This document shows, piece after piece, positions 1 through 64,000 of a DNA stretch of 64,000 nt. The position numbers were made by a program, and so were the translations under genes. Source of the stretch: Lophium mytilinum (lineage: Eukaryota > Ascomycota > Dothideomycetes > Mytilinidiales > Mytilinidiaceae); contig MU004190.1 in the NCBI GenBank assembly GCA_010093605.1, positions 744,001 through 808,000 on the forward strand, read 5' to 3'. The notes beneath the pieces were generated by a model. That model worked only from the letters and a program-made list of their open reading frames with translations. It ran no database searches and was not told the origin of the DNA. Within the stretch, counting starts at the first letter, position 1; every line of letters starts with the position of its first letter.

Positions 1-1489
1 GTACCAATACCAGCCCTTCGATCGAATTCGTTCGGACAGTCTGCTCCAGTAGGTGTGATCACGGTAGAAGTAACGCTCTGTATCTTCGACTGTGCTAGGT
101 ACTATCCTGCGTTGTCGGGGAGAGAGCTACTGATGAACGGCCACTAAAAGTTTAGATGAACGAAGAAATGTGCGACAATGGAGACGTCCAAGGCCCCAAG
201 ATGTTAGACGGTTGCCGACCCGACGGTTGACCTTTCATTGATACCTTCTAAACTGATGCGACAGATACTTTGAGAGATCAAGCCAGCTTCGGACACGGTA
301 AGCTAGACGACTCAGTGTGAGCAGCGCGCGAAGCCTTGACGACGGACTGGCCATAGCCCCCGAGAATGTGACTGCGATAGAACCTGGCCTCGTCCGCTCT
401 CTCCCTATCTATTCTTCGACATTGGGTCCTCGGGAGCTCTGCTGTCCAGCCCTGAGGAAACGTTTCTCTGTAATCAATGCTCGTTGATTCGTCACTCTGC
501 CGCGTGCAGCGTCCAGGCGTGCAGATCGCGGGATCCAACCGGCGGATCAGGCTGCCAAGCCTCCAAACTTCCTTTCATCGTGTCGACGTGAACAACTTCA
601 AGGAAAGAGCCTCATCCTTCGTTTCGAGTTGAAAGGTGAGGCAGAGGTCAGCCCGTCCAGCTCCCATCGATCTCTAGGGGAAGGACCCCGTATCTGATAT
701 TGACGGTAATTGGATTGGAGAAAGCTGCTGACTGATTGGCGATCACCTTGCAGAGATCAACTGCAGCATGTCGCCGAGGCCTCAACCTTTCGCTGTGCCT
801 CTTCCTTGCACCACAGGCTGCTTCAGAGTGCTCTGCCTCCCAGGCTTTGCCACGACTGCCAACCAGGTTGCTGCACAGCTCTGTTCTGGATGTCTGGAGT
901 CAGCAACAGCATCATCTGAGGTCAGCACGGCGCGCCCCCTGGACAGATCGACTCTTCCCGCCCCATCTCGCGACCTCGACCCCAAATCCAGCAGCCTGCC
1001 CCCTTGGATCTGGTGTCTGGAGTCAGCCTTGCGCCGTTTCTCGCCGCTCGCGGACGGCGGAGCGGCAGGGTTGGCTGTTGGAGATTTTTGGAGTTGATGT
1101 CCCCCGCCAAGCCCCGTAGAAGCTCGTATTCCTCGGTGCAATCTTGATCCAGGCTCGCCGCACTGCGCACTGCCAGCGAAACGCCAATCAGGCGCGGCCT
1201 TTTGGTGATGGTCTCGATGCCGGGAGCCGGCGGAGCATGATCTCCCTCGCTGCGCATTTCTTGGCCTCAGTCGACTCGCGCAACTGCTCGCTGGGCTGAG
1301 GCGCGATGCGGATTTGCCAAGCGCATGCCATGGCGCCAGAGCTAACGCCGCCCGCCAGTGTGCTAAAAGTAACTTTGGACCCTTAGTGAAGCGGCGGGTC
1401 ATCTCACGATCTATCTAAACGTCTTCACCACCTCTCATTTCCGACTGTCTGCCTCCAACTCCTGCCTTTTGTTCCGCCTCTCCCTTGCA
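1..1489. other. Intergenic, upstream of glycosyltransferase gene
   Basis: No convincing coding region is seen. The open frames on both strands are short or of low-complexity Arg/Ser/Pro composition and show no domain. The last 100 bases before 1490 are pyrimidine-rich (CT-rich), which is typical of a fungal core promoter and leader. A short direct repeat with the core TGTCTGGAGTCAGC occurs near 890 and 1012. Confidence 0.6.
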
Positions 1490-2700
1490 ATGGTGCTTCC
1501 CATCCTGGGCGCGCGCTCAGCACCATGGATGTCCAATTTCGTCGCCGTGTCCGTCATTGGAGTAGTGCTGTTCGTGACCGTCCTCGGTTTCTGGGCCTTC
1601 CAGCCGCCAATGCCCAGGCCCGGCTACCACGGCGGTACTACCGTTGAAGTGTGCGTATTGTCGTTACAGATTCTGCTTTCCTCTCATCTAAGTCAAAATA
1701 GCACAATTCCCGTCGAACCGTCTGGACCTGTTTCCATACAGGAAGTCCTCCGACTCCTCTATGCGCCTCTCAAGATGAAGCCTACCACTCCTTCTTTTAC
1801 GGACGACCTCGGACGGTCTTATAAGCTCCCCGCGAACCCTCTGTTCCCTAATCCCCTTGGAAAAGACCTGCTGGTGGTGGACTTGGAGACTCGGCCGCTG
1901 GACAAGAATGGTCAGCTTATGCACAAGGGGGCGTTCAAGTGGGGCGATCTAGACTATCTGTCTGGTGGAGTCATGAACCACTATACCTACGGTACACTTT
2001 GCGCTTCTGTTGGGGCGTCCTTCAACTGACTTAAGCAGCAATGATCCACGGATACGACTACAAATTCGTCCAGGCCGCAAGTTTCGACGACCGCCACAAT
2101 ACCTGGATAAAACCAAGTGCCCTGGCAAACCTCCTCAAACACTACAAGTTCGTTGTCTTCCTCGATGCCGACGCCGCATTCCACCAAATGCAGATGCCCA
2201 TGGAGTGGCTCCTGAACTACTGGCAAATCACCCCCGAGATCTCCCTCGCGATGCCCTTGGATCCCTCCGGGCCTCCCGGGACTAACGACGACCGCTTCAA
2301 TCGCACCCTGACCAACACTGGTTTTATAGTAGCTCAGCAGAGTGATCGCACCCAGGAGATCCTCAAGGCATGGCACGAATGCCCCGACGATACCCGATAC
2401 CCAGACTGCTCGCAGTGGAAACAACCGCGCTTCCACGAGCAGAGCGCATTCGGAAACTACATCCGCTACGACTATGAAGATAACATCAAAGAACTGCCCT
2501 GCACAGAGGCCAACGGCTATCCATCCGAGAACGCCCAATGCGAAGGCGTCTTTATGCGGCACTATTGGTACGGCAAGGAGCGCGTCCGCGACGACCTAGC
2601 GAACTCGACCATGGAGGCTATTATGGCACCAATACAGAAGCTTTACATGGACCACCGCAAAGACATCATCACGGAACAGGCCAAAAACGAAATCATATGA
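1490..2700 (+). CDS. Type II membrane glycosyltransferase, GT34 (GMA12/MNN10)-like
   Basis: Probable Golgi glycosyltransferase of 370 residues that transfers a hexose from a nucleotide sugar. Exons are 1490-1650, 1702-1991 and 2039-2700; both introns are GT-AG and the spliced length is 371 codons. The start is the first ATG of the frame (MVLPILG). A hydrophobic anchor lies at about residues 16-40 (FVAVSVIGVVLFVTVLGFWAF), as expected for a type II Golgi protein. Splicing of intron 2 joins NHYTYA to MIHGYDYKF, the usual entry to the catalytic domain. FLDADA supplies the metal-binding DXD motif, and HEQSAF lies downstream as in GT34 proteins. Assignment to GT34 is by motif order only; donor and acceptor sugars cannot be told. 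Intron 1 is 51 bp, so its retention would keep the frame. Confidence 0.8.
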
Positions 2701-5700
2701 GTGAAACATTCGCTTGAGTAGAAGATCTAACATTGCTCGTATTACGTGTCTTCCCTCTATGGAGACCCGACTTTGAGTGGTGTCGGCCCAACAACGACGA
2801 GGCGATGCAGAGGCCGAATCTCCTAGCTTTTGGTCACACGACGATACGCAAACACCTACCTCCGCCCCGCACTTGTCGGTCCTGCGTCTTAGAATTCCTC
2901 CATCCTTTTGCGCCGCAATCCACTGTGTACTGCCTCTCGCCGGCGCTTACTGCCTTGCGCTAGCAATATATCCCATCAGGCATTAGTTCATTGGTCTGAC
3001 TGGCTCCAATCCTCTAAATCCTCCCGCTCGGTGGCATCTCGGTCCGGACGTTCCGGAGACCAGGGTTTCTATGCGCCCCTTAAACAACCTCAGAGCACTC
3101 ACCTACCAAAACCACTTATCCTCCAGTATCTGTACTACTATTCCGCTTCCTTTTTTGCGACTGTCTGGAGCATATGTTTTTGCGTTTCGAATTACCCAGC
3201 GACTCTCTTTTGTCTTCTGCATTTTGCATTAGCGACGGCGTAATGAAATCAAGGGTCTGGATTCGTCGATACCCACTCGAATTTGGCATTTCAGCATGCG
3301 TGCTCTTATCCAGCGCTTATAGAGATTGTGAGATAGCATCGGATAGGCTTACTCACTACCTACCACAAATACGTGCATCAAAGTAACATTGCTCGCTCTG
3401 TATCTTTGTGGTTCACTTTGCATGCTCGCATCAGTTGCAGTAAAATGACCGCGCAATACAGAGACATCGCTGGTGCACCTCAAATATAGACATAGCGTAC
3501 ATGGATTAAATAAACGTAGCGCTATAAGCTCATTGCATTCAATTCTAACTCTCCCTATCGTCCGAATATAGAAATCTACGTCTCTACGGTCCTCAACTTA
3601 CCCCGGCGACTACAGTTCCCAAGCATACCCGCTCTTCTATTACAACACTGTAGATTTCATACAACAAGCTATATCGCCCTTTCCCAATGTGTCGCTGTGA
3701 ACTCCGCACTTCCACAACCGCAAGGAAGCAAAAGTTGGGCTAGACAGATTTAGGATTAGGGCCATGGCGGAACTTCATCCCCCGAACATCATTACCTCAC
3801 GCTCCTGTTCCTTTCTCCTCCTCCGCCAGCATGTCTTTTTCAACGGCTCCCTGCTATGTTCTTTCATTGAGCCTGGATTTCTTCTGTGGTGTGTTCATCT
3901 CACATGTGTGCATTATTCCTTACTATCCCGTGTCGTGTCTTCTCCAGCATCTCGCATTCCGCGCCGTGCCCTTTAGTCAAATCTCGACGACTGGCAGTTT
4001 TGGAGCGCCTGAAACCAGTATCGATATGCAGTGTGTGTGCTTGAAGGTAGGTGATTTATAGTGGGAAGTCGGAGATTACAGGGCCCTTTGCAGTGAGATA
4101 GTCGTATTTGGCGTCTGCGTCAGGTATACTGTCTCCCCCGAGGTAGCACAAAGGATTTCAAAGCATTCAAGGGCTCCAATCCTCCCCAAAGTAGGAACAG
4201 GTAGTGTCTCTCAGGTAGGTATAATAGTCAATACATAATTCGATCTGCCATGTCTCAACACCAAGCTTTCCTCGTCGAACGTATTCCCGCCGCTGGGCTG
4301 TTTCCTCCACAGGTTTCTTTTCCGGTTCCTACCCATTCCACCCACAAACCGTTGACAGTCATCGTCGTATGACACCGAACCGATGCGATAGAGTACAGGG
4401 GAATGAAAATCGAACGGAGCGGGTTACGAGAAATACAGCGACCAAGTCAGCATGATTAATTGGGAATACGAGGCTAGTATAATCCATATGGGACACGAAG
4501 AACCTATCGGTACGATAAATGGTAATGCATCTCATAGATAAAAATGAAACTCCCAGAAACAACCATAAAAGGCATATTTCCAATGTTTTGCAACGTCTTC
4601 AATGCTGTCCTTTTCCTCTGTCTATTGCCCTTCTCTAAGCTATGTCACTCCATTTACGATTAATTCCTACTCCAACTGCGATCTAGTTTGGACCTCGGGA
4701 CTTCGACATCCCAGCCGCCGAAGTGAAAGCATGGGGAGATTCGGCGTCTTTATTCGTCACGTGACCTTTATCTCAGCTCCATATTAACGACTTGCTGGCC
4801 ATTCCAGTACGTTGTTGTTAAGTTCGTAGGCGGCTTTCCCGCCAGTGGCATAGTGGTACTGGTGAAGTAATAATTGAGAGCGCGTTGAATAAGGGTATAT
4901 GTTTTGGGTTATTTCGCCTGCATCTCACTAACAAGCAGGTTTACCCAGTTGGTTCCGCTCTCCCTCCGAGCCCGACAGTGCACCGCCCCTCACCAACCGA
5001 GCCGGCCGACGCCTTCGCAGAACTCGAGGAACCCCGGGTTCGAACCCCGCCTCGAGAATTAGCCATTACGGTACATGCAATAAGCGTCGATTGATACGTG
5101 AGCATGTGAACCGGGCTACGGAGTAAACCCCCGTGGGGTTTCTACACCTTCCATCGGGGAAGGTGGTCTTTTGCTCTTTTTTTCTTTTTTTGTTCTACCT
5201 ATAGCATAGAGGCGATATAGGCTTGCTATATAGTATAGACACTATTTCTATCATTTAAGACAACTGACTTGGGGCACACAGGGCGTTTGTAATAGCTATC
5301 TTTCTACTATCGCCTTCTATTTTCGACGGTTCTAGAAATCTCCTTTGTCGTGTTCCTTTTGCCCCCCTTCCTGCGCTCGCTATCATCGTCCGTTAACACA
5401 ATCCTACAAGCTCGCCATAATACAATCTTAAGCCTAGTAAGCTTCCTGAAGGCTCTCTTGTTATAAATGCGAATCTATCACTTAGTCAATTGCCCGCGCA
5501 TGCCTTGTCCGTAAATCCGTTAGGGCGCGCGTCAAGATTCTCGCGCACGGGAGGAGCGGTCAGCTTCACTCCTCCGCCGAACGCACCCCAACAGCTGCCC
5601 GCCTCTCCCACCACCACAACAACAAGCTCTACCCCCCATTAAGTTTCGCGGCTCTTAAACTTACCCGCAGGATCATTCACTACTAGGTCGGTCTCTTGCC

Positions 5701-6019
5701 CATGGTCGCCTCATTTCTATAAGTTGCAGTCATGTTTACATCCCTCAGCCTCGTCATTCTTCCAGCACACCACCACCACCAGACTCTCACCACCAGACTC
5801 TGTACACCAGGTAAGGTTCCTCTCAACTACTACTCTCTCAGCATTCACCAGCAAGCCGATTGTTTACGCAAGGCCACCCCCCGCCTATAAATTCTTTCTC
5901 ACTGACTAACATTTCCGACAGTTTCTTCATTCCTCTACCAGACACCCACACCGCTCCCAGCCACTAGCTATCACAAGTGGAGCCTTTCTCAATAACACAT
6001 ACACGCTTCGTTATCTACA
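2701..6019. other. Gene-poor 3.3 kb interval
   Basis: Only short, unconserved open frames are present. The notable structure is at 5,024-5,192: a B-box-like GGGTTCGAACCCC within a palindromic stretch, then two perfect hairpins and a T-rich tract (separate entry). A TCACGTGA palindrome lies near 4,756. The segment 5,560-6,019 is C/T-rich and probably carries the promoter and leader of the next gene. Confidence 0.5.
5125..5192 (+). other. Two perfect hairpins followed by a T-tract
   Basis: Stem 1 is AAACCCC (5125-5131) paired with GGGGTTT (5135-5141) around a 3-nt loop. Stem 2 is CACCTTCC (5145-5152) paired with GGAAGGTG (5158-5165) around a 5-nt loop. A T-rich run, interrupted by a few other bases, follows at 5168-5192. 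A Pol III B-box-like sequence, GGTTCGAACCC, sits about 90 bp upstream near 5037-5048. This could be the 3' end of a Pol III non-coding RNA; no known RNA family was recognised. Confidence 0.35.
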
Positions 6020-7624
6020 ATGGACTCCAACAATAGCGCTCCGCCTCTGCAACAGCTTCTGGATCAGTGGGGCAATCCTCAGGGCGTGCTTGCCATACTG
6101 CTCCTTCTCGGCGGAGACGTCGTGCAGAAAGCCCTAGCTCAGACTTCCGGAGGCACTATCACGCCAGTCTGTTTCTCGTTCGGCTGGGCTGGCTATTCGA
6201 TCAAAGCGCTCTCCAGCCTCACCGGCGACGGACGACTCCTGCCCGAGCCAGATCACCACGTCAAGGTCTACAACCTCGAAACCGGATACGTACGCGAGAA
6301 CAAAAACTGGGTCATCGGCCGCCTCGTGAGAGACAACATCATCCACCTAGACAACGCGAAGCCCCTCGGCAACGAGGCTCTCCGAATCTCCATCTACGAC
6401 GCCCAGCCCGACACCAACAACAACGCCGCCTTCGCCGGCCATGACAACGCCCTCTCCTCCGCCATCGCCACGACCCTCCTCCAGCTCGCCGTCGCCTACA
6501 AACCCATCCACACCACCGGCGACTGGACCGCCCTGACCACCCTGGCCGCCGGCACCGCCCTCGCTCTGCTCACAGGTAGCCTCCCGCAATGGCGCGCGGA
6601 GAAGCTCGCCTGCCGCCGCAACTCCAACAAACTCATCGCGCTCACCGCCGGCAACGGCTCCCGCGACATCATGCTCATCCGCGGCAACGGCCACTGCCTC
6701 GACCTCGAAGACCTCGCGACGCCGGAACTGCCGCGCTCCGCGCGCATGTGGGAATCCCTCGCCCTGTCCTGGCTCACGCATACCACCAAGGACCCGAACA
6801 CTGGCAAGCCCGTCCACCGCGCTCTCACGGTCTTCGGTGTCCCTCTCGGCTTCGGCATCACGGTCGCGGCGACCGCGCTGCAGAGCCTTTGCTGGCTCGC
6901 GCTGCTCGTCTCCGTCGCGGGCGTGCGCTCCAACAACTGGTCGCTGATTGCGATTGGAGGGCTAGGGATGGTGCAGAATTTAGTTGTTGCGGGTGCGCGT
7001 CGGGACCCGGCGATGCACGGGATCCCGCTGAAGCATGTGGAGACGATTGTGAGTGCGAAGGTTATGGATGGGTTGATGGATGTGGAGGTTGGGTATAAGA
7101 ACGCGGGATATGCGCTGCTGGAGGAGTTTTTCCCGGGATATCTCCGCGCGGATGAGACGGCGTGGTGGGATGGGGAGACCGCGGCGTATGATGGGAAGCG
7201 GATGGGGCAGAAAGAGTGGCGGGGTGTGCCGCGCTCGGTTGGGGTGGAGGTTTCGGAAGTTGGTAGAGATGAGATGGGAGAGGTGGAGGTTGGAGAGACG
7301 AAAGCTGCTGAGAAATCCGATGAAGAGCAAGAGAAGTCTTCTGAGGAGGAGGACAAGTCTTCTGAGGGAGAGGAGAAGTCTTCTGAGGGAGAGGAGAAGT
7401 CCTCTGAGGAGGAGGAGACGTCTTTCGAGGAGGAGAAGAAGCCAGGCATAGAAGGCGAAGCCGGTGAGAAGAAGGAGAAGATTGAGGGTGAGGGTGAGGG
7501 TGAGGGTGCGGTGAAGTCACGCGGAGGCAAGAAGCGCGGTGGCAAGAAGGGGAAGAAGAACCCGCCGCGTGGCCTCCAGGTTGCATCTTCCGGTTATTTC
7601 GACGTTCTAGCCAACGCCGAGTAG
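6020..7624 (+). CDS. Conserved fungal multi-pass membrane protein with Glu/Ser repeat tail
   Basis: Intronless frame of 534 residues that starts at the first ATG after a pyrimidine-rich leader. The first 370 residues look like a widespread fungal membrane protein family without a defined function. Hydrophobic segments occur at about 22-40 (GVLAILLLLGGDVV), 47-65 (TPVCFSFGWAGYSIKAL), 170-190, 275-300 and 305-325. The motif RENKNWVIGRL precedes an acidic loop. After about residue 420 the protein becomes highly charged: repeats of EKSSE(G/E)EE, then a basic tail RGGKKRGGKKGKKN, ending SSGYFDVLANAE. The tail is likely cytosolic and disordered. Strong third-position GC supports coding. No enzyme motif was seen; a transporter or scaffold role would be a guess. 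Confidence 0.8.
   Translation: MDSNNSAPPLQQLLDQWGNPQGVLAILLLLGGDVVQKALAQTSGGTITPVCFSFGWAGYSIKALSSLTGDGRLLPEPDHHVKVYNLETGYVRENKNWVIGRLVRDNIIHLDNAKPLGNEALRISIYDAQPDTNNNAAFAGHDNALSSAIATTLLQLAVAYKPIHTTGDWTALTTLAAGTALALLTGSLPQWRAEKLACRRNSNKLIALTAGNGSRDIMLIRGNGHCLDLEDLATPELPRSARMWESLALSWLTHTTKDPNTGKPVHRALTVFGVPLGFGITVAATALQSLCWLALLVSVAGVRSNNWSLIAIGGLGMVQNLVVAGARRDPAMHGIPLKHVETIVSAKVMDGLMDVEVGYKNAGYALLEEFFPGYLRADETAWWDGETAAYDGKRMGQKEWRGVPRSVGVEVSEVGRDEMGEVEVGETKAAEKSDEEQEKSSEEEDKSSEGEEKSSEGEEKSSEEEETSFEEEKKPGIEGEAGEKKEKIEGEGEGEGAVKSRGGKKRGGKKGKKNPPRGLQVASSGYFDVLANAE
7331..7440 (+). repeat. Coding minisatellite, 21-bp unit (EKSSEGE)
   Basis: About five imperfect copies of a 21-bp unit (core GAGAAGTCTTCTGAGG) encode EKSSEGE-like heptads. 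All copies keep the frame, so copy-number change would only lengthen or shorten the acidic tail of the membrane protein. Confidence 0.85.
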
Positions 7625-8292
7625 AGACGTTAATGGGGCAGCTTTAGGGGAACGTTCTAGTGTAACGCCCCATTGTGTAGTCACTTGAATAGCGCCACCT
7701 TCATGATGGAATGAATGCTTCCCAGGATGGGAACGTTCATTGGAACAAAGCTACTGTCGAAATGCCAATGTGCTTGACCACGTGAAGCGCTCTATGCCCT
7801 TGCATATGGCATGGAACAAGATGTAATGTGTTCGAGCCTGTAATCCGTCAAGTCATCATTAAGAGCTTCAGAATGAACTCATTTTATAACAAGGCTTGAA
7901 TCAGTGCCATGATACGTACGTCTTACGACCCTACATGACTACTTGAGCCACTTCACACACATTTCAAAGCCGCGTGTCCCTCCGTTGAGACACGTTGATT
8001 GCTTGTCTAATTCTAGATGCACACCACAGTGAATCCTATATACGGCTCGTGGTGCTTACAATCTGGCTACCCGCCGGAACAACTGGGCCACCTCATGCGT
8101 ATAGATCGAAAGGCAGAACGTCATGTATGTTGTAGCAGGCTATAAATCAGGATCTCGTTATTGGTCTTCACGGGACCCTTTATCGAGACTATGGTGCGTG
8201 CGATTTGGCAGCCTACTCAACAATGCCAGCTACCCCATGCCCAAACATCAAATTCGAAACAAGATGCCATGCTCACGAGACCTAAATCAGGC
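7625..8292. other. Intergenic between convergent 3' ends
   Basis: This stretch lies between the stop of the membrane protein (plus) and the stop of the FMN monooxygenase (minus). Only short open frames are present and nothing recognisable was found; it should hold both 3' UTRs. Confidence 0.6.
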
Positions 8293-10203
8293 TCACTCAG
8301 CCTTCCATCGATAAGAAGCCGCAACGTGCTCATCTAGGGGCCCAGACTGCCCAGGCTTTTCGTAGAAGTTCTCCCGGTAAGTACCTCCAGGCACTGCATA
8401 GTCGTCCCAAAAGAGACCACGAGATTGCAGTTCGGGGAGAAGAAGTTCCGCAATATCTTTGAATGACTGCGGGAATAGGGTGTACGCCTGGTAGTTGGAG
8501 TTGTCAGCGATGTACTATTTGCTTCTATGATAGCTCCTCTAAATGGACGCAAACGTACTAAGTTAAAGCCATCCACATCAGCTTCTTCAACCCAGGTCAG
8601 CAAGCCGTCCACCACCTGCGCTGGAGTTCCAACCAGCACAGGTCCATTGCCCCCGATACTAATATGCTCCGCAATCGTATGCTTCGTCCACTTCGACGTC
8701 CCGGGCGAGAACCGCGCGTACCCTTCCACAGTCGACCTATCACCATTAGCCCATCTTCACCACCCAGCCCACCCCCCCTTTCCAGTCACATACCTAACAG
8801 CATTACTCTCCACCTCCCTCAACTCCTCCTCATCCCCATACTTCCCCAAATCAATCCCCGTCCACCCACAAAACAGCGCCAGCGCCCCCTCACTCGACGC
8901 AAACCCCTTATACTCTTCAAACTTCCTCTGCGCCTCCTCCGCCGTGCGCCCCAGCACCGGCGTCACCAGCGCCAACACCTTAATATTCCCCGGCGTGCGC
9001 CCATACTGCGTCTTAGCTAGCTCGCGGATCTCGGCAATGTTCTTCGCGCACACGACGGGCGCGTGCGCGGATACGAAGATGGCTTCGGCGTGCTGCGCCG
9101 CGAATTGCTTGCCGGCTTTGCTGGTGCCGGCTTGTAGGAGGAGCGGCGTGCGTTGCGGGCTCGGCGCGCAGATGTGTGGGCCGGGCACGGTGAAGAAGCG
9201 GCCGGTGTGGTTGATTTCGCGGACGCGGGTGGGGTCGGTGTAGATGCCGGATTTGCGGTCGAGGATGACGGCGTCGTCGCGCCAGGAGGATTCGAGGAGC
9301 TTGTAGATTACTTGGACGTATTCTTCGGCTTGGGCGTAGCGGTCGTCGTGCTTGGAGGGGGTGAGTTATGTGATGAGGAAGTGGGAAGGGGAAGGGAGGG
9401 AGGATGGGATGTACCTACCTTCGGTTGCTCGGTGAAGCCGAGGTTGCGGGCGGCAGAGTCGAGGTAGCTGGTTACGATCTTGACGGGGTTATGGGTAAGC
9501 TTATTTGATGTTGGCTTTGGATCAAAAGCTTACATTCCAGCCGAGCCTAGAGGTGCATATGATTAGTCTATTGAAGCACACCACCAGCGTGGGAATCTGA
9601 ACTCGAGCCGGAAACATGCGATTGGAAGACCAACAAAGCTGAAAGAGGTTGAAGGACAATGATAAGATATGAACAGAAATTTCTTACCGTCCCTTAGTAA
9701 GGTGATCAACAGTGGACAGCCGCCTAGCGAGATGATACGGCTGCTCATACGTCGTCGAAACCGTCACGCCAAACCCAATACTCTTCGTCGCCGCAGCCAT
9801 TGCCGAGACCACTGCAAGTGGCTCATTAACTGGCCACTGGGCACCCGAGCGAATAGCCGCGTCAAGGGTTCCGTTGTAAACATCGTAGCCACCTATTATA
9901 TCCATCAGTACAGCTCCGAAGACCAGATATTACCGCTTTAGGAATAGAAGCCTTACCCAAAACGTCAGCGATGAAGATCCCATGGACCTTAGCAGCCTCG
10001 AGCAACTTCGCTAATTCAACCCAGTGCTCGACATCATTGAACTTGTGAGACTCGTCGTCAGGGTGCCTCCAGAGACCAGGGGACTGGTGCCCACTACCTG
10101 AGAGGATGTCAGTGAGGATGCTACCAGTTCGCTTAAGTCACGTGAGCTTACACATCTCCACGAATGCATTGATGATAAGCTTCTTCTGCTTCTGTTCCGT
10201 CAT
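8293..10203 (-). CDS. FMN-dependent monooxygenase, NtaA/SnaA/DszA family (copy A)
   Basis: Luciferase-fold flavin monooxygenase of 466 residues that would use reduced FMN supplied by a separate reductase to oxidise an organic N or S compound. Eight exons: 10152-10203, 9957-10097, 9688-9892, 9534-9546, 9419-9478, 8794-9350, 8559-8736 and 8293-8487; they total 467 codons. Family signatures in order: [30 protein letters not shown], the [19 protein letters not shown] block, [28 protein letters not shown] and DGFNLAY. The GRLGWN part falls in a 13-bp exon. The gene lies head-to-tail downstream of the UNC93 transporter and BVMO genes on the same strand and has a paralogue at 27.7 kb. NtaA, SnaA and DszA homologues act on nitrilotriacetate, pristinamycin and sulfones; the substrate here is unknown. 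Confidence 0.9.
10137..10144 (+). promoter_or_regulatory. GTCACGTG (Cbf1-type) site in intron 1 of copy A
   Basis: Matches RTCACRTG, the consensus of yeast Cbf1, inside the 54-bp first intron (10098-10151) and 60 bp inside the start codon. Function is inferred from the motif alone. Confidence 0.3.
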
Positions 10204-10765
10204 ATTTACTATGTGTGTGATCTAGAACGTTCAGAAAATGAGGAATATGCAGAGGTGATAACGAAACAGTAGTCAATTTCGAGAATATAGAGGTCACGTG
10301 GCTTAGCGTAGATGACGAAAGTCCGGGGTGAGAGAACGCAATATGGCTCTCCAAGAATAAATCCTTAGGCCCACCTATTCGGCTGTGCCCTGAAATTCAG
10401 AAAAGGAGAAAATACCCACGGTGCCCCGCTTGTGCTCTTTCTCCGGAACGACTCAACTAAGGAAGACCGAGGATCGTATCATGCCGTAATTGAGCTATGT
10501 ACAATTGATATTACCACTTTACACTCCCGAGAGTACTCCGGAAGGCATGAGGCAATGCTTAGTCGATGTAGAGCAAGGTCTGTATGCGGATCAAGGTTTC
10601 ACCTTCAATATATGATCTACATACAGATCTAGCTCTTGACCTAGCCTTGATACATGTACAACTGTGTCGGAGATGCAAGGTCTGAATCTGATACTAAATC
10701 GCCCAGCTCTAAACATCCATCTCTATCTTTGGTAGCCCATGTTTAACAACTGAAACCGCAGCTTA
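10204..10765. promoter_or_regulatory. Promoter region of FMN monooxygenase copy A
   Basis: This 562-bp stretch is the upstream region of copy A and the 3' flank of the UNC93-type gene. It contains GTCACGTG at 10293-10300, 90 bp upstream of the start codon. Nothing else was recognised. Confidence 0.45.
10293..10300 (+). promoter_or_regulatory. GTCACGTG (Cbf1-type) site upstream of copy A
   Basis: Matches RTCACRTG at -90 from the ATG at 10203. The same octamer recurs in introns of neighbouring cluster genes. Confidence 0.35.
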
Positions 10766-11421
10766 CTATTTATCGACCGGATCAGGAACATAAGTTACCG
10801 ATAGCTTCCTTTCTTGATTCGAAACACCAACGTCTCCCTTACCCGCACTGTTCGGTGTATCAAGGCCCCCTAATTCTGCCTCCTTGTGTAGCGAGTCGGC
10901 TCCGAAATGCCTCAAAACCAGCCATGCAGGCACGAGTGCAATAGCCCATAGCGCGAAGTTGAGATACACGCTACCTACTTGCGCGAATATCGTGATGGAG
11001 TTCAAGCCGTAACTGAGGGCTTGCCATGCAGACTCGGTGCCTCGAAGTAGAGCGGCGTAGCGGATGACCTCCGGCTCGTTTTTGGCAAGATTGGTGATCA
11101 TGAAGTACCTGAATGCCACGCTCAGATCACTTCGACCGGGAAACAGTAAGGGGGGGACTTACAAGAAGAGATAGTTGATCTGAAATCCGGTGTTCAGGAG
11201 GATAAAAACTCCAAATGCGTGACCGAAACCTGGGTCTGACCAGTCGTAGGTTGGCTTCGTGTGCCGGAACTTGGTTACGACGACGGTGGCCCAGATCCAC
11301 CATGCGCCTTGGAGGACTGCGATGACCGCGAACGAATAGCGAGCCTTGGACTTTAGGGTTGTACCCTTGGAGTCTAAGAAAGCCTGAAGGGTGGTCAGTG
11401 ATAGATTCAAGCTATCGTTAG

Positions 11422-11429
11422 GTCACGTG
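11422..11429 (+). promoter_or_regulatory. GTCACGTG (Cbf1-type) site in an UNC93 gene intron
   Basis: The octamer lies in the 58-bp intron 11384-11441. It is the third copy within 1.3 kb. Regulatory meaning is inference. Confidence 0.25.
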
Positions 11430-12106
11430 GCTTTGGCCTACCCCTAGAATATTGCCCGAAATGACGGCAACAATCCCGGACAAGAACGACCCGAGAGCGC
11501 GGGATCTAACGCTGAACCATACTGGGTTATGTCAGTCTTCGTGCTAGGCCCACTGCACTGGAATACACCACTCACGCGAAACTGCAACTGTGTTAGCTAT
11601 ATGCTCAAAATACTTGAGGAATACGGAGAGCTTCTTACGATAAGTGAAAAATACGGCCTCTGCGAAGACAGCTTGCCCAATCCAGAGCACAACTAGCAAG
11701 AAGTTCTTCGTGAAGAACAATCGCACTGTCTTCTTAATCCCGAGCAACGGGTTATCCACAATGTCCAAATGCACCTGCTTGCCATCCTTCCTTTGAACTT
11801 TGGATGGCCTATTCAGCAGTAGGGCAACGAACGGCCCAGTAGCTTGCAGAGCAATGAAGATAAGAAAAACCGTATACGAGACTTTGCCGGCTTGGTTATT
11901 CTTCGCGTTAATTCCCAGGTTGATGGCACCACCTAAGATCTGCCCAGATAGACGATAGGTCAACCAATAGCCGAGTGCTTTGCCCTAGAAAGAAGGTCAG
12001 TAGGCTTAGAGTTACGAGTTGATCCAGACAATTATAACCCACTTTATTCCAAGGTTCCGGATACGCGATAGCAATAGCAGCTTCGGCCATCCAAAACACT
12101 CCCGCA

Positions 12107-12311
12107 TGTGATATTTCCGATCACGTGATGTAAGAATTTGAAGGACAATAGATATTAATTCTATATAGAAATCTAGCTAGGCTATATATATATTGGGGAG
12201 GCCTATATAGGCCTTAATTATACTAGATCTATATAGAAAAGCGTTTCTATAGTAGATCTATATATTACGTGTATAATATCTAAATATTAACTATATATTA
12301 AGAATTCTATA
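12107..12311 (-). repeat. Left LTR (3' LTR of the minus-strand element)
   Basis: 205 bp that aligns end to end with 21632-21836. Both copies share the central stretch TTGGGGAGGCCTATATAGGC. The outermost ~45 bp next to host DNA keep ordinary base composition (including ATCACGTGAT near 12124), while the inner end is TA-rich. Confidence 0.92.
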
Positions 12312-15300
12312 TTCTCCCCTTCTAGATCTAATTTACTATTAAATTATGTTTATAATAGTATGTTGCGCTTACTACTTTATACTATGCGCTATTAGTATAT
12401 TAGGCTATTAGCTTCTTTAGAAGCTTTAAAGCTTCTAGGGGTATATAATACTATAAGAGGTGCGTTAGCAGGCGGTAATATTATAGTAATATGCCCGAGA
12501 GGGGTTTAGAATTCTTTAGAGGCCTACTGCTATATTAGTAGAGGGGATAATAAAGGTATTAGGATATTTAATAGCTTAATAGTAAGGAAGAATTAGAAGA
12601 GATTATAAAGTGTTTATAATAGAGGGAATTATAAGGTAATATAAATATTAGCATGCTAGCGCGCATTAGGTTCTAATGCGCAATTAGAGCTATAATAGCT
12701 AATAATAGGCTTATTAGAGATCTTATAAAGTCCCTTATAATCTAGTAAGAAGCTTATAATCTTATATAGGTTTAAGAAGCTGTTAGTGCATTATAGAGCA
12801 GTAAGTAGTAATCTAGAAGTAATAGATTTAAGAATCTAGAGTATATATAAGGCCTTCTTAACACTCTTACACTCTTTCTTCTATACTTAACTTTCTTCTT
12901 TAAGGTTTAAGCTTCTCTTAGCTTTAAAGGTTTATTAAAGACTCTTATAGCTTCTCTTCTTATTACTATTATCTTTTCTTTATTAATTCTTTTATTAGGA
13001 CTCTCTCTCTCTTAGCTTCTAGGCTACTTCTTCTTACTCTAAGTTAGCGTTATAATATTACTTAATATCTAGCTAGGTTCTACAGCCTCTAGCTTGCTCT
13101 ATAGAAGAGGTAGAGATAATAGAGGTAATAATTCTTTAGACCCTAGCTATAGTTGTAAGATTCTACGCTCTTATAAATTCTTAGGTATCTTAGCTTATAA
13201 AGCCTTATAGGCCTATAATAAGTTTCTAATAATAGTTTAGCTCTTTCTCTTAATAAAGCTAATAAGATCTAGTTACTATTATACTTATATTAATTATTAA
13301 CCTTCTAATAGTCTAGAGGTTCTATAATCTATGCTATGCATAGCTAATAGCCTTTAATAACTCTATTCTACTTTCTTAAGCCTTCTAATGCTACGCTGTA
13401 GCTTCTAATTATCTAAACTATACTAAATACCCCCTAAAGTTTAAAGGTAGTAGTAGAGCTTAGAGGAATATACTACTTTAAGAGTTCCTTAGCAATATTA
13501 GAGATAATAAACTAATTTTAAATAAGAACTATAGCTATAATTTACGCTTTATAGGGCTTCTTAAATAGTATTTAGGCTTAAGAGTAGATTATAGTAAGAA
13601 TTCTAGGGCTTCTCCTGCCTTTAGAGCCTGCAACTACTGCTTAAAAATATTCTTAGAAGGCTGTTAGTTTAGCGAATATATTTAGGCTTATAATCTAGAT
13701 AGTTCTCCTCTCTACTAAGGATTCTGTATAGAATGTTATTAGTAGAGTAGTAAGGGGACTTATTTATTCTAAGGTAAGTTTAGCTTTACTTTTAGAGTAT
13801 CTTAGAACTTAGCTAATACCTATTATAGAAGGATAGACTCTAATAGCTTATTAGAAGACTACTAGGGCTTACATTTAATAAGGTTACTATAATATTACTA
13901 AGTTTATATCTTCTCTTTGCGACTAAGAATCTCTTAAGAACCTAGCTAAGAATATAGTGCGCTTAGCCTTAGCTATATAGCTGCTAATAGAATTAATTTA
14001 AAGGAAGACTACTATACTACTATATAATCTAGATATTTCTTATACTTCTAAATCTCTAATAGCTTAATATTACCTATAGGGCTCTAGTAGTACTTCTACT
14101 TAGGCTTCTAGTTTAAGATCTAGCTTCTAGTAATTATCCGCAGCTGCATTAGGTTTAGAAAATACGGCTGCTTTAGGTTCTAGCACTTAAGGTTTAAGGT
14201 AATACTCCCTAACCTCTTCTACTTAGCCTTTAACTTCTCTAACTTCTTTAACCTCTTATTATTCTTCTTTAAGTTCTCTATAGCGCTTCTAAGAGCCTAC
14301 TCCTAATATACTATTAAGCCGCCGCTTATTCTAGTTATCTATTAGTAATAATAATAACTCTACTAGAGAGACCCCTCTAAACTCTACTTAGTGTTAGATA
14401 GGCTCTTTAAATACTATTCTCTAGAAGAACAGGGCTAGCAAGCATAGCTAAAATATATTAACTTAGAGCGCGCCTCTAAAACAGCCTTAGAAGGATAATA
14501 ATAGCTATTCTAGTAGTAGTAGTAGCTATAGAAGTTCTAGTAGAAGGAGTCCTAGTAGTAAAATAGCTACCTAGAAGAACTAAGAGTATATTAGCTTAGC
14601 TAGTATTAATAGAAAAGCGTTAATTTTCCCTTCCCTTCTAGATGTAAGAAGGGTTAAGTGCAATAAAAGTATAAGCTTAGCTTAGTTAATCTCTAATATA
14701 GGTTCTTAAATTTATTATCTTTTTAATTCTCTAAAGATAAAATATGGCTAAATAAGTAATAATAAAGAATTAAACGCTTGAATCTAAATTAATAAAGGAA
14801 ATCTAGGTAATAAATATATAGAGTTCTTCTAACACTCTATTAGCTTAGAATAGAAGCGCTATTTAAGCTCTCTTGCGCTTTCTTCCGCGTAACTCTATAT
14901 TAAGAGCTTAGGTAGGTTGTATTATAGGTGCATTAAAATTGCTATCTAAATCTAACTTATAATTACTGCTAGCATTCTTATTATCTTTAATATCTATTAT
15001 GCTAGCATTACTGCTGGAGGAGCTCTCTAATTAAATATTAGAGTTAGTATTCTTATCTAAGGACTTATTATTTATGCGCATTTTAGTATCCTTAGCTCTT
15101 AAGTTAATCCCTTTATCCTGTAGCTCTATAGTATTATTAGTTTAAATAATAGCATTACCCCTCGGCTATATAATAATAGTATCCCTATTATACTTATTAT
15201 TATCTTAGTGCGCAGCATTAGATAATTAGATAGCAGCATTTACACTCTTAGGTGTTCTATTACTATCTTAAGCTATTTCTAATAGTTTCCTATTATTAGC

Positions 15301-18300
15301 ATCTATGGCTAGCACTAATGCATTATTAGGTTATTCTATAGGTGCTGCGTAATTACTAGTTCCCTGCAGAATATTAAGCTTATCTTAACTTATCTCCGGC
15401 TTATATATATAAACTTCCTAATAGATATTTATAGTAGTCTTGCCTACATCTTTATATTATATAACTATAAAGCTAGTAACCTATACTAGTATAATAGTTA
15501 ATTAACCCTTCTTAGGTTTCTTTTTCTTAGTAGCCTATTAGTCTCTCTTAAGAACTCTCTCTTTAAAATCTCTTAGTATTTAATATAGCTTTAGTTTAGG
15601 CAGTTTCTAAGCATTCTTCTCCCCTTTCTAGAAGAGCTCCGCGCCCTTATACTGCTATTTTAATTAATACTTAGTAATCTTCTAATTCTATTCTACTTTA
15701 GAAATTATAGTAAACTTAGACTATAGCTTTCTATTAGCGTTGTCTGCATCTAATACATCCGCGATAGCGTTATTACTAGGTTTAACTTCTTCTTAATATG
15801 TAGCACGCTCTTTATTAGTATTATTAAAATCCTCTTAGTTCTAAAGTGCTTAGTTATCTTCTAATACATTATTAGAATATTCTAAGCTATATTTAGGGTC
15901 TTCTTAGTTCTAAAACTTTATATAAGCATTAATGCGTGCATTTACTAACCTATCGCCGTAAATAAGGTTCTTTAATACTTAATTAGTAGGCGTTTAAAGT
16001 ATATAGGTACTAAGAGGATAAGTAGTAATAATCTTAAATAGACTAAACTATTTTGCTCTAAATTTCCTCTTAACCTTATTTTAAAGGAGTACCTAGAAAC
16101 TAATCTTTTATTAAGTAACTAGGTGCTTCTTAGATAGAGGTTATAGATCCTATAGGCCTGCTATAATTACTTTCTTTAGTAGCTAATCTTCTACTAGTGC
16201 GCGCGCGTGTTAAACTTTCCTAATGCGGGCTAAATAATACTCTAATTTAGCTTCTTTATCTGCAGTCTTATTAAGAGCCAGTACTAAAGTATTATTAGGT
16301 ACTTAAGGACATCTACTATATATAAGGTAGTAGGGAGTATAGCTATAGAAGGTATTCTAAGTATATATTATATATACTATAGCCGGCAACTAGGTATTCT
16401 ATATAGCTATATCTTAATTAATTATTAGCTTTATAAGGATATTCCCTAAGACTCTATTAAGCCTCTCTACCTTACTGTTTATCTAAGGGTAATACGGCGT
16501 TATAATATTATAGTAAGTCTTAATAAGCTTTTATAGTGCTGTAATAACTTTAGAAAGAAAGTTTAAACTATTATTAGAAGTAAACGCTGCTAGGGGTCTA
16601 TACTAGTAGTAGATTCTTTTATAGATAAATATTACTATAGTCTTAGCTTAAGTATTAGAAAGCGCTGCAGCTTTAGGCCAACCTATAGTGTAATTAATGG
16701 CAGTAATAATCTAGTAATTTCCGTGGATTAATTATAGTAATCTACTAATTAAATTAATGCCCTATTTATTAAATAGATCTTAATCTTTAACCTAATAAAA
16801 TATTAGTTTATAAATAATCTTTCCCTTCTACACTAGCTAGCATAAGGTATACTTGTAAGCGTATTTATTAGTATTATAACTTATTATTGGCCACTAGCTG
16901 TATACTTGCAGGGCCTCCTGCATGCCGCAGTATATAAAGTGGCCTAGCCGGTGGGTTCTATTAAGAACCTATTAATAATAGAAAGGTGTAATATATAGTA
17001 TAGTATTCTTAAGGGTATATAAATCTAGATTACTATTAGGTTTATAGAAGTAATAGCGTAGTTCTTCTTTTAGAATTATAAAGTTCTAATATAGGGACGG
17101 ATGGATTCTTTAGTAGTAAAGCTGGTATTATTTTAATTTAGCCTTTAATAGCTGTTTAGAGAGAGTAGGCTTAAGGCCTATTATAAGAAACTTCTTTAAA
17201 TCTTTAATATACTCTATATTAGGATCTTTATTCTTAGAGAGGGCTATAAGGTGTTCTTAGGCGAAATTAGGGCGCCTACTAATTATGTCCGGCACTATTA
17301 TAAGGGCTTCTAAGTAATACTATATTATAGGGTTATACTACTAGAAATTCTTAATCTATTAAGTAAGCCTCGGTGAGGCTTTCTTAGTGGTTTATAGGTA
17401 TTGTAATAAGTAGTAATTAGTTATAATTATTAATTCTTTCTCTTAAATGTAGTATTGCTAAATTCTAAGCGCTTCTTTAATCGCTAGAAGTTCTTTTTTA
17501 TAAACTAGATAGTTTAATTTGGCTTTATTAAGCTTCTAACTGTTAAACGCAATAGGGTGCTACTTGCTATCTTCTCCTTGTTAGAGAAGGACTATTCTAA
17601 TAGCAAAATTAGAAGCGTCTATTTTAATCTAAAAGGGCTTTAACTAGTTAATAAGGGCGAGCACAGGGCGTTTAATAAGCTTTCGCTTAAGGAAGTTAAA
17701 AGTAATTTAACAGCTAACGTTCTATATAATAGCTTAGTACTTTTTCTTTTATATTGCGGCGTTGCTTTTCTTTAGAAGCTTATAGAGAGGTGCTAATATA
17801 TAGGCAAAGTTCTTAATAAACTTTTAATAGTATATTGCTAGTCTAATAAACTATTAGACCTTATAGATATTAGTAGGAATAGGCTAATACTAAATAGCGT
17901 CTAGTTTATTAGTTATTAGTTTTACGGTTCTGTAAGAAACTATATAGCTATAGAACTTAATAGTTTCTTAAGCAATTAAGTACTTATTAGTTTTAGTAAA
18001 TAGTTGTTCCTTTCTAAGAGCTTTAAATAATAATTAGAGGTAGTTAAAATACTCTTCTAATATTTCTAAAAACACTATAATATCGTCTATATAGATAAGC
18101 ATAAATTAATATAGGTATAGTTATAAGGTGTTATTTATAATAGCTTAAAAGGTGGCAGGAGCGTTGCAGAGACTAAAGGGTATAACTAGGAATTTAAATT
18201 TCCCTTTAATTGTGTTAAAAGCAGTCTTATAGATGTCTAATTAATAAATGCGCAGCTAGTAATATCTAGAGGTTAAATTAATCTTAGTAAAGAACCTAGC

Positions 18301-21300
18301 CTTCCTGAATAACTATAGGCAGTTATTAATGCGTAGTAGAGGGTAGGTATTCTTCTAGGTTACTAGATTAAGTGCTCTATAGTTAATATATATTTACTAC
18401 TTACTATTTAGCTTTAGAATAAAAAGAACTAGAGATCTCTAGGCACTAATAGACTCTTAGATAAGGCCCTATTCTAGCAGCTTATAGATCTATTAGGTCT
18501 ATTCTTCTATTTAATAATATAAGAGGTAGTATGCAGTATTATTTACTGGCTTTATATCTCTAGTATTAATTAGATAGTTATATCTGCGCTTAGGCGGTAG
18601 AATGTTAGAGAGGATGTTATAGAAATAAGGTTTATACTCTTTAAGAAGCTCTTAGAACTTCTCTTATATAGGAGTAGTAATATAATTAATTAGGGGTAAT
18701 AAATTCTTATCTTTTAATAGCGGATTGGTGCCAGGTTATAGTATCTAATCCGGCGTTAGTTTATTAGAAGCTTTTACAATATAAAGGTAAGTGGAATTAA
18801 GCTTATCTACTAAGAGCCTCTTATACTCCTAATAGGATATTATATTAATAAAACCCTAGTGTTTTAGTTTAGAGAGACTAAGGTCTATAATAGGGCTTAA
18901 TATATTAAGCTAATAAGCTACCGGTTTAATCTTTAGGTTGCGGCTAACCTGCGTTTGCAAGGTAATGGAATTAGTAAAGAAGTTAATAATAGCTTAGTAT
19001 TACTGCAGCCAGGTTATACTAAGGATGTATTAATACCCTTTAAGGTCTAGAATATGTGCAGTTAGAGTACCTAATAGCGTATAGATCTTAAATAGAATCT
19101 CTAAGGCTTTTATACTAATTATAGTTGCATCTAAGAGGAGTTTAACTATCTTAGGGGCTATTATTTTAATATTCTTTAGCTAATATTAAGTATGCTTTAA
19201 TAATATGTAGACGGAATTAGCGCTATAGTTAATTAAGAAGGTAGTCCTTTTCTAATAGTTAGACGGTCCTAAAGTTCCCTTATATTCTAAAAGATATTTA
19301 CCTAGGGAGTTAAGGTAGTAGATTCTTTCTTCTATTAATTTAATAACGATTTAGTTAGAAGGATTATTAAAGGGCGGCTAATCCTTTTCTATTATAAGTT
19401 TATAAAAAGTAGAAGTCTTGTCTTTTAGGTTAGTTAGTTGCTCTAAGGCTACTAACCCTTCTAGTTTTCTAACGGCTTCTTAGCTAGCTAAGTATAGTTG
19501 CGTTTAATATAGCCCTTCTTACTATAATTATAGTACTTACGTGTGTTAGTATTCTATTAAGTAGTACCTTTACTGCGTCCGCTACAGCCTTAACCGCGTT
19601 CTTAAGATCTAGTAGTATTTCTACCTTTAAAGGCGTTAAGTTTAGCGTTATCTTTAGTGTCTAGATATTTATATTTATTAGGATTAATATTAGTTTCTTA
19701 GAAGTAATTATTATCTAATTCTTTATTAGCCCTAGAGATAGCATTAAGGCGGCCCTAATAGTCTCTTGTTCTCTTATACTAGGAGATTTAATACTTATTA
19801 GTAGTAGCGACCTACGCCATCTATTTATTAAAATTAGGAGGGGCCTACGCTTAGGCGTTAATATGAAACTTAAGGCTAGGTTTTAAACCTGCGCGGGCAC
19901 GTTAATATACTTTAAGATTAGATAGAGCTATATTAAGAGGGTATATATAAGTAGCCCTAATAAGCTTATTAAAGAACTAATAAGTACTAGTTATCTATAC
20001 TATTTTATTAAAGCGGTATTAGCGTTGCTCTAGTATATCCGCGCTCTTATAGTGGCGGCTAAAGGTAGTAAAGAACTAATCTAATGTAGTAAACTTAGTA
20101 TTACCTTAGTAGTACTGTTAAATATTTTAGTTTTATTAAACGGCCATAGTTCTAGCTGTATAGCTGCCGGCCAGCTAAATCTTTTAAGTTTCCGGCATCT
20201 ACTAGTAAACCTATTAATAGGCGTCTGCTTATATAGTAATAAAGTTACGCATCTAAACTATCTAGATAGGGTACGCATTATTATTAACTTTACCTAACTA
20301 TATAGCGGGAGTCCTTATAAGGACTTTAGGTAGCGCTATTAAATAAGGTTCTCTTATAGCTAATATTCTCTTAAAGGCTTATTAAAGCTCTTATATAGTT
20401 TATTCTAATACAGGCTTATTATAGTCTAGCATTAGATAATCTAAGGGAGCGTTAGATAATAGACTCTAGAAGTTAGTAGCACTCTAAGAAGTAGGCTACT
20501 ACTAGGGGTTATCTAATATATTCTTAATACGGGTATAGTAATTAGGGACTATAGCTTATAGCTGCCCTAGTATAGTAGCCTGCTACTATTATATAGAAGG
20601 AGCTAATATAGAACTAAAGAGTTCTAGTTTCTAGTAATCTATTATATACTCTATTATAGGGGCTTAGAAGTATTAATAGCTATCTAAAGAAGGCGTAAAT
20701 AATAGCCCTTAATAGGTAAGCCCTAGATTATAGGCTAGGGCACTACTGTAAATAATTAGAGGACCTTAAACTAGTAGCTTAACGGGTTCTAGAGTAGCGG
20801 CCTGCTTAGCCTATAAGGCTAATATTAGGTTAGATAGATTATAAAATATAGTGCTAAACTAAGAGAGCCTTTAGAAGAGTCCTTAAAGGTTAGAAGGTAA
20901 TCTATTAGAATAATAATATCTATTACTAGATATAAAAGGAAGCTAAGGGTTATAGGACATCTAAGGATAAGAAAGAGTAGAAAAGAGTTAACGACTGCAA
21001 TATAATTAAAGTAAAGAGTAAGAAAAGGGTGCTAAGATAGTAATGTTAAGTTTTTTTCTTAAATGCTTTTTAATATCCTGTTAGAGAGGGAGGATTCTTA
21101 GAAGGACTTCTCTGCCTTCTTCTTATAATTAACTTATAAGGATTTCTAATTGCTATATAATTATTAGGCTCCATTAAGCTATAATATTATTCTTCTCGCC
21201 GTCCTGCTATTAATCTTGCTTCGGTAGCTAATAGGACGCGTAGTTAGTTGCGTAGAAGTGTTAAAAGGGATAGGAAAATCCCGCAGTAATATTCTAGCTA

Positions 21301-21631
21301 AGGGCTCTTTAGACCTATACTGTTTAATTTTTATAAGGATATTTATAATAGGCGGTTATACTATAACGCCGGCCTAATACTAATTAGGGGCTATTATTAA
21401 TAGTTGTTATTAATCGCTAATTAGGTTAATTTTTAGAAACCGTTAATACGGCTTAGTATTATTATAATAATCTAAAAATTCTACTAATTATAGGAGCTAA
21501 TGTCTTCTATTATTACTAAGGGTTAATTATAAGAATATAGCCTTAGCTAGCTCTATACTATTAAGTTTAAGGATCTAATAGCCCTCTAAGGAGGCCTTAG
21601 AGGCGGCTAGAACTGCAACTAAGCTACTAGA

Positions 21632-21836
21632 TATAATATTTCTAATTATATAATATAAGAATTTAGAGAATAATAGATATTAATTCTATATAGGAATCTA
21701 GCTAGGCTATATATATATTGGGGAGGCCTATATAGGCCTTAATTACACTAGATCTATATAGAAAAGCGTTCCTATAGTAGATCTATATATTACGTGCACG
21801 ACATCTAAATATCAACCGTATATTAAGAATTCCACA
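21632..21836 (-). repeat. Right LTR (5' LTR of the minus-strand element)
   Basis: 205 bp, the same length as the left copy. Here the host-facing end (about 21795-21836, ending TTCCACA) keeps ordinary composition and the element-facing end is TA-rich, the mirror of the left LTR. Confidence 0.92.
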
Positions 21837-22297
21837 TGCAGAGATACCACAAAGAGCAGCTCTAAAAAGAACGAACCATTCAGTCCTAAAGCGGTTATTA
21901 GTATAGAGGCCAGCAGCGTAGGGTGCGTATCCCAGCGTTCCAAATAGCAGCGCTCCCTTAATGCCAATGTATCTTACGAGCACACTCGAAAAGAGGCAAC
22001 CCAAGATCATCAAACAAAACGTGAGTGCGTTAGCGGAATTGATTAGATGCGGCGATGCAGCGCCACCCGCTCCAAGCGAGTTCATGGCACCCCATATTCC
22101 GGGTGCGGCGAAGTTGCAGAGGCCGAGAATGGTGATGTTGTAGAAGGTCGAGCGGTACCATTTTGCTTCAATCGGGTTAGCTTAGTCGCAATGACGGAAG
22201 TCGCTTCGGGGAACTTACTAGGGTGCGATCTATCCTCAAGCTGGGCATCGTCTCGAACGTGAGAGTCGGACTCTCGAGACTCTAAGGGAGTTCCCAT

Positions 22298-22954
22298 TTT
22301 GACATAGATAGAGCTGATGGCTCAATTAAAAAAATGGACCAACGCTGTTAGCCTCTTCCGAAACTAAACTGGTAACCAAAGGCAACAAACAGCTCAGTAG
22401 ATCTTTGGGTAGAACTTGAAGCTCGAGATACCCTGCACTTCAATTGAACTCTATGGTGCTGCTGTTGAATATATACACAGCAGATGTCATACACGCCACA
22501 GACGTTTAGCGAAGTCTCTGTCACACGAAGAATGTGCCAGGGACTGCACAGCAATCGCAGGGGTGTGAGCACGCAAGTATCGCGACATATCGAGCAAGCC
22601 CACAAGCCATGCGACCGTGTTCCGGCAGCTAAGCACGGAATATTCTCCCATCTGCTACCCTTGTACGAGCAAATGCCGAGATATGCCCATTCGCCGTAGT
22701 AGTTGTTTCAGCGTGAATAAACTGCAGTTGAGGTCTAGACCATCACGCCAGGAATATGTTTGACATTCAGCGCTTAAAAGCTCCCTCTTGTCTAAATAGG
22801 CGCAATCATGAGCCAGAAAAACCGAAAGAGTATTAGAGTTTCGAATGCAATATCAAAAATGCACATGTGAAAGTAATCTCGAAGCACTCATAAACATCGA
22901 GTCTCCCAATCTTGCAGCACAATCCGTGAGCCTGGTAGCCGGGTTCAGAGTGCA
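22298..22954. promoter_or_regulatory. Upstream region of the UNC93-type gene
   Basis: This 657-bp stretch lies between the start of the UNC93-type gene and the stop of the BVMO gene; both are on the minus strand. It should contain the transporter promoter and the BVMO 3' UTR. No specific site was identified. Confidence 0.5.
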
Positions 22955-24848
22955 TCAAGGCAGGTCCCACCAGCTTTCATGGAGATCCTTCACATTGATC
23001 TCTGATGGCAGCTTCAAATATGTCGTCAAATCGGCGCCCGGTTCAGTCTCACGCTTTGTATAGCCATTGCCAAAATACGCGAACCTGTTCCCGCTGTCGG
23101 TAACATACTCGTACTCCCAATCTTCCCATCTTGGATCACGACGAACGATGGTGATGTGTGCTGCACTGCCGGGCCATAGTCCGTGGATCCGGGCCCCTGG
23201 TCTACCACCGTTGTTCCAGGAGCTGCAATTGTCCGTAAGGACTGTTTTGGGAAAGAAAGCATCCGAATATTCGATGAAGTCATCCGCAGCTTTCTTGCTA
23301 GGAACGATGGTCTTGATGCCTTGCGATGAGACCTTTCGGAGGAGCTTAGCATGATAAGCGAGCTGAGTCTCCACGCTATGTGGCACTGTGCCGGAAGGCC
23401 CAGTGGCATGTGCGCCTGCGAGGATCAGAAGGTTTGGAAACCCTGGCGTGGCAAGTCCGAGATAGGTGTAGGGAAACCCAAACACGCCTCCGGGCCTCCA
23501 TGCATCCTTCAGGTCAATTCCGCGCGATTTCACAGAGAAGGGTGGTGCGAGATCAATGTTTGCGCCAGTCGCGCAGAAAATTGCGTCGTATTCGCGTTGA
23601 CTTCCGTCAACGGTCTCGATTCCGGTTTCAGTAAATCGCTTGATCTTGGTTTGGATGAATTCGACATTGTCCTGTATGATGGCTTCCAGGTATCCAGGCC
23701 CAGGGGTAAGACGTCGGCAATGGGGCGCGAAGTCCGGAATGAGACTAGATAATAGACTAGGATCCTTTTCGGTACGCTTCTTCATGATCTCGATGAATTG
23801 CTCTCTCATGCCTGCATTCTCTTCCGAGCCTCTTAGCATCGCCTTGAATCGCCTCCAGTACTTGACTTCGAGCTCTTTTCGGAATTTGAGATACGTCTCC
23901 GGGTCTTTGAATGATTCACGTTGCTCCTCCGGATATGGTTGTGGGCCGTCCACTCTCTCGTCTCCGGCCCATGAAGTTGCAATCCACGTAGGGTTTCGAG
24001 CGTAGTGGCCTACATGCTTCGCCGTCTTCTGCAAAGCCGGTGTCACCTGAATGCCGCTAGCTCCATTTCCAATAACGGCGACGGTCTTTCCCGCAGGCTC
24101 AAACGTGGTATCCCAATTCGAGGTGTGTCGCAGGAGACCCTTGAAGTCGTTGATTCCCGGATAGTCTGGGAGCTTCCAACGATTGAATCGTCCAATGGCC
24201 AAGATAACAAAATCGAACTTCTCGATGGAAGTCTTGTCAGTCTGCAGGTCACGCACCTTGACCACCCAGCTAGACTCCTTCTCTTCCCATTCTGCATCTT
24301 CGACATAACTTCCAAGCTTGATGTAGCGATAAACATCATGTTTGCGAGCTTGGGCTTGCCAGTAGTCGCGGATTTCCGGGCCTTGCGCGAACTGCTCCGA
24401 CCACTGCGTGTTTGGCGAGAATGTGCTCTGGTAAACGTGGGCTGGAATATCGCAGCGAACTCCAGGATAAACGTTTTCAAGCCACGTGCCACTCTATATG
24501 TTCAAGACAAGATAGTTAGAGACAGTCTTGAGGGCGATAAGCAAGGCTGAATCGTACCACATCCTGATTCTTCTCGAAGATACTCAGGTCAATGCTGGGA
24601 ACCTTTGCTGGCAATAGAATACCGGCTGTAACCCCAGATAAACCTGCTCCAATTACCGCTACTCTCAGCTTCCGTACATCGTCGATGCAGTGGTCCTCAA
24701 GCTTCAAATTGGACTTTGGATAATTCAGCGGCCCGTCTTGGGTTTTTGGCGGGGATGGAAGAATGGTCCAGTTGTCAAGTTTCTCTTCCACGGCTTTGAG
24801 ATGTGGCTCTTGCGTCGCCCGGATCGGGTCTTCAAGAGAAGGTGGCAT
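22955..24848 (-). CDS. Baeyer-Villiger monooxygenase (class B flavoprotein)
   Basis: FAD/NADPH enzyme of 609 residues that would insert oxygen beside a ketone or aldehyde carbonyl (or oxidise a heteroatom). Two exons, 24558-24848 and 22955-24493, with one 64-bp intron; they total 610 codons. Residues 67-72 (GAGLSG) form the FAD Rossmann motif. The exon junction gives SGTWLENVYPGVRCD, the usual BVMO core. Residues 214-225 (FKGLLRHTSNWD) match the type I BVMO fingerprint FxGxxxHxxxW(P/D), and GNGASG at 239-244 is the NADPH-binding Rossmann motif. Length and the N-terminal extension suit fungal cyclododecanone/phenylacetone-type BVMOs. It starts the minus-strand arm of the cluster and faces the MFS gene across a shared upstream region. 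Confidence 0.93.
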
Positions 24849-25673
24849 CTTCCACTCTTGATTTAGCGAAGCCTATAGTATGAGCTGTACAAATCTAGTT
24901 CCTCTGATTATCGAATCCGCAAGTTCAGAGCGCAAAACCTTTCTCATTCACCACCCAGAATAGCGGCTTGCAAGGTAGTTCAGGAAGTGTCTTACACGAT
25001 GAGAACAAGTTGAGTGTTTTGGCTTTTAGCATTGCCCTTACGTTGGGGTTGATCCTTGGCACCACCGGACGATGGCGAGCACGCCTTTGCCCCACTCGAT
25101 CACCAAAACCACCACTGGTCCACAGCTTATCAGCGACAGACCGGAGACGCCCTAAAATCTACGTGCCGTTGATCGGCCCGCGCGATACGTTCCTAAGGCG
25201 TTCCGTTGGCTCGTCGTGCCGTGCATGGAACTTGACTCTGTCGTATCCTCTCGCATTGCCAATCTGGGCAACCCCACCGACGAGTGATCCTATCCCAGGC
25301 TATTGCTACCAATTGCGTGATACGCGCTCTAACGATCACGTACGACTTGGGGCGTGGAGGCGTTAGTAACGAGTGTCCAAGTCCAGGCTACGATGTCTCC
25401 CACGCGTTTCGTCTATCCACCACCACATCGCGGAGCCTTTTCTTGATGGTAGCATGTCGGTCTTATTTTTTTTTACCTATGCTCGCAGGTCCGCGCCAGG
25501 CTCCGAAGAAAACCCATTTGTGTGGTAGTAAAGGCAGCTTGCGCCATGTCGTGCCATATTGACGATTTGAAGACTCTTCGTCGTATTCTGCACCAGCAAG
25601 GATAAAAGATGTAGTTCTGGAGCTCCCCTCTGCATCAAGTGCATTTCCTTCTTTCATTTCGATTCTTCTCAAT
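24849..25673. promoter_or_regulatory. Bidirectional promoter region at the cluster centre
   Basis: This 825-bp gap lies between divergent BVMO (minus) and MFS transporter (plus) start codons. It is the hinge of the two cluster arms and the natural place for a shared regulator to bind. CCGTTGATCGG near 25163 has the CCG/CGG arms of a zinc-cluster factor site, but such short matches are common. No coding region is seen. Confidence 0.5.
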
Positions 25674-27244
25674 ATGGCAATCCCCAAGAGATCGTCCAGA
25701 TGGTACCGCATCAAGTGGTTCACTCACGAAGATACTGCCGAAGAGCGTAAGCTCATATTGAAGCTGGATTTGCTTATTGTGCCTTATGCTTTTCTTTCAT
25801 ACTGGGTCAAATACATCGACCAAGCAAACATAAGTACGTCGAAACTCCTGGATCACGTGTGTAGTCGAGCGCTAATGATGGGAAAGACAATGCCTACGTC
25901 GGAGGTCTCAAGGAAGACTTGGGCTTTCAAGGCAATCAGCTCGTACATCTTCAAACGCTGTACACCCTCGGTGCAGTCCTTGGGCAGCTGCCATTCTTGT
26001 TCTTGTTCCCAAAGATTCCGATGTATCTGTTGATACCATCTCTGGATGTTATCTGGGGTGTATTCACACTGCTTCAGTACCGAGCTAATTCCTATGCGGA
26101 ACTCGCGGCATATCGCTTTCTAGTCGGATGGTTTGAGGCTGCCTTTTTCCCGGCGATGCATTTCATCTTTGGCTCCTGGTACCGCGGTGACGAAATTGCG
26201 AGACGTGGCGGCGTCTTCTACGTAGGACTCACCCTAGGGACCATGACTGCAGGCTTTATCCAAGCCGGCGCATCAGCGAAGCTGAACGGACTCCATGGAC
26301 TCGCCGGCTGGAGATGGATGTACATCATCTGCGCCATTATCACTATCCCTATCGGCTTGCTCGGACTAGTGGTACTTCCAGGAACACCGGACAAGCCCAA
26401 TCGACTGATCCTGACGCATAACGACATTGAGCTTGCATCTGCTCGGTTGGAAAGGGCCGGCCATGTGCTTACCGGAAAAGTCACGTGGGTTACCGTGGTG
26501 AAGTTGGCGAGGAGTCCGCGAATTTGGGCGCTTCTGCTTCTGGATGTCTTCTTCTGGAACGGCAGCATCAACACCTCGACAGGCGGATATCTGCTCTGGC
26601 TTAAGAGCTTGAAACGATACTCGAAGAGCCGACTGAACGAGCTTGGTACAGCGTCTCCGGGTCTTGGTATCTTCTATACGCTTCTCGTCTGCTTTTCCTC
26701 GGATCTGCTTCTTGGGCCTGCTTGGGCGATTACACTGGCGCACACTTGGAACATTATCGGACTGGTGATTCTGACAATATGGGACGTTCCGGAGACGGCG
26801 AAATGGTTTGCATTCATGACGACGTACTCCGCGGTCGCCATGTCGAGCGTTTTGTACGGATGGATCAACAGTCAGCTGAAGTATTCTCCCGCGGAGCGTT
26901 CTTTTACGCTTCTCCTGTCGAATGCTCTGGCACAGTCAACCACTGCTTGGACTCCGCTTCTGACTTTCAAGACGGTGGAAGCTCCGCGGTTTAAGAAGGG
27001 ATATCCTTTCGTACTGGCGAATGCGGTGTGTCTGATTGTGCTTGCACACCTGATCTCGTGGTACATTGAGCGGAAAGAGTGAGTTTTCGAAATCTTCCGA
27101 ACACTTAAGCAGTTGCTAATGTCGGTGATTAGCAACCCAAAAATTGGAACTATTGATGATAGCGAAAGGGTCGTAGAGGCGCCAGGAGAGACGCCCGTGA
27201 AAGGCCGCTCACCGGAGACGCGGTCGGTTGAAAGTAAGCTTTAG
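25674..27244 (+). CDS. MFS transporter, anion:cation symporter family (Liz1/Seo1/Dal5-like)
   Basis: Plasma-membrane proton-coupled importer of 487 residues. Exons are 25674-25833, 25887-27078 and 27133-27244, 488 codons in total. The N-terminus (EERKLILKLDLLIVPYAFLSYWVKYIDQANINNAYVGGLK, spliced at QANIN) is the hallmark of the ACS family, which includes fungal pantothenate (Liz1/Fen2), allantoate (Dal5) and Seo1-type carriers. FLVGWFEAAFFPAMHF and GWRWMYIICAIITIPIG are further family blocks. About 12 hydrophobic segments are seen and the C-terminal tail is hydrophilic. It is divergent from BVMO and 438 bp upstream of FMN monooxygenase copy B, so it probably imports the cluster substrate, likely a small organic anion. 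The exact substrate is unknown. Confidence 0.9.
25852..25859 (+). promoter_or_regulatory. ATCACGTG (Cbf1-type) site in intron 1 of the MFS gene
   Basis: The octamer lies within intron 25834-25886. It is the fourth RTCACGTG match in non-coding parts of the cluster, besides one in the MFS coding sequence at 26480-26487. Confidence 0.25.
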
Positions 27245-27681
27245 GCGACTCTAGTAAGCCAGCAATAGAATAGAAGTATTAGAAAGCGCGCTTGACGGTT
27301 AAGCGGCACTGAGTATCAAATATCATGAGACTCGACTTTAAGCTTCTGGGGTAGCCTGTGCGCCTGACCCGTGAGAAGTTCTGGCAAAACCTCGCTCAGA
27401 AAGCGGCCCTTGAGACTATGTCAAAGTGCTGAAATTTCTAGCGAATGAATTTCAAGGTGTCGTGGAAAGGCGTTGTCCTACTCCACCATTGGCAGATGGC
27501 GCAATCACCAAGGAGCATTGCGAGGGATCGTGCCCCACCTACTTTACTAGCGCCGTGACCAGGGTGAAGAGAGCCGTTATCGAAGTCCCAGAAAGCCGAC
27601 GAATGTATAAATGACTTGTCTTACTTCGAAAGCTAAAAGCAAAATCAAAATACCACAATTTGACCTACCTGCTTCTTCATT
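27245..27681. promoter_or_regulatory. Intergenic/promoter of FMN monooxygenase copy B
   Basis: This 437-bp stretch lies between tandem plus-strand genes. An AT-rich stretch with TATAAATGAC near 27605 lies about 75 bp upstream of the start codon and could serve as a TATA element. Nothing else was recognised. Confidence 0.4.
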
Positions 27682-29325
27682 ATGTCAGACACTCCAGCCC
27701 TTGCCCAAAATGGCAATGTTACCGAGCCGAAGAAACACATCATTCTCAATGCGTTTGACATGTCTACGATCGGGCATTTGTCTCCCGGTCAATGGAAGGT
27801 AGATTTTGAACCTGGCACTTTCGGGTCCATGTTGCTGATGTTGCGTGCCTCTAGAACCCAGAGGACAGATCTGCTACTAAGCGGACTCTCAAGTATTGGA
27901 TAGACCTAGCAAAACTTCTAGAGCGTGGTGGAATCAATGCGTTGTTCCTAGCCGACACTTATGGTGGATACGATACCTATGAAGGCAGTTTAGATAACTG
28001 CATTCGACGAGCTGCACAATGGCCCGTCACTGATCCGACCATCGTAAGAGAGACGAAACGTACAGAAGGATAACGAGCCCTGGTAGCTGACAATTGATAT
28101 ATGTAGCCAATTTCAGCGATGGCAGCAGTGACGAAGAATCTCTCGTTCGCAATCACCGCTTCGACGTCGTTCGAGCCGCCGTTCCTGCTAGCGAAACGAT
28201 TTTCAACTCTCGATCACCTGACCGGGGGTAGGATAGGGTGGAATGTAGTTACAAGCTGGAAGAAGGCTGCATTCAAAGCCATCGGACTAGACACTCCTAT
28301 CGAGCATGATGAGCGGTATCAGCAAGCCGATGAGTATCTACGAGTTCTGTACAAGTAAGTCTCTAGACAGTGCCCAGCTCAACTTACCCGCTGATCCTGA
28401 ACGCCTCAGGCTTTGGGAAGGCTCATGGGCCGACGACGCCGTTTCCCCCGATCCTGCGAAGGACGAGTACGCGGACCCAAACAAGATCCGCACGATCCAC
28501 CACCATGGTAAGTACGTCAATCTAGACACCAAACACATCGTGGACCCTTCTCCGCAACGCACACCCTTCATCTTTCAAGCCGGCACCTCTCCAGCCGGCT
28601 CTCAGTTCGCTGCCACCCATGCCGAAGGCATCTTCGTCTCCTCCCATTCCACCAAAGTCCTCCGGCCCAAGATCGACGCCATCAGAAAGCTTGCTGCGGA
28701 GAATGGCCGTGACCCGCGCTCGATTAAGTTCTTCGCGACCTTTACGCCCATCGTAGCCGCGACAGACGAAGAGGCGAGAGCCAAGCACGAAGAATTGAAG
28801 AAGTACGCATCTACAGAAGGTGGGCTGGTGCTCGTGAGCGGCTGGACGGGCATCGATCTCTCCAAGTACCCGCTAGACCAAGAACTTACGGCCGCGGACT
28901 CTACGGAAGCACACAAAGTGCGGAGTCTGCTTGATTCGTTCACGACCACGAGTAAGGATATCCCAAAGTGGACGCCACGTGTGATCGCGGACAAGGCGTC
29001 AATTGGCGGTCTCGGGCCTGTGGCGATTGGGAGTCCGGCAACGGTGGCAGATGAATTGGAGAGGTGGGTTCGTGAGGCGGATATTGATGGGTTCAACTTG
29101 GGCTATGTGACGACGCCCGGGACGTTTGAGGATGTAGTCGATCTGCTCATTCCTGAATTGAGGAGGCGAGGGCTGTACCCAGAAGCAATTGAAGACGGCT
29201 TGACCGCCAGGGAGAGGGTGTACGGAAAGGGCCAGAATGGGGTGAGAAAGGACCACATTGGCAGTCGGTACAAGTACGATGTGTACACGGAAGACAAGCC
29301 TTATGAGGCGAATGGTACTAAATAG
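27682..29325 (+). CDS. FMN-dependent monooxygenase, NtaA/SnaA/DszA family (copy B)
   Basis: Second luciferase-fold flavin monooxygenase of the cluster, 489 residues. Exons are 27682-27798, 27855-28043, 28107-28354 and 28410-29325 (490 codons). Family blocks: NAFDMSTIGHLSPGQW, ADTYGGYDTYEGSLD, AAQWPVTDP, STLDHLTGGRIGWNVVTSW, HDERYQQADEYLRVLYK, LWEGSWADDAV, FIFQAGTSPAGSQFAA, GWTGIDLSKYP and DGFNLGYVTTPGTF. It shares the family blocks with copy A, but the region after GWN differs (KKAAFKAIG here, [10 protein letters not shown] in copy A) and intron positions differ, so this is not a recent duplicate. It is likely expressed with the MFS gene upstream and the SDR downstream and is expected to need reduced FMN from a reductase encoded elsewhere. 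Confidence 0.92.
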
Positions 29326-30039
29326 GCTGGGGTGGAGAAAGCTGACGGAGGGATCGCGGTAGTAATTGAGCAGGCCATTCCCATGAGATGCTGAAGGTCC
29401 ACGTCTTCTGATATTCCTAGCATATGCGAATTGTTGTCGGACTGTAAACCCTAAACAATATAGGATACGATAACACGTTCTAGACACTTAGATATAGACC
29501 CATCTGTAGCCTATAGAAGATGAATCCACTGCCCTCCTCGGAGAGATTATGGGTTTCCGTCTTTCAACAGTTGGAGAATGAATGATCGACTGCGAATTAG
29601 AAATAGGAATTGTCTCCCAGATGTAGGAACGGCGGCAAACGATGGTGAGCGACTTTCGGTTCTACCGGATATGCCTCAAAGCCATATCAATGATGCATCA
29701 GCCCTAGACTGCGAAGTAGCCGATGAAGAAGATGCTCAGAGAGAAATCTCAGAAAGAGAAACCTGGCGCCCCGGATACTGGGAAGGAATTAGCGCAAAAC
29801 CCTAGATCCACCGTAGCCTAGTGGCTTAGTGGGGACATCAGGCAAGTTGAGGCGAGCTGACCCTTTGCTTACTCCAAGTTTCCGACAAGACAATACAAAG
29901 GTAGCTGCTTTTCAATGTATACAGGCTTCAGGCAGAGACTATCAGCATCGTGCCGAGATATCAGTGGCGTCCTCAGCTGAAGTCAAAATCTCTTTGTAAC
30001 TTTTCCAGTCTGACAACAACTGCACCACCTTCCAACAAA
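29326..30039. other. Intergenic between copy B and SDR
   Basis: 714 bp. One 75-codon open frame (29578-29805) of no recognisable family is present; it has no clear promoter and its composition does not favour coding. The last 80 bp before 30040 are pyrimidine-rich and probably form the SDR leader. Confidence 0.5.
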
Positions 30040-31084
30040 ATGGGCGGCATCCTTGGCTTCCTCTACCGCCAATTGACCTTCAAACCCAAACCCCTTCCAT
30101 CTACCATCTCCCTAGCAGGTAGCACAGCGCTCATCACCGGTGCCAACATCGGCTTGGGCTTCGAAGCCGCCCGCGAACTCGCATGCCACAAACTATCCCG
30201 TCTCATCCTTGCCGTGAGGGACACCTCAAAGGGTGAAACCGCAAAGACTACCATCTCAAAGGAGAGCCCCGGCTGCGATGTCCATGTATGGCAACTGGAT
30301 TACGATTCCTACGACAGCATAGTCGCTTTTGGTGCCAAAGTCGCGACTCTCGATCGGCTTGATTACGTCCTTCTCAATGCGGGCTTGAAGCAGGTGACGT
30401 ACACGGCATCACATACGGGCCATGAAACGAATGTGCAAATCAATCATATCGGGACGTCACTTCTTTCCTTGCTCATCCTGCCGACTCTACAGAAGACGGC
30501 GAAAGAGACGGGAAAGCCGTCGCGGATGACGATAGTGTCTTCAGAAGGACATTTCTGGACCCCCTTCAAGGAGCGAAGCGCTCCTAACATCCTTGCGCGA
30601 TTGGACGAGGAAGAGACGTTTGGTCGTGTGATGCAGCGGTACTACACGTCGAAGTTGCTTAACGTATTTTGGACGAGGGAGCTCGCGAGTAGGATTGACA
30701 AGAGCGAAGTCGTTATCAATACGCCCAATCCGGGATGGTGTTATAGCGGGTTGCACAGATATCAAATGACCAGTCTGTATGACCTTGTACTGAGGATGCT
30801 TTCATGGACAAGCGCGGAGGGAGGTCACTGCTTAGTGGATGCATTGGTGCTTCATGAAGAGTCTCATGGTCAATATCTAAGCGAACAGAAGGAGACCCCG
30901 TAAGTCATTGCAGTTGCTGTGACGGGTTGCATCTCGCTGACTATTCCAACACTATGGACCTTCAAGTTTTGTTGTTTCCACGGAAGGCGAAAAGGTCCAA
31001 AAGCAAATCTGGAGCGAGACTTTAGATTTGCTCAAAAGGGAGGTGCCTGGGGCAACCATTCCGGGTCTTGCGGTTGCCACTTGA
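30040..31084 (+). CDS. Short-chain dehydrogenase/reductase (retinol-dehydrogenase-like)
   Basis: NAD(P)-dependent oxidoreductase of 325 residues. Exons are 30040-30899 and 30967-31084 (326 codons). The start was chosen at the ATG of MGGILGFLYRQ, since the upstream frame is a leader. TGANIGLG at 33-40 is the cofactor-binding TGxxxGxG, NAG at 113-115 the structural motif, SS at 167-168 the catalytic serine region, and YYTSK at 201-205 the YxxxK pair. The N-terminal hydrophobic segment (GILGFLYRQLTF) suggests membrane association, as in the WW-oxidoreductase-like fungal SDRs. After splicing the tail reads PFVVSTEGEKVQKQIWSETL, typical of this SDR group. It ends the plus-strand arm of the cluster and could interconvert alcohol and carbonyl intermediates. 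Confidence 0.92.
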
Positions 31085-31212
31085 AGAAAGCAGGTACTCT
31101 CTTGCGTCCGAGCCAGGTTGAGATGAAACAGCAGTGGGTTAGCATACTACCATAATGGATAGATACGGTAAATCAGCATCACGAAGGCTTCCCATGCGTT
31201 AGAATAGGGAGA

Positions 31213-32621
31213 TCAACTCCTCATATTGTTTAACGGATAGCTTTCTGCATCATCGTCCAGGTCATCAACCTCAAAATCACGAGCGCTCTGGATTCTCTCC
31301 TCCTCATCTTTCAGCTTCCCGAACCCCTTGCCATCCGCAGAGTCCGCTGGATTCGGATACGGAGTATCGCACCCTCTGGACTTGAGGGAAGGGTAGTATC
31401 TCCTGTACGTGTAGAAAGCTACCAATAGACCGATTATCGATCCAGTAGTCACGTCATAAACGTCGTGTCTGTAATCTTCGCATCGTGATATGGCGATCAA
31501 TGCAGCTCCAAGAAGTGGAGCCAGTGCCAAAAGAACCCGCCCGAGATCCGTGCGAGGTCGAAAAACGTGGCATTGCCCTGCTATAAAGAGAGCAAGGTAG
31601 CCGAGGCCGCTGAAAGAGAAGCTACTGTGGCCGCTAGGGAAGCTGCGCCATCCGTCGTGTAGCACGTGGTGGTTCGTTTCTGTGCAAATCTCCCATGTCA
31701 CTAGTTGGTGTTCCGAGGTGCCTTTCTCCTGAGTGATTATGAGAAATCTTCAGAAATATTGCTCAAGCAGATTGATATGTACGTACTGGCTTGCATCGAG
31801 CAATTAAATCAGGCCGTGGTCGGCCGACTGCATTCTTAATCACCTATGTCACGTATAAGCAAGCTGTTATGGCCTATCGAAAGCCATCAAGATCTTACAT
31901 CTGTAATGAACAACGTCAAGATCAAGCTGTCACTGATCAGCCAAATGTCTTTCTGATTTGTGGCTACTGCCAGTAGTACCTTATGAACCAGCCGAGAATC
32001 GTCACATGTGCTTTGTGTCCCTTTGGTCGGAAAGCTAGGGCCCAGAATATCAACACCCCTAGAGGAACGCCGCCAGCGTAGATGAACAGCCAAGCTATAC
32101 ATGCATAAGTATTGGTGTGGTGGTGTATAGGCTTCAAGTTGTTCACGTACTGACTGGTACTCTCTCTTGCTCGGCATGTGGGTATTGTATGGCGAGATTA
32201 TCAAGGGAAAACATGCGGTGGAATGGTTCGGCAAAGAATTGGAGCTGCGACTTGTTAACGCTGTGTTCTAAATAGCCAGTATGATTGGTGTAGATGATGG
32301 GCAATAGAGTTCGTAGCGAGAAGCATCATAGCAATTGTGCAAGTTGTTCATGAAGCAACAGGACAAGGGGCAGCGAGAAGGAGATTCGGCCCGAGGGCAG
32401 GGAATGAGGAGGACGACGTACTAGAATGTATGCAGTAAGAAGAACGGCGAGACCAACGTAGTCTGAAGCATAAGAACGCTGCCGTTTGTCAGTTGGACCC
32501 TTCGAATGGGTACTTACTGGGTCCTCACCTGCCAGAAACGAGCAAAAGAACCCACAAAACCTGGCGACTGGGTCAGGCTGTTGATACGCCGGTGGTTAGA
32601 TTGAGGCCCTTGGCCAGGCAT
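31213..32621 (-). CDS. PAP2 lipid phosphate phosphatase (DPP1/LPP-like)
   Basis: Integral membrane phosphatase of 323 residues that dephosphorylates phosphatidate, diacylglycerol pyrophosphate or similar lipids at ER/vacuole membranes. Exons: 32529-32621, 32422-32478, 32151-32250, 31980-32094, 31899-31932, 31787-31843 and 31213-31728 (324 codons). The three PAP2 motifs are all present: KNAVGRPRP, PSGH in RSFPSGHSSFSF, and SRCEDYRHDVYD with the catalytic His. Upstream, AEPFHRMFSLDNLAIQYPHA is a standard fungal Dpp1 block. Six hydrophobic spans are seen and the tail is acidic. The 171-bp intron 2 has an alternative acceptor a few bases upstream, so that junction is the least certain. It is divergent from MED7 with 266 bp between the start codons. 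Confidence 0.9.
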
Positions 32622-32887
32622 AGTCGCTTCAATCGCGTTGGAAGTGCATTCAGGGCATGACAGGAGAAGGTGTTGAGGCTCGGGGGAGACGTCGTTCACT
32701 CCGCGACGTCTAAATCCTTGGCACGCTATTCGTCGATCTGCCGCCGCCGAATTCCCCGTGCTCTCCTCCATCAACAACAAAGCCTTCATTCTATAGTCGA
32801 CACCAAGCAGCTTTTCAGCACGTCCAGACTCATATCTACACTACAGCATCCTTCCTTATTTTACGCCACGAACACGCGACCATCACC
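32622..32887. promoter_or_regulatory. Bidirectional promoter, PAP2 phosphatase / MED7
   Basis: 266 bp separate the two divergent ATGs, so core promoter elements must be shared or overlapping. No named motif was recognised. Confidence 0.55.
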
Positions 32888-33713
32888 ATGGAGGACGACG
32901 AAGAGCCCGCGAGCTACGGACCTCCCCAACCGCCGCCTTTCTACAAACACTTCACTGCGCAGAATCTCGAGCGTCTCAAGGAAATACGGGAAGCTGTAGG
33001 CTCCGAGGGCAACGACGATACCGAAGCTTCAGCTCCCACAATGCTGGAGTTGCCTCCGGAATTGCGATACCTTGTTCCACCTGAGCCACCTGCAGACGGC
33101 ATATACAAGTCATTTGGAGAAACCAAGCATGTAAGTTGAATACGATCGAATGGCTATGTTATACTCTGGCTAACAGTGCTCCAAGATTCAAGCGCCTCTC
33201 TCGTCACTCAAAGAATTCGACATAGAGCAATTATACCCATCATCGCCGACCTCGCCCTCCGCTACTGAAGGCATCCAGTCAGATTGGACCCTTGATCGCG
33301 CATTCTACCTTAAGAAGATTGCCAGATCCATACTTCTCAACTTCTTAGAGCTCGTAGGCGTGCTCTCTGTAAATCCTGCGCAGCACGATGAAAAAATAGC
33401 GGACCTCCGAACACTATACGCAAACGCACACCACCTAATCAATGAGTACCGGCCTCACCAAGCTCGCGAGACTCTAATCCTGATGATGGAGGATCAGCTG
33501 GAGAAAGCACGAGCTGAGGTGGAAGGCATCAAAGGGATGAAGCAGAAAATAAATGATGTTATAGGTGGATTAGGCAAGGCAACGCTGGAGTCTCCAGACG
33601 GAGTCCCCATTAACAGCGAGAACTCGGCTCCCCCGTCACCCGAAAACAAGCGGAAAGAAGAGCAACGACAGATATGGAACGCTCTAAATGATGAAGAGTG
33701 GCTTGATGGGTGA
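32888..33713 (+). CDS. MED7: Mediator of RNA polymerase II transcription subunit 7
   Basis: Middle-module Mediator subunit of 259 residues, nuclear. Exons are 32888-33130 and 33177-33713 with a 46-bp intron; 260 codons. The MED7 fold is clear: PPPFYKHFTAQNLERLKE near the N-terminus, LPPELRYLVPPEPP, SLKEFDIEQLYP after the intron, WTLDRAFYLKKIARSILLNFLELVGVLSVNP, and the helical block LRTLYANAHHLINEYRPHQARETLILMMEDQLEKAR that pairs with MED21. The tail after about residue 215 is hydrophilic and variable. Length matches fungal MED7. Confidence 0.96.
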
Positions 33714-34861
33714 TACCCTGCTTCGTCGAACTATACGATCAATCAATCTGTTGGAGTGACCTTACGGACTTTTTAAAGCGCAGCCATGGACCCCTGGGAG
33801 CCTCCTATTTGGTTAATTGACAGGATATACCACAGGCTCCACCGTCGAGTCGCGGGCATTGTGGCCTTGATCTCAATTCGATTGGATGGAATCTGGTGCC
33901 TCCACAGCTTGCCTACAAGGTACAGCATCGAGTAGAGCATCATTGAAATAGACGCACTAATCAAAGCTCTTCTGGGCCAGCTCGGTCTATCGAGGAGAGT
34001 ACCAAAAACACCTCAGGTATCACGACGATATATCAATGGATTCATCACGGGCTTTCCAAACTCGCGCCACACAATCTCTTCATAGCTCATTGAAGTATAC
34101 GACTAACTACGTCCATATATAAGAATTTGAAGTTCCCACTATTACTATACTTGCATGAAACCCTCTAAGTCAAGAGACTCACCATTCCAGCAATGCGAAA
34201 CAGCCTCGTTGTCAACCCCTGCTGCTCGGATCATCTCTGAAACTCTCCAACCGACAACATGGCTGCAGCGCACCACTCACACCTCCTATATCACTAGCTA
34301 CTCCACCTCAACTTCTCGAAATGAATGCTTTACCGTGCTTGGGCCCACATAGCAAGTCTTCTCTACTCGAACAATGTGGGGTCGCGGTTACCGGCAATGT
34401 TTGGGAATCCACTTTGCTCACAGACTGTAGGCCTCTCTCCAATCTTCTCTCGTCTGAGAGCTCAAGGCCGTCAGGCGAAGCTACTCGATGCCCGAGGCGC
34501 GCTCTAGGCACCACGTACGTCAACTCCACAAACGCCTTACGACGAGCGTGTGATCTACGAGGTTGCGGAGTGTTGCTCCATTAAGCAAAAGAGGAGATAT
34601 ACGAGACGTGAAATGGAAGAGAGCATGAATACACAGCGCTTCGAGGTCGTGATACGAGACGTAATGGCGAGTCGGCGAGTGGAACTCTCAGCGAGCAACT
34701 AGACGTATAACTGGGAGGCGGTACGCTCGAGTCTCTCGACCATCTACTTCTTCAACACTTGGTTCTGCGAGCTGTGGTAAGGTTTTCAACATCCCCTGTG
34801 CCTCATTTTTGTTCTCTTTTTCTACTGCTGGCCAGTAGGTAATCCTCAACCCACCACCACC
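33714..34861. other. Intergenic 1.1 kb
   Basis: Short overlapping open frames at 34155-34584 show no domain or codon bias. The 100 bases before 34862 are CT-rich and end in a CCACCACC-type context typical of fungal start sites. Confidence 0.55.
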
Positions 34862-35514
34862 ATGCACTTCTCCACCCTCACCCAGGCCCTCACGGTCACC
34901 GTCTTAGCATATGCTCCCCTTATTGCTGGTTACAACGATTACGGCACCAGCTTGGCTGAGCGCTTCATTGTACGTTTCCATTACCGTTTTGCCGTACTAT
35001 CAAATGCTAATATAGTCTGTAGGGTGGCTCGGCCAACGCGGCCGCTCATTATATCGCCCAGATCCGCGATTACCAGGAGCATAAGAGAGAAGAGGTTGAA
35101 GCAAGAGAGATTAATGAGATCATCGCGAGGCAGCCGCTTAAGGCCAGACGCCCGCAACGTGGAGGAGGGGGAGGACGAGCTGGAGGGGCGGGTCGTGCAA
35201 AGGCTGGAGGTAATACCGCTGTGGGCAATGCTGGAAACGCGAATGCTGCAAACACTGGAAACACCAACGCTGCGAAATCTGGAAAAGCTGGGAAAGCCGG
35301 GAAAGGAGGTAACCAAGCCGCTTCCCAGCAGGCGGCTACCCAACAAGCTGCATCTCAACAGGCCGCTACCCAACAGGCCGCCGCCCAACAGGCCGCGGCC
35401 AACACAACTGCCGCTGCTTGCACCCGACGCCTGAGAGCACGATTCCCGCACAAGAAGCAGAAGGCGGCGGCGGCTTGTGCGAGGGGCGTGGGGATGGCGG
35501 ATCTTCTAGAGTAA
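34862..35514 (+). CDS. Small secreted low-complexity Ala/Gln/Asn repeat protein
   Basis: Predicted secreted protein of 199 residues with no known family. Exons are 34862-34969 and 35023-35514 (200 codons). The branch-point-like TGCTAAT in the intron and the signal peptide support this model. Residues 1-22 (HFSTLTQALTVTVLAYAPLIA core) form a signal peptide. A short ordered stretch follows (GGSANAAAHYIAQIRDYQEH with a charged helix). A Gly/Arg-rich piece PQRGGGGRAGGAGRAK leads to NAGNANAANTGNTNAA repeats, then six or so QQAA(T/S/A) repeats. The basic C-terminus ends CARGVGMADLLE and has two Cys. It could be a cell-wall-associated protein or effector-like; only the signal peptide and repeats are seen. 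Confidence 0.75.
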
Positions 35515-35880
35515 CGGACATTACGGACACGGGGACATTTCCGCGGTGGGGACGAATAGATAGCAAGGGGATATAGTAGGAGACGGAGGTTGGAAGAATC
35601 AATAGTCACATTCCCTCGTTATACATCTGTTAGGGCAAGACAAACCTTACTTCAAATCATACTTTGACAACCACTACCATCCGATATCACAGCTGAGCAC
35701 GAGAAATGCGATCACCGCCCTACCCAGCCCAGATTATTCACCTCCCCATCCCAAAACCGAACCCCCCAGAGGGGGACATCTTTCTCCTTCATCGCATCTC
35801 ACCACACCTAACCCCACGCGCAGCGCTCCCTTCCCCCACCCCTTTCTATCTCCTTCCTCCCCCCTGCCCCCCACACCCCT
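35515..35880. other. Intergenic between convergent genes
   Basis: 366 bp between the stops of the secreted protein (plus) and the FAD monooxygenase (minus). It is C-rich on the plus strand from 35740 on. No feature was recognised. Confidence 0.55.
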
Positions 35881-37992
35881 CTACTTCGCCTCCTCCGCCC
35901 CCGCCGTCGCCGCATCCCCCTCTCCTCCTTCCTCCTTCTTTGCCTGATGCATCCCCATCTTCACCATCGGACTCTGCATCAGCGTCTCCCACGAGTGGAT
36001 GAACATGCTCTGTTTATACGAGATCTGCATCTCGGTGGTGCCGCGCGCGAGGACTTCTGCGTCGTATGCGTCGATGGCGGCGGCGAGAGACGAGTTGGTG
36101 GAGGCGGTGATGAGGGCGGCGACGAGGTTGGAGGCGTCTTGGAGGGCGTTGTTGAGGCCTTGGCCGCGGTCTGGGGGTGGGGGGTTAGTGGGGGATGGGT
36201 GAGGTGAGGAGTGAGGAAGTAGTACAGGGTGAGAAGTAAGAAGAGTGAAAAGGACAAAAGCAAAAGACTCGTTCGTAGTGTTGTTGCTCCCTTTAACGCA
36301 AGGGACATGACCATCCCCCAAAAAATGCGATTAAAAAAATCCCACACCACCTGCCCCTCGAACCCCGAACCCTAGCCTACGGGAACAAAAACACCACCCT
36401 CCGTAAAGAGGGTGTAGCCACTGCTCCGCGCTTTGCGAAAGTTTCTTTGAGAAACAGACCAACATTGAATCGCCGTTAGGCATGGTATTGCGACATACTG
36501 GGAGAAAGATCCCAAGGGCAAAGTCCGATTCGTTGATTTGATTGGTAGTGCCAAGGAATAAGACGATATATAAACGTAGGCTGGGGAAACATGTGCTCGT
36601 GCATGATTTATGCATTTATGCGGGGATGAAGAGCAGATGAACTCGGAACTCACGGGGTGTCATTGGATGCGCGGCGTCACCGCATAGAGTCAGCCTGCCA
36701 TCGCGGTTGTCCCATTTGGAGGCCTTCTCCCATAAGGTGCCCGGGTCCATGGGGAGGTTGGTGGAGGTTGGGACGGCGGCGCCGAGGGAGCGCCAGGGCT
36801 CGGCGTAGGTTTCTGAGCGCGATTTGAAGAAAGCCATGCGGTCTGCGTAGGTCTGGAGGTGGGAGGGGAGGGGGTCGTGTGTCCAGCTCATGAGGACTTG
36901 GAAGAGCCAGGTGGATGGGTCGGGGGATGGGACGTCTTGGACTAAGGGGGTCAGTGAAATTCGAAGTTCACATTCAGACCCCTCTCACTTCACTCTTGCA
37001 AGCGAGCATCTTAAAGTGGCCCTCTCTCCTCCCCATCGCCACGCAAGAAACGCAAGAGAAAAACAGCACTTACTACTAGTCCAAAACATACTCCCATGAT
37101 CCGGATGAATCGCACTCACGAAAAGCGGACTCAATCCCCTCACCTTCTCCGCCAACTCCGCTGGGAACTTCGTCGTGAAATTAAACATCGTGAGCGGCAC
37201 TTCCGTCAACCCTGCCGCCTCTTTCCCTACAATACACTCTCTTGCCGTGCTCCTCGCCCCATCGCACCCCACGAGCACATCACCCACCGCTTTGCTCCCA
37301 TCTTTAAAAACAGCAACAACCTTCTCCCCCTCCTCCCCTTCAACAGCTTCTATGGAGACAGAAACGAGCTCTTTCCCGTAATGAACATCAAGTCCTTCTT
37401 TGAAGAGGTTTCGTAGCTTCTTTCGCGAGACGCGGCACGGGTTCGCGGCCGCCATGACCATGATCTGCTCGCCGGTTTTGCCGTTGTAGATCGGGAGGCC
37501 CTTGACGGACGTCGGGTCGATAGAGGCGTCGGCGTAGGTTTCTGATAAGCGGGCGACTAGTTCTGGGGGCAGGCAGTTGGAGACGTGCTCGGAGCCCCAA
37601 TGGAGTGTCATGCCCCATTCTCGCGGCCGGGTTTGGTAGGAGGTGTCTGTTTCATATTCGTAGAGGGAGTAGGGGAGGTTGGCCTAGGGGTGGGGAGTAA
37701 GTATGGAAGGATGGAAGGAGAGAGAGAGAATGGAGATTAAAGTGGAGATGAAGATGCACGACGAATCAGAAACACGTCAGGGAAAGATCGTGATAATAGA
37801 AGTGAGACGATGGGAAGGAAGAATGGAATACAGAACGTTGAAATCTGACTACCTTCTTCAAACCCTGAGCTACAAGCAGGCCCGTCGTCCCTATCAACGC
37901 ATCAGTCGTCTATACCTTCTCCCACCAATTGCCCTGGGGCCAGACAAACCTGCTCCAATGATAATCGTATGCAGCTTCTTCTCCGTCGCCAT
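35881..37992 (-). CDS. FAD-dependent aromatic-type monooxygenase (salicylate hydroxylase-like)
   Basis: Class A flavoprotein monooxygenase of 422 residues. Exons: 37950-37992, 37853-37890, 37074-37683, 36654-36941 and 35881-36170 (423 codons). Intron lengths are 59, 169, 132 and 483 bp. Splicing of intron 1 creates the FAD motif IIIGAGTTGLLVAQGLKK (GxGxxG at residues 13-18). VGCDGARSTAR is the DG motif, and CGDAAHPMTPHRGQGLNNALQDAS across the last junction is the GD motif that binds the FAD ribityl chain. The N-terminal half has the EWGMTLHWG block common to fungal members. Such enzymes hydroxylate aromatic or polyketide-like substrates with NAD(P)H. No biosynthetic core gene lies nearby, so a catabolic or tailoring role is open. 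Confidence 0.9.
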
Positions 37993-39697
37993 AGTTGCGG
38001 ATTCTGTTAGAGGCTGGAACGAAAGGCTGCAGGGCACTACTAGTAATTGGAGCGTGGGATCTCTAGATATTCTAAAGTACCCAGGGTCTAAACGAGAGGC
38101 TCGGATGGTGTGCGTGGCTGTCAACCCAGATCAGATATCAGTGGCAGTACTAGTCGCTAGTTTGTTGTCGTGGGGAGCGGGGCAGATCGTATCTAGGGGG
38201 TGTTTGCGCCAGCTGGATGCAGCTAGGTAAACAAATACGTAGCTATGCGTGGGGGTCTCCGCCTTCCGAGGCGCATCAAATTCCTCGTGCATTCGAGTGG
38301 AGCATTCGAGCTGCCGAGAGCTGGACGGGTATTAGATTGATCTCTATCGCAACAACGTAAGGGGCTCCAAGGTTGGGTTGTACCTCTAAGTGCGCTACTA
38401 CGAGTAGATAGGCAGGTGCCACCACAGATTATTGAAACGTGGGATCCTAATTTGGGAAGTTCGGAGGGTATACGATAAATCGTCCGAAGGCTAGTTTTTC
38501 ACAAGATGGCCAGCATCCGGGATCTATCACTTCCAGAGTGGACGACCTGTCGAAATCATATGGCAGCAGCTCCTGCCCCTTCGCCGAGCAGGTCCAATAG
38601 TGTCAAGGAGATTCAATAGCCTAGCCCATCTAACTAGCCCTCCTCCCCTCCGCAATAGCTCGCTCGACTCCATATACCCAGCTGCTTGGAAAAGCTGTCC
38701 CTTTTTGATTGACACCATGTTCCAATTCAATTACACAGAAGAAAATAGTCCAGACACCAGAAACAAGACAGTAAAAGCTCCGCAAGCTCCGTGTAAATAT
38801 CCCACAGCAACACGCAAGCCACGATTCCCAAGACGTTTCCGCGAGGTGACTGACATCATCCATGGGTTTAGACAAAAAAAGAAAAGGCGTTTTCTGAGGC
38901 TGCTCAGACGCCAGAGATTTCATTTCCCTTCCTCCATGTATTCGCCCGTGATTTCGTTGTTGCTTGCTTGCGTGCGTCAATGCTCTCGTGTGCTCGCTCT
39001 CCGTTGCGACATCGACGCCACGCCCCCAGCTCAGCCAAGCATGCGTCCACAAATCCTACCACAGCTCTAGTGTCAATGAGAATGGCTAGCACGCCCTAAA
39101 TAAGCACCCATGTGCTAGTTTGTCGGAAAAACGACAAATGTAAACCAATTGAAGGTGACGACACCGTGAAAACAAGGAAAAACAGAGGTATACGCGCTTG
39201 AGAGGCCCGCGATTGCCAGGCTTTGAGGCGTCGAAGAAAAGCATAAGCCAGAATATAGCCCAAGCTTAAAATCCCTCCCCTTCCAAGAATCTGGGACTCA
39301 AGAAAGAACTGGACAAGGGAAAAAAGGGAGAAGTGGCGTGAACGAAAAACGACAAACCCGGTTGTCGAGACGAAAGCCGGAGCTGTAACGCAAATGAGGT
39401 CCTCGTCGCCAGGAAACCGCACGTTGCAACGATGATGAGCCCGCATTGTACCTGCATCGTTCATGAAATGGGTGGGTAAAAGCTATGTCGCCAAAGTCTC
39501 CACGGGGGGAAGTGTAATGCTTTATGTTCCCCAGGAAGAGAGTCTCGAACTCGATTAGGAAAATGCGAAAGGTGCCGGGCATGCATACAAAAGGCCAGGC
39601 AGATGATGCAGAGGCTGCTGAAAGGGGGTTTGAGTCCGTGTACAAGGTGGTGGAACAGATGGTATATGTCAGGTACGATGGTGGGCGGCGGACAGCC
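37993..39697. other. Intergenic 1.7 kb
   Basis: Holds the promoter of the FAD monooxygenase and the 3' region of the STE20-type kinase. The open frames are short and have no domain. Nothing specific was recognised. Confidence 0.55.
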
Positions 39698-42512
<2,815 letters not shown>

Positions 42513-45317
42513 CCCAGACGTCCTTGTGTCCTGATTGACTGACCCCGTCGGCTGGGCTTGGGTGCTTCGGTGCTTTGGGTGGGCCGCAGAGTGACGAGCT
42601 GGCTGAGGGCACTAGGCGGGGGGCACAGGCGGCACCCAGAGCGGCTTGGGATGCAATGCAGACCGCAGACGGGCAGATTGGGCGCGTGGGAGGACAGCGA
42701 GGGCAGCGAGAGGATAGGAAGAGGGCAGCTAGTACGGTGCAAGAAGAGACGGATGCGCGATGTCGTCGTGCTACCGACGAGTCTTTACACTCAAGCCTGG
42801 GGATTGGCATCCAGCGGGCACAGGACAGCCGCCGGCCCTCGCCCAGGTGGGAGAGCAGAGCCAGATGGCAGAGCTCGCAGGCTCGAGATGCCACGCCCTG
42901 GATAGGTACGCGGTACGAGATGATAGGGGGTAGATATGGCCAGACGTTTGGCAGCTCCCGGTCCGTGGTTGCATATCAAGCCGCTCTCCCCAGCGCTCAC
43001 CACCACCAGCGACGGGGGACGCGCCGCCGCAAGTGAAGCAGAAATACACAGCGCCGCCAGCCCTACCGTATTGCACTCGTTGCTATGGCGCCCTTGCCTG
43101 GCCGCAGCTCTGGCAGCCGTTTCAGCCCGCCGTCCTTCATCTCAAACGCGCAGACAAAACAGCGAGCAGCTAGCCGCAGCGATTCAGGCCCGTTTGTCGA
43201 CTGACTATCATTGGCGTGCATAAGTGCAGGTTGTGCACTTGTAGCGCTGGGCACTATACCTACCCCGCAATGCGTATGTAGAACGTTGCGAAACTTGGTG
43301 AGCCATCATGGCCATCTTGTCACCGCGTTATTTTGCGCAGACTGTGACCGAGTTTATGCACGCTAAGAGGTCTCGGTTTACGCACGCCTGCCTACCCACT
43401 CCCGTGCACCTCCTGCACCCAGCGCCTCATGAAGCCGCCTCTGTCCCGGGCTCTGCTGCATGGCTCCCACAGCCCCGTGCGTCAAACGGGCGGATGTTGG
43501 ACGGCATGCCGGCACTGGCCCCGCGAGTAATGCAAGCCGCCGTTGCGGGCGCGCTCCGTCTGCTCTCCCGCAGGCGATCGCCGTCCTCTGCGGCCGTGAT
43601 ATCAAATCGTAGCCAGAAGCCCTCACCTCCAAAGCAAACCCTAAATAACGACGCAGCAGCCCATCAAATCGCGCTGCATGGCACGCGGCCGGAAGCTGCG
43701 CCACGGGCAGCGATGCTCTGGATGTCAAACGAATTCCCAGCGCCTCTCCCTTCCCCTGACCCCCACAGAAGCAGCTGTACACCAACCATTTCCAGACAGC
43801 TTTATCTGGCCTCACGATGTCTGATCCACTCTCCCCAATGGCCTCTTACAGAGACAACAGCCGCTGGCTAAAGTTTCGTAGTCGTACACTTCCACACCTG
43901 ACATCTAGCCTCCGTCGCACGCCCTCCTTCTTTGTCCACCTGCCATCACCAGCGCCACAAGCCGCGTACAAACCGGCGGGTCTCTTTCACCTCGAGCTTT
44001 TGTTTGATAGTGGCCCTTTTTGGACCCCGTGACACCTCCACGGCTTCATGGGCCTCATTCGGCAGTATCACGGCTCAAAGCAGGCTTCCAAATCAGCTGT
44101 TGGCCCTCCCTTTCCAGCTGTCCCACCCCTTGATATATCTTCTCATCCCTATTGGTCACTGGCAGACTGAGCACGCATGAGCTTCCGAATCGGTAAGGCC
44201 ATCCCAACAACCTCAATATCAGGTACCTGGGACGCAGCTGGACCTGCATTCAACCAATCCTCAAACTGTCCTCCCACTAGACTTAAGGGAATCTCGAACA
44301 GTCTAGACACAATTTGCCACCGACGTGCACTTTATACAGAGACCCTAGACTTCTTTCTTCTTAGTTATACAGTATCTTCACACCCTCAGGAGGAATAGAG
44401 GTGAGATTTTTCATCCATAAAAAGGAAGTCATGTAACCCTAGCATCATAATGAGCCTGACTCGATCCGGCATGTGCTTTGAGTATGTCGATGAGCAGAGG
44501 GCAAAAGAGTGGCATGGTATCGTGTCACTCCAAACGACTATGACAAGCACGCCTGCTCCATAGGCCAGAGCAGGCCTACGTGCTTTAGCCCATCACAAGA
44601 TTCTCACATCTGCAAACCCATCTACAATTCCACACAATCCCTTACCAGGAGAGCTCGGCCACCCGACCAATCCTCCAATAAAAAACCTGACCACACTCGC
44701 GTGATTCTCTCCCGAACATCTATACACCTTCCGCCCAGCGACACCTGTCTCAAGTCACGCACCCACATCCCCCCTCGCATCTCATCTCCAATTCCGCAAT
44801 CCTCCCCCCCATTACAAACGCTGACGGCGGTTCCACCTCAGCTGCGTCCCCACATCTCCACTTCCCAGCCTTACGCACGTGCGTGCACATCTCCGAAACA
44901 TCCCCATCCAGCCCTTCCAAACCGGGGCCGGAAGCACCCCCGACCTCGAAAGAACCTCAACCTCCACCTCCATCCCCTTCCCCCATCCTCTCACCCCATT
45001 TCACGCTCTCAAGAAGTCGTACCAATTCCCCGCTCACCCTCTCCTCATCCCACCCACCTTCAATCCTCCTCGTCAGAATCTCAGCCTCACTCCGCCCCTG
45101 ACGCCCGCCCCACCCACGCACGCGCCACACCCTTGTACATTTATCTTCCCCCAAGGCTCTTCCCTGCTTCCCACTCTCCCTCTCCCAACCTCATCCCGCC
45201 CTCCCCCCATCCCTCTCCGCCAGCCACACCCTGCCGGGACGACGAATTCTCTACCCGAGCAGCCGAAGTACCACCTTCACCCTGTCCCCTGAATAGAAAT
45301 AGAAAAACCCGCGACAC

Positions 45318-45432
45318 GTGGCGGGTAGGCGGGCGATTAGGCGGGTAGGGGGGCGATTAGGCGGGTGGGGGGGCGGTCAATTGGGCGGGCGGTCAATTGG
45401 GCGGGTGGTCAATTGGGTGGGCGGGCCATTCG
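45318..45432. repeat. G-rich tandem repeats
   Basis: Two related imperfect arrays: first GGCGGGTAGGCGGGCGATTA-like units, then about three to four copies of a 15-18 bp unit with core GGTCAATTGGGCGGG. The plus strand is G-rich with many runs of three or more G, so G-quadruplex formation is possible. Confidence 0.8.
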
Positions 45433-46442
45433 GTGAATGGGCAAGGGGGGAGGGTTATGCTACATCCGGCACGACAGCACGCTCTTACCTGCACCTAGAT
45501 CTCCTACAATCCAGTCTGAACGCTGAGTGCAGCTAGCACGTGATTAGAGCGTCTCAGAAAGAGTCAGTCATCGCGGAGTTTTCTCCGTAAGTGTGAAGGT
45601 GAAATGAAGTGCTAAAAGCACGTCTGCACATTTTCTTAAATCCCTGATTTTTGTTGAGGTCCTGACACTGAAGATTTTGCTGGAATAGGAAAGAGAGAGG
45701 CCGGGTTATAGGGAGCCGTCTACAAGTCTTCTAGTTCCAAACCCGGCCCCCGTAGTTTCGCTCTTATGCACAAGAAGTTCATATGTGAAGGAGTTATGAG
45801 GTGAAAAATTCATCGGTATGCAAAATAGTTTATTCCCCTCTCCAGTGTATCTCTATGGAGGTAGTTGCCCGCTCCATTCCTCTCCCCTCTGCTCTTCTCT
45901 TCTCATCTCTTCTCATCGCATCTCGTTTCTCGCACCCGTCTTCCCGCTCTCATTCATCCGTACCCGTCATCCCAAAACCCCCAGCACCGCAAAACCAAAT
46001 CACCCCACAACCCAATTGTGCTCTCTATCCGTCCCCACCCAAGCCAGTATGAAATCGTACCAGGACATCAACGCAAAAAGCCACGCTGTAAATGGAAAAA
46101 GGACTCCAGGCCAAGCTACCCGTCTTTACTCCGCCGCTAGCGCCACAATGCAGCCACACCAGGTTCGGTTCAAAAGGAGGTGATGCGGAAAAACACCGCT
46201 CGCAGATTCTATGATCGAAGCACCAGCAAGAGCGCTGTTATGAGAGGAAAGGAATGCTGTGTAGAGGGAAACACAATCACACAAAGGTGCTCAAGTCAAC
46301 GAGCGGCCTCCGGGAAAACCAATAGAGGCTTTGCTTCGGAATGGGGGAGGGGTGGTATAGTACGGAAGCACGCATGCACGCCAAGGAAACGCCACGACGC
46401 CACGCTTTGCATCATGTACGGTGTTGAGGGGGTTTGACAGAA

Positions 46443-46488
46443 GGAGAGGTGGGTTGATTGAGGAGAGGTGGGTTGATTGAGGAGAGGT
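46443..46488. repeat. Tandem repeat, 19-bp unit, 2.4 copies
   Basis: The unit GGAGAGGTGGGTTGATTGA is repeated exactly twice and followed by a partial third copy. It lies about 160 bp beyond the stop of the phytochrome gene, within its 3' flank. Confidence 0.9.
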
Positions 46489-46646
46489 AAAGGAAAATGG
46501 CGGCCATCTCAATATGTCCTTCGCGGACAGTGCGTAGGCGAGTCAGATTGGTGGGTGAACGAGACCATACGAGCAACGGAAAGACAATGGCCATTTCAGA
46601 AGTGAACCGCAGAACCTCGGACGAGTGTTCGTAAAGATGCAGAGCT

Positions 46647-49600
46647 CTAGAATGGGTCGGGAGACGCAACAGGTTCCGGCGTCAGCAACCGCGGCTCCGG
46701 TTCATAATCGTCTTCCTCTTCTGCGTAATGGACATGTCTGCCAGCGCTCGGCTCGGGAGCTGACTGGCTCTTGCCCCGCTTGGCTGCTGCAATCTCCTGT
46801 TCATCCAGGAGGCGTTTCTGTTCCTTGGACTGCTCCCCACCGGCATCCCCGGCCATAGGGTCGTCTGAAGCCGCTGCAATCTTCACAGTCTCGGAGGGCT
46901 CGCTCGGCGGGATGTGTCCGGAAGGTTCGGTACGTGCGGCATAGATGTCTGGCTGCGCTTTGAGGAACCAACCTCCCTTTTCCCATTGCCCGGCTCGGTA
47001 TACCGACGCTGCTCGAACTTCTTTATTTACGATGCCCTCCATGAGCTCGCTGAGCCGGGCAAACGATATAGGTTTTAAGATCCAACCGTCAAATCCAGCA
47101 TCGATGTACATTTGCCGGTCTTTCTCGATGAGCGAAGCCGAGACTGCGATGATTGGTATGCGGCCATTGAGTGCAGCCCGCTTAGACAGAATTTTGGTAG
47201 GATGCGTCTTCTCGAACGAACGTATCATCTTGGTGGAGGTCAGGCCATCGACAATGGGCATCTGCGAAATACGGTTAGTCGCTGTAGTATTTATTCGGTA
47301 CTTAATTTTCGTACCTGCATATCCATCAAGATGCCATCAAAGTCGCCAGGTTTGTCGCCGAATGCACTGGCACACTCTTCTCCATTGATGGTAAGATACG
47401 TCACATGTCCGAGCTTCTCGAGCCTCTTCTTCACGATCTTACTGTTGACCGGATCGTCCTCCGCAACAAGGACGTGCATGTTAGCGGCTGTATGTGGAGT
47501 ACTACTTGGACCACTTTCAATTTCTCCAAGAATCGAGCCTGGTTTCCTCTCCTCTATAGGAGAGCCAACCTCGTCCGGCATTTTGACCGCCTTGACCGAG
47601 GATACGGAGTCCGAGACAAGCTCTTCCCCAGGCTTGCTTTTGATCATCTCCCTTTGGTGTGGCGGAACGTTGTCCTTCTTAGAGAACTCGAGGCTGCGAG
47701 ACCGAGCTAGTCTTGGTGAAGACGACTCGCTCATGTCGTAGCTGTTCCGTTTCTGAAGCCTGGGCTTGTTGGGAGAACGCGCGCCGAAAATCTGCTCCCC
47801 GCTCTTCGGTCGCTTGTCTACCAGGTGAGGTTCTTGGATAGCCTCAATTAATCTATCAACATCGCTCATGTCGCTCTTCTTACTCGACCCGCTCTTGAAG
47901 CTACGCATACTGTTCTTGCTGGTCACACTCTCAGCACTTGCTCGTCTCACTATTTTCCCACTGCCTGAATCTCTTCTTGGCATATCTGGCGCTACCAGCG
48001 TGACTTCAGGGGCGCCATGGTCCGATTTGTCAGGTTGCGGCGTTATCGAGCCTTCGGGCGTGATCTGTGAGCCACGTGAATTTAGGGAATTCTGGGAAGT
48101 TCCATCTGGAACTTCGGTATCTGGCAGGTCAAACGGGAATTGAATAATGAATCGAGACCCTTTGCCTTCTTCGGATTTGAGGCGCAATTGACCGTTCATA
48201 TTGCGCACGATGCGAGCTACTACCGCTAGGCCGAGTCCAAGAGTTCTCTTTGATTCCTTGCTATCCGCTAATTGTTTTGCCGTGGGGGCTAGATTGTCTT
48301 CTAGCATCGCCGCGCTCTCGGATTGGACTTGTTCTAAGTCACGGAAGATCGAGTCGAGTTGCTTAGGACTCATTCCCACCCCTGTGTCCTCGCAGGCAAT
48401 CTCGATATCGACATGATCACTCTCCCATGAAGTAGCGTACATTTCGATTTTGATTCCTCCATGGGTTGTATGCTGGATAGCGTTCGCAGTGATGTTCGAA
48501 ATCGCTTGACGGACTTTCCGCTGATCCCCAATAACATTCTTCGGAACGCCAGGGTGTTCCACAACCTCATATGCGATGCCTTTGCGACGAGCATCGCCGA
48601 CAAATATGTCAGTCGCTTCTCGTAGCGTAGATCGAAGGTCGAAGATCTCGCCTTTGATTAACTCAGCTCCCTCCTCCGTCTTGGTTAAGTCGAGTAAATC
48701 ATTGATCACATAGATCAACGATTTCGACGCAGAATGAGACTTTGCCAGATTGTCACGTGTTTCCTGGTCGATGGCGCCTTCAAGGGCAATTTCGAGGTAA
48801 TTGATGATGGCGTTGAGTGGTGTCCGAACTTCGTGTGCGGAGTTTGCCAGTAATAGACGTGTAAGCTGGCTGCTTTGCAATGCAGCTTCCTTTTGTCGCC
48901 ATACCTCAATGAACTTCCCATACACCAGACACAGTACGGCAGCGGTCTCGATTTCTTCTTCGGTCCACTCCCGGCACTTTCCTACCACCGTCTCACTCCA
49001 AGTTTTGAAGCTCTTTCTTGGCTCCAGGTATCCTTCAGTGCCCTCTTTGATGTACTTTTCGTAAGGGTTGCCAGCCCATTTGACTTCTCTGAGTTGACCT
49101 CTCCGGAAAAAAACGATGAAGTCTTGCCCACCAACTGACAACGGCACTATCAGCATACCTGCGATGACTGAAAATCCTGGGGGGTATCTCAAGTCGGGAA
49201 AATCCTGTGTAATATCCTGTGAAGTCATGACTGATGTGACCCTTCGCATACGTAAGTATTCTAGCATAGCTAGAGCCTCTTGTGATTGTTCCAAATCCCC
49301 TAGAATTTTCGTCTCATCTCGAATTGACAGCAGACCAAAATCAGCGTCGAATAATTTCAGGAGATCATCAGACGACGCAATGATATAGCCAGATGGGTTG
49401 TGTTGCGTGGGCACCGTGTTGATAAGTTTTCGAGCTTGTAATCGAGAAGCGTAGGAAAGTCGCTCAATGTTTCGTGAAGCTGAGTCTCCTACTAGGCGGC
49501 ACATTTTCCGGATAGGAAATGAAACTCGCATGCCCTTTGCGCCGTATGAATGGCATGCAATGAGCCCCCATAGCTCGTTGAAAGCATTAATCGATATGGA

Positions 49601-51431
49601 CATGGACGACCGGACGGCCATGTTGCCTAGGTATTTCAGATGGATCGGTGACATGGCGCGAAGATAGGAATAAGTCAGATCTCCAAAACGGTTAGCTCTT
49701 TCAACTGATACTGACCAATACAAGAAGCTTACCTAGCGGGGTTTCAAGATCTTCAATCGTTCGACATACGAGGCGCGCTGTCTCCTGGGATCGATCGTAT
49801 AGCATTCGGACACGATTTATCTTGTACAGGTCCCGTGCTTGCTTTGGTATATCGGATGCAGGGAAATGGAGGCCTTTGTATAGATCCTTCGTGGCACGGG
49901 GATCCACCAACTCGGTCACGACGCGGCCGTTGAACGTCGCGTCGAATTGATATATCATTACGCGGTGAAACCCTGTTAATTCTTTCACTACTCCCACAAG
50001 AACCTTGAGAAACTTTTCCAAGTTCGGAGCATTGGCAAGCTGTTCCTGAACCTGAGACATGATATTAAACACTTCCATGGCTGCTGCCTCCCCCTTGCGC
50101 TTTCTAGCGCTCCGTAGAACTCGTAGCGGCCGGTTTTTGGCCTCTGTGCTCTCAGCATATTCTTCTGGGGTCGGTGCGCTATTCAAGGTGTCCTCCGGTA
50201 GATCGGGTGTTAAATCGTTGAGTGGCACTAGAGGATTGACTGGATCATCCTCGAGCTCAAACTCGCAAATGATGAGGCCAGGATTCGAGGGGTTTACGTG
50301 TATAGCGCACCAAAGTTTGCGAGAACGCCCAGTGATAGACCTGATAGAGATAGTGAAAACTTCAGGCCCGTTAGTAGCCACGTCAGCATCCTCGTCTTTG
50401 ATGAAATCGATGTGGTCCAGTAGATTGTCAGCTTGCTCTTCGGAGAGTATATCGGTAAAGCTCTCGAGTCCAAAGAGCTCCTTCGGCGACCGTCCAATTA
50501 TGCGCTTCGAATTCTCGCTCACAATCCTAACCGGGAGACAGCCAGAATTGCTGGTGTCCTCCTGGAGTGCGATCAGGAGGCCGAAGCCTTGCACAGCACC
50601 TGGAATGTGTATGGGTTCGTCCTCGCAACGCTGCAAAGTATCACCATCTCGTCCAGTGATAACTGCGTGGCCTCCTTCAGTAACTATATGCTTGAATCGG
50701 GCTGTCACCAACCCTTCTCCGCCTGTGCCACTATGGCCGCTTGTGCCACTCATAATCGAAGCGCTCCGGCTGGCAGAAGGTGCGCTATCTTTATCGGTTT
50801 GGAAAGATCCTGTCCGGTCGCTCTCGCCAGATCTGCTCGAAGCAATGTCGCTGAAGACATGCGCAGGGAGGCGAGGTGCGGGCATTCTCGCCTTCTCTCG
50901 TCCAGGTTTCATCGATGACTTTAAAGGAGGTTGCGTGGGCTGTTCCGCCGGTGCTTGGTCTGGCGGCGCTTGTTCTGCTTGGGGGGTTGCATCTGTATCT
51001 GTATCGTCCGACTTTTGCCTCTGGGTGACACCTCTCTGCGAGGCGTACGACGAATGTGAGGCAGTAGAGTCTGTCGACTGTCGGCGGCGAGCAGCGTCCA
51101 GAGAGGCCCTAGAGGCTTGTTGGAAGTAATCACTCTGCTCGATCGGACCACGGCCGAGGGCTGAGACTGGGTCGACAGATACAACGCTTCGGATGGGGTA
51201 TACGCGGTCTGTAGCACCGGGGCTAAGCTGGGACATGAGATCGATGGACGGGGAGGCGATTGAGGAGGCCGTTTGTGGGGTTTGTTGTCGGGCTTGGGAC
51301 GCACCGGAGTGATTGTCAGTCCACATCCATAGGTTGCTGGCCCGTCGCTCAGGGCGTGCGGCCGAGGGTTCTGCCTTAGCAGGAGGCGGGGCAGGAGGGT
51401 CCGTGGGTGAATTGGCGGATGGTTCAGACAT
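46647..51431 (-). CDS. Fungal phytochrome hybrid histidine kinase (FphA-like)
   Basis: Red/far-red photoreceptor kinase of 1,559 residues. Exons: 49733-51431, 47315-49680 and 46647-47261 (1,560 codons; introns 52 and 53 bp). The start is the ATG of MSEPSANSPTD. Residues 1-230 are disordered. RCEDEPIHIPGAVQGFG starts the PAS domain; Cys near residue 269 is the expected biliverdin ligand. The GAF domain has FHRVMIYQFD and PASDIPKQAR, and the PHY domain has DLTYSYLRAMSPIHLKYL and SISINAF. HisKA: SAHEVRTPL with His near residue 848. ATPase: N-box NITANAIQHT, then DTGVGM and GLGLAV. The receiver begins HVLVAEDDPVNSKI, with Asp in LMDMQMP near residue 1352 and Lys in ILKPIS. A hydrophilic tail of about 140 residues follows. 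It signals to HOG/light responses in Aspergillus; the same role here is inference. Confidence 0.95.
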
Positions 51432-53600
51432 TGTCACTAATGCCCGTTCCAGCAGCCTGTATGGTAGTGGTGAAGAACCAGAGGACTAGCACGGGGCGTC
51501 TCGTTCGGGGAAGGGAGAGTATGGGATGCGAAGGCGCGGTGCCGCAAAGAACGGCCGACAGCAGCGCTCGTCCACACAAGGGACGGTCCTCAAACCTCAG
51601 CTCATGGGCTCCCGCGAGCACTGGTTCCAGAGTGACGTATCGAGGTGCCAGATATGTCTCGAGGCGGCGCACGAAGACGTGTAGGCAAGGCCGCTCGCCA
51701 CTGTGGCTCAGGTGGATCTCCCGTCCCCAATCCGGAGTGCTTGCGGCGGTCGACAACGCAGACGGCGAAAGGGAGTTTCAGAAGGAGCGCAATGATTGTG
51801 GGGGCTGCTACATGCGAGTGGACTGCGACTCGCACTCGCGGGCCGTGAGCAAAATGCGATATATGGATGAAGGTACCGTCGATGTGTGGCGAAGTCGATA
51901 GGACCCTGAATCTGTAGGCCGGTTCAAAGCAACCAAGATCGTCGGCCCGACTTCGACGGCGTCGACGGGGGTTGAGGCCGGTCTCGCACGGGGAGGACAG
52001 CAGCGCGCTGCTGAGGGCGTGAATGGGGGTTGCTTGTGCGGTGTTTGGTGTTTGAGTGCGGTGGGACAGTCGCGAGGTTGCAAAGAATTGGGACGGAATG
52101 GGCTCGGGCTCAACATGGGCCGCTAGGCAGTGTCGGGAGGGCTACGGGGGGTCGGCAGAGTTAGGGTGAGGACTGTAGCTTCATGATCACGATTCACGTG
52201 TGGAGGAGACGCAGCTAGCAGGCTGCGAAGCCACATCTCTAGCTGCGACGAGTATGGCACGCCTGTGGCTACCGACGTTTGACGTCAAGGACACCGCCAG
52301 AGGCGCAACTGATCTACGACGATCTTCCCCAGGAGCGGCGGCCAGCCTGTTGCAGTGAGTGGCCCGTATGGAGGTTTCGCGGGGCCCTCGCGCTGCCCGA
52401 GGCCGTCTTTACCGTATAAGACGGCTGCGTTGGGACGCAGGGTGGATGCATGCTCCCTGGGGCGCCCGCTGACATCAACGGCAACGATAAAGTCCAGGAG
52501 TCTGGCAGGGTGGGCAGACGGGGACGGTGGTGTTGTTGATAACGACGTCATCCAACATGCACAGAGTCAGCGGCGTAGGGACGGCATGGCAATTGAGAAG
52601 TCCATCAGGCGTCGAGGGCATTCGTAAACCTAGCCACGAGAACTTCTTCACGCCCCCTTGCAGTTTAGCCAGGGAGGGCCTCCGACGCTGCCTTCAGCGA
52701 CGTCACTGCGCTTTTAACCTGTGATACCGCGCATACAACCATCAGGATGCAACAGCAGCTCGAGGGGATTGCCATGACTGCGAACAAGTCTAGTCCGCAT
52801 AAGTGCACCCCGCGGAATATGACAATGATAGCTTCACAACACGATTCATGGTCAGGTGACGGGGTATACTGCCCCGCGCTAACGTAGCCTTACAGCTGCC
52901 GAACTCTTGTCAATTTAGACTCTCCCCTCTCGGCTCAGACTCCCGCCCCTGCCTGTCATCGGCTTCCCTAGTCATGTGATTCGGTCACAGGACTTTGTTT
53001 GCTCCATTGCACTCACACTTCTAGTTGCAGTACTCTCATTCACCTTAGCCGTGATCTATGTACTAAGGTAATGAGTGTGCTCTGCAGCAGTCTGTCTCAT
53101 GTGTGCCCTAACTGTGCCATAGTGCCATTGTTAAAAGTGTGCCAACACTCTTAGGTCAGTAGACACTGCGTAAAAGACAAGGCAAAGCCGCCGGCGAAGA
53201 CTCATGGCTACATTGATTCACCACAACAGCCAGCTAGGAGGTTGATGGACCTGAGTATCCGAGTCAACGCGGGGCATTTCCACCCGTACTACTAGACTTC
53301 ACCGCGTAGACGCTCCGCGGCGGCTCATCTAGCATCGGCACTACGACTCTCTGACGTTCCATACTTGCGTGCTGTCTTTCTGCTGTCACTCTCGCCACGA
53401 CGCCTTGCACGGTGTTGTACCTCGCTCATTCATCAATCCTTCACGCGGCTCCCGTCCGAGTCAGTGGCGCCAAGACCGACGCCACCCGCTATTTCTCAAC
53501 ACCACATGCGCTGCACGATAATGAAAACACCACACACCCAACAAACCCAACCATTGGAATCCACACTACAATAGCCACTTTTATTGGTCGCAAATTACTC
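51432..53600. promoter_or_regulatory. Upstream region of the phytochrome gene
   Basis: 2.2 kb of ordinary composition with no convincing gene. The first 700 bp are GC-rich and probably include a long leader. It ends abruptly at the second RIP block near 53.6 kb. A 7-bp inverted repeat ACCTTAG/CTAAGGT lies near 53,042-53,069. Confidence 0.5.
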
Positions 53601-53609
53601 GCCTTAACT

Positions 53610-56600
53610 TACTAAGCAGAACTATTACTTAAATAAAGTCCTATTAACGCGTTTTAAGTATTATTTATAATATTATTAAAATAGGTGGGTAACTTTATGC
53701 CTATATTCTAATATACTCTATTATAAGAATATACCTAAATAGTAGAAGAAGCCTACCGCCGCTAGCTATATGCCTATAAAAACGCTAAATTAGTTAATAG
53801 AGTAAATATTAGAGCTATTCTTAAGTTTTATCTTACTTTTACTATTTAAGCTAGTGCTGCCGCCCGTAAGATTAAAGCCTAGAACTAGACTAGCGCCTAG
53901 GTCTATTATAATATTAAGCTTATAATAAAGATACTAACGTTCTAATTAAAGTAAATAGTATACTAGTAGTAGAGATTAGGCTAACTTATACTAGCTAATA
54001 TTAATAACCTCTTTAAGTAAGTAGCTAGTAAAATTATTACTAGCACTATATATAATACTCTAACTAGCAGCGCTACTAGTATAGCGCCGCTAGATAAACC
54101 TCTCCGCCTAAAAATTAAGGGCCCGGGGTTAATTAATGCGCTGCGGACTATAAACTAGAAGAATAGCTAGCTAAAAGTACTTATTAATACTATACTACTT
54201 CTAAGTAGTAAGATAGCGCAAGTAGTATAGATACTACTATCTAGTAATATTAATATCTACTCTTATATAAATAAGAACCGCGACTAGCTTCTTAAGTAGA
54301 ATAAGTAGATATAGATACTAGAAGTAGAAACTAGTATTCTATAAGATATATATAGAGTTATAGCCTATAGGTTTTCTATAAAGAGTATTAATATAGGTAT
54401 AAAGAAAAAGGCGGTAGCTATATAATAGCTACTATAATATAATATTATAGTAATGCTAAAGGCCTAAATTATCTATATTAGATAGCTCTATAGTAATAGA
54501 GTTACTAAAAAGAGTAATAGCTTTCTTATTATTAAGTTTAATTACCTAGAGGATGTAAATACAGCGCTTAATTAATATATTCTTTAGAATAGTAAAATAC
54601 TTAATACTATATAATATAATAGCGGCTATAGGCTTTAATAATACTATAAATATAACTACTATAGCTATATTAAAACCTAGTACTGCGCATTATAGTTCTA
54701 TAGCTACTACGCTAGAGAGTACCTAATAGTAAACTATATAAATAAAAGTTTACTACCTTTCTACTTACTATATAGTAAAAGTTACCCTATATATTCTATA
54801 TAGTATAAAATACGCTAGTAGGTATAGAAGATAGTTAAAAAGAAGTTAAGAAACCTCTCTTATAGGTATACTATTCTATACCCCTAACTTTTAGCTAATA
54901 GCTAGGTGCGTAAACTTATATAGAATATAGGCGAGGTAATTAACTCTAAGAATACACGGACGCTAGCGCTATAGCTAGAAAGGGACTAGGCATAGCCTAG
55001 AAAGAATAGAAGATAATAATATAAAAATAACGCGTTACTAGAAGTTATAATACTAGAACTTAGATTATCTTTAGAAATATTTAACGCGGGAGTCTAGCCC
55101 GCTATACTAAGGATCTAGAAGAATATAATAGAGGTTTTAGTTATTTCTTTATTATAAATAGTAGTTAACTTAGATATTAAGTAAGCCGGAAAGTAAGATA
55201 GATAGCCTAACTCTAGTAGCAATACCCCTACTATAGTAACCCCAACGCTAGAGGCTAGAAAGAGCTGCTAAAAGAAGCCTACCTTTATAAGAATTACTAA
55301 GCCACTAGATAAACTAATAGAGAATAAACTTAAACTCTAGAAGGCTAAAGTAAAATACACTACTATTTAGAAAGAAGCTAAGAAAGTAAAACGGGCGGTA
55401 ACAGCGCGTATAAGAAAGCTCCTTATAGTAGAGAGATAGTATAGTTAAAAGCTTAACTTAAACTAAAAAGAGAATATATAGTTCTCTAGCTAGAATATAT
55501 TAAGCTTTTTAGTAGATATATTAAGCTCTATAGACTTAAGTAAGACTAGCATTATTATTAAGGGTAAAGATGGAAAGCGGAACTATAAGCTATTAGTAAA
55601 GGCAACAGTAGTATAGATTAAATAGAGCACGGCTATAAAAAGAAAATAAGCTAGCTTAGCTATAGCCTCTAGTAAGAAGAACTAGATACTAAAGAAATCT
55701 AAGCTTAGAAATAAAGTAATATATAATAACCTAGACGCGGATAAATACTTCTCTAGCGGCTAGAAAGATATATAGACTTTAGAAAATAAGAATAGTAATA
55801 TAGAAATAGAAAGGAAGTATAGCCTTGCCCCTAAATAATTATATAGAAGAGAATTCCCCTTCTAGAACTAATTCTTAGATAAAGATACTAATAGTAATAT
55901 TATAGCTAATTTAACGCGGCGCTTCTAGCCTAACTCCTATAATAGAGTATAAATTAGGCCTTAAAATTCTCTAGTAGAATATATAGTATATATATATAAA
56001 TACCTAGTCCCTCTTTATAGATAAGAATATTACTAAATTTAATATTATAGTAATCTAGAACCTGTAGCTTAATATATACTAGAAGGATATTATTATAATA
56101 AGCTAATATAGTAAATTCTAGTGCCTACTTATAGGTAACCTCTTAACTTAAACGGCTCTCTATATTAATAAGAGAATCTATAGCAACGCGTAGTAAATAG
56201 ACTACGTTAGTAACTTTAGAAATACAATTAAAATTATACTTAAGAATAACTAGAAGGTGCTCTTCTCTAATATCTATTAAATACTAGGTAATATAAACTA
56301 AATAAAGGTTATTATAGAACTAGATAGGGCTATAGAAGTATATAACTATATAAACCCGCGGGTAGAATATATTATAGTAGGCAACTTTAATGCGTACTAC
56401 TAAGTATAGAACTTATACTAACCTATAGATATAAGAGAATAGGTAGTAGCTAGACTAATTAGAGAATATAGTCTATAGTAGTATATAGAAAGAGACATGC
56501 CTATCTACCTACTAGATAATAGTAAAAACCGGCCTTTAATAATTAATCTTATATTAATCTTAATAATACTAGAAGAATATATATAGTACTGCGCGCTAGC

Positions 56601-59600
56601 TATAGACTTTAACTATAGATTAGACTATATTCTAATAGGTATCTAGCTTAGCGTACTACTACTAGCCTAAATAGTAGTAGAAGAGCGCCTAAAATAGAAG
56701 GAAATAGATAAAGAAAAGCTGCGTAAGGTGCTAAATTACCTGCTGCTAGATATTAAGCTAGTAGAGGTTAATATAGTAGAAGCGCTAGAGCGCTTTATTA
56801 ATATTCTAGTTAACGCAGTTAAAGAGGTAGCCTATAAGGCAACGCTAATATATAAGATATACCTACTATACTTAAGAAAGGGCTTTATAGAGGACCTAAA
56901 AGAAGAATAAGTTAAACTCTAAGCTATAAGGTGGATAATAAAATAGAACTAATTAGAATATATAGTTAACCTCTACCGCTAGTAGAAGAAGAAATAGTAG
57001 AAGCATATATAAAACTAGAAAAGAGACTACTTCTATAAAGATATAATAGAAGTAAAAGATATAGCTAAGCTATAGTAGCTAGTAAAATAGAAGAAAGGCT
57101 AGGCTAAGTAGAAGAGGTAGAAACTAAAAATACCTACCTTTAAAGTTCTAGTACTAAGGGATAAAATACCTATAGATAAAGATACTATAATAGAAGACGC
57201 TAAACTAGCACCTACTAAAATATAAGAAGTATAAAATAGTAGAGAAAAGGCTAACCTACTATAAGAAAAGTTCTTTTCTAAGCTAATAAGGGGAGCTAAC
57301 CCTAGACTATAGGGCTACCTAGAGCCTATAAAGATAGAAGTAATTACCCTCTATAAAATAGTAATAATAATAAAATAATCTATAACTAGTAGTATACTAG
57401 GCCTAGACGGCGTTATCTATAAGGTACTAAAAGCGGGTATAGATAGTAGTAATACTAGCGCCTATAACTCTAAATTAAAACTACTATACTAGCTATATAT
57501 AATATTTAACGCTAGCGTTATACTAGAATACTATCTAGTATACTTCTAGAGCTTAATAATAATTCTACTGCTAAAGCCTGGAAAGCTAAAGGACTAAGTT
57601 AACTTATACCGGCCTATTACGCTACTTAGTACTATTAGTAAGACCCTTAAAGTAGTGCTAGCTAAGCGTATATAGTACTACCTAGAGATATTAACTAGTA
57701 TACTAATTACTTACTTTAGAGAATAGAAGGGGCAGTCTTATAAGCACGCCCTATATAAACTAGTAGAGGAAGTATATACTACCTAGAATAAGAAAAAGGT
57801 AGTAATAATACTATTAATAGATATATTAGGGGCGTTTAACTATATTTATTACCCGTAATTACTATATAACCTCTTAAGAATAGGCCTTAAAGGCCCCTAG
57901 AGGAACTAGGTGCATAGTTTCCTTATAGAATAATAGACGTAGCTATAGCTACTAGATATAATAATAGAACTTAAGGATATATACGTTAGTATTCCCTAAG
58001 AATTACTACTATTGCTAGTGCTATTTATTATCTTTAATACTAAACTTATTATATTAAACTAGGATAAAGATAAGTAAGAGCGTAAGCTTATTACTATTAG
58101 ATAGATTAATAACGCTAATATAGTTGCTATAGGTAAGATAACTAAGTAGATCTATAAGATACTATAGTAGATTACGCTCTAGTACCTAGTATAGAGTAAA
58201 GTATATAGGGCTAAGTTTACTCTAGAGAAATTCTATATAATATACTGCGTCCCTCCCGGTATAAGACGCGTAGAGAATAATAGTAGTAATAGACTACTTG
58301 CCTTTAGAATAATAATAGTAAAAGTAGAAAAAACTATTAAGATCTTAGGCGTTATAATTAATTTATAACTTATATTTATATAGTATATAGTACTTATTAA
58401 GAAGAAGGCTATTAGTAAAATTAATATTTTATAGTGCCTTAGTAAGCCTATCTAGGGGGTAGATATAATTATAATACGCTATGCCTATAAGGTAATAGCG
58501 CTACCCTGCTTTATATTTAGTATATTAGTCTAGTATAAAGGTATAGACTTAGACGCTAATAAGGCTATTATAATAATAGCTAGCCTATAGAGATAGGTAG
58601 CTTTAATAATTATAGGCATGTTTAAGAATATACCTAGGGATATCTTAGGTATTATAGCGCACCTGCCGCCAGCGTAGTAGATATTATAATAAACTATAGT
58701 ATAGACTATAATTAATATAGCTATAAAGGCCTATTATAAGTACCTTATTAAATAAGTAGACCTAATAGTAAGATATAAGAGCCTACTAGCTCTCTATAAG
58801 TAGACGCTACTATAATGTTTTAAGGCTAATGCGCTAAATATATTAGTAGTGCAGGCGTTTATTAACGCCCTATAGGCGCTCTTTCTAATAATATTTATTA
58901 CTAATATAGTAGAAGAAGCTATTGCGGCGCATAATAAGAACTATAATAGCTTTTCTAGCTATTAGTATACTAATAGATCTAGGTAGAAAGAAAAGACTAG
59001 GTTAGCTATAATTAATATTAAATAAGTATAGAGATATATATTCTATCTAGGCCTAATAGATAAGTACTCTATCTATAAAGCGGAAGCCTAGGGCATAGTA
59101 ATAGCCCTAGACTATATTATCTAAGCCTAGGCTAGTAGTAACTAGGGGCACTCTTCTATAATATATATAGATAATAAGGGCGTTATATAGGCCCTATTAG
59201 ATACTATAGTAAAGAAGAAATAACTATTTCTAGCCTAAATTTATAAGCTCTACTAATAGGTTATAGGCTTAGTTTAAATCTACTAGATACCGGGCTATAA
59301 AGGTATATATAGTAATAAATGCGCTAATAATACGGCTAAATAAGCTATAGGCTAGGTGCTAGATAAGAATAAAGAAACGCCTATCTATACTAAAAAGACA
59401 CTAGGAATTAAGCTATTAAAGAATTACCCTTAGCGCCTAATATATAAATTTACGCTAAAAAGATAGATAAATCTATAGAATAATACTTACTAAGGCCGCC
59501 TATATAAGAAAATTATACTAGTCCTAAGTAAGTATAACTTAGACTAGCTAAAGGGCGTCTTCTAACTACTCTAAGTAATAATAGAATAACTATTAATAGG

Positions 59601-60340
59601 TATCTATAGGCTAGTAGACTACCTAATATTAATCTAGGCCGCCTCTATAGATACTACTAAATGCCGCCTATACTAATTAGATAAATACTAAATACCTACT
59701 TATATTCTATATAAGTGCACTAAGCTAATAACTAAATAGAAGGCAATATAGGTAAGTATTAGAAAAAAGATTCTATAGTTATATATTCTCTTAAGTAAAC
59801 CTAGCGCAGCTAAGTATATAGTATTACTAGTAATTAAGTCTAAAGTACTAAATTAATTCTAGTATATTAATGTAGACGCTAAGAACGCTATACTCTATCT
59901 ATAACCTAATATTTTTAAAGAGTAGGTATACTACCTACTATTAGTCTAAAGAATAGGTAGAGGCGGCTAAACTAGATAACTAAAACTTAAATACTATAAG
60001 CCGGGGATCCCTAACTAGAAATAGAATACTATACTTAGGAAGGGCCTACCGGGGGTAAGTTACTAATAATCTAATATACTTATAAGGGCCTAGCCCAGCT
60101 CTATACTAGGTTAAAAGAAACTAAGAACCTACCGCACTTAAGAATAATAATAAGGGAAAGAGAGAACTAAGAGAAAAGGCTAGTTATAGAGGTAGAAAGT
60201 ATAAGTTAGTATATATTCTAGCCTAAACTACTTATAAGCGGTAGGTTAGTTATACCTAATATACTATTAGTTAATAGTTAGTTAGTTAGTTAGTAGTTAT
60301 ACTAGTATATAGTTATATTTATATATAGTTATAGTAATAT
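53610..60340 (+). mobile_element. RIP-mutated LINE (non-LTR retrotransposon), Tad1/I-like
   Basis: TA-rich block with the parts of a non-LTR element on the plus strand. A gag-like ORF1 region at about 53.7-55.7 kb has Cys-rich knuckle remains near 54.67 kb. An AP-endonuclease-like region lies at about 55.9-56.65 kb (an FNAYY remnant of the DFNxHH motif near 56.38 kb). Reverse transcriptase covers about 57.3-58.5 kb: LGLDGV, NLYRPITLLSTISKTLK after a stop, then the AFNYIYYP palm region near 57.83 kb and a degraded PQG box near 58.0 kb. An RNase H-like domain lies at 59.0-59.4 kb (YIDNKG, IPGYKGI). Stops occur throughout, and one 60-codon frame at 56728-56910 is the longest open piece. The 3' end is set loosely at the (GTTA)n stretch near 60.28 kb. 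The exact ends and target duplication were not found. Confidence 0.75.
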
Positions 60341-62760
60341 ATAAAAGTGTAAAATAAGATAGCTAGAGGGGCCTATATTAAAGAAATAGTAAACTATCTA
60401 CCTAGAAGATTTTCTCTTTCTCTTTCCGCTACGCTTAGGCTTTACTATCTTCCGCAGCGGAACCTAGGTGCCCTTTAGACGCCTATTAGATTAACTATAC
60501 TACTAGCGATAGCTAATATTATTTAAGAAAAGTACGCCTAAATGCTTTTTATTTACCTAACTATATATTATATAGTAGGAAAAATAGTCTAATAAGTTCT
60601 ATATACTAAACTTAATAGTAATAGTATTATATATAATATATAACCCGCGGAAGAAAATAGTATTACTATAGCGTATCTCTATACAGGCCTTTAGGGGCTA
60701 GAGTAGTAAATCTACCCTCTTATACTACCTAAAGGGTACTATAGTATTAAACCCCTTAGGCTTATTATACTTATTATAATAGGTAGACCTACTAGTAAAT
60801 ATATTATCTTATTCTTAATTAATTATACAGCCTATCTAGAGACTACTTAGTGCACGCGCGCTAACTAGTAGCTTTCTTAGCGTACCTTAAAATTTTCCGG
60901 CTATAGACGGGTCTATAAGGCGCAACTTCTTGCCTAGAAAGTTAAAAAGGGCCTAATTTATAGCTAGAAAGGCGTCCGCCGCCGCCTTCTTATTCTTATA
61001 CTTACTAGAATAGTAGGGTACCTTAGCGTAATAATACTAGAGCATATAATAGCATATAGTAAACTTACTATAAATATAATAGCCGGTCTTCTTAATAGGT
61101 AGAAGAGTAGTAGAGCTCTTCTCTAGGACTAATACTAGTCTAAGTAGAATTTAAAATTAATAGGCTAAAATAATACTACGCGAGTTATATAACTTTAGGT
61201 GCTACTTAGTACTCTTAAAGCGGTAAAAATATTAATACTTTTAGCTACTCTCTATAGGCTGCTAATATATTACTTTTAATATAGAATATAATACTTAATA
61301 GTAGTAGATAGCTATACTAACTACTAGCTAATACTAAATAAGCCGCTTAATACGGGCTTAAGTCTACCCGGGACTTATAGCTAATACATAATTAATAAAA
61401 CTTCTATACGCCTAATTACGGCGTAACCTACTAGTAATTAGTAGGTAATATAGTAGAATAATATATCTATATATAGCAAGACCTCTTCTTTAACTAGCTC
61501 TATATTGCCTATAGATATAATAATAGAACTAGCTAAATTAGGTTCTATTTTAGTCTTCTAGATAAATAGTTAGTAGATATTTAATATATTAGCTAAGATA
61601 ACGCTTAGCTAATAGAGAAACTAGCCCCCCTTTAGCGCTAGGCGTAAGGCCTAAAACGCAATACTTAGTATATATTAAGAAGTCTTAGCATTTTAAGACG
61701 CCCCTATAAGGGCCGCCGCTATACTATATAGTAGTAAAGTGTACTAGTAGATATACTTCTTCTCTTACTAGAGACTAAGTCTTAGACTAATAGAGATAGA
61801 AGAATAAAACCCTCCCCTTTAGCTAAAAGCGTAAAGCTTTTTAGAAGAATTTTTCTATTATTACGAGCAACCCTCTATTTAGATAGGCCTATAGTTAGAG
61901 AAAGCCCCGGGCATAAGAGCACCCGGGTAATAGTTCTAGTTTAATTTATAAAGATTTAAGAAGATAAGTAGCTAGAGCTATACCCCTCTATTTAAGGCCT
62001 AGTAGCTAGAGCCGCTAGATATATAATTTAAGGTCTAATAGCTAAAGCTACTATATATATAAGAAAAAGCCCCTAAATTTCTCTATAGCCTTATAAGCCC
62101 TGCTAGAGAGATAGGAAACTACTATATAGTACTTAGAGATAGCTATATCTATTATAATATATTAGAGGGTAATACCTGCTTTATAAAGGTTCTTTTTTTA
62201 CTATACCTAAAAGTAATCTTACTAAGGTTATAATAACTAAGAGATTATTATCTACTTATATAAAAGCGCTAGCTTAAAGAACCTAATAGATTACGCCTAA
62301 CTATAAAGCCTAGTAACCCTAAGCTAATATATATTATTAAATTTACCCTCTAGTAGAATAACCCCTTTAAGGTAATCTAGCGCCTATATAGCGGCTTTTA
62401 ACCGCTGCATTTCTATCTCTAGATAGTAACCTAGCGCCTATAGATAGACTAACTAACTAACTAACTATAGTAAGGCTGTAACTAACTAACTACTTACTAT
62501 AAAGCTACTAGTATAGGTAGAAAGGCGGTATTACTTACCTAAATTATAGTAATAGAGGACTTACTATATACTTATAATTATAAGAGAGGATAGGCTAGGC
62601 GGGCTATATACTAGGTAGAACTATAGCCCCTAGTAGGTGTAGACGGCGGCGGATTTTATATATTATTATAGTTTCTCTCTTTTACCTAGGCCCCTATAGG
62701 TAACCTACGGGCATTTGCACTACCTCTAGCCTCTACCACTAGCTTGCTTAAGGCCGGCGG
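60341..62760. other. Unidentified RIP-mutated DNA
   Basis: TA-rich DNA with the same CpA-poor pattern as the adjoining LINE. No domain was recognised on either strand. (TAAC)n repeats near 62.455-62.50 kb are the reverse complement of the (GTTA)n stretch near 60.28 kb, which may mean a second, inverted element end. Composition returns to normal at about 62.70-62.76 kb. Confidence 0.5.
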
Positions 62761-62882
62761 CGCGCTGCGCAGGCTCTACTTGCCCTAAGTTGCTACGGGG
62801 CCGCTGGGCCCTTATGTATATACTTAGGTGGAACCTACTCCTTAGGGCCTTGGAACCCCGGGGCAGCGGCGCAAGGGCAGGA

Positions 62883-62930
62883 ATTTAGGCACTGGACCGC
62901 CCAAAGATTTGGGCGCTCACGTGCCTAAAT
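62883..62930. repeat. 48-bp near-perfect inverted repeat (hairpin)
   Basis: ATTTAGGCAC (62883-62892) pairs with GTGCCTAAAT (62921-62930), and GCCCAAA (62899-62905) pairs with TTTGGGC (62908-62914) around a 2-nt centre. The 6-nt segments between the stems pair only partly. It sits just outside the RIP block, about 150 bp upstream of the next gene, and could be an element terminus or an operator-like palindrome. Confidence 0.85.
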
Positions 62931-62999
62931 ACCCCACCCCCGCCGGCTGAAAGGCCACGCGGTATGCGCCTTCGGCGCGTTTCATCCGCAATATGAATG

Positions 63000-63016
63000 A
63001 ACCAACCAACCAACCA
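63000..63016 (+). repeat. (AACC)4 microsatellite
   Basis: Four tandem AACC units in the presumed leader of the flavoprotein gene. Confidence 0.9.
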
Positions 63017-63077
63017 GCTGCACGATAATAATCGGTTTCCCTAGCTCTGACTTTAACACTTCCACTACCATCCAGGA

Positions 63078-64000
63078 ATGCCGTCCCTCGAATATCCACG
63101 CTTCCTTAACGTCCTCGTCGCCGCCACCTCGCCCACCACCCACAACTTTGCCCAGGACGTCTTCAAACGCACCTCCTCCCTTGATCATGTCCGGTCCCGC
63201 ACCATTGTCTGTCTCGACCAGAAGTCCTACCCCACGAACCCCTTCCTAGCCGCCGACTACTACCACGATGGCCTCACCCAGGCCTCTGAAGACATTGCCC
63301 GAGGGCACCAGAAGGCCGCCGAGCTGTGTGCATGGGCTGATCTGCTCATTCTTGCCCCGATGACAGCAGACGATCTCGCACGAATGCTCCACGGCCTGAC
63401 CAACAACCTGCACTTGGGCATTTTAAGGAGCTGGGATGTGTCGAAGAAGATACTGCTCATTCCGGCCATGTCCACCCTCATGTGGGAGAATCCCATGACC
63501 AAGAAGCAGCTCAGCAAAATCCGGAGAAAGTGGAACTGGATACGCGTGTTGCAGCCGCTACTGTGGACTTTTGAGTCGAAAGTTCGCAAAGACCTTCCGT
63601 GGGATGGCGTTGATGGCTTGATTGAGTCCGTCCAAACTCAGGTCGATTTGATGACTGTGGGCAGAGACGTCGAACATGTGGCAATGCCGCTCACGCAGGC
63701 CTTTAAACCAAACGCAAAGCCCGGCCCAGTCCTCCCGCCGGAACTATGGTCTATCATTCTGGATTACACCGGTGACTGGGAGTTAGCAACGGCACTAAAC
63801 ATTCACACAAAAGTATCAACCCCATCGGAGTGGAGGCAAGCGAGTAGCGAAGCCGGACCACAAACCCCCATGGAGAAACTTGAATGGATTCTCCTCATTG
63901 GTACCCTTAGTGAAGTCAAGGCCCTGCTTGCAGCAGACAAGCCGCGACGTCTCTCCCGTCTGTGTATCAAGATCATGATGCGATTTGCTAAAGTCAACCT
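63078..64000 (+). CDS. HFCD flavoprotein (PPC decarboxylase/Hal3-like), catalytic residues lost, fused to F-box/ankyrin-like region (partial)
   Basis: Open for 307 codons and running off the window. The start is the first ATG after an in-frame TAA at 63054. Residues 10-165 resemble the homo-oligomeric flavin Cys decarboxylase fold: WADLLILAPMTADDLARMLHGLTNNL, then ILRSWDVSKKILLIPAMSTLMWENPMT. In PPC decarboxylases the last motif is PxMNxxMW; here Asn is Ser132. The active-site His six residues before the conserved Trp is Ala80, and the usual GSVAA flavin-phosphate loop reads ATSPTT. This suggests a non-decarboxylating relative. From about residue 213 it continues PPELWSIILDYTGDWELATAL and a TP-EW...LLIGTLSEVKALLAA pattern like an F-box-type helix leading into ankyrin repeats. 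Role unknown. Confidence 0.85.
   Translation, partial: MPSLEYPRFLNVLVAATSPTTHNFAQDVFKRTSSLDHVRSRTIVCLDQKSYPTNPFLAADYYHDGLTQASEDIARGHQKAAELCAWADLLILAPMTADDLARMLHGLTNNLHLGILRSWDVSKKILLIPAMSTLMWENPMTKKQLSKIRRKWNWIRVLQPLLWTFESKVRKDLPWDGVDGLIESVQTQVDLMTVGRDVEHVAMPLTQAFKPNAKPGPVLPPELWSIILDYTGDWELATALNIHTKVSTPSEWRQASSEAGPQTPMEKLEWILLIGTLSEVKALLAADKPRRLSRLCIKIMMRFAKVN

Follow-up and report, generated by a model that had tools for sequence, protein, structure and literature searches.

We identified six adjacent genes at positions 8293-31084 of a 64,000-nucleotide stretch of Lophium mytilinum DNA (the window), which encode two transporters and four oxidising enzymes, probably for degrading a small organic compound. 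As the core of this catabolic cluster we propose a type I Baeyer-Villiger monooxygenase (BVMO), an FMNH2-dependent monooxygenase of the NtaA/DmoA family (NtaA-B) and an anion-type importer of the MFS, acting in the cleavage of organosulfur C-S bonds, a reading to which we assign a probability of about 0.4. The function that we favour as most likely is cleavage of a C-S bond in a small organosulfur substrate, given that the dimethyl-sulfide monooxygenase DmoA is the best structural match, that the closest paralogs of the two core oxygenases are paired at a second locus with an MFS gene next door, and that published work on sulfur limitation describes similar genes.

Gene content and layout of the cluster

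A preliminary description of this DNA had reported six genes in two head-to-head arms around a 0.8 kb intergenic region. This arrangement is present in our gene models: all six genes are real, five of them have intact spliced models, and the region between the arms measures 825 bp. The features are as follows:

8293..10203, minus strand: NtaA-A, FMNH2-dependent monooxygenase of the NtaA/DmoA (luciferase-like) family; 8 exons, 466 aa
22297 to about 10766, minus strand: interrupted UNC93-type transporter; pieces 21839..22297 and 10766..12104
12109..21834: LTR element within the UNC93-type coding sequence; AT-rich, RIP-mutated
22955..24848, minus strand: type I BVMO; 2 exons, 609 aa
24849..25673, no strand: divergent intergenic (promoter) region between the BVMO and MFS genes
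25674..27244, plus strand: MFS transporter, anion:cation symporter type; 3 exons, 487 aa; best NCBIfam match TIGR00893, below cut-off
27682..29325, plus strand: NtaA-B, FMNH2-dependent monooxygenase of the NtaA/DmoA family; 4 exons, 489 aa
30040..31084, plus strand: short-chain dehydrogenase/reductase (SDR); 2 exons, 325 aa; adh_short match

The gene families named earlier were also recovered. Whole-protein scores against TIGR03860 (NtaA/DmoA; curated cut-off 279.7) were 514.2 bits for NtaA-A, 475.8 for NtaA-B and 433.4 for a paralog on contig C2. Type I BVMOs carry the fingerprints FxGxxxHxxxW[P/D] and GxWxxxx[FY]P[GM]xxxD; we required both of them together with two Rossmann-type GxGxx[GA] motifs, and the window protein contains FKGLLRHTSNWD and GTWLENVYPGVRCD as well as GAGLSG and GNGASG, with phenylacetone monooxygenase as its best solved match. 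The MFS protein scored above the cut-off for MFS_1 (80.2 bits) and below that for TIGR00893 (116.9 bits, cut-off 395); on sequence it appears tied only to this broad type, the Liz1/Seo1 label being that of the preliminary description. The UNC93 assignment comes via a paralog on contig C15. Among the window gene models and the four leftover ORFs searched there was no pathway-specific regulator, and neither a flavin reductase nor an esterase was present in the ORFs searched there.

A recurring BVMO/NtaA pair and the extent of the unit

The same genome holds a second locus, on contig C2 at about 2.228-2.235 Mb (L026/L027), where a BVMO and an NtaA gene stand head to head, with candidate start codons at L026 8141 to 8704, followed by an MFS gene. 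The window BVMO and the C2 BVMO (2.228-2.230 Mb) are reciprocal best paralogs (52% identical; summed exon scores of 614 bits for the C2 paralog vs 399 for others), the first Phe of the fingerprint being Tyr in the C2 protein, and the NtaA copy at this locus is the closest paralog of NtaA-B (58%). Given that the closest paralogs of both proteins are themselves paired, the BVMO/NtaA-B pairing is unlikely to reflect chance. For seven NtaA-clade genes and about 38 BVMO-like loci (a lower bound, merged by hand, with 72 of 81 candidates scored), 0.06-0.18 cases of a BVMO within 5-10 kb of an NtaA gene are expected and two were observed, NtaA-B and its C2 paralog (P 0.0016-0.012 under random placement, uncorrected and chosen post hoc after the pair had been seen). 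This recurrence supports the catabolic-type cluster postulated in the preliminary description. NtaA-A was left out of the count, lying 12.8 kb from the BVMO because the LTR element is situated between them. At seven other PF00296 loci, four of which belong to the NtaA clade, tblastn at E 1e-4 gave no BVMO or MFS matching those of the window.

The C2 MFS is of the same broad type as the window MFS (31%) and is not its nearest paralog, the C2 SDR is only distantly related to the window SDR (about 31-37% local identity), and no UNC93-type gene was found at the C2 locus. Further genes at C2 encode a RutA-like (pyrimidine monooxygenase-like) enzyme (partial model, 408 bits, cut-off 498) and a PhzF-like protein, and another is transcription-factor-like, with a score just under its cut-off (20.6 bits, cut-off 21). 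The within-genome comparison of predicted gene order supports the BVMO/NtaA-B pair and not the other four genes. No relatives were confirmed in viral_contigs.

In a tree of eight sequences from this genome and 80 bacterial rows (closest bacterial matches only, no other fungus), seven of the eight formed one fungal clade (support 100/98), in which NtaA-A grouped with its nearest paralog, located at C2:2.702 Mb (75% identity; 100/100), and NtaA-B with the C2 cluster copy (100/98). Program warnings flagged the joining of a C1 sequence to the NtaA-A pair as a possible long-branch artefact and the letter make-up of NtaA-B as unusual. Two separate acquisitions from bacteria are not favoured by this tree. 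We reject an inverted duplication of the two arms, given that NtaA-A and NtaA-B share 47% identity and fall with different loci in the tree; the mirrored content described earlier is superficial, and mirroring in an evolutionary sense is not supported. Bacterial neighbourhoods were considered as a guide to the substrate and set aside: among 80 loci, viewed with up to 7 kb on either side, a weak BVMO-like match (22-30%) was present at four and a weak MFS match at one, while BVMO and MFS occurred together at none and an SDR match at 1e-5 at none.

We see a nearly even chance that the unit consists of the BVMO, MFS and NtaA-B genes only, with NtaA-A, the UNC93-type gene and the SDR as neighbours that have no pathway in common in a decaying cluster, a question of gene membership that overlaps with the readings of the substrate. 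These three genes are members by adjacency only: only the BVMO and NtaA-B have closest paralogs that again lie side by side, the coding sequence of the UNC93-type gene is interrupted, and the nearest paralogs of the SDR (40-44%) are located elsewhere in the genome. Consistent with the smaller unit, no 8-mer was common to at least four of the six promoters compared, of which one came from C2 and five from the window (control mean 0.4), and one 9-mer was shared by three, which is nothing beyond the mean of 1.6 in 40 random draws. However, two NtaA-clade genes within 20 kb would be improbable by chance (0.02 pairs expected for seven genes), and the genes of the cluster lie close together, a PAP2-family gene and MED7 following past its right end.

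The MetR/Cys3 motif, ATGRYRYCAT, had no match in 13.1 kb of the cluster; 200.7 kb from elsewhere in the genome likewise gave none, so its absence from the cluster says little. CACGTGA had 17 matches in the whole window (palindromes counted on both strands) vs 3.2 in shuffles, and six in the 13.1 kb of the cluster, where densities elsewhere (0.26-0.29/kb) predict 3.4-3.8 on counts only. Given that its density was similar in 170 kb of other loci (0.29/kb) and in the window outside the cluster (0.26/kb), this over-representation is not specific to the cluster.

Candidate chemistry and substrates

For both NtaA proteins, the best solved-structure match, nearly full length and within the same family TIGR03860, was the dimethyl-sulfide monooxygenase DmoA of Hyphomicrobium (PDB 6ak1; E 9.2e-138 for NtaA-A and 9e-136 for NtaA-B). 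LadA (PDB 3b9n) was second and close behind (434 vs 463 bits for NtaA-A, 412 vs 457 for NtaA-B). A functionally important cysteine near the N-terminus is common to LadA, DmoA and NtaA-A in the alignment, whereas NtaA-B has Thr at this position and differs from DmoA in this respect. The system also differs from DmoA in having no flavin reductase on the contig that carries the cluster (C10), the four PF01613 matches in the genome being on C8, C2, C9 and C24, and a reductase for the NtaA enzymes possibly acts in trans.

If the cluster performs C-S cleavage, the MFS would take up a small organosulfur anion or thioether, which the BVMO would oxygenate, either from sulfide to sulfoxide or sulfone or at a neighbouring carbonyl. 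NtaA-B, with FMNH2 from a reductase encoded elsewhere, would then cleave the C-S bond to yield an aldehyde and sulfinate or sulfite, NtaA-A might act on another alkyl group or on a similar substrate, and the SDR would convert the carbonyl product. S-oxidation by the BVMO, besides its predicted oxygen insertion next to a carbonyl, is possible. We infer the substrate, this order of steps and the joint regulation of the cluster; the preliminary description had presumed an order of FMN monooxygenase, SDR and BVMO. By analogy, bacterial 4S-type desulfurisation (DszC, DszA, DszB) would follow the same logic of a flavin oxygenase and then a C-S cleaving monooxygenase of the DszA family, and the DszA structure 5tlc was among the matches of both NtaA proteins; it differs in that no desulfinase was seen, and the window BVMO presumably does not belong to the family of DszC. 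An undescribed fungal desulfurisation, in which S-oxygenation by the BVMO is joined to DmoA-like C-S cleavage and the two genes persist as a neighbouring pair, found twice in diverged form and each time with a transporter of its own, seems to us unlikely.

Raffaelea lauricola has five genes for 'alkane sulfonate monooxygenase', which we take to be PF00296 members. All five rise in planta with other sulfur genes in the available part of that study (PMC7441637). In Candida parapsilosis, according to the accessible text, sulfur limitation raises PF00296 FMNH2 monooxygenases, four of them Met4-dependent, as well as Dal5-family transporters, among them SOA1 and two SEO1 homologs; Met4 is named as the major regulator (PMC11502921). 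Transporters and monooxygenases of these types are co-induced there, but what is described is co-regulation and not a physical cluster, and the window MFS is tied only to the broad TIGR00893 type. A 2018 review, in the portion available, proposes PF00296 enzymes for fungal sulfone and sulfonate use and states that fungal FMNH2-dependent monooxygenases have had no genetic or biochemical characterisation yet (PMC5857272). Against an organosulfur substrate, LadA scores nearly as high as DmoA, the contig lacks a flavin reductase match, and the word 'Baeyer' is absent from the available text of both sulfur papers (PMC5857272; PMC11502921). The ORFs searched at the window and C2 loci also yielded no sulfatase, TauD or further sulfur gene, and the sister gene of NtaA-A adjoins an MFS of lactate/monocarboxylate type, a hint of carbon use.

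An alternative is carbon catabolism by subterminal oxidation, in which a LadA-like FMNH2 monooxygenase would hydroxylate an alkyl chain, the SDR would turn the secondary alcohol into a ketone, and the BVMO would give an ester or lactone, to be opened by a hydrolase encoded elsewhere. The second rank of LadA among solved matches, the cysteine retained by NtaA-A and the presence of both a BVMO and an SDR are in line with this, and a computational study of A. flavus, in its available part, describes LadA homologs in silico and proposes LadA followed by a BVMO (PMC9468676). In that part, 'gene cluster' and 'transporter' have 0 occurrences each, and alkane oxidation by the window proteins is only putative. 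We consider this pathway rather unlikely: no esterase or lactonase was among the ORFs searched in the window or the C2 cluster, nor any hydrolase among those of the window cluster, the MFS comes closest to a family for organic anions, although its score stays below the cut-off, and Thr replaces the shared Cys in the very protein, NtaA-B, that recurs as the BVMO partner.

The cluster might also cleave a C-N bond of an N-compound such as an aminopolycarboxylate or heterocycle, on the model of NtaA, EDTA monooxygenase, riboflavin lyase and RutA, which share a family or superfamily with the window enzymes. Riboflavin lyase is fairly close to the NtaA proteins (260 and 263 bits), and the RutA-like and PhzF-like proteins at C2 would fit; however, the monooxygenases for EDTA and nitrilotriacetate score far lower (137-189 bits vs 457-463 for DmoA) and the searched ORFs of the window cluster included no amidase or amine oxidase, and we regard C-N cleavage as decidedly improbable.

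As the preliminary description had supposed, no fungal pathway with this gene set turned up in the literature searched, on the basis of titles, opening lines of abstracts and excerpts, PMC4237347, PMC5303821 and PMC7010643 among them; limonene and terpene BVMO clusters were considered as well. The recurring BVMO partner offers a concrete hypothesis on the pathway and a means to group fungal paralogs according to their likely function.

The interrupted UNC93-type gene

The six-gene set is not intact: its left arm is broken because a 9.7 kb LTR element cuts the UNC93-type coding sequence. The element (9,726 bases, 30.6% GC) has terminal direct repeats of about 0.2 kb that are 88% identical, all 25 of 25 differences being transitions, and is flanked by a 4-base target duplication (12105-12108 and 21835-21838). 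Both sides of the interrupted gene align without stops to the intact C15 paralog (48% over 73 aa), the upstream part up to paralog residue 144 and the downstream part, with four predicted introns, to residues 145-469. The UNC93 label is weak on the N-terminal piece of the window itself, for which PF05978 gave 16.7 bits (cut-off 22.9), the two downstream pieces having no match, while the C15 paralog passed this cut-off with 60.7 bits. The gene offers an example of a RIP-mutated retroelement disrupting a transporter gene in such a cluster.

Layout of the cluster and its interrupted transporter gene

A fungal, probably catabolic cluster built of known enzyme families occupies positions 8293-31084 of the window, itself a 64-kb piece (C10:744001-808000) of a genome of 43.18 Mb in 24 contigs. 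Six gene models, three on each strand, fill this interval, and an 825-bp region separates the divergent BVMO and MFS genes:

Within 8293-31084, minus strand: NtaA-A, UNC93-type transporter, and BVMO (gene models)
Within 8293-31084, plus strand: MFS transporter, NtaA-B, and SDR (gene models)

Five of the six models (NtaA-A, NtaA-B, BVMO, MFS, and SDR) gave full spliced proteins with no internal stops. The cluster is flanked on the left by a glycosyltransferase-like gene and a 542-codon frame, which had no match in a Pfam search, and on the right by MED7 and a PAP2-family gene. Four leftover ORFs (108-162 aa) within the cluster had no Pfam match either, in a search that covered few of the ORFs antisense to the models. 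Elsewhere in the window (47291-51485, minus strand), PAS_2, PHY, HisKA, and HATPase domains across two neighbouring frames represent a phytochrome-like histidine kinase.

The UNC93-type gene is split by a 9,726-base AT-rich stretch (12109-21834; GC 30.6%), a RIP-mutated LTR element with a RIP composite index of 1.35, versus -0.21 and -0.52 in the cluster at its two sides. The element ends in direct repeats of 207 bases that are 88% identical, all 25 differences being transitions; a 4-base duplication flanks it at both borders, and its longest open frame is 70 codons. In alignment to an intact paralog from the same genome, the upstream side of the gene extends to residue 144 and the downstream side resumes at 145, and both parts are free of stops. 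This disruption fits the wording of the preliminary description, which had referred to relatives with an intact UNC93 gene. The UNC-93 label itself leans on the paralog (PF05978, 60.7 bits), because the N-terminal piece in the window scored under the profile cut-off and the other pieces had no match. A second AT-rich island (53500-62800; GC 30.4%, RIP composite 1.77) had no blastn similarity to the element at an E-value of 1e-5.

Recurrence of the BVMO/NtaA-B pair

The two arms had been described as mirrored. We rejected duplication as the origin of this mirror: NtaA-A and NtaA-B are only 47% identical, the sister of NtaA-A lies at C2:2.702 Mb on another contig (75%), the two transporters differ in family, and BVMO and SDR are unrelated. 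The preliminary description is confirmed, once corrected for the broken UNC93-type gene and for a mirror without duplication. The NtaA-A sister is in tandem with a lactate/monocarboxylate-type MFS gene (C2:2.6996-2.7027 Mb; L034 7560 to L035 742, two examined stretches), near a P450 and an SSF symporter-like gene.

PF00296 genes were found at approximately 11 places genome-wide (16 exon-level matches, merged by hand), and they lie close together at two only, the window and C2:2.224-2.232 Mb. The latter belongs to a second oxygenase locus:

C2:2.224-2.240 Mb (L026 2426 to L027 8334): RutA-like enzyme, PhzF-like protein, BVMO, NtaA-type enzyme, MFS of putative anion type, transcription-factor-like gene, and SDR

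The two BVMOs share 52% identity across 578 residues and are mutual best paralogs by exon bits summed by hand per locus: the window query scored 614 bits on the C2 BVMO versus 399 on the runner-up (C10:82.7-84.5 kb), and the reciprocal query 653 versus 374 on the same runner-up. Similarly, NtaA-B is 58% identical to the C2 NtaA and at most 49% to others, and the two are sisters (support 100/98) in a tree of this genome's own genes and the 80 best bacterial relatives, for which the program warned that the join of C1 (another contig) with the NtaA-A pair may be a long-branch artefact and that NtaA-B has an unusual letter make-up. These paired closest paralogs indicate that BVMO and NtaA-B have twice been kept, or brought together, as neighbours. 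Under random placement, 0.06-0.18 NtaA genes would be expected to have a BVMO within 5-10 kb, given 7 NtaA-clade genes and approximately 38 BVMO-like loci (a lower bound, with exon matches merged by hand), and the probability of two or more is 0.0016-0.012, for a test chosen after the pair was seen.

The remaining genes of the two loci correspond less closely. At C2, BVMO and NtaA are divergent, with ~562 bp between candidate start codons, and MFS follows the NtaA gene; in the window, MFS lies between BVMO and NtaA-B. The two MFS proteins are 31% identical and of the same broad type (TIGR00893 best for both, below cut-off), and the window MFS has nearer paralogs (34-44%) elsewhere. One of these, at C16:477.4-481.8 kb (44% over residues 60-201), lies ~1.4 kb from an FMO-like match, a neighbourhood that could reflect chance, both families being common. 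The C2 SDR is only a distant relative of the window SDR, and a search of the C2 locus for an UNC93-type gene found none. The C2 RutA-like gene, which we had not expected in a fungus, scored 408 bits on a partial model versus a cut-off of 498.

The earlier interpretation is partly supported, and the recurring pair makes the cluster moderately noteworthy. We infer that BVMO and NtaA-B, perhaps with MFS, form a unit (probability roughly 0.7), while it is rather doubtful that all six genes share one pathway.

Enzymes, candidate substrates, and flavin supply

NtaA-A and NtaA-B are both full members of TIGR03860. Among solved proteins, both matched dimethyl-sulfide monooxygenase best, then LadA, followed by hexachlorobenzene oxidative dehalogenase, riboflavin lyase, DszA, and MoxC; nitrilotriacetate and EDTA monooxygenases were more distant. 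The window BVMO has both BVMO fingerprints, and its best solved match is phenylacetone monooxygenase.

Sulfur, carbon, and nitrogen substrates are each possible on chemical grounds. A route from alkanes or ketones, although LadA followed by a BVMO was proposed in a paper on A. flavus (PMC9468676), is weakened by the lack of an esterase among the searched cluster ORFs. We prefer an organosulfur substrate, tentatively and at somewhat less than even odds, on two grounds: DmoA is the nearest characterised enzyme, and sulfur limitation in C. parapsilosis induces both PF00296 enzymes and Dal5-type transporters (PMC11502921). Counts of sulfur-type promoter motifs give this preference no backing: CACGTGA had 17 matches in the whole window versus 3.2 expected from shuffles, at a density alike in 170 kb of other loci of the same genome, and ATGRYRYCAT had none in all ~214 kb counted (cluster and other sequence of the genome).

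Enzymes of the NtaA/DmoA kind require FMNH2. Flavin reductase matches numbered four genome-wide, all on contigs other than that of the window, and one, on contig C8, is ~5 kb away from a further NtaA gene. There (C8:393-399.4 kb; L037 1-6428), an NtaA-type gene is followed by an alpha/beta hydrolase and the flavin reductase within 6 kb, plausibly a complete two-component monooxygenase locus and possibly a source of FMNH2 for other NtaA enzymes.
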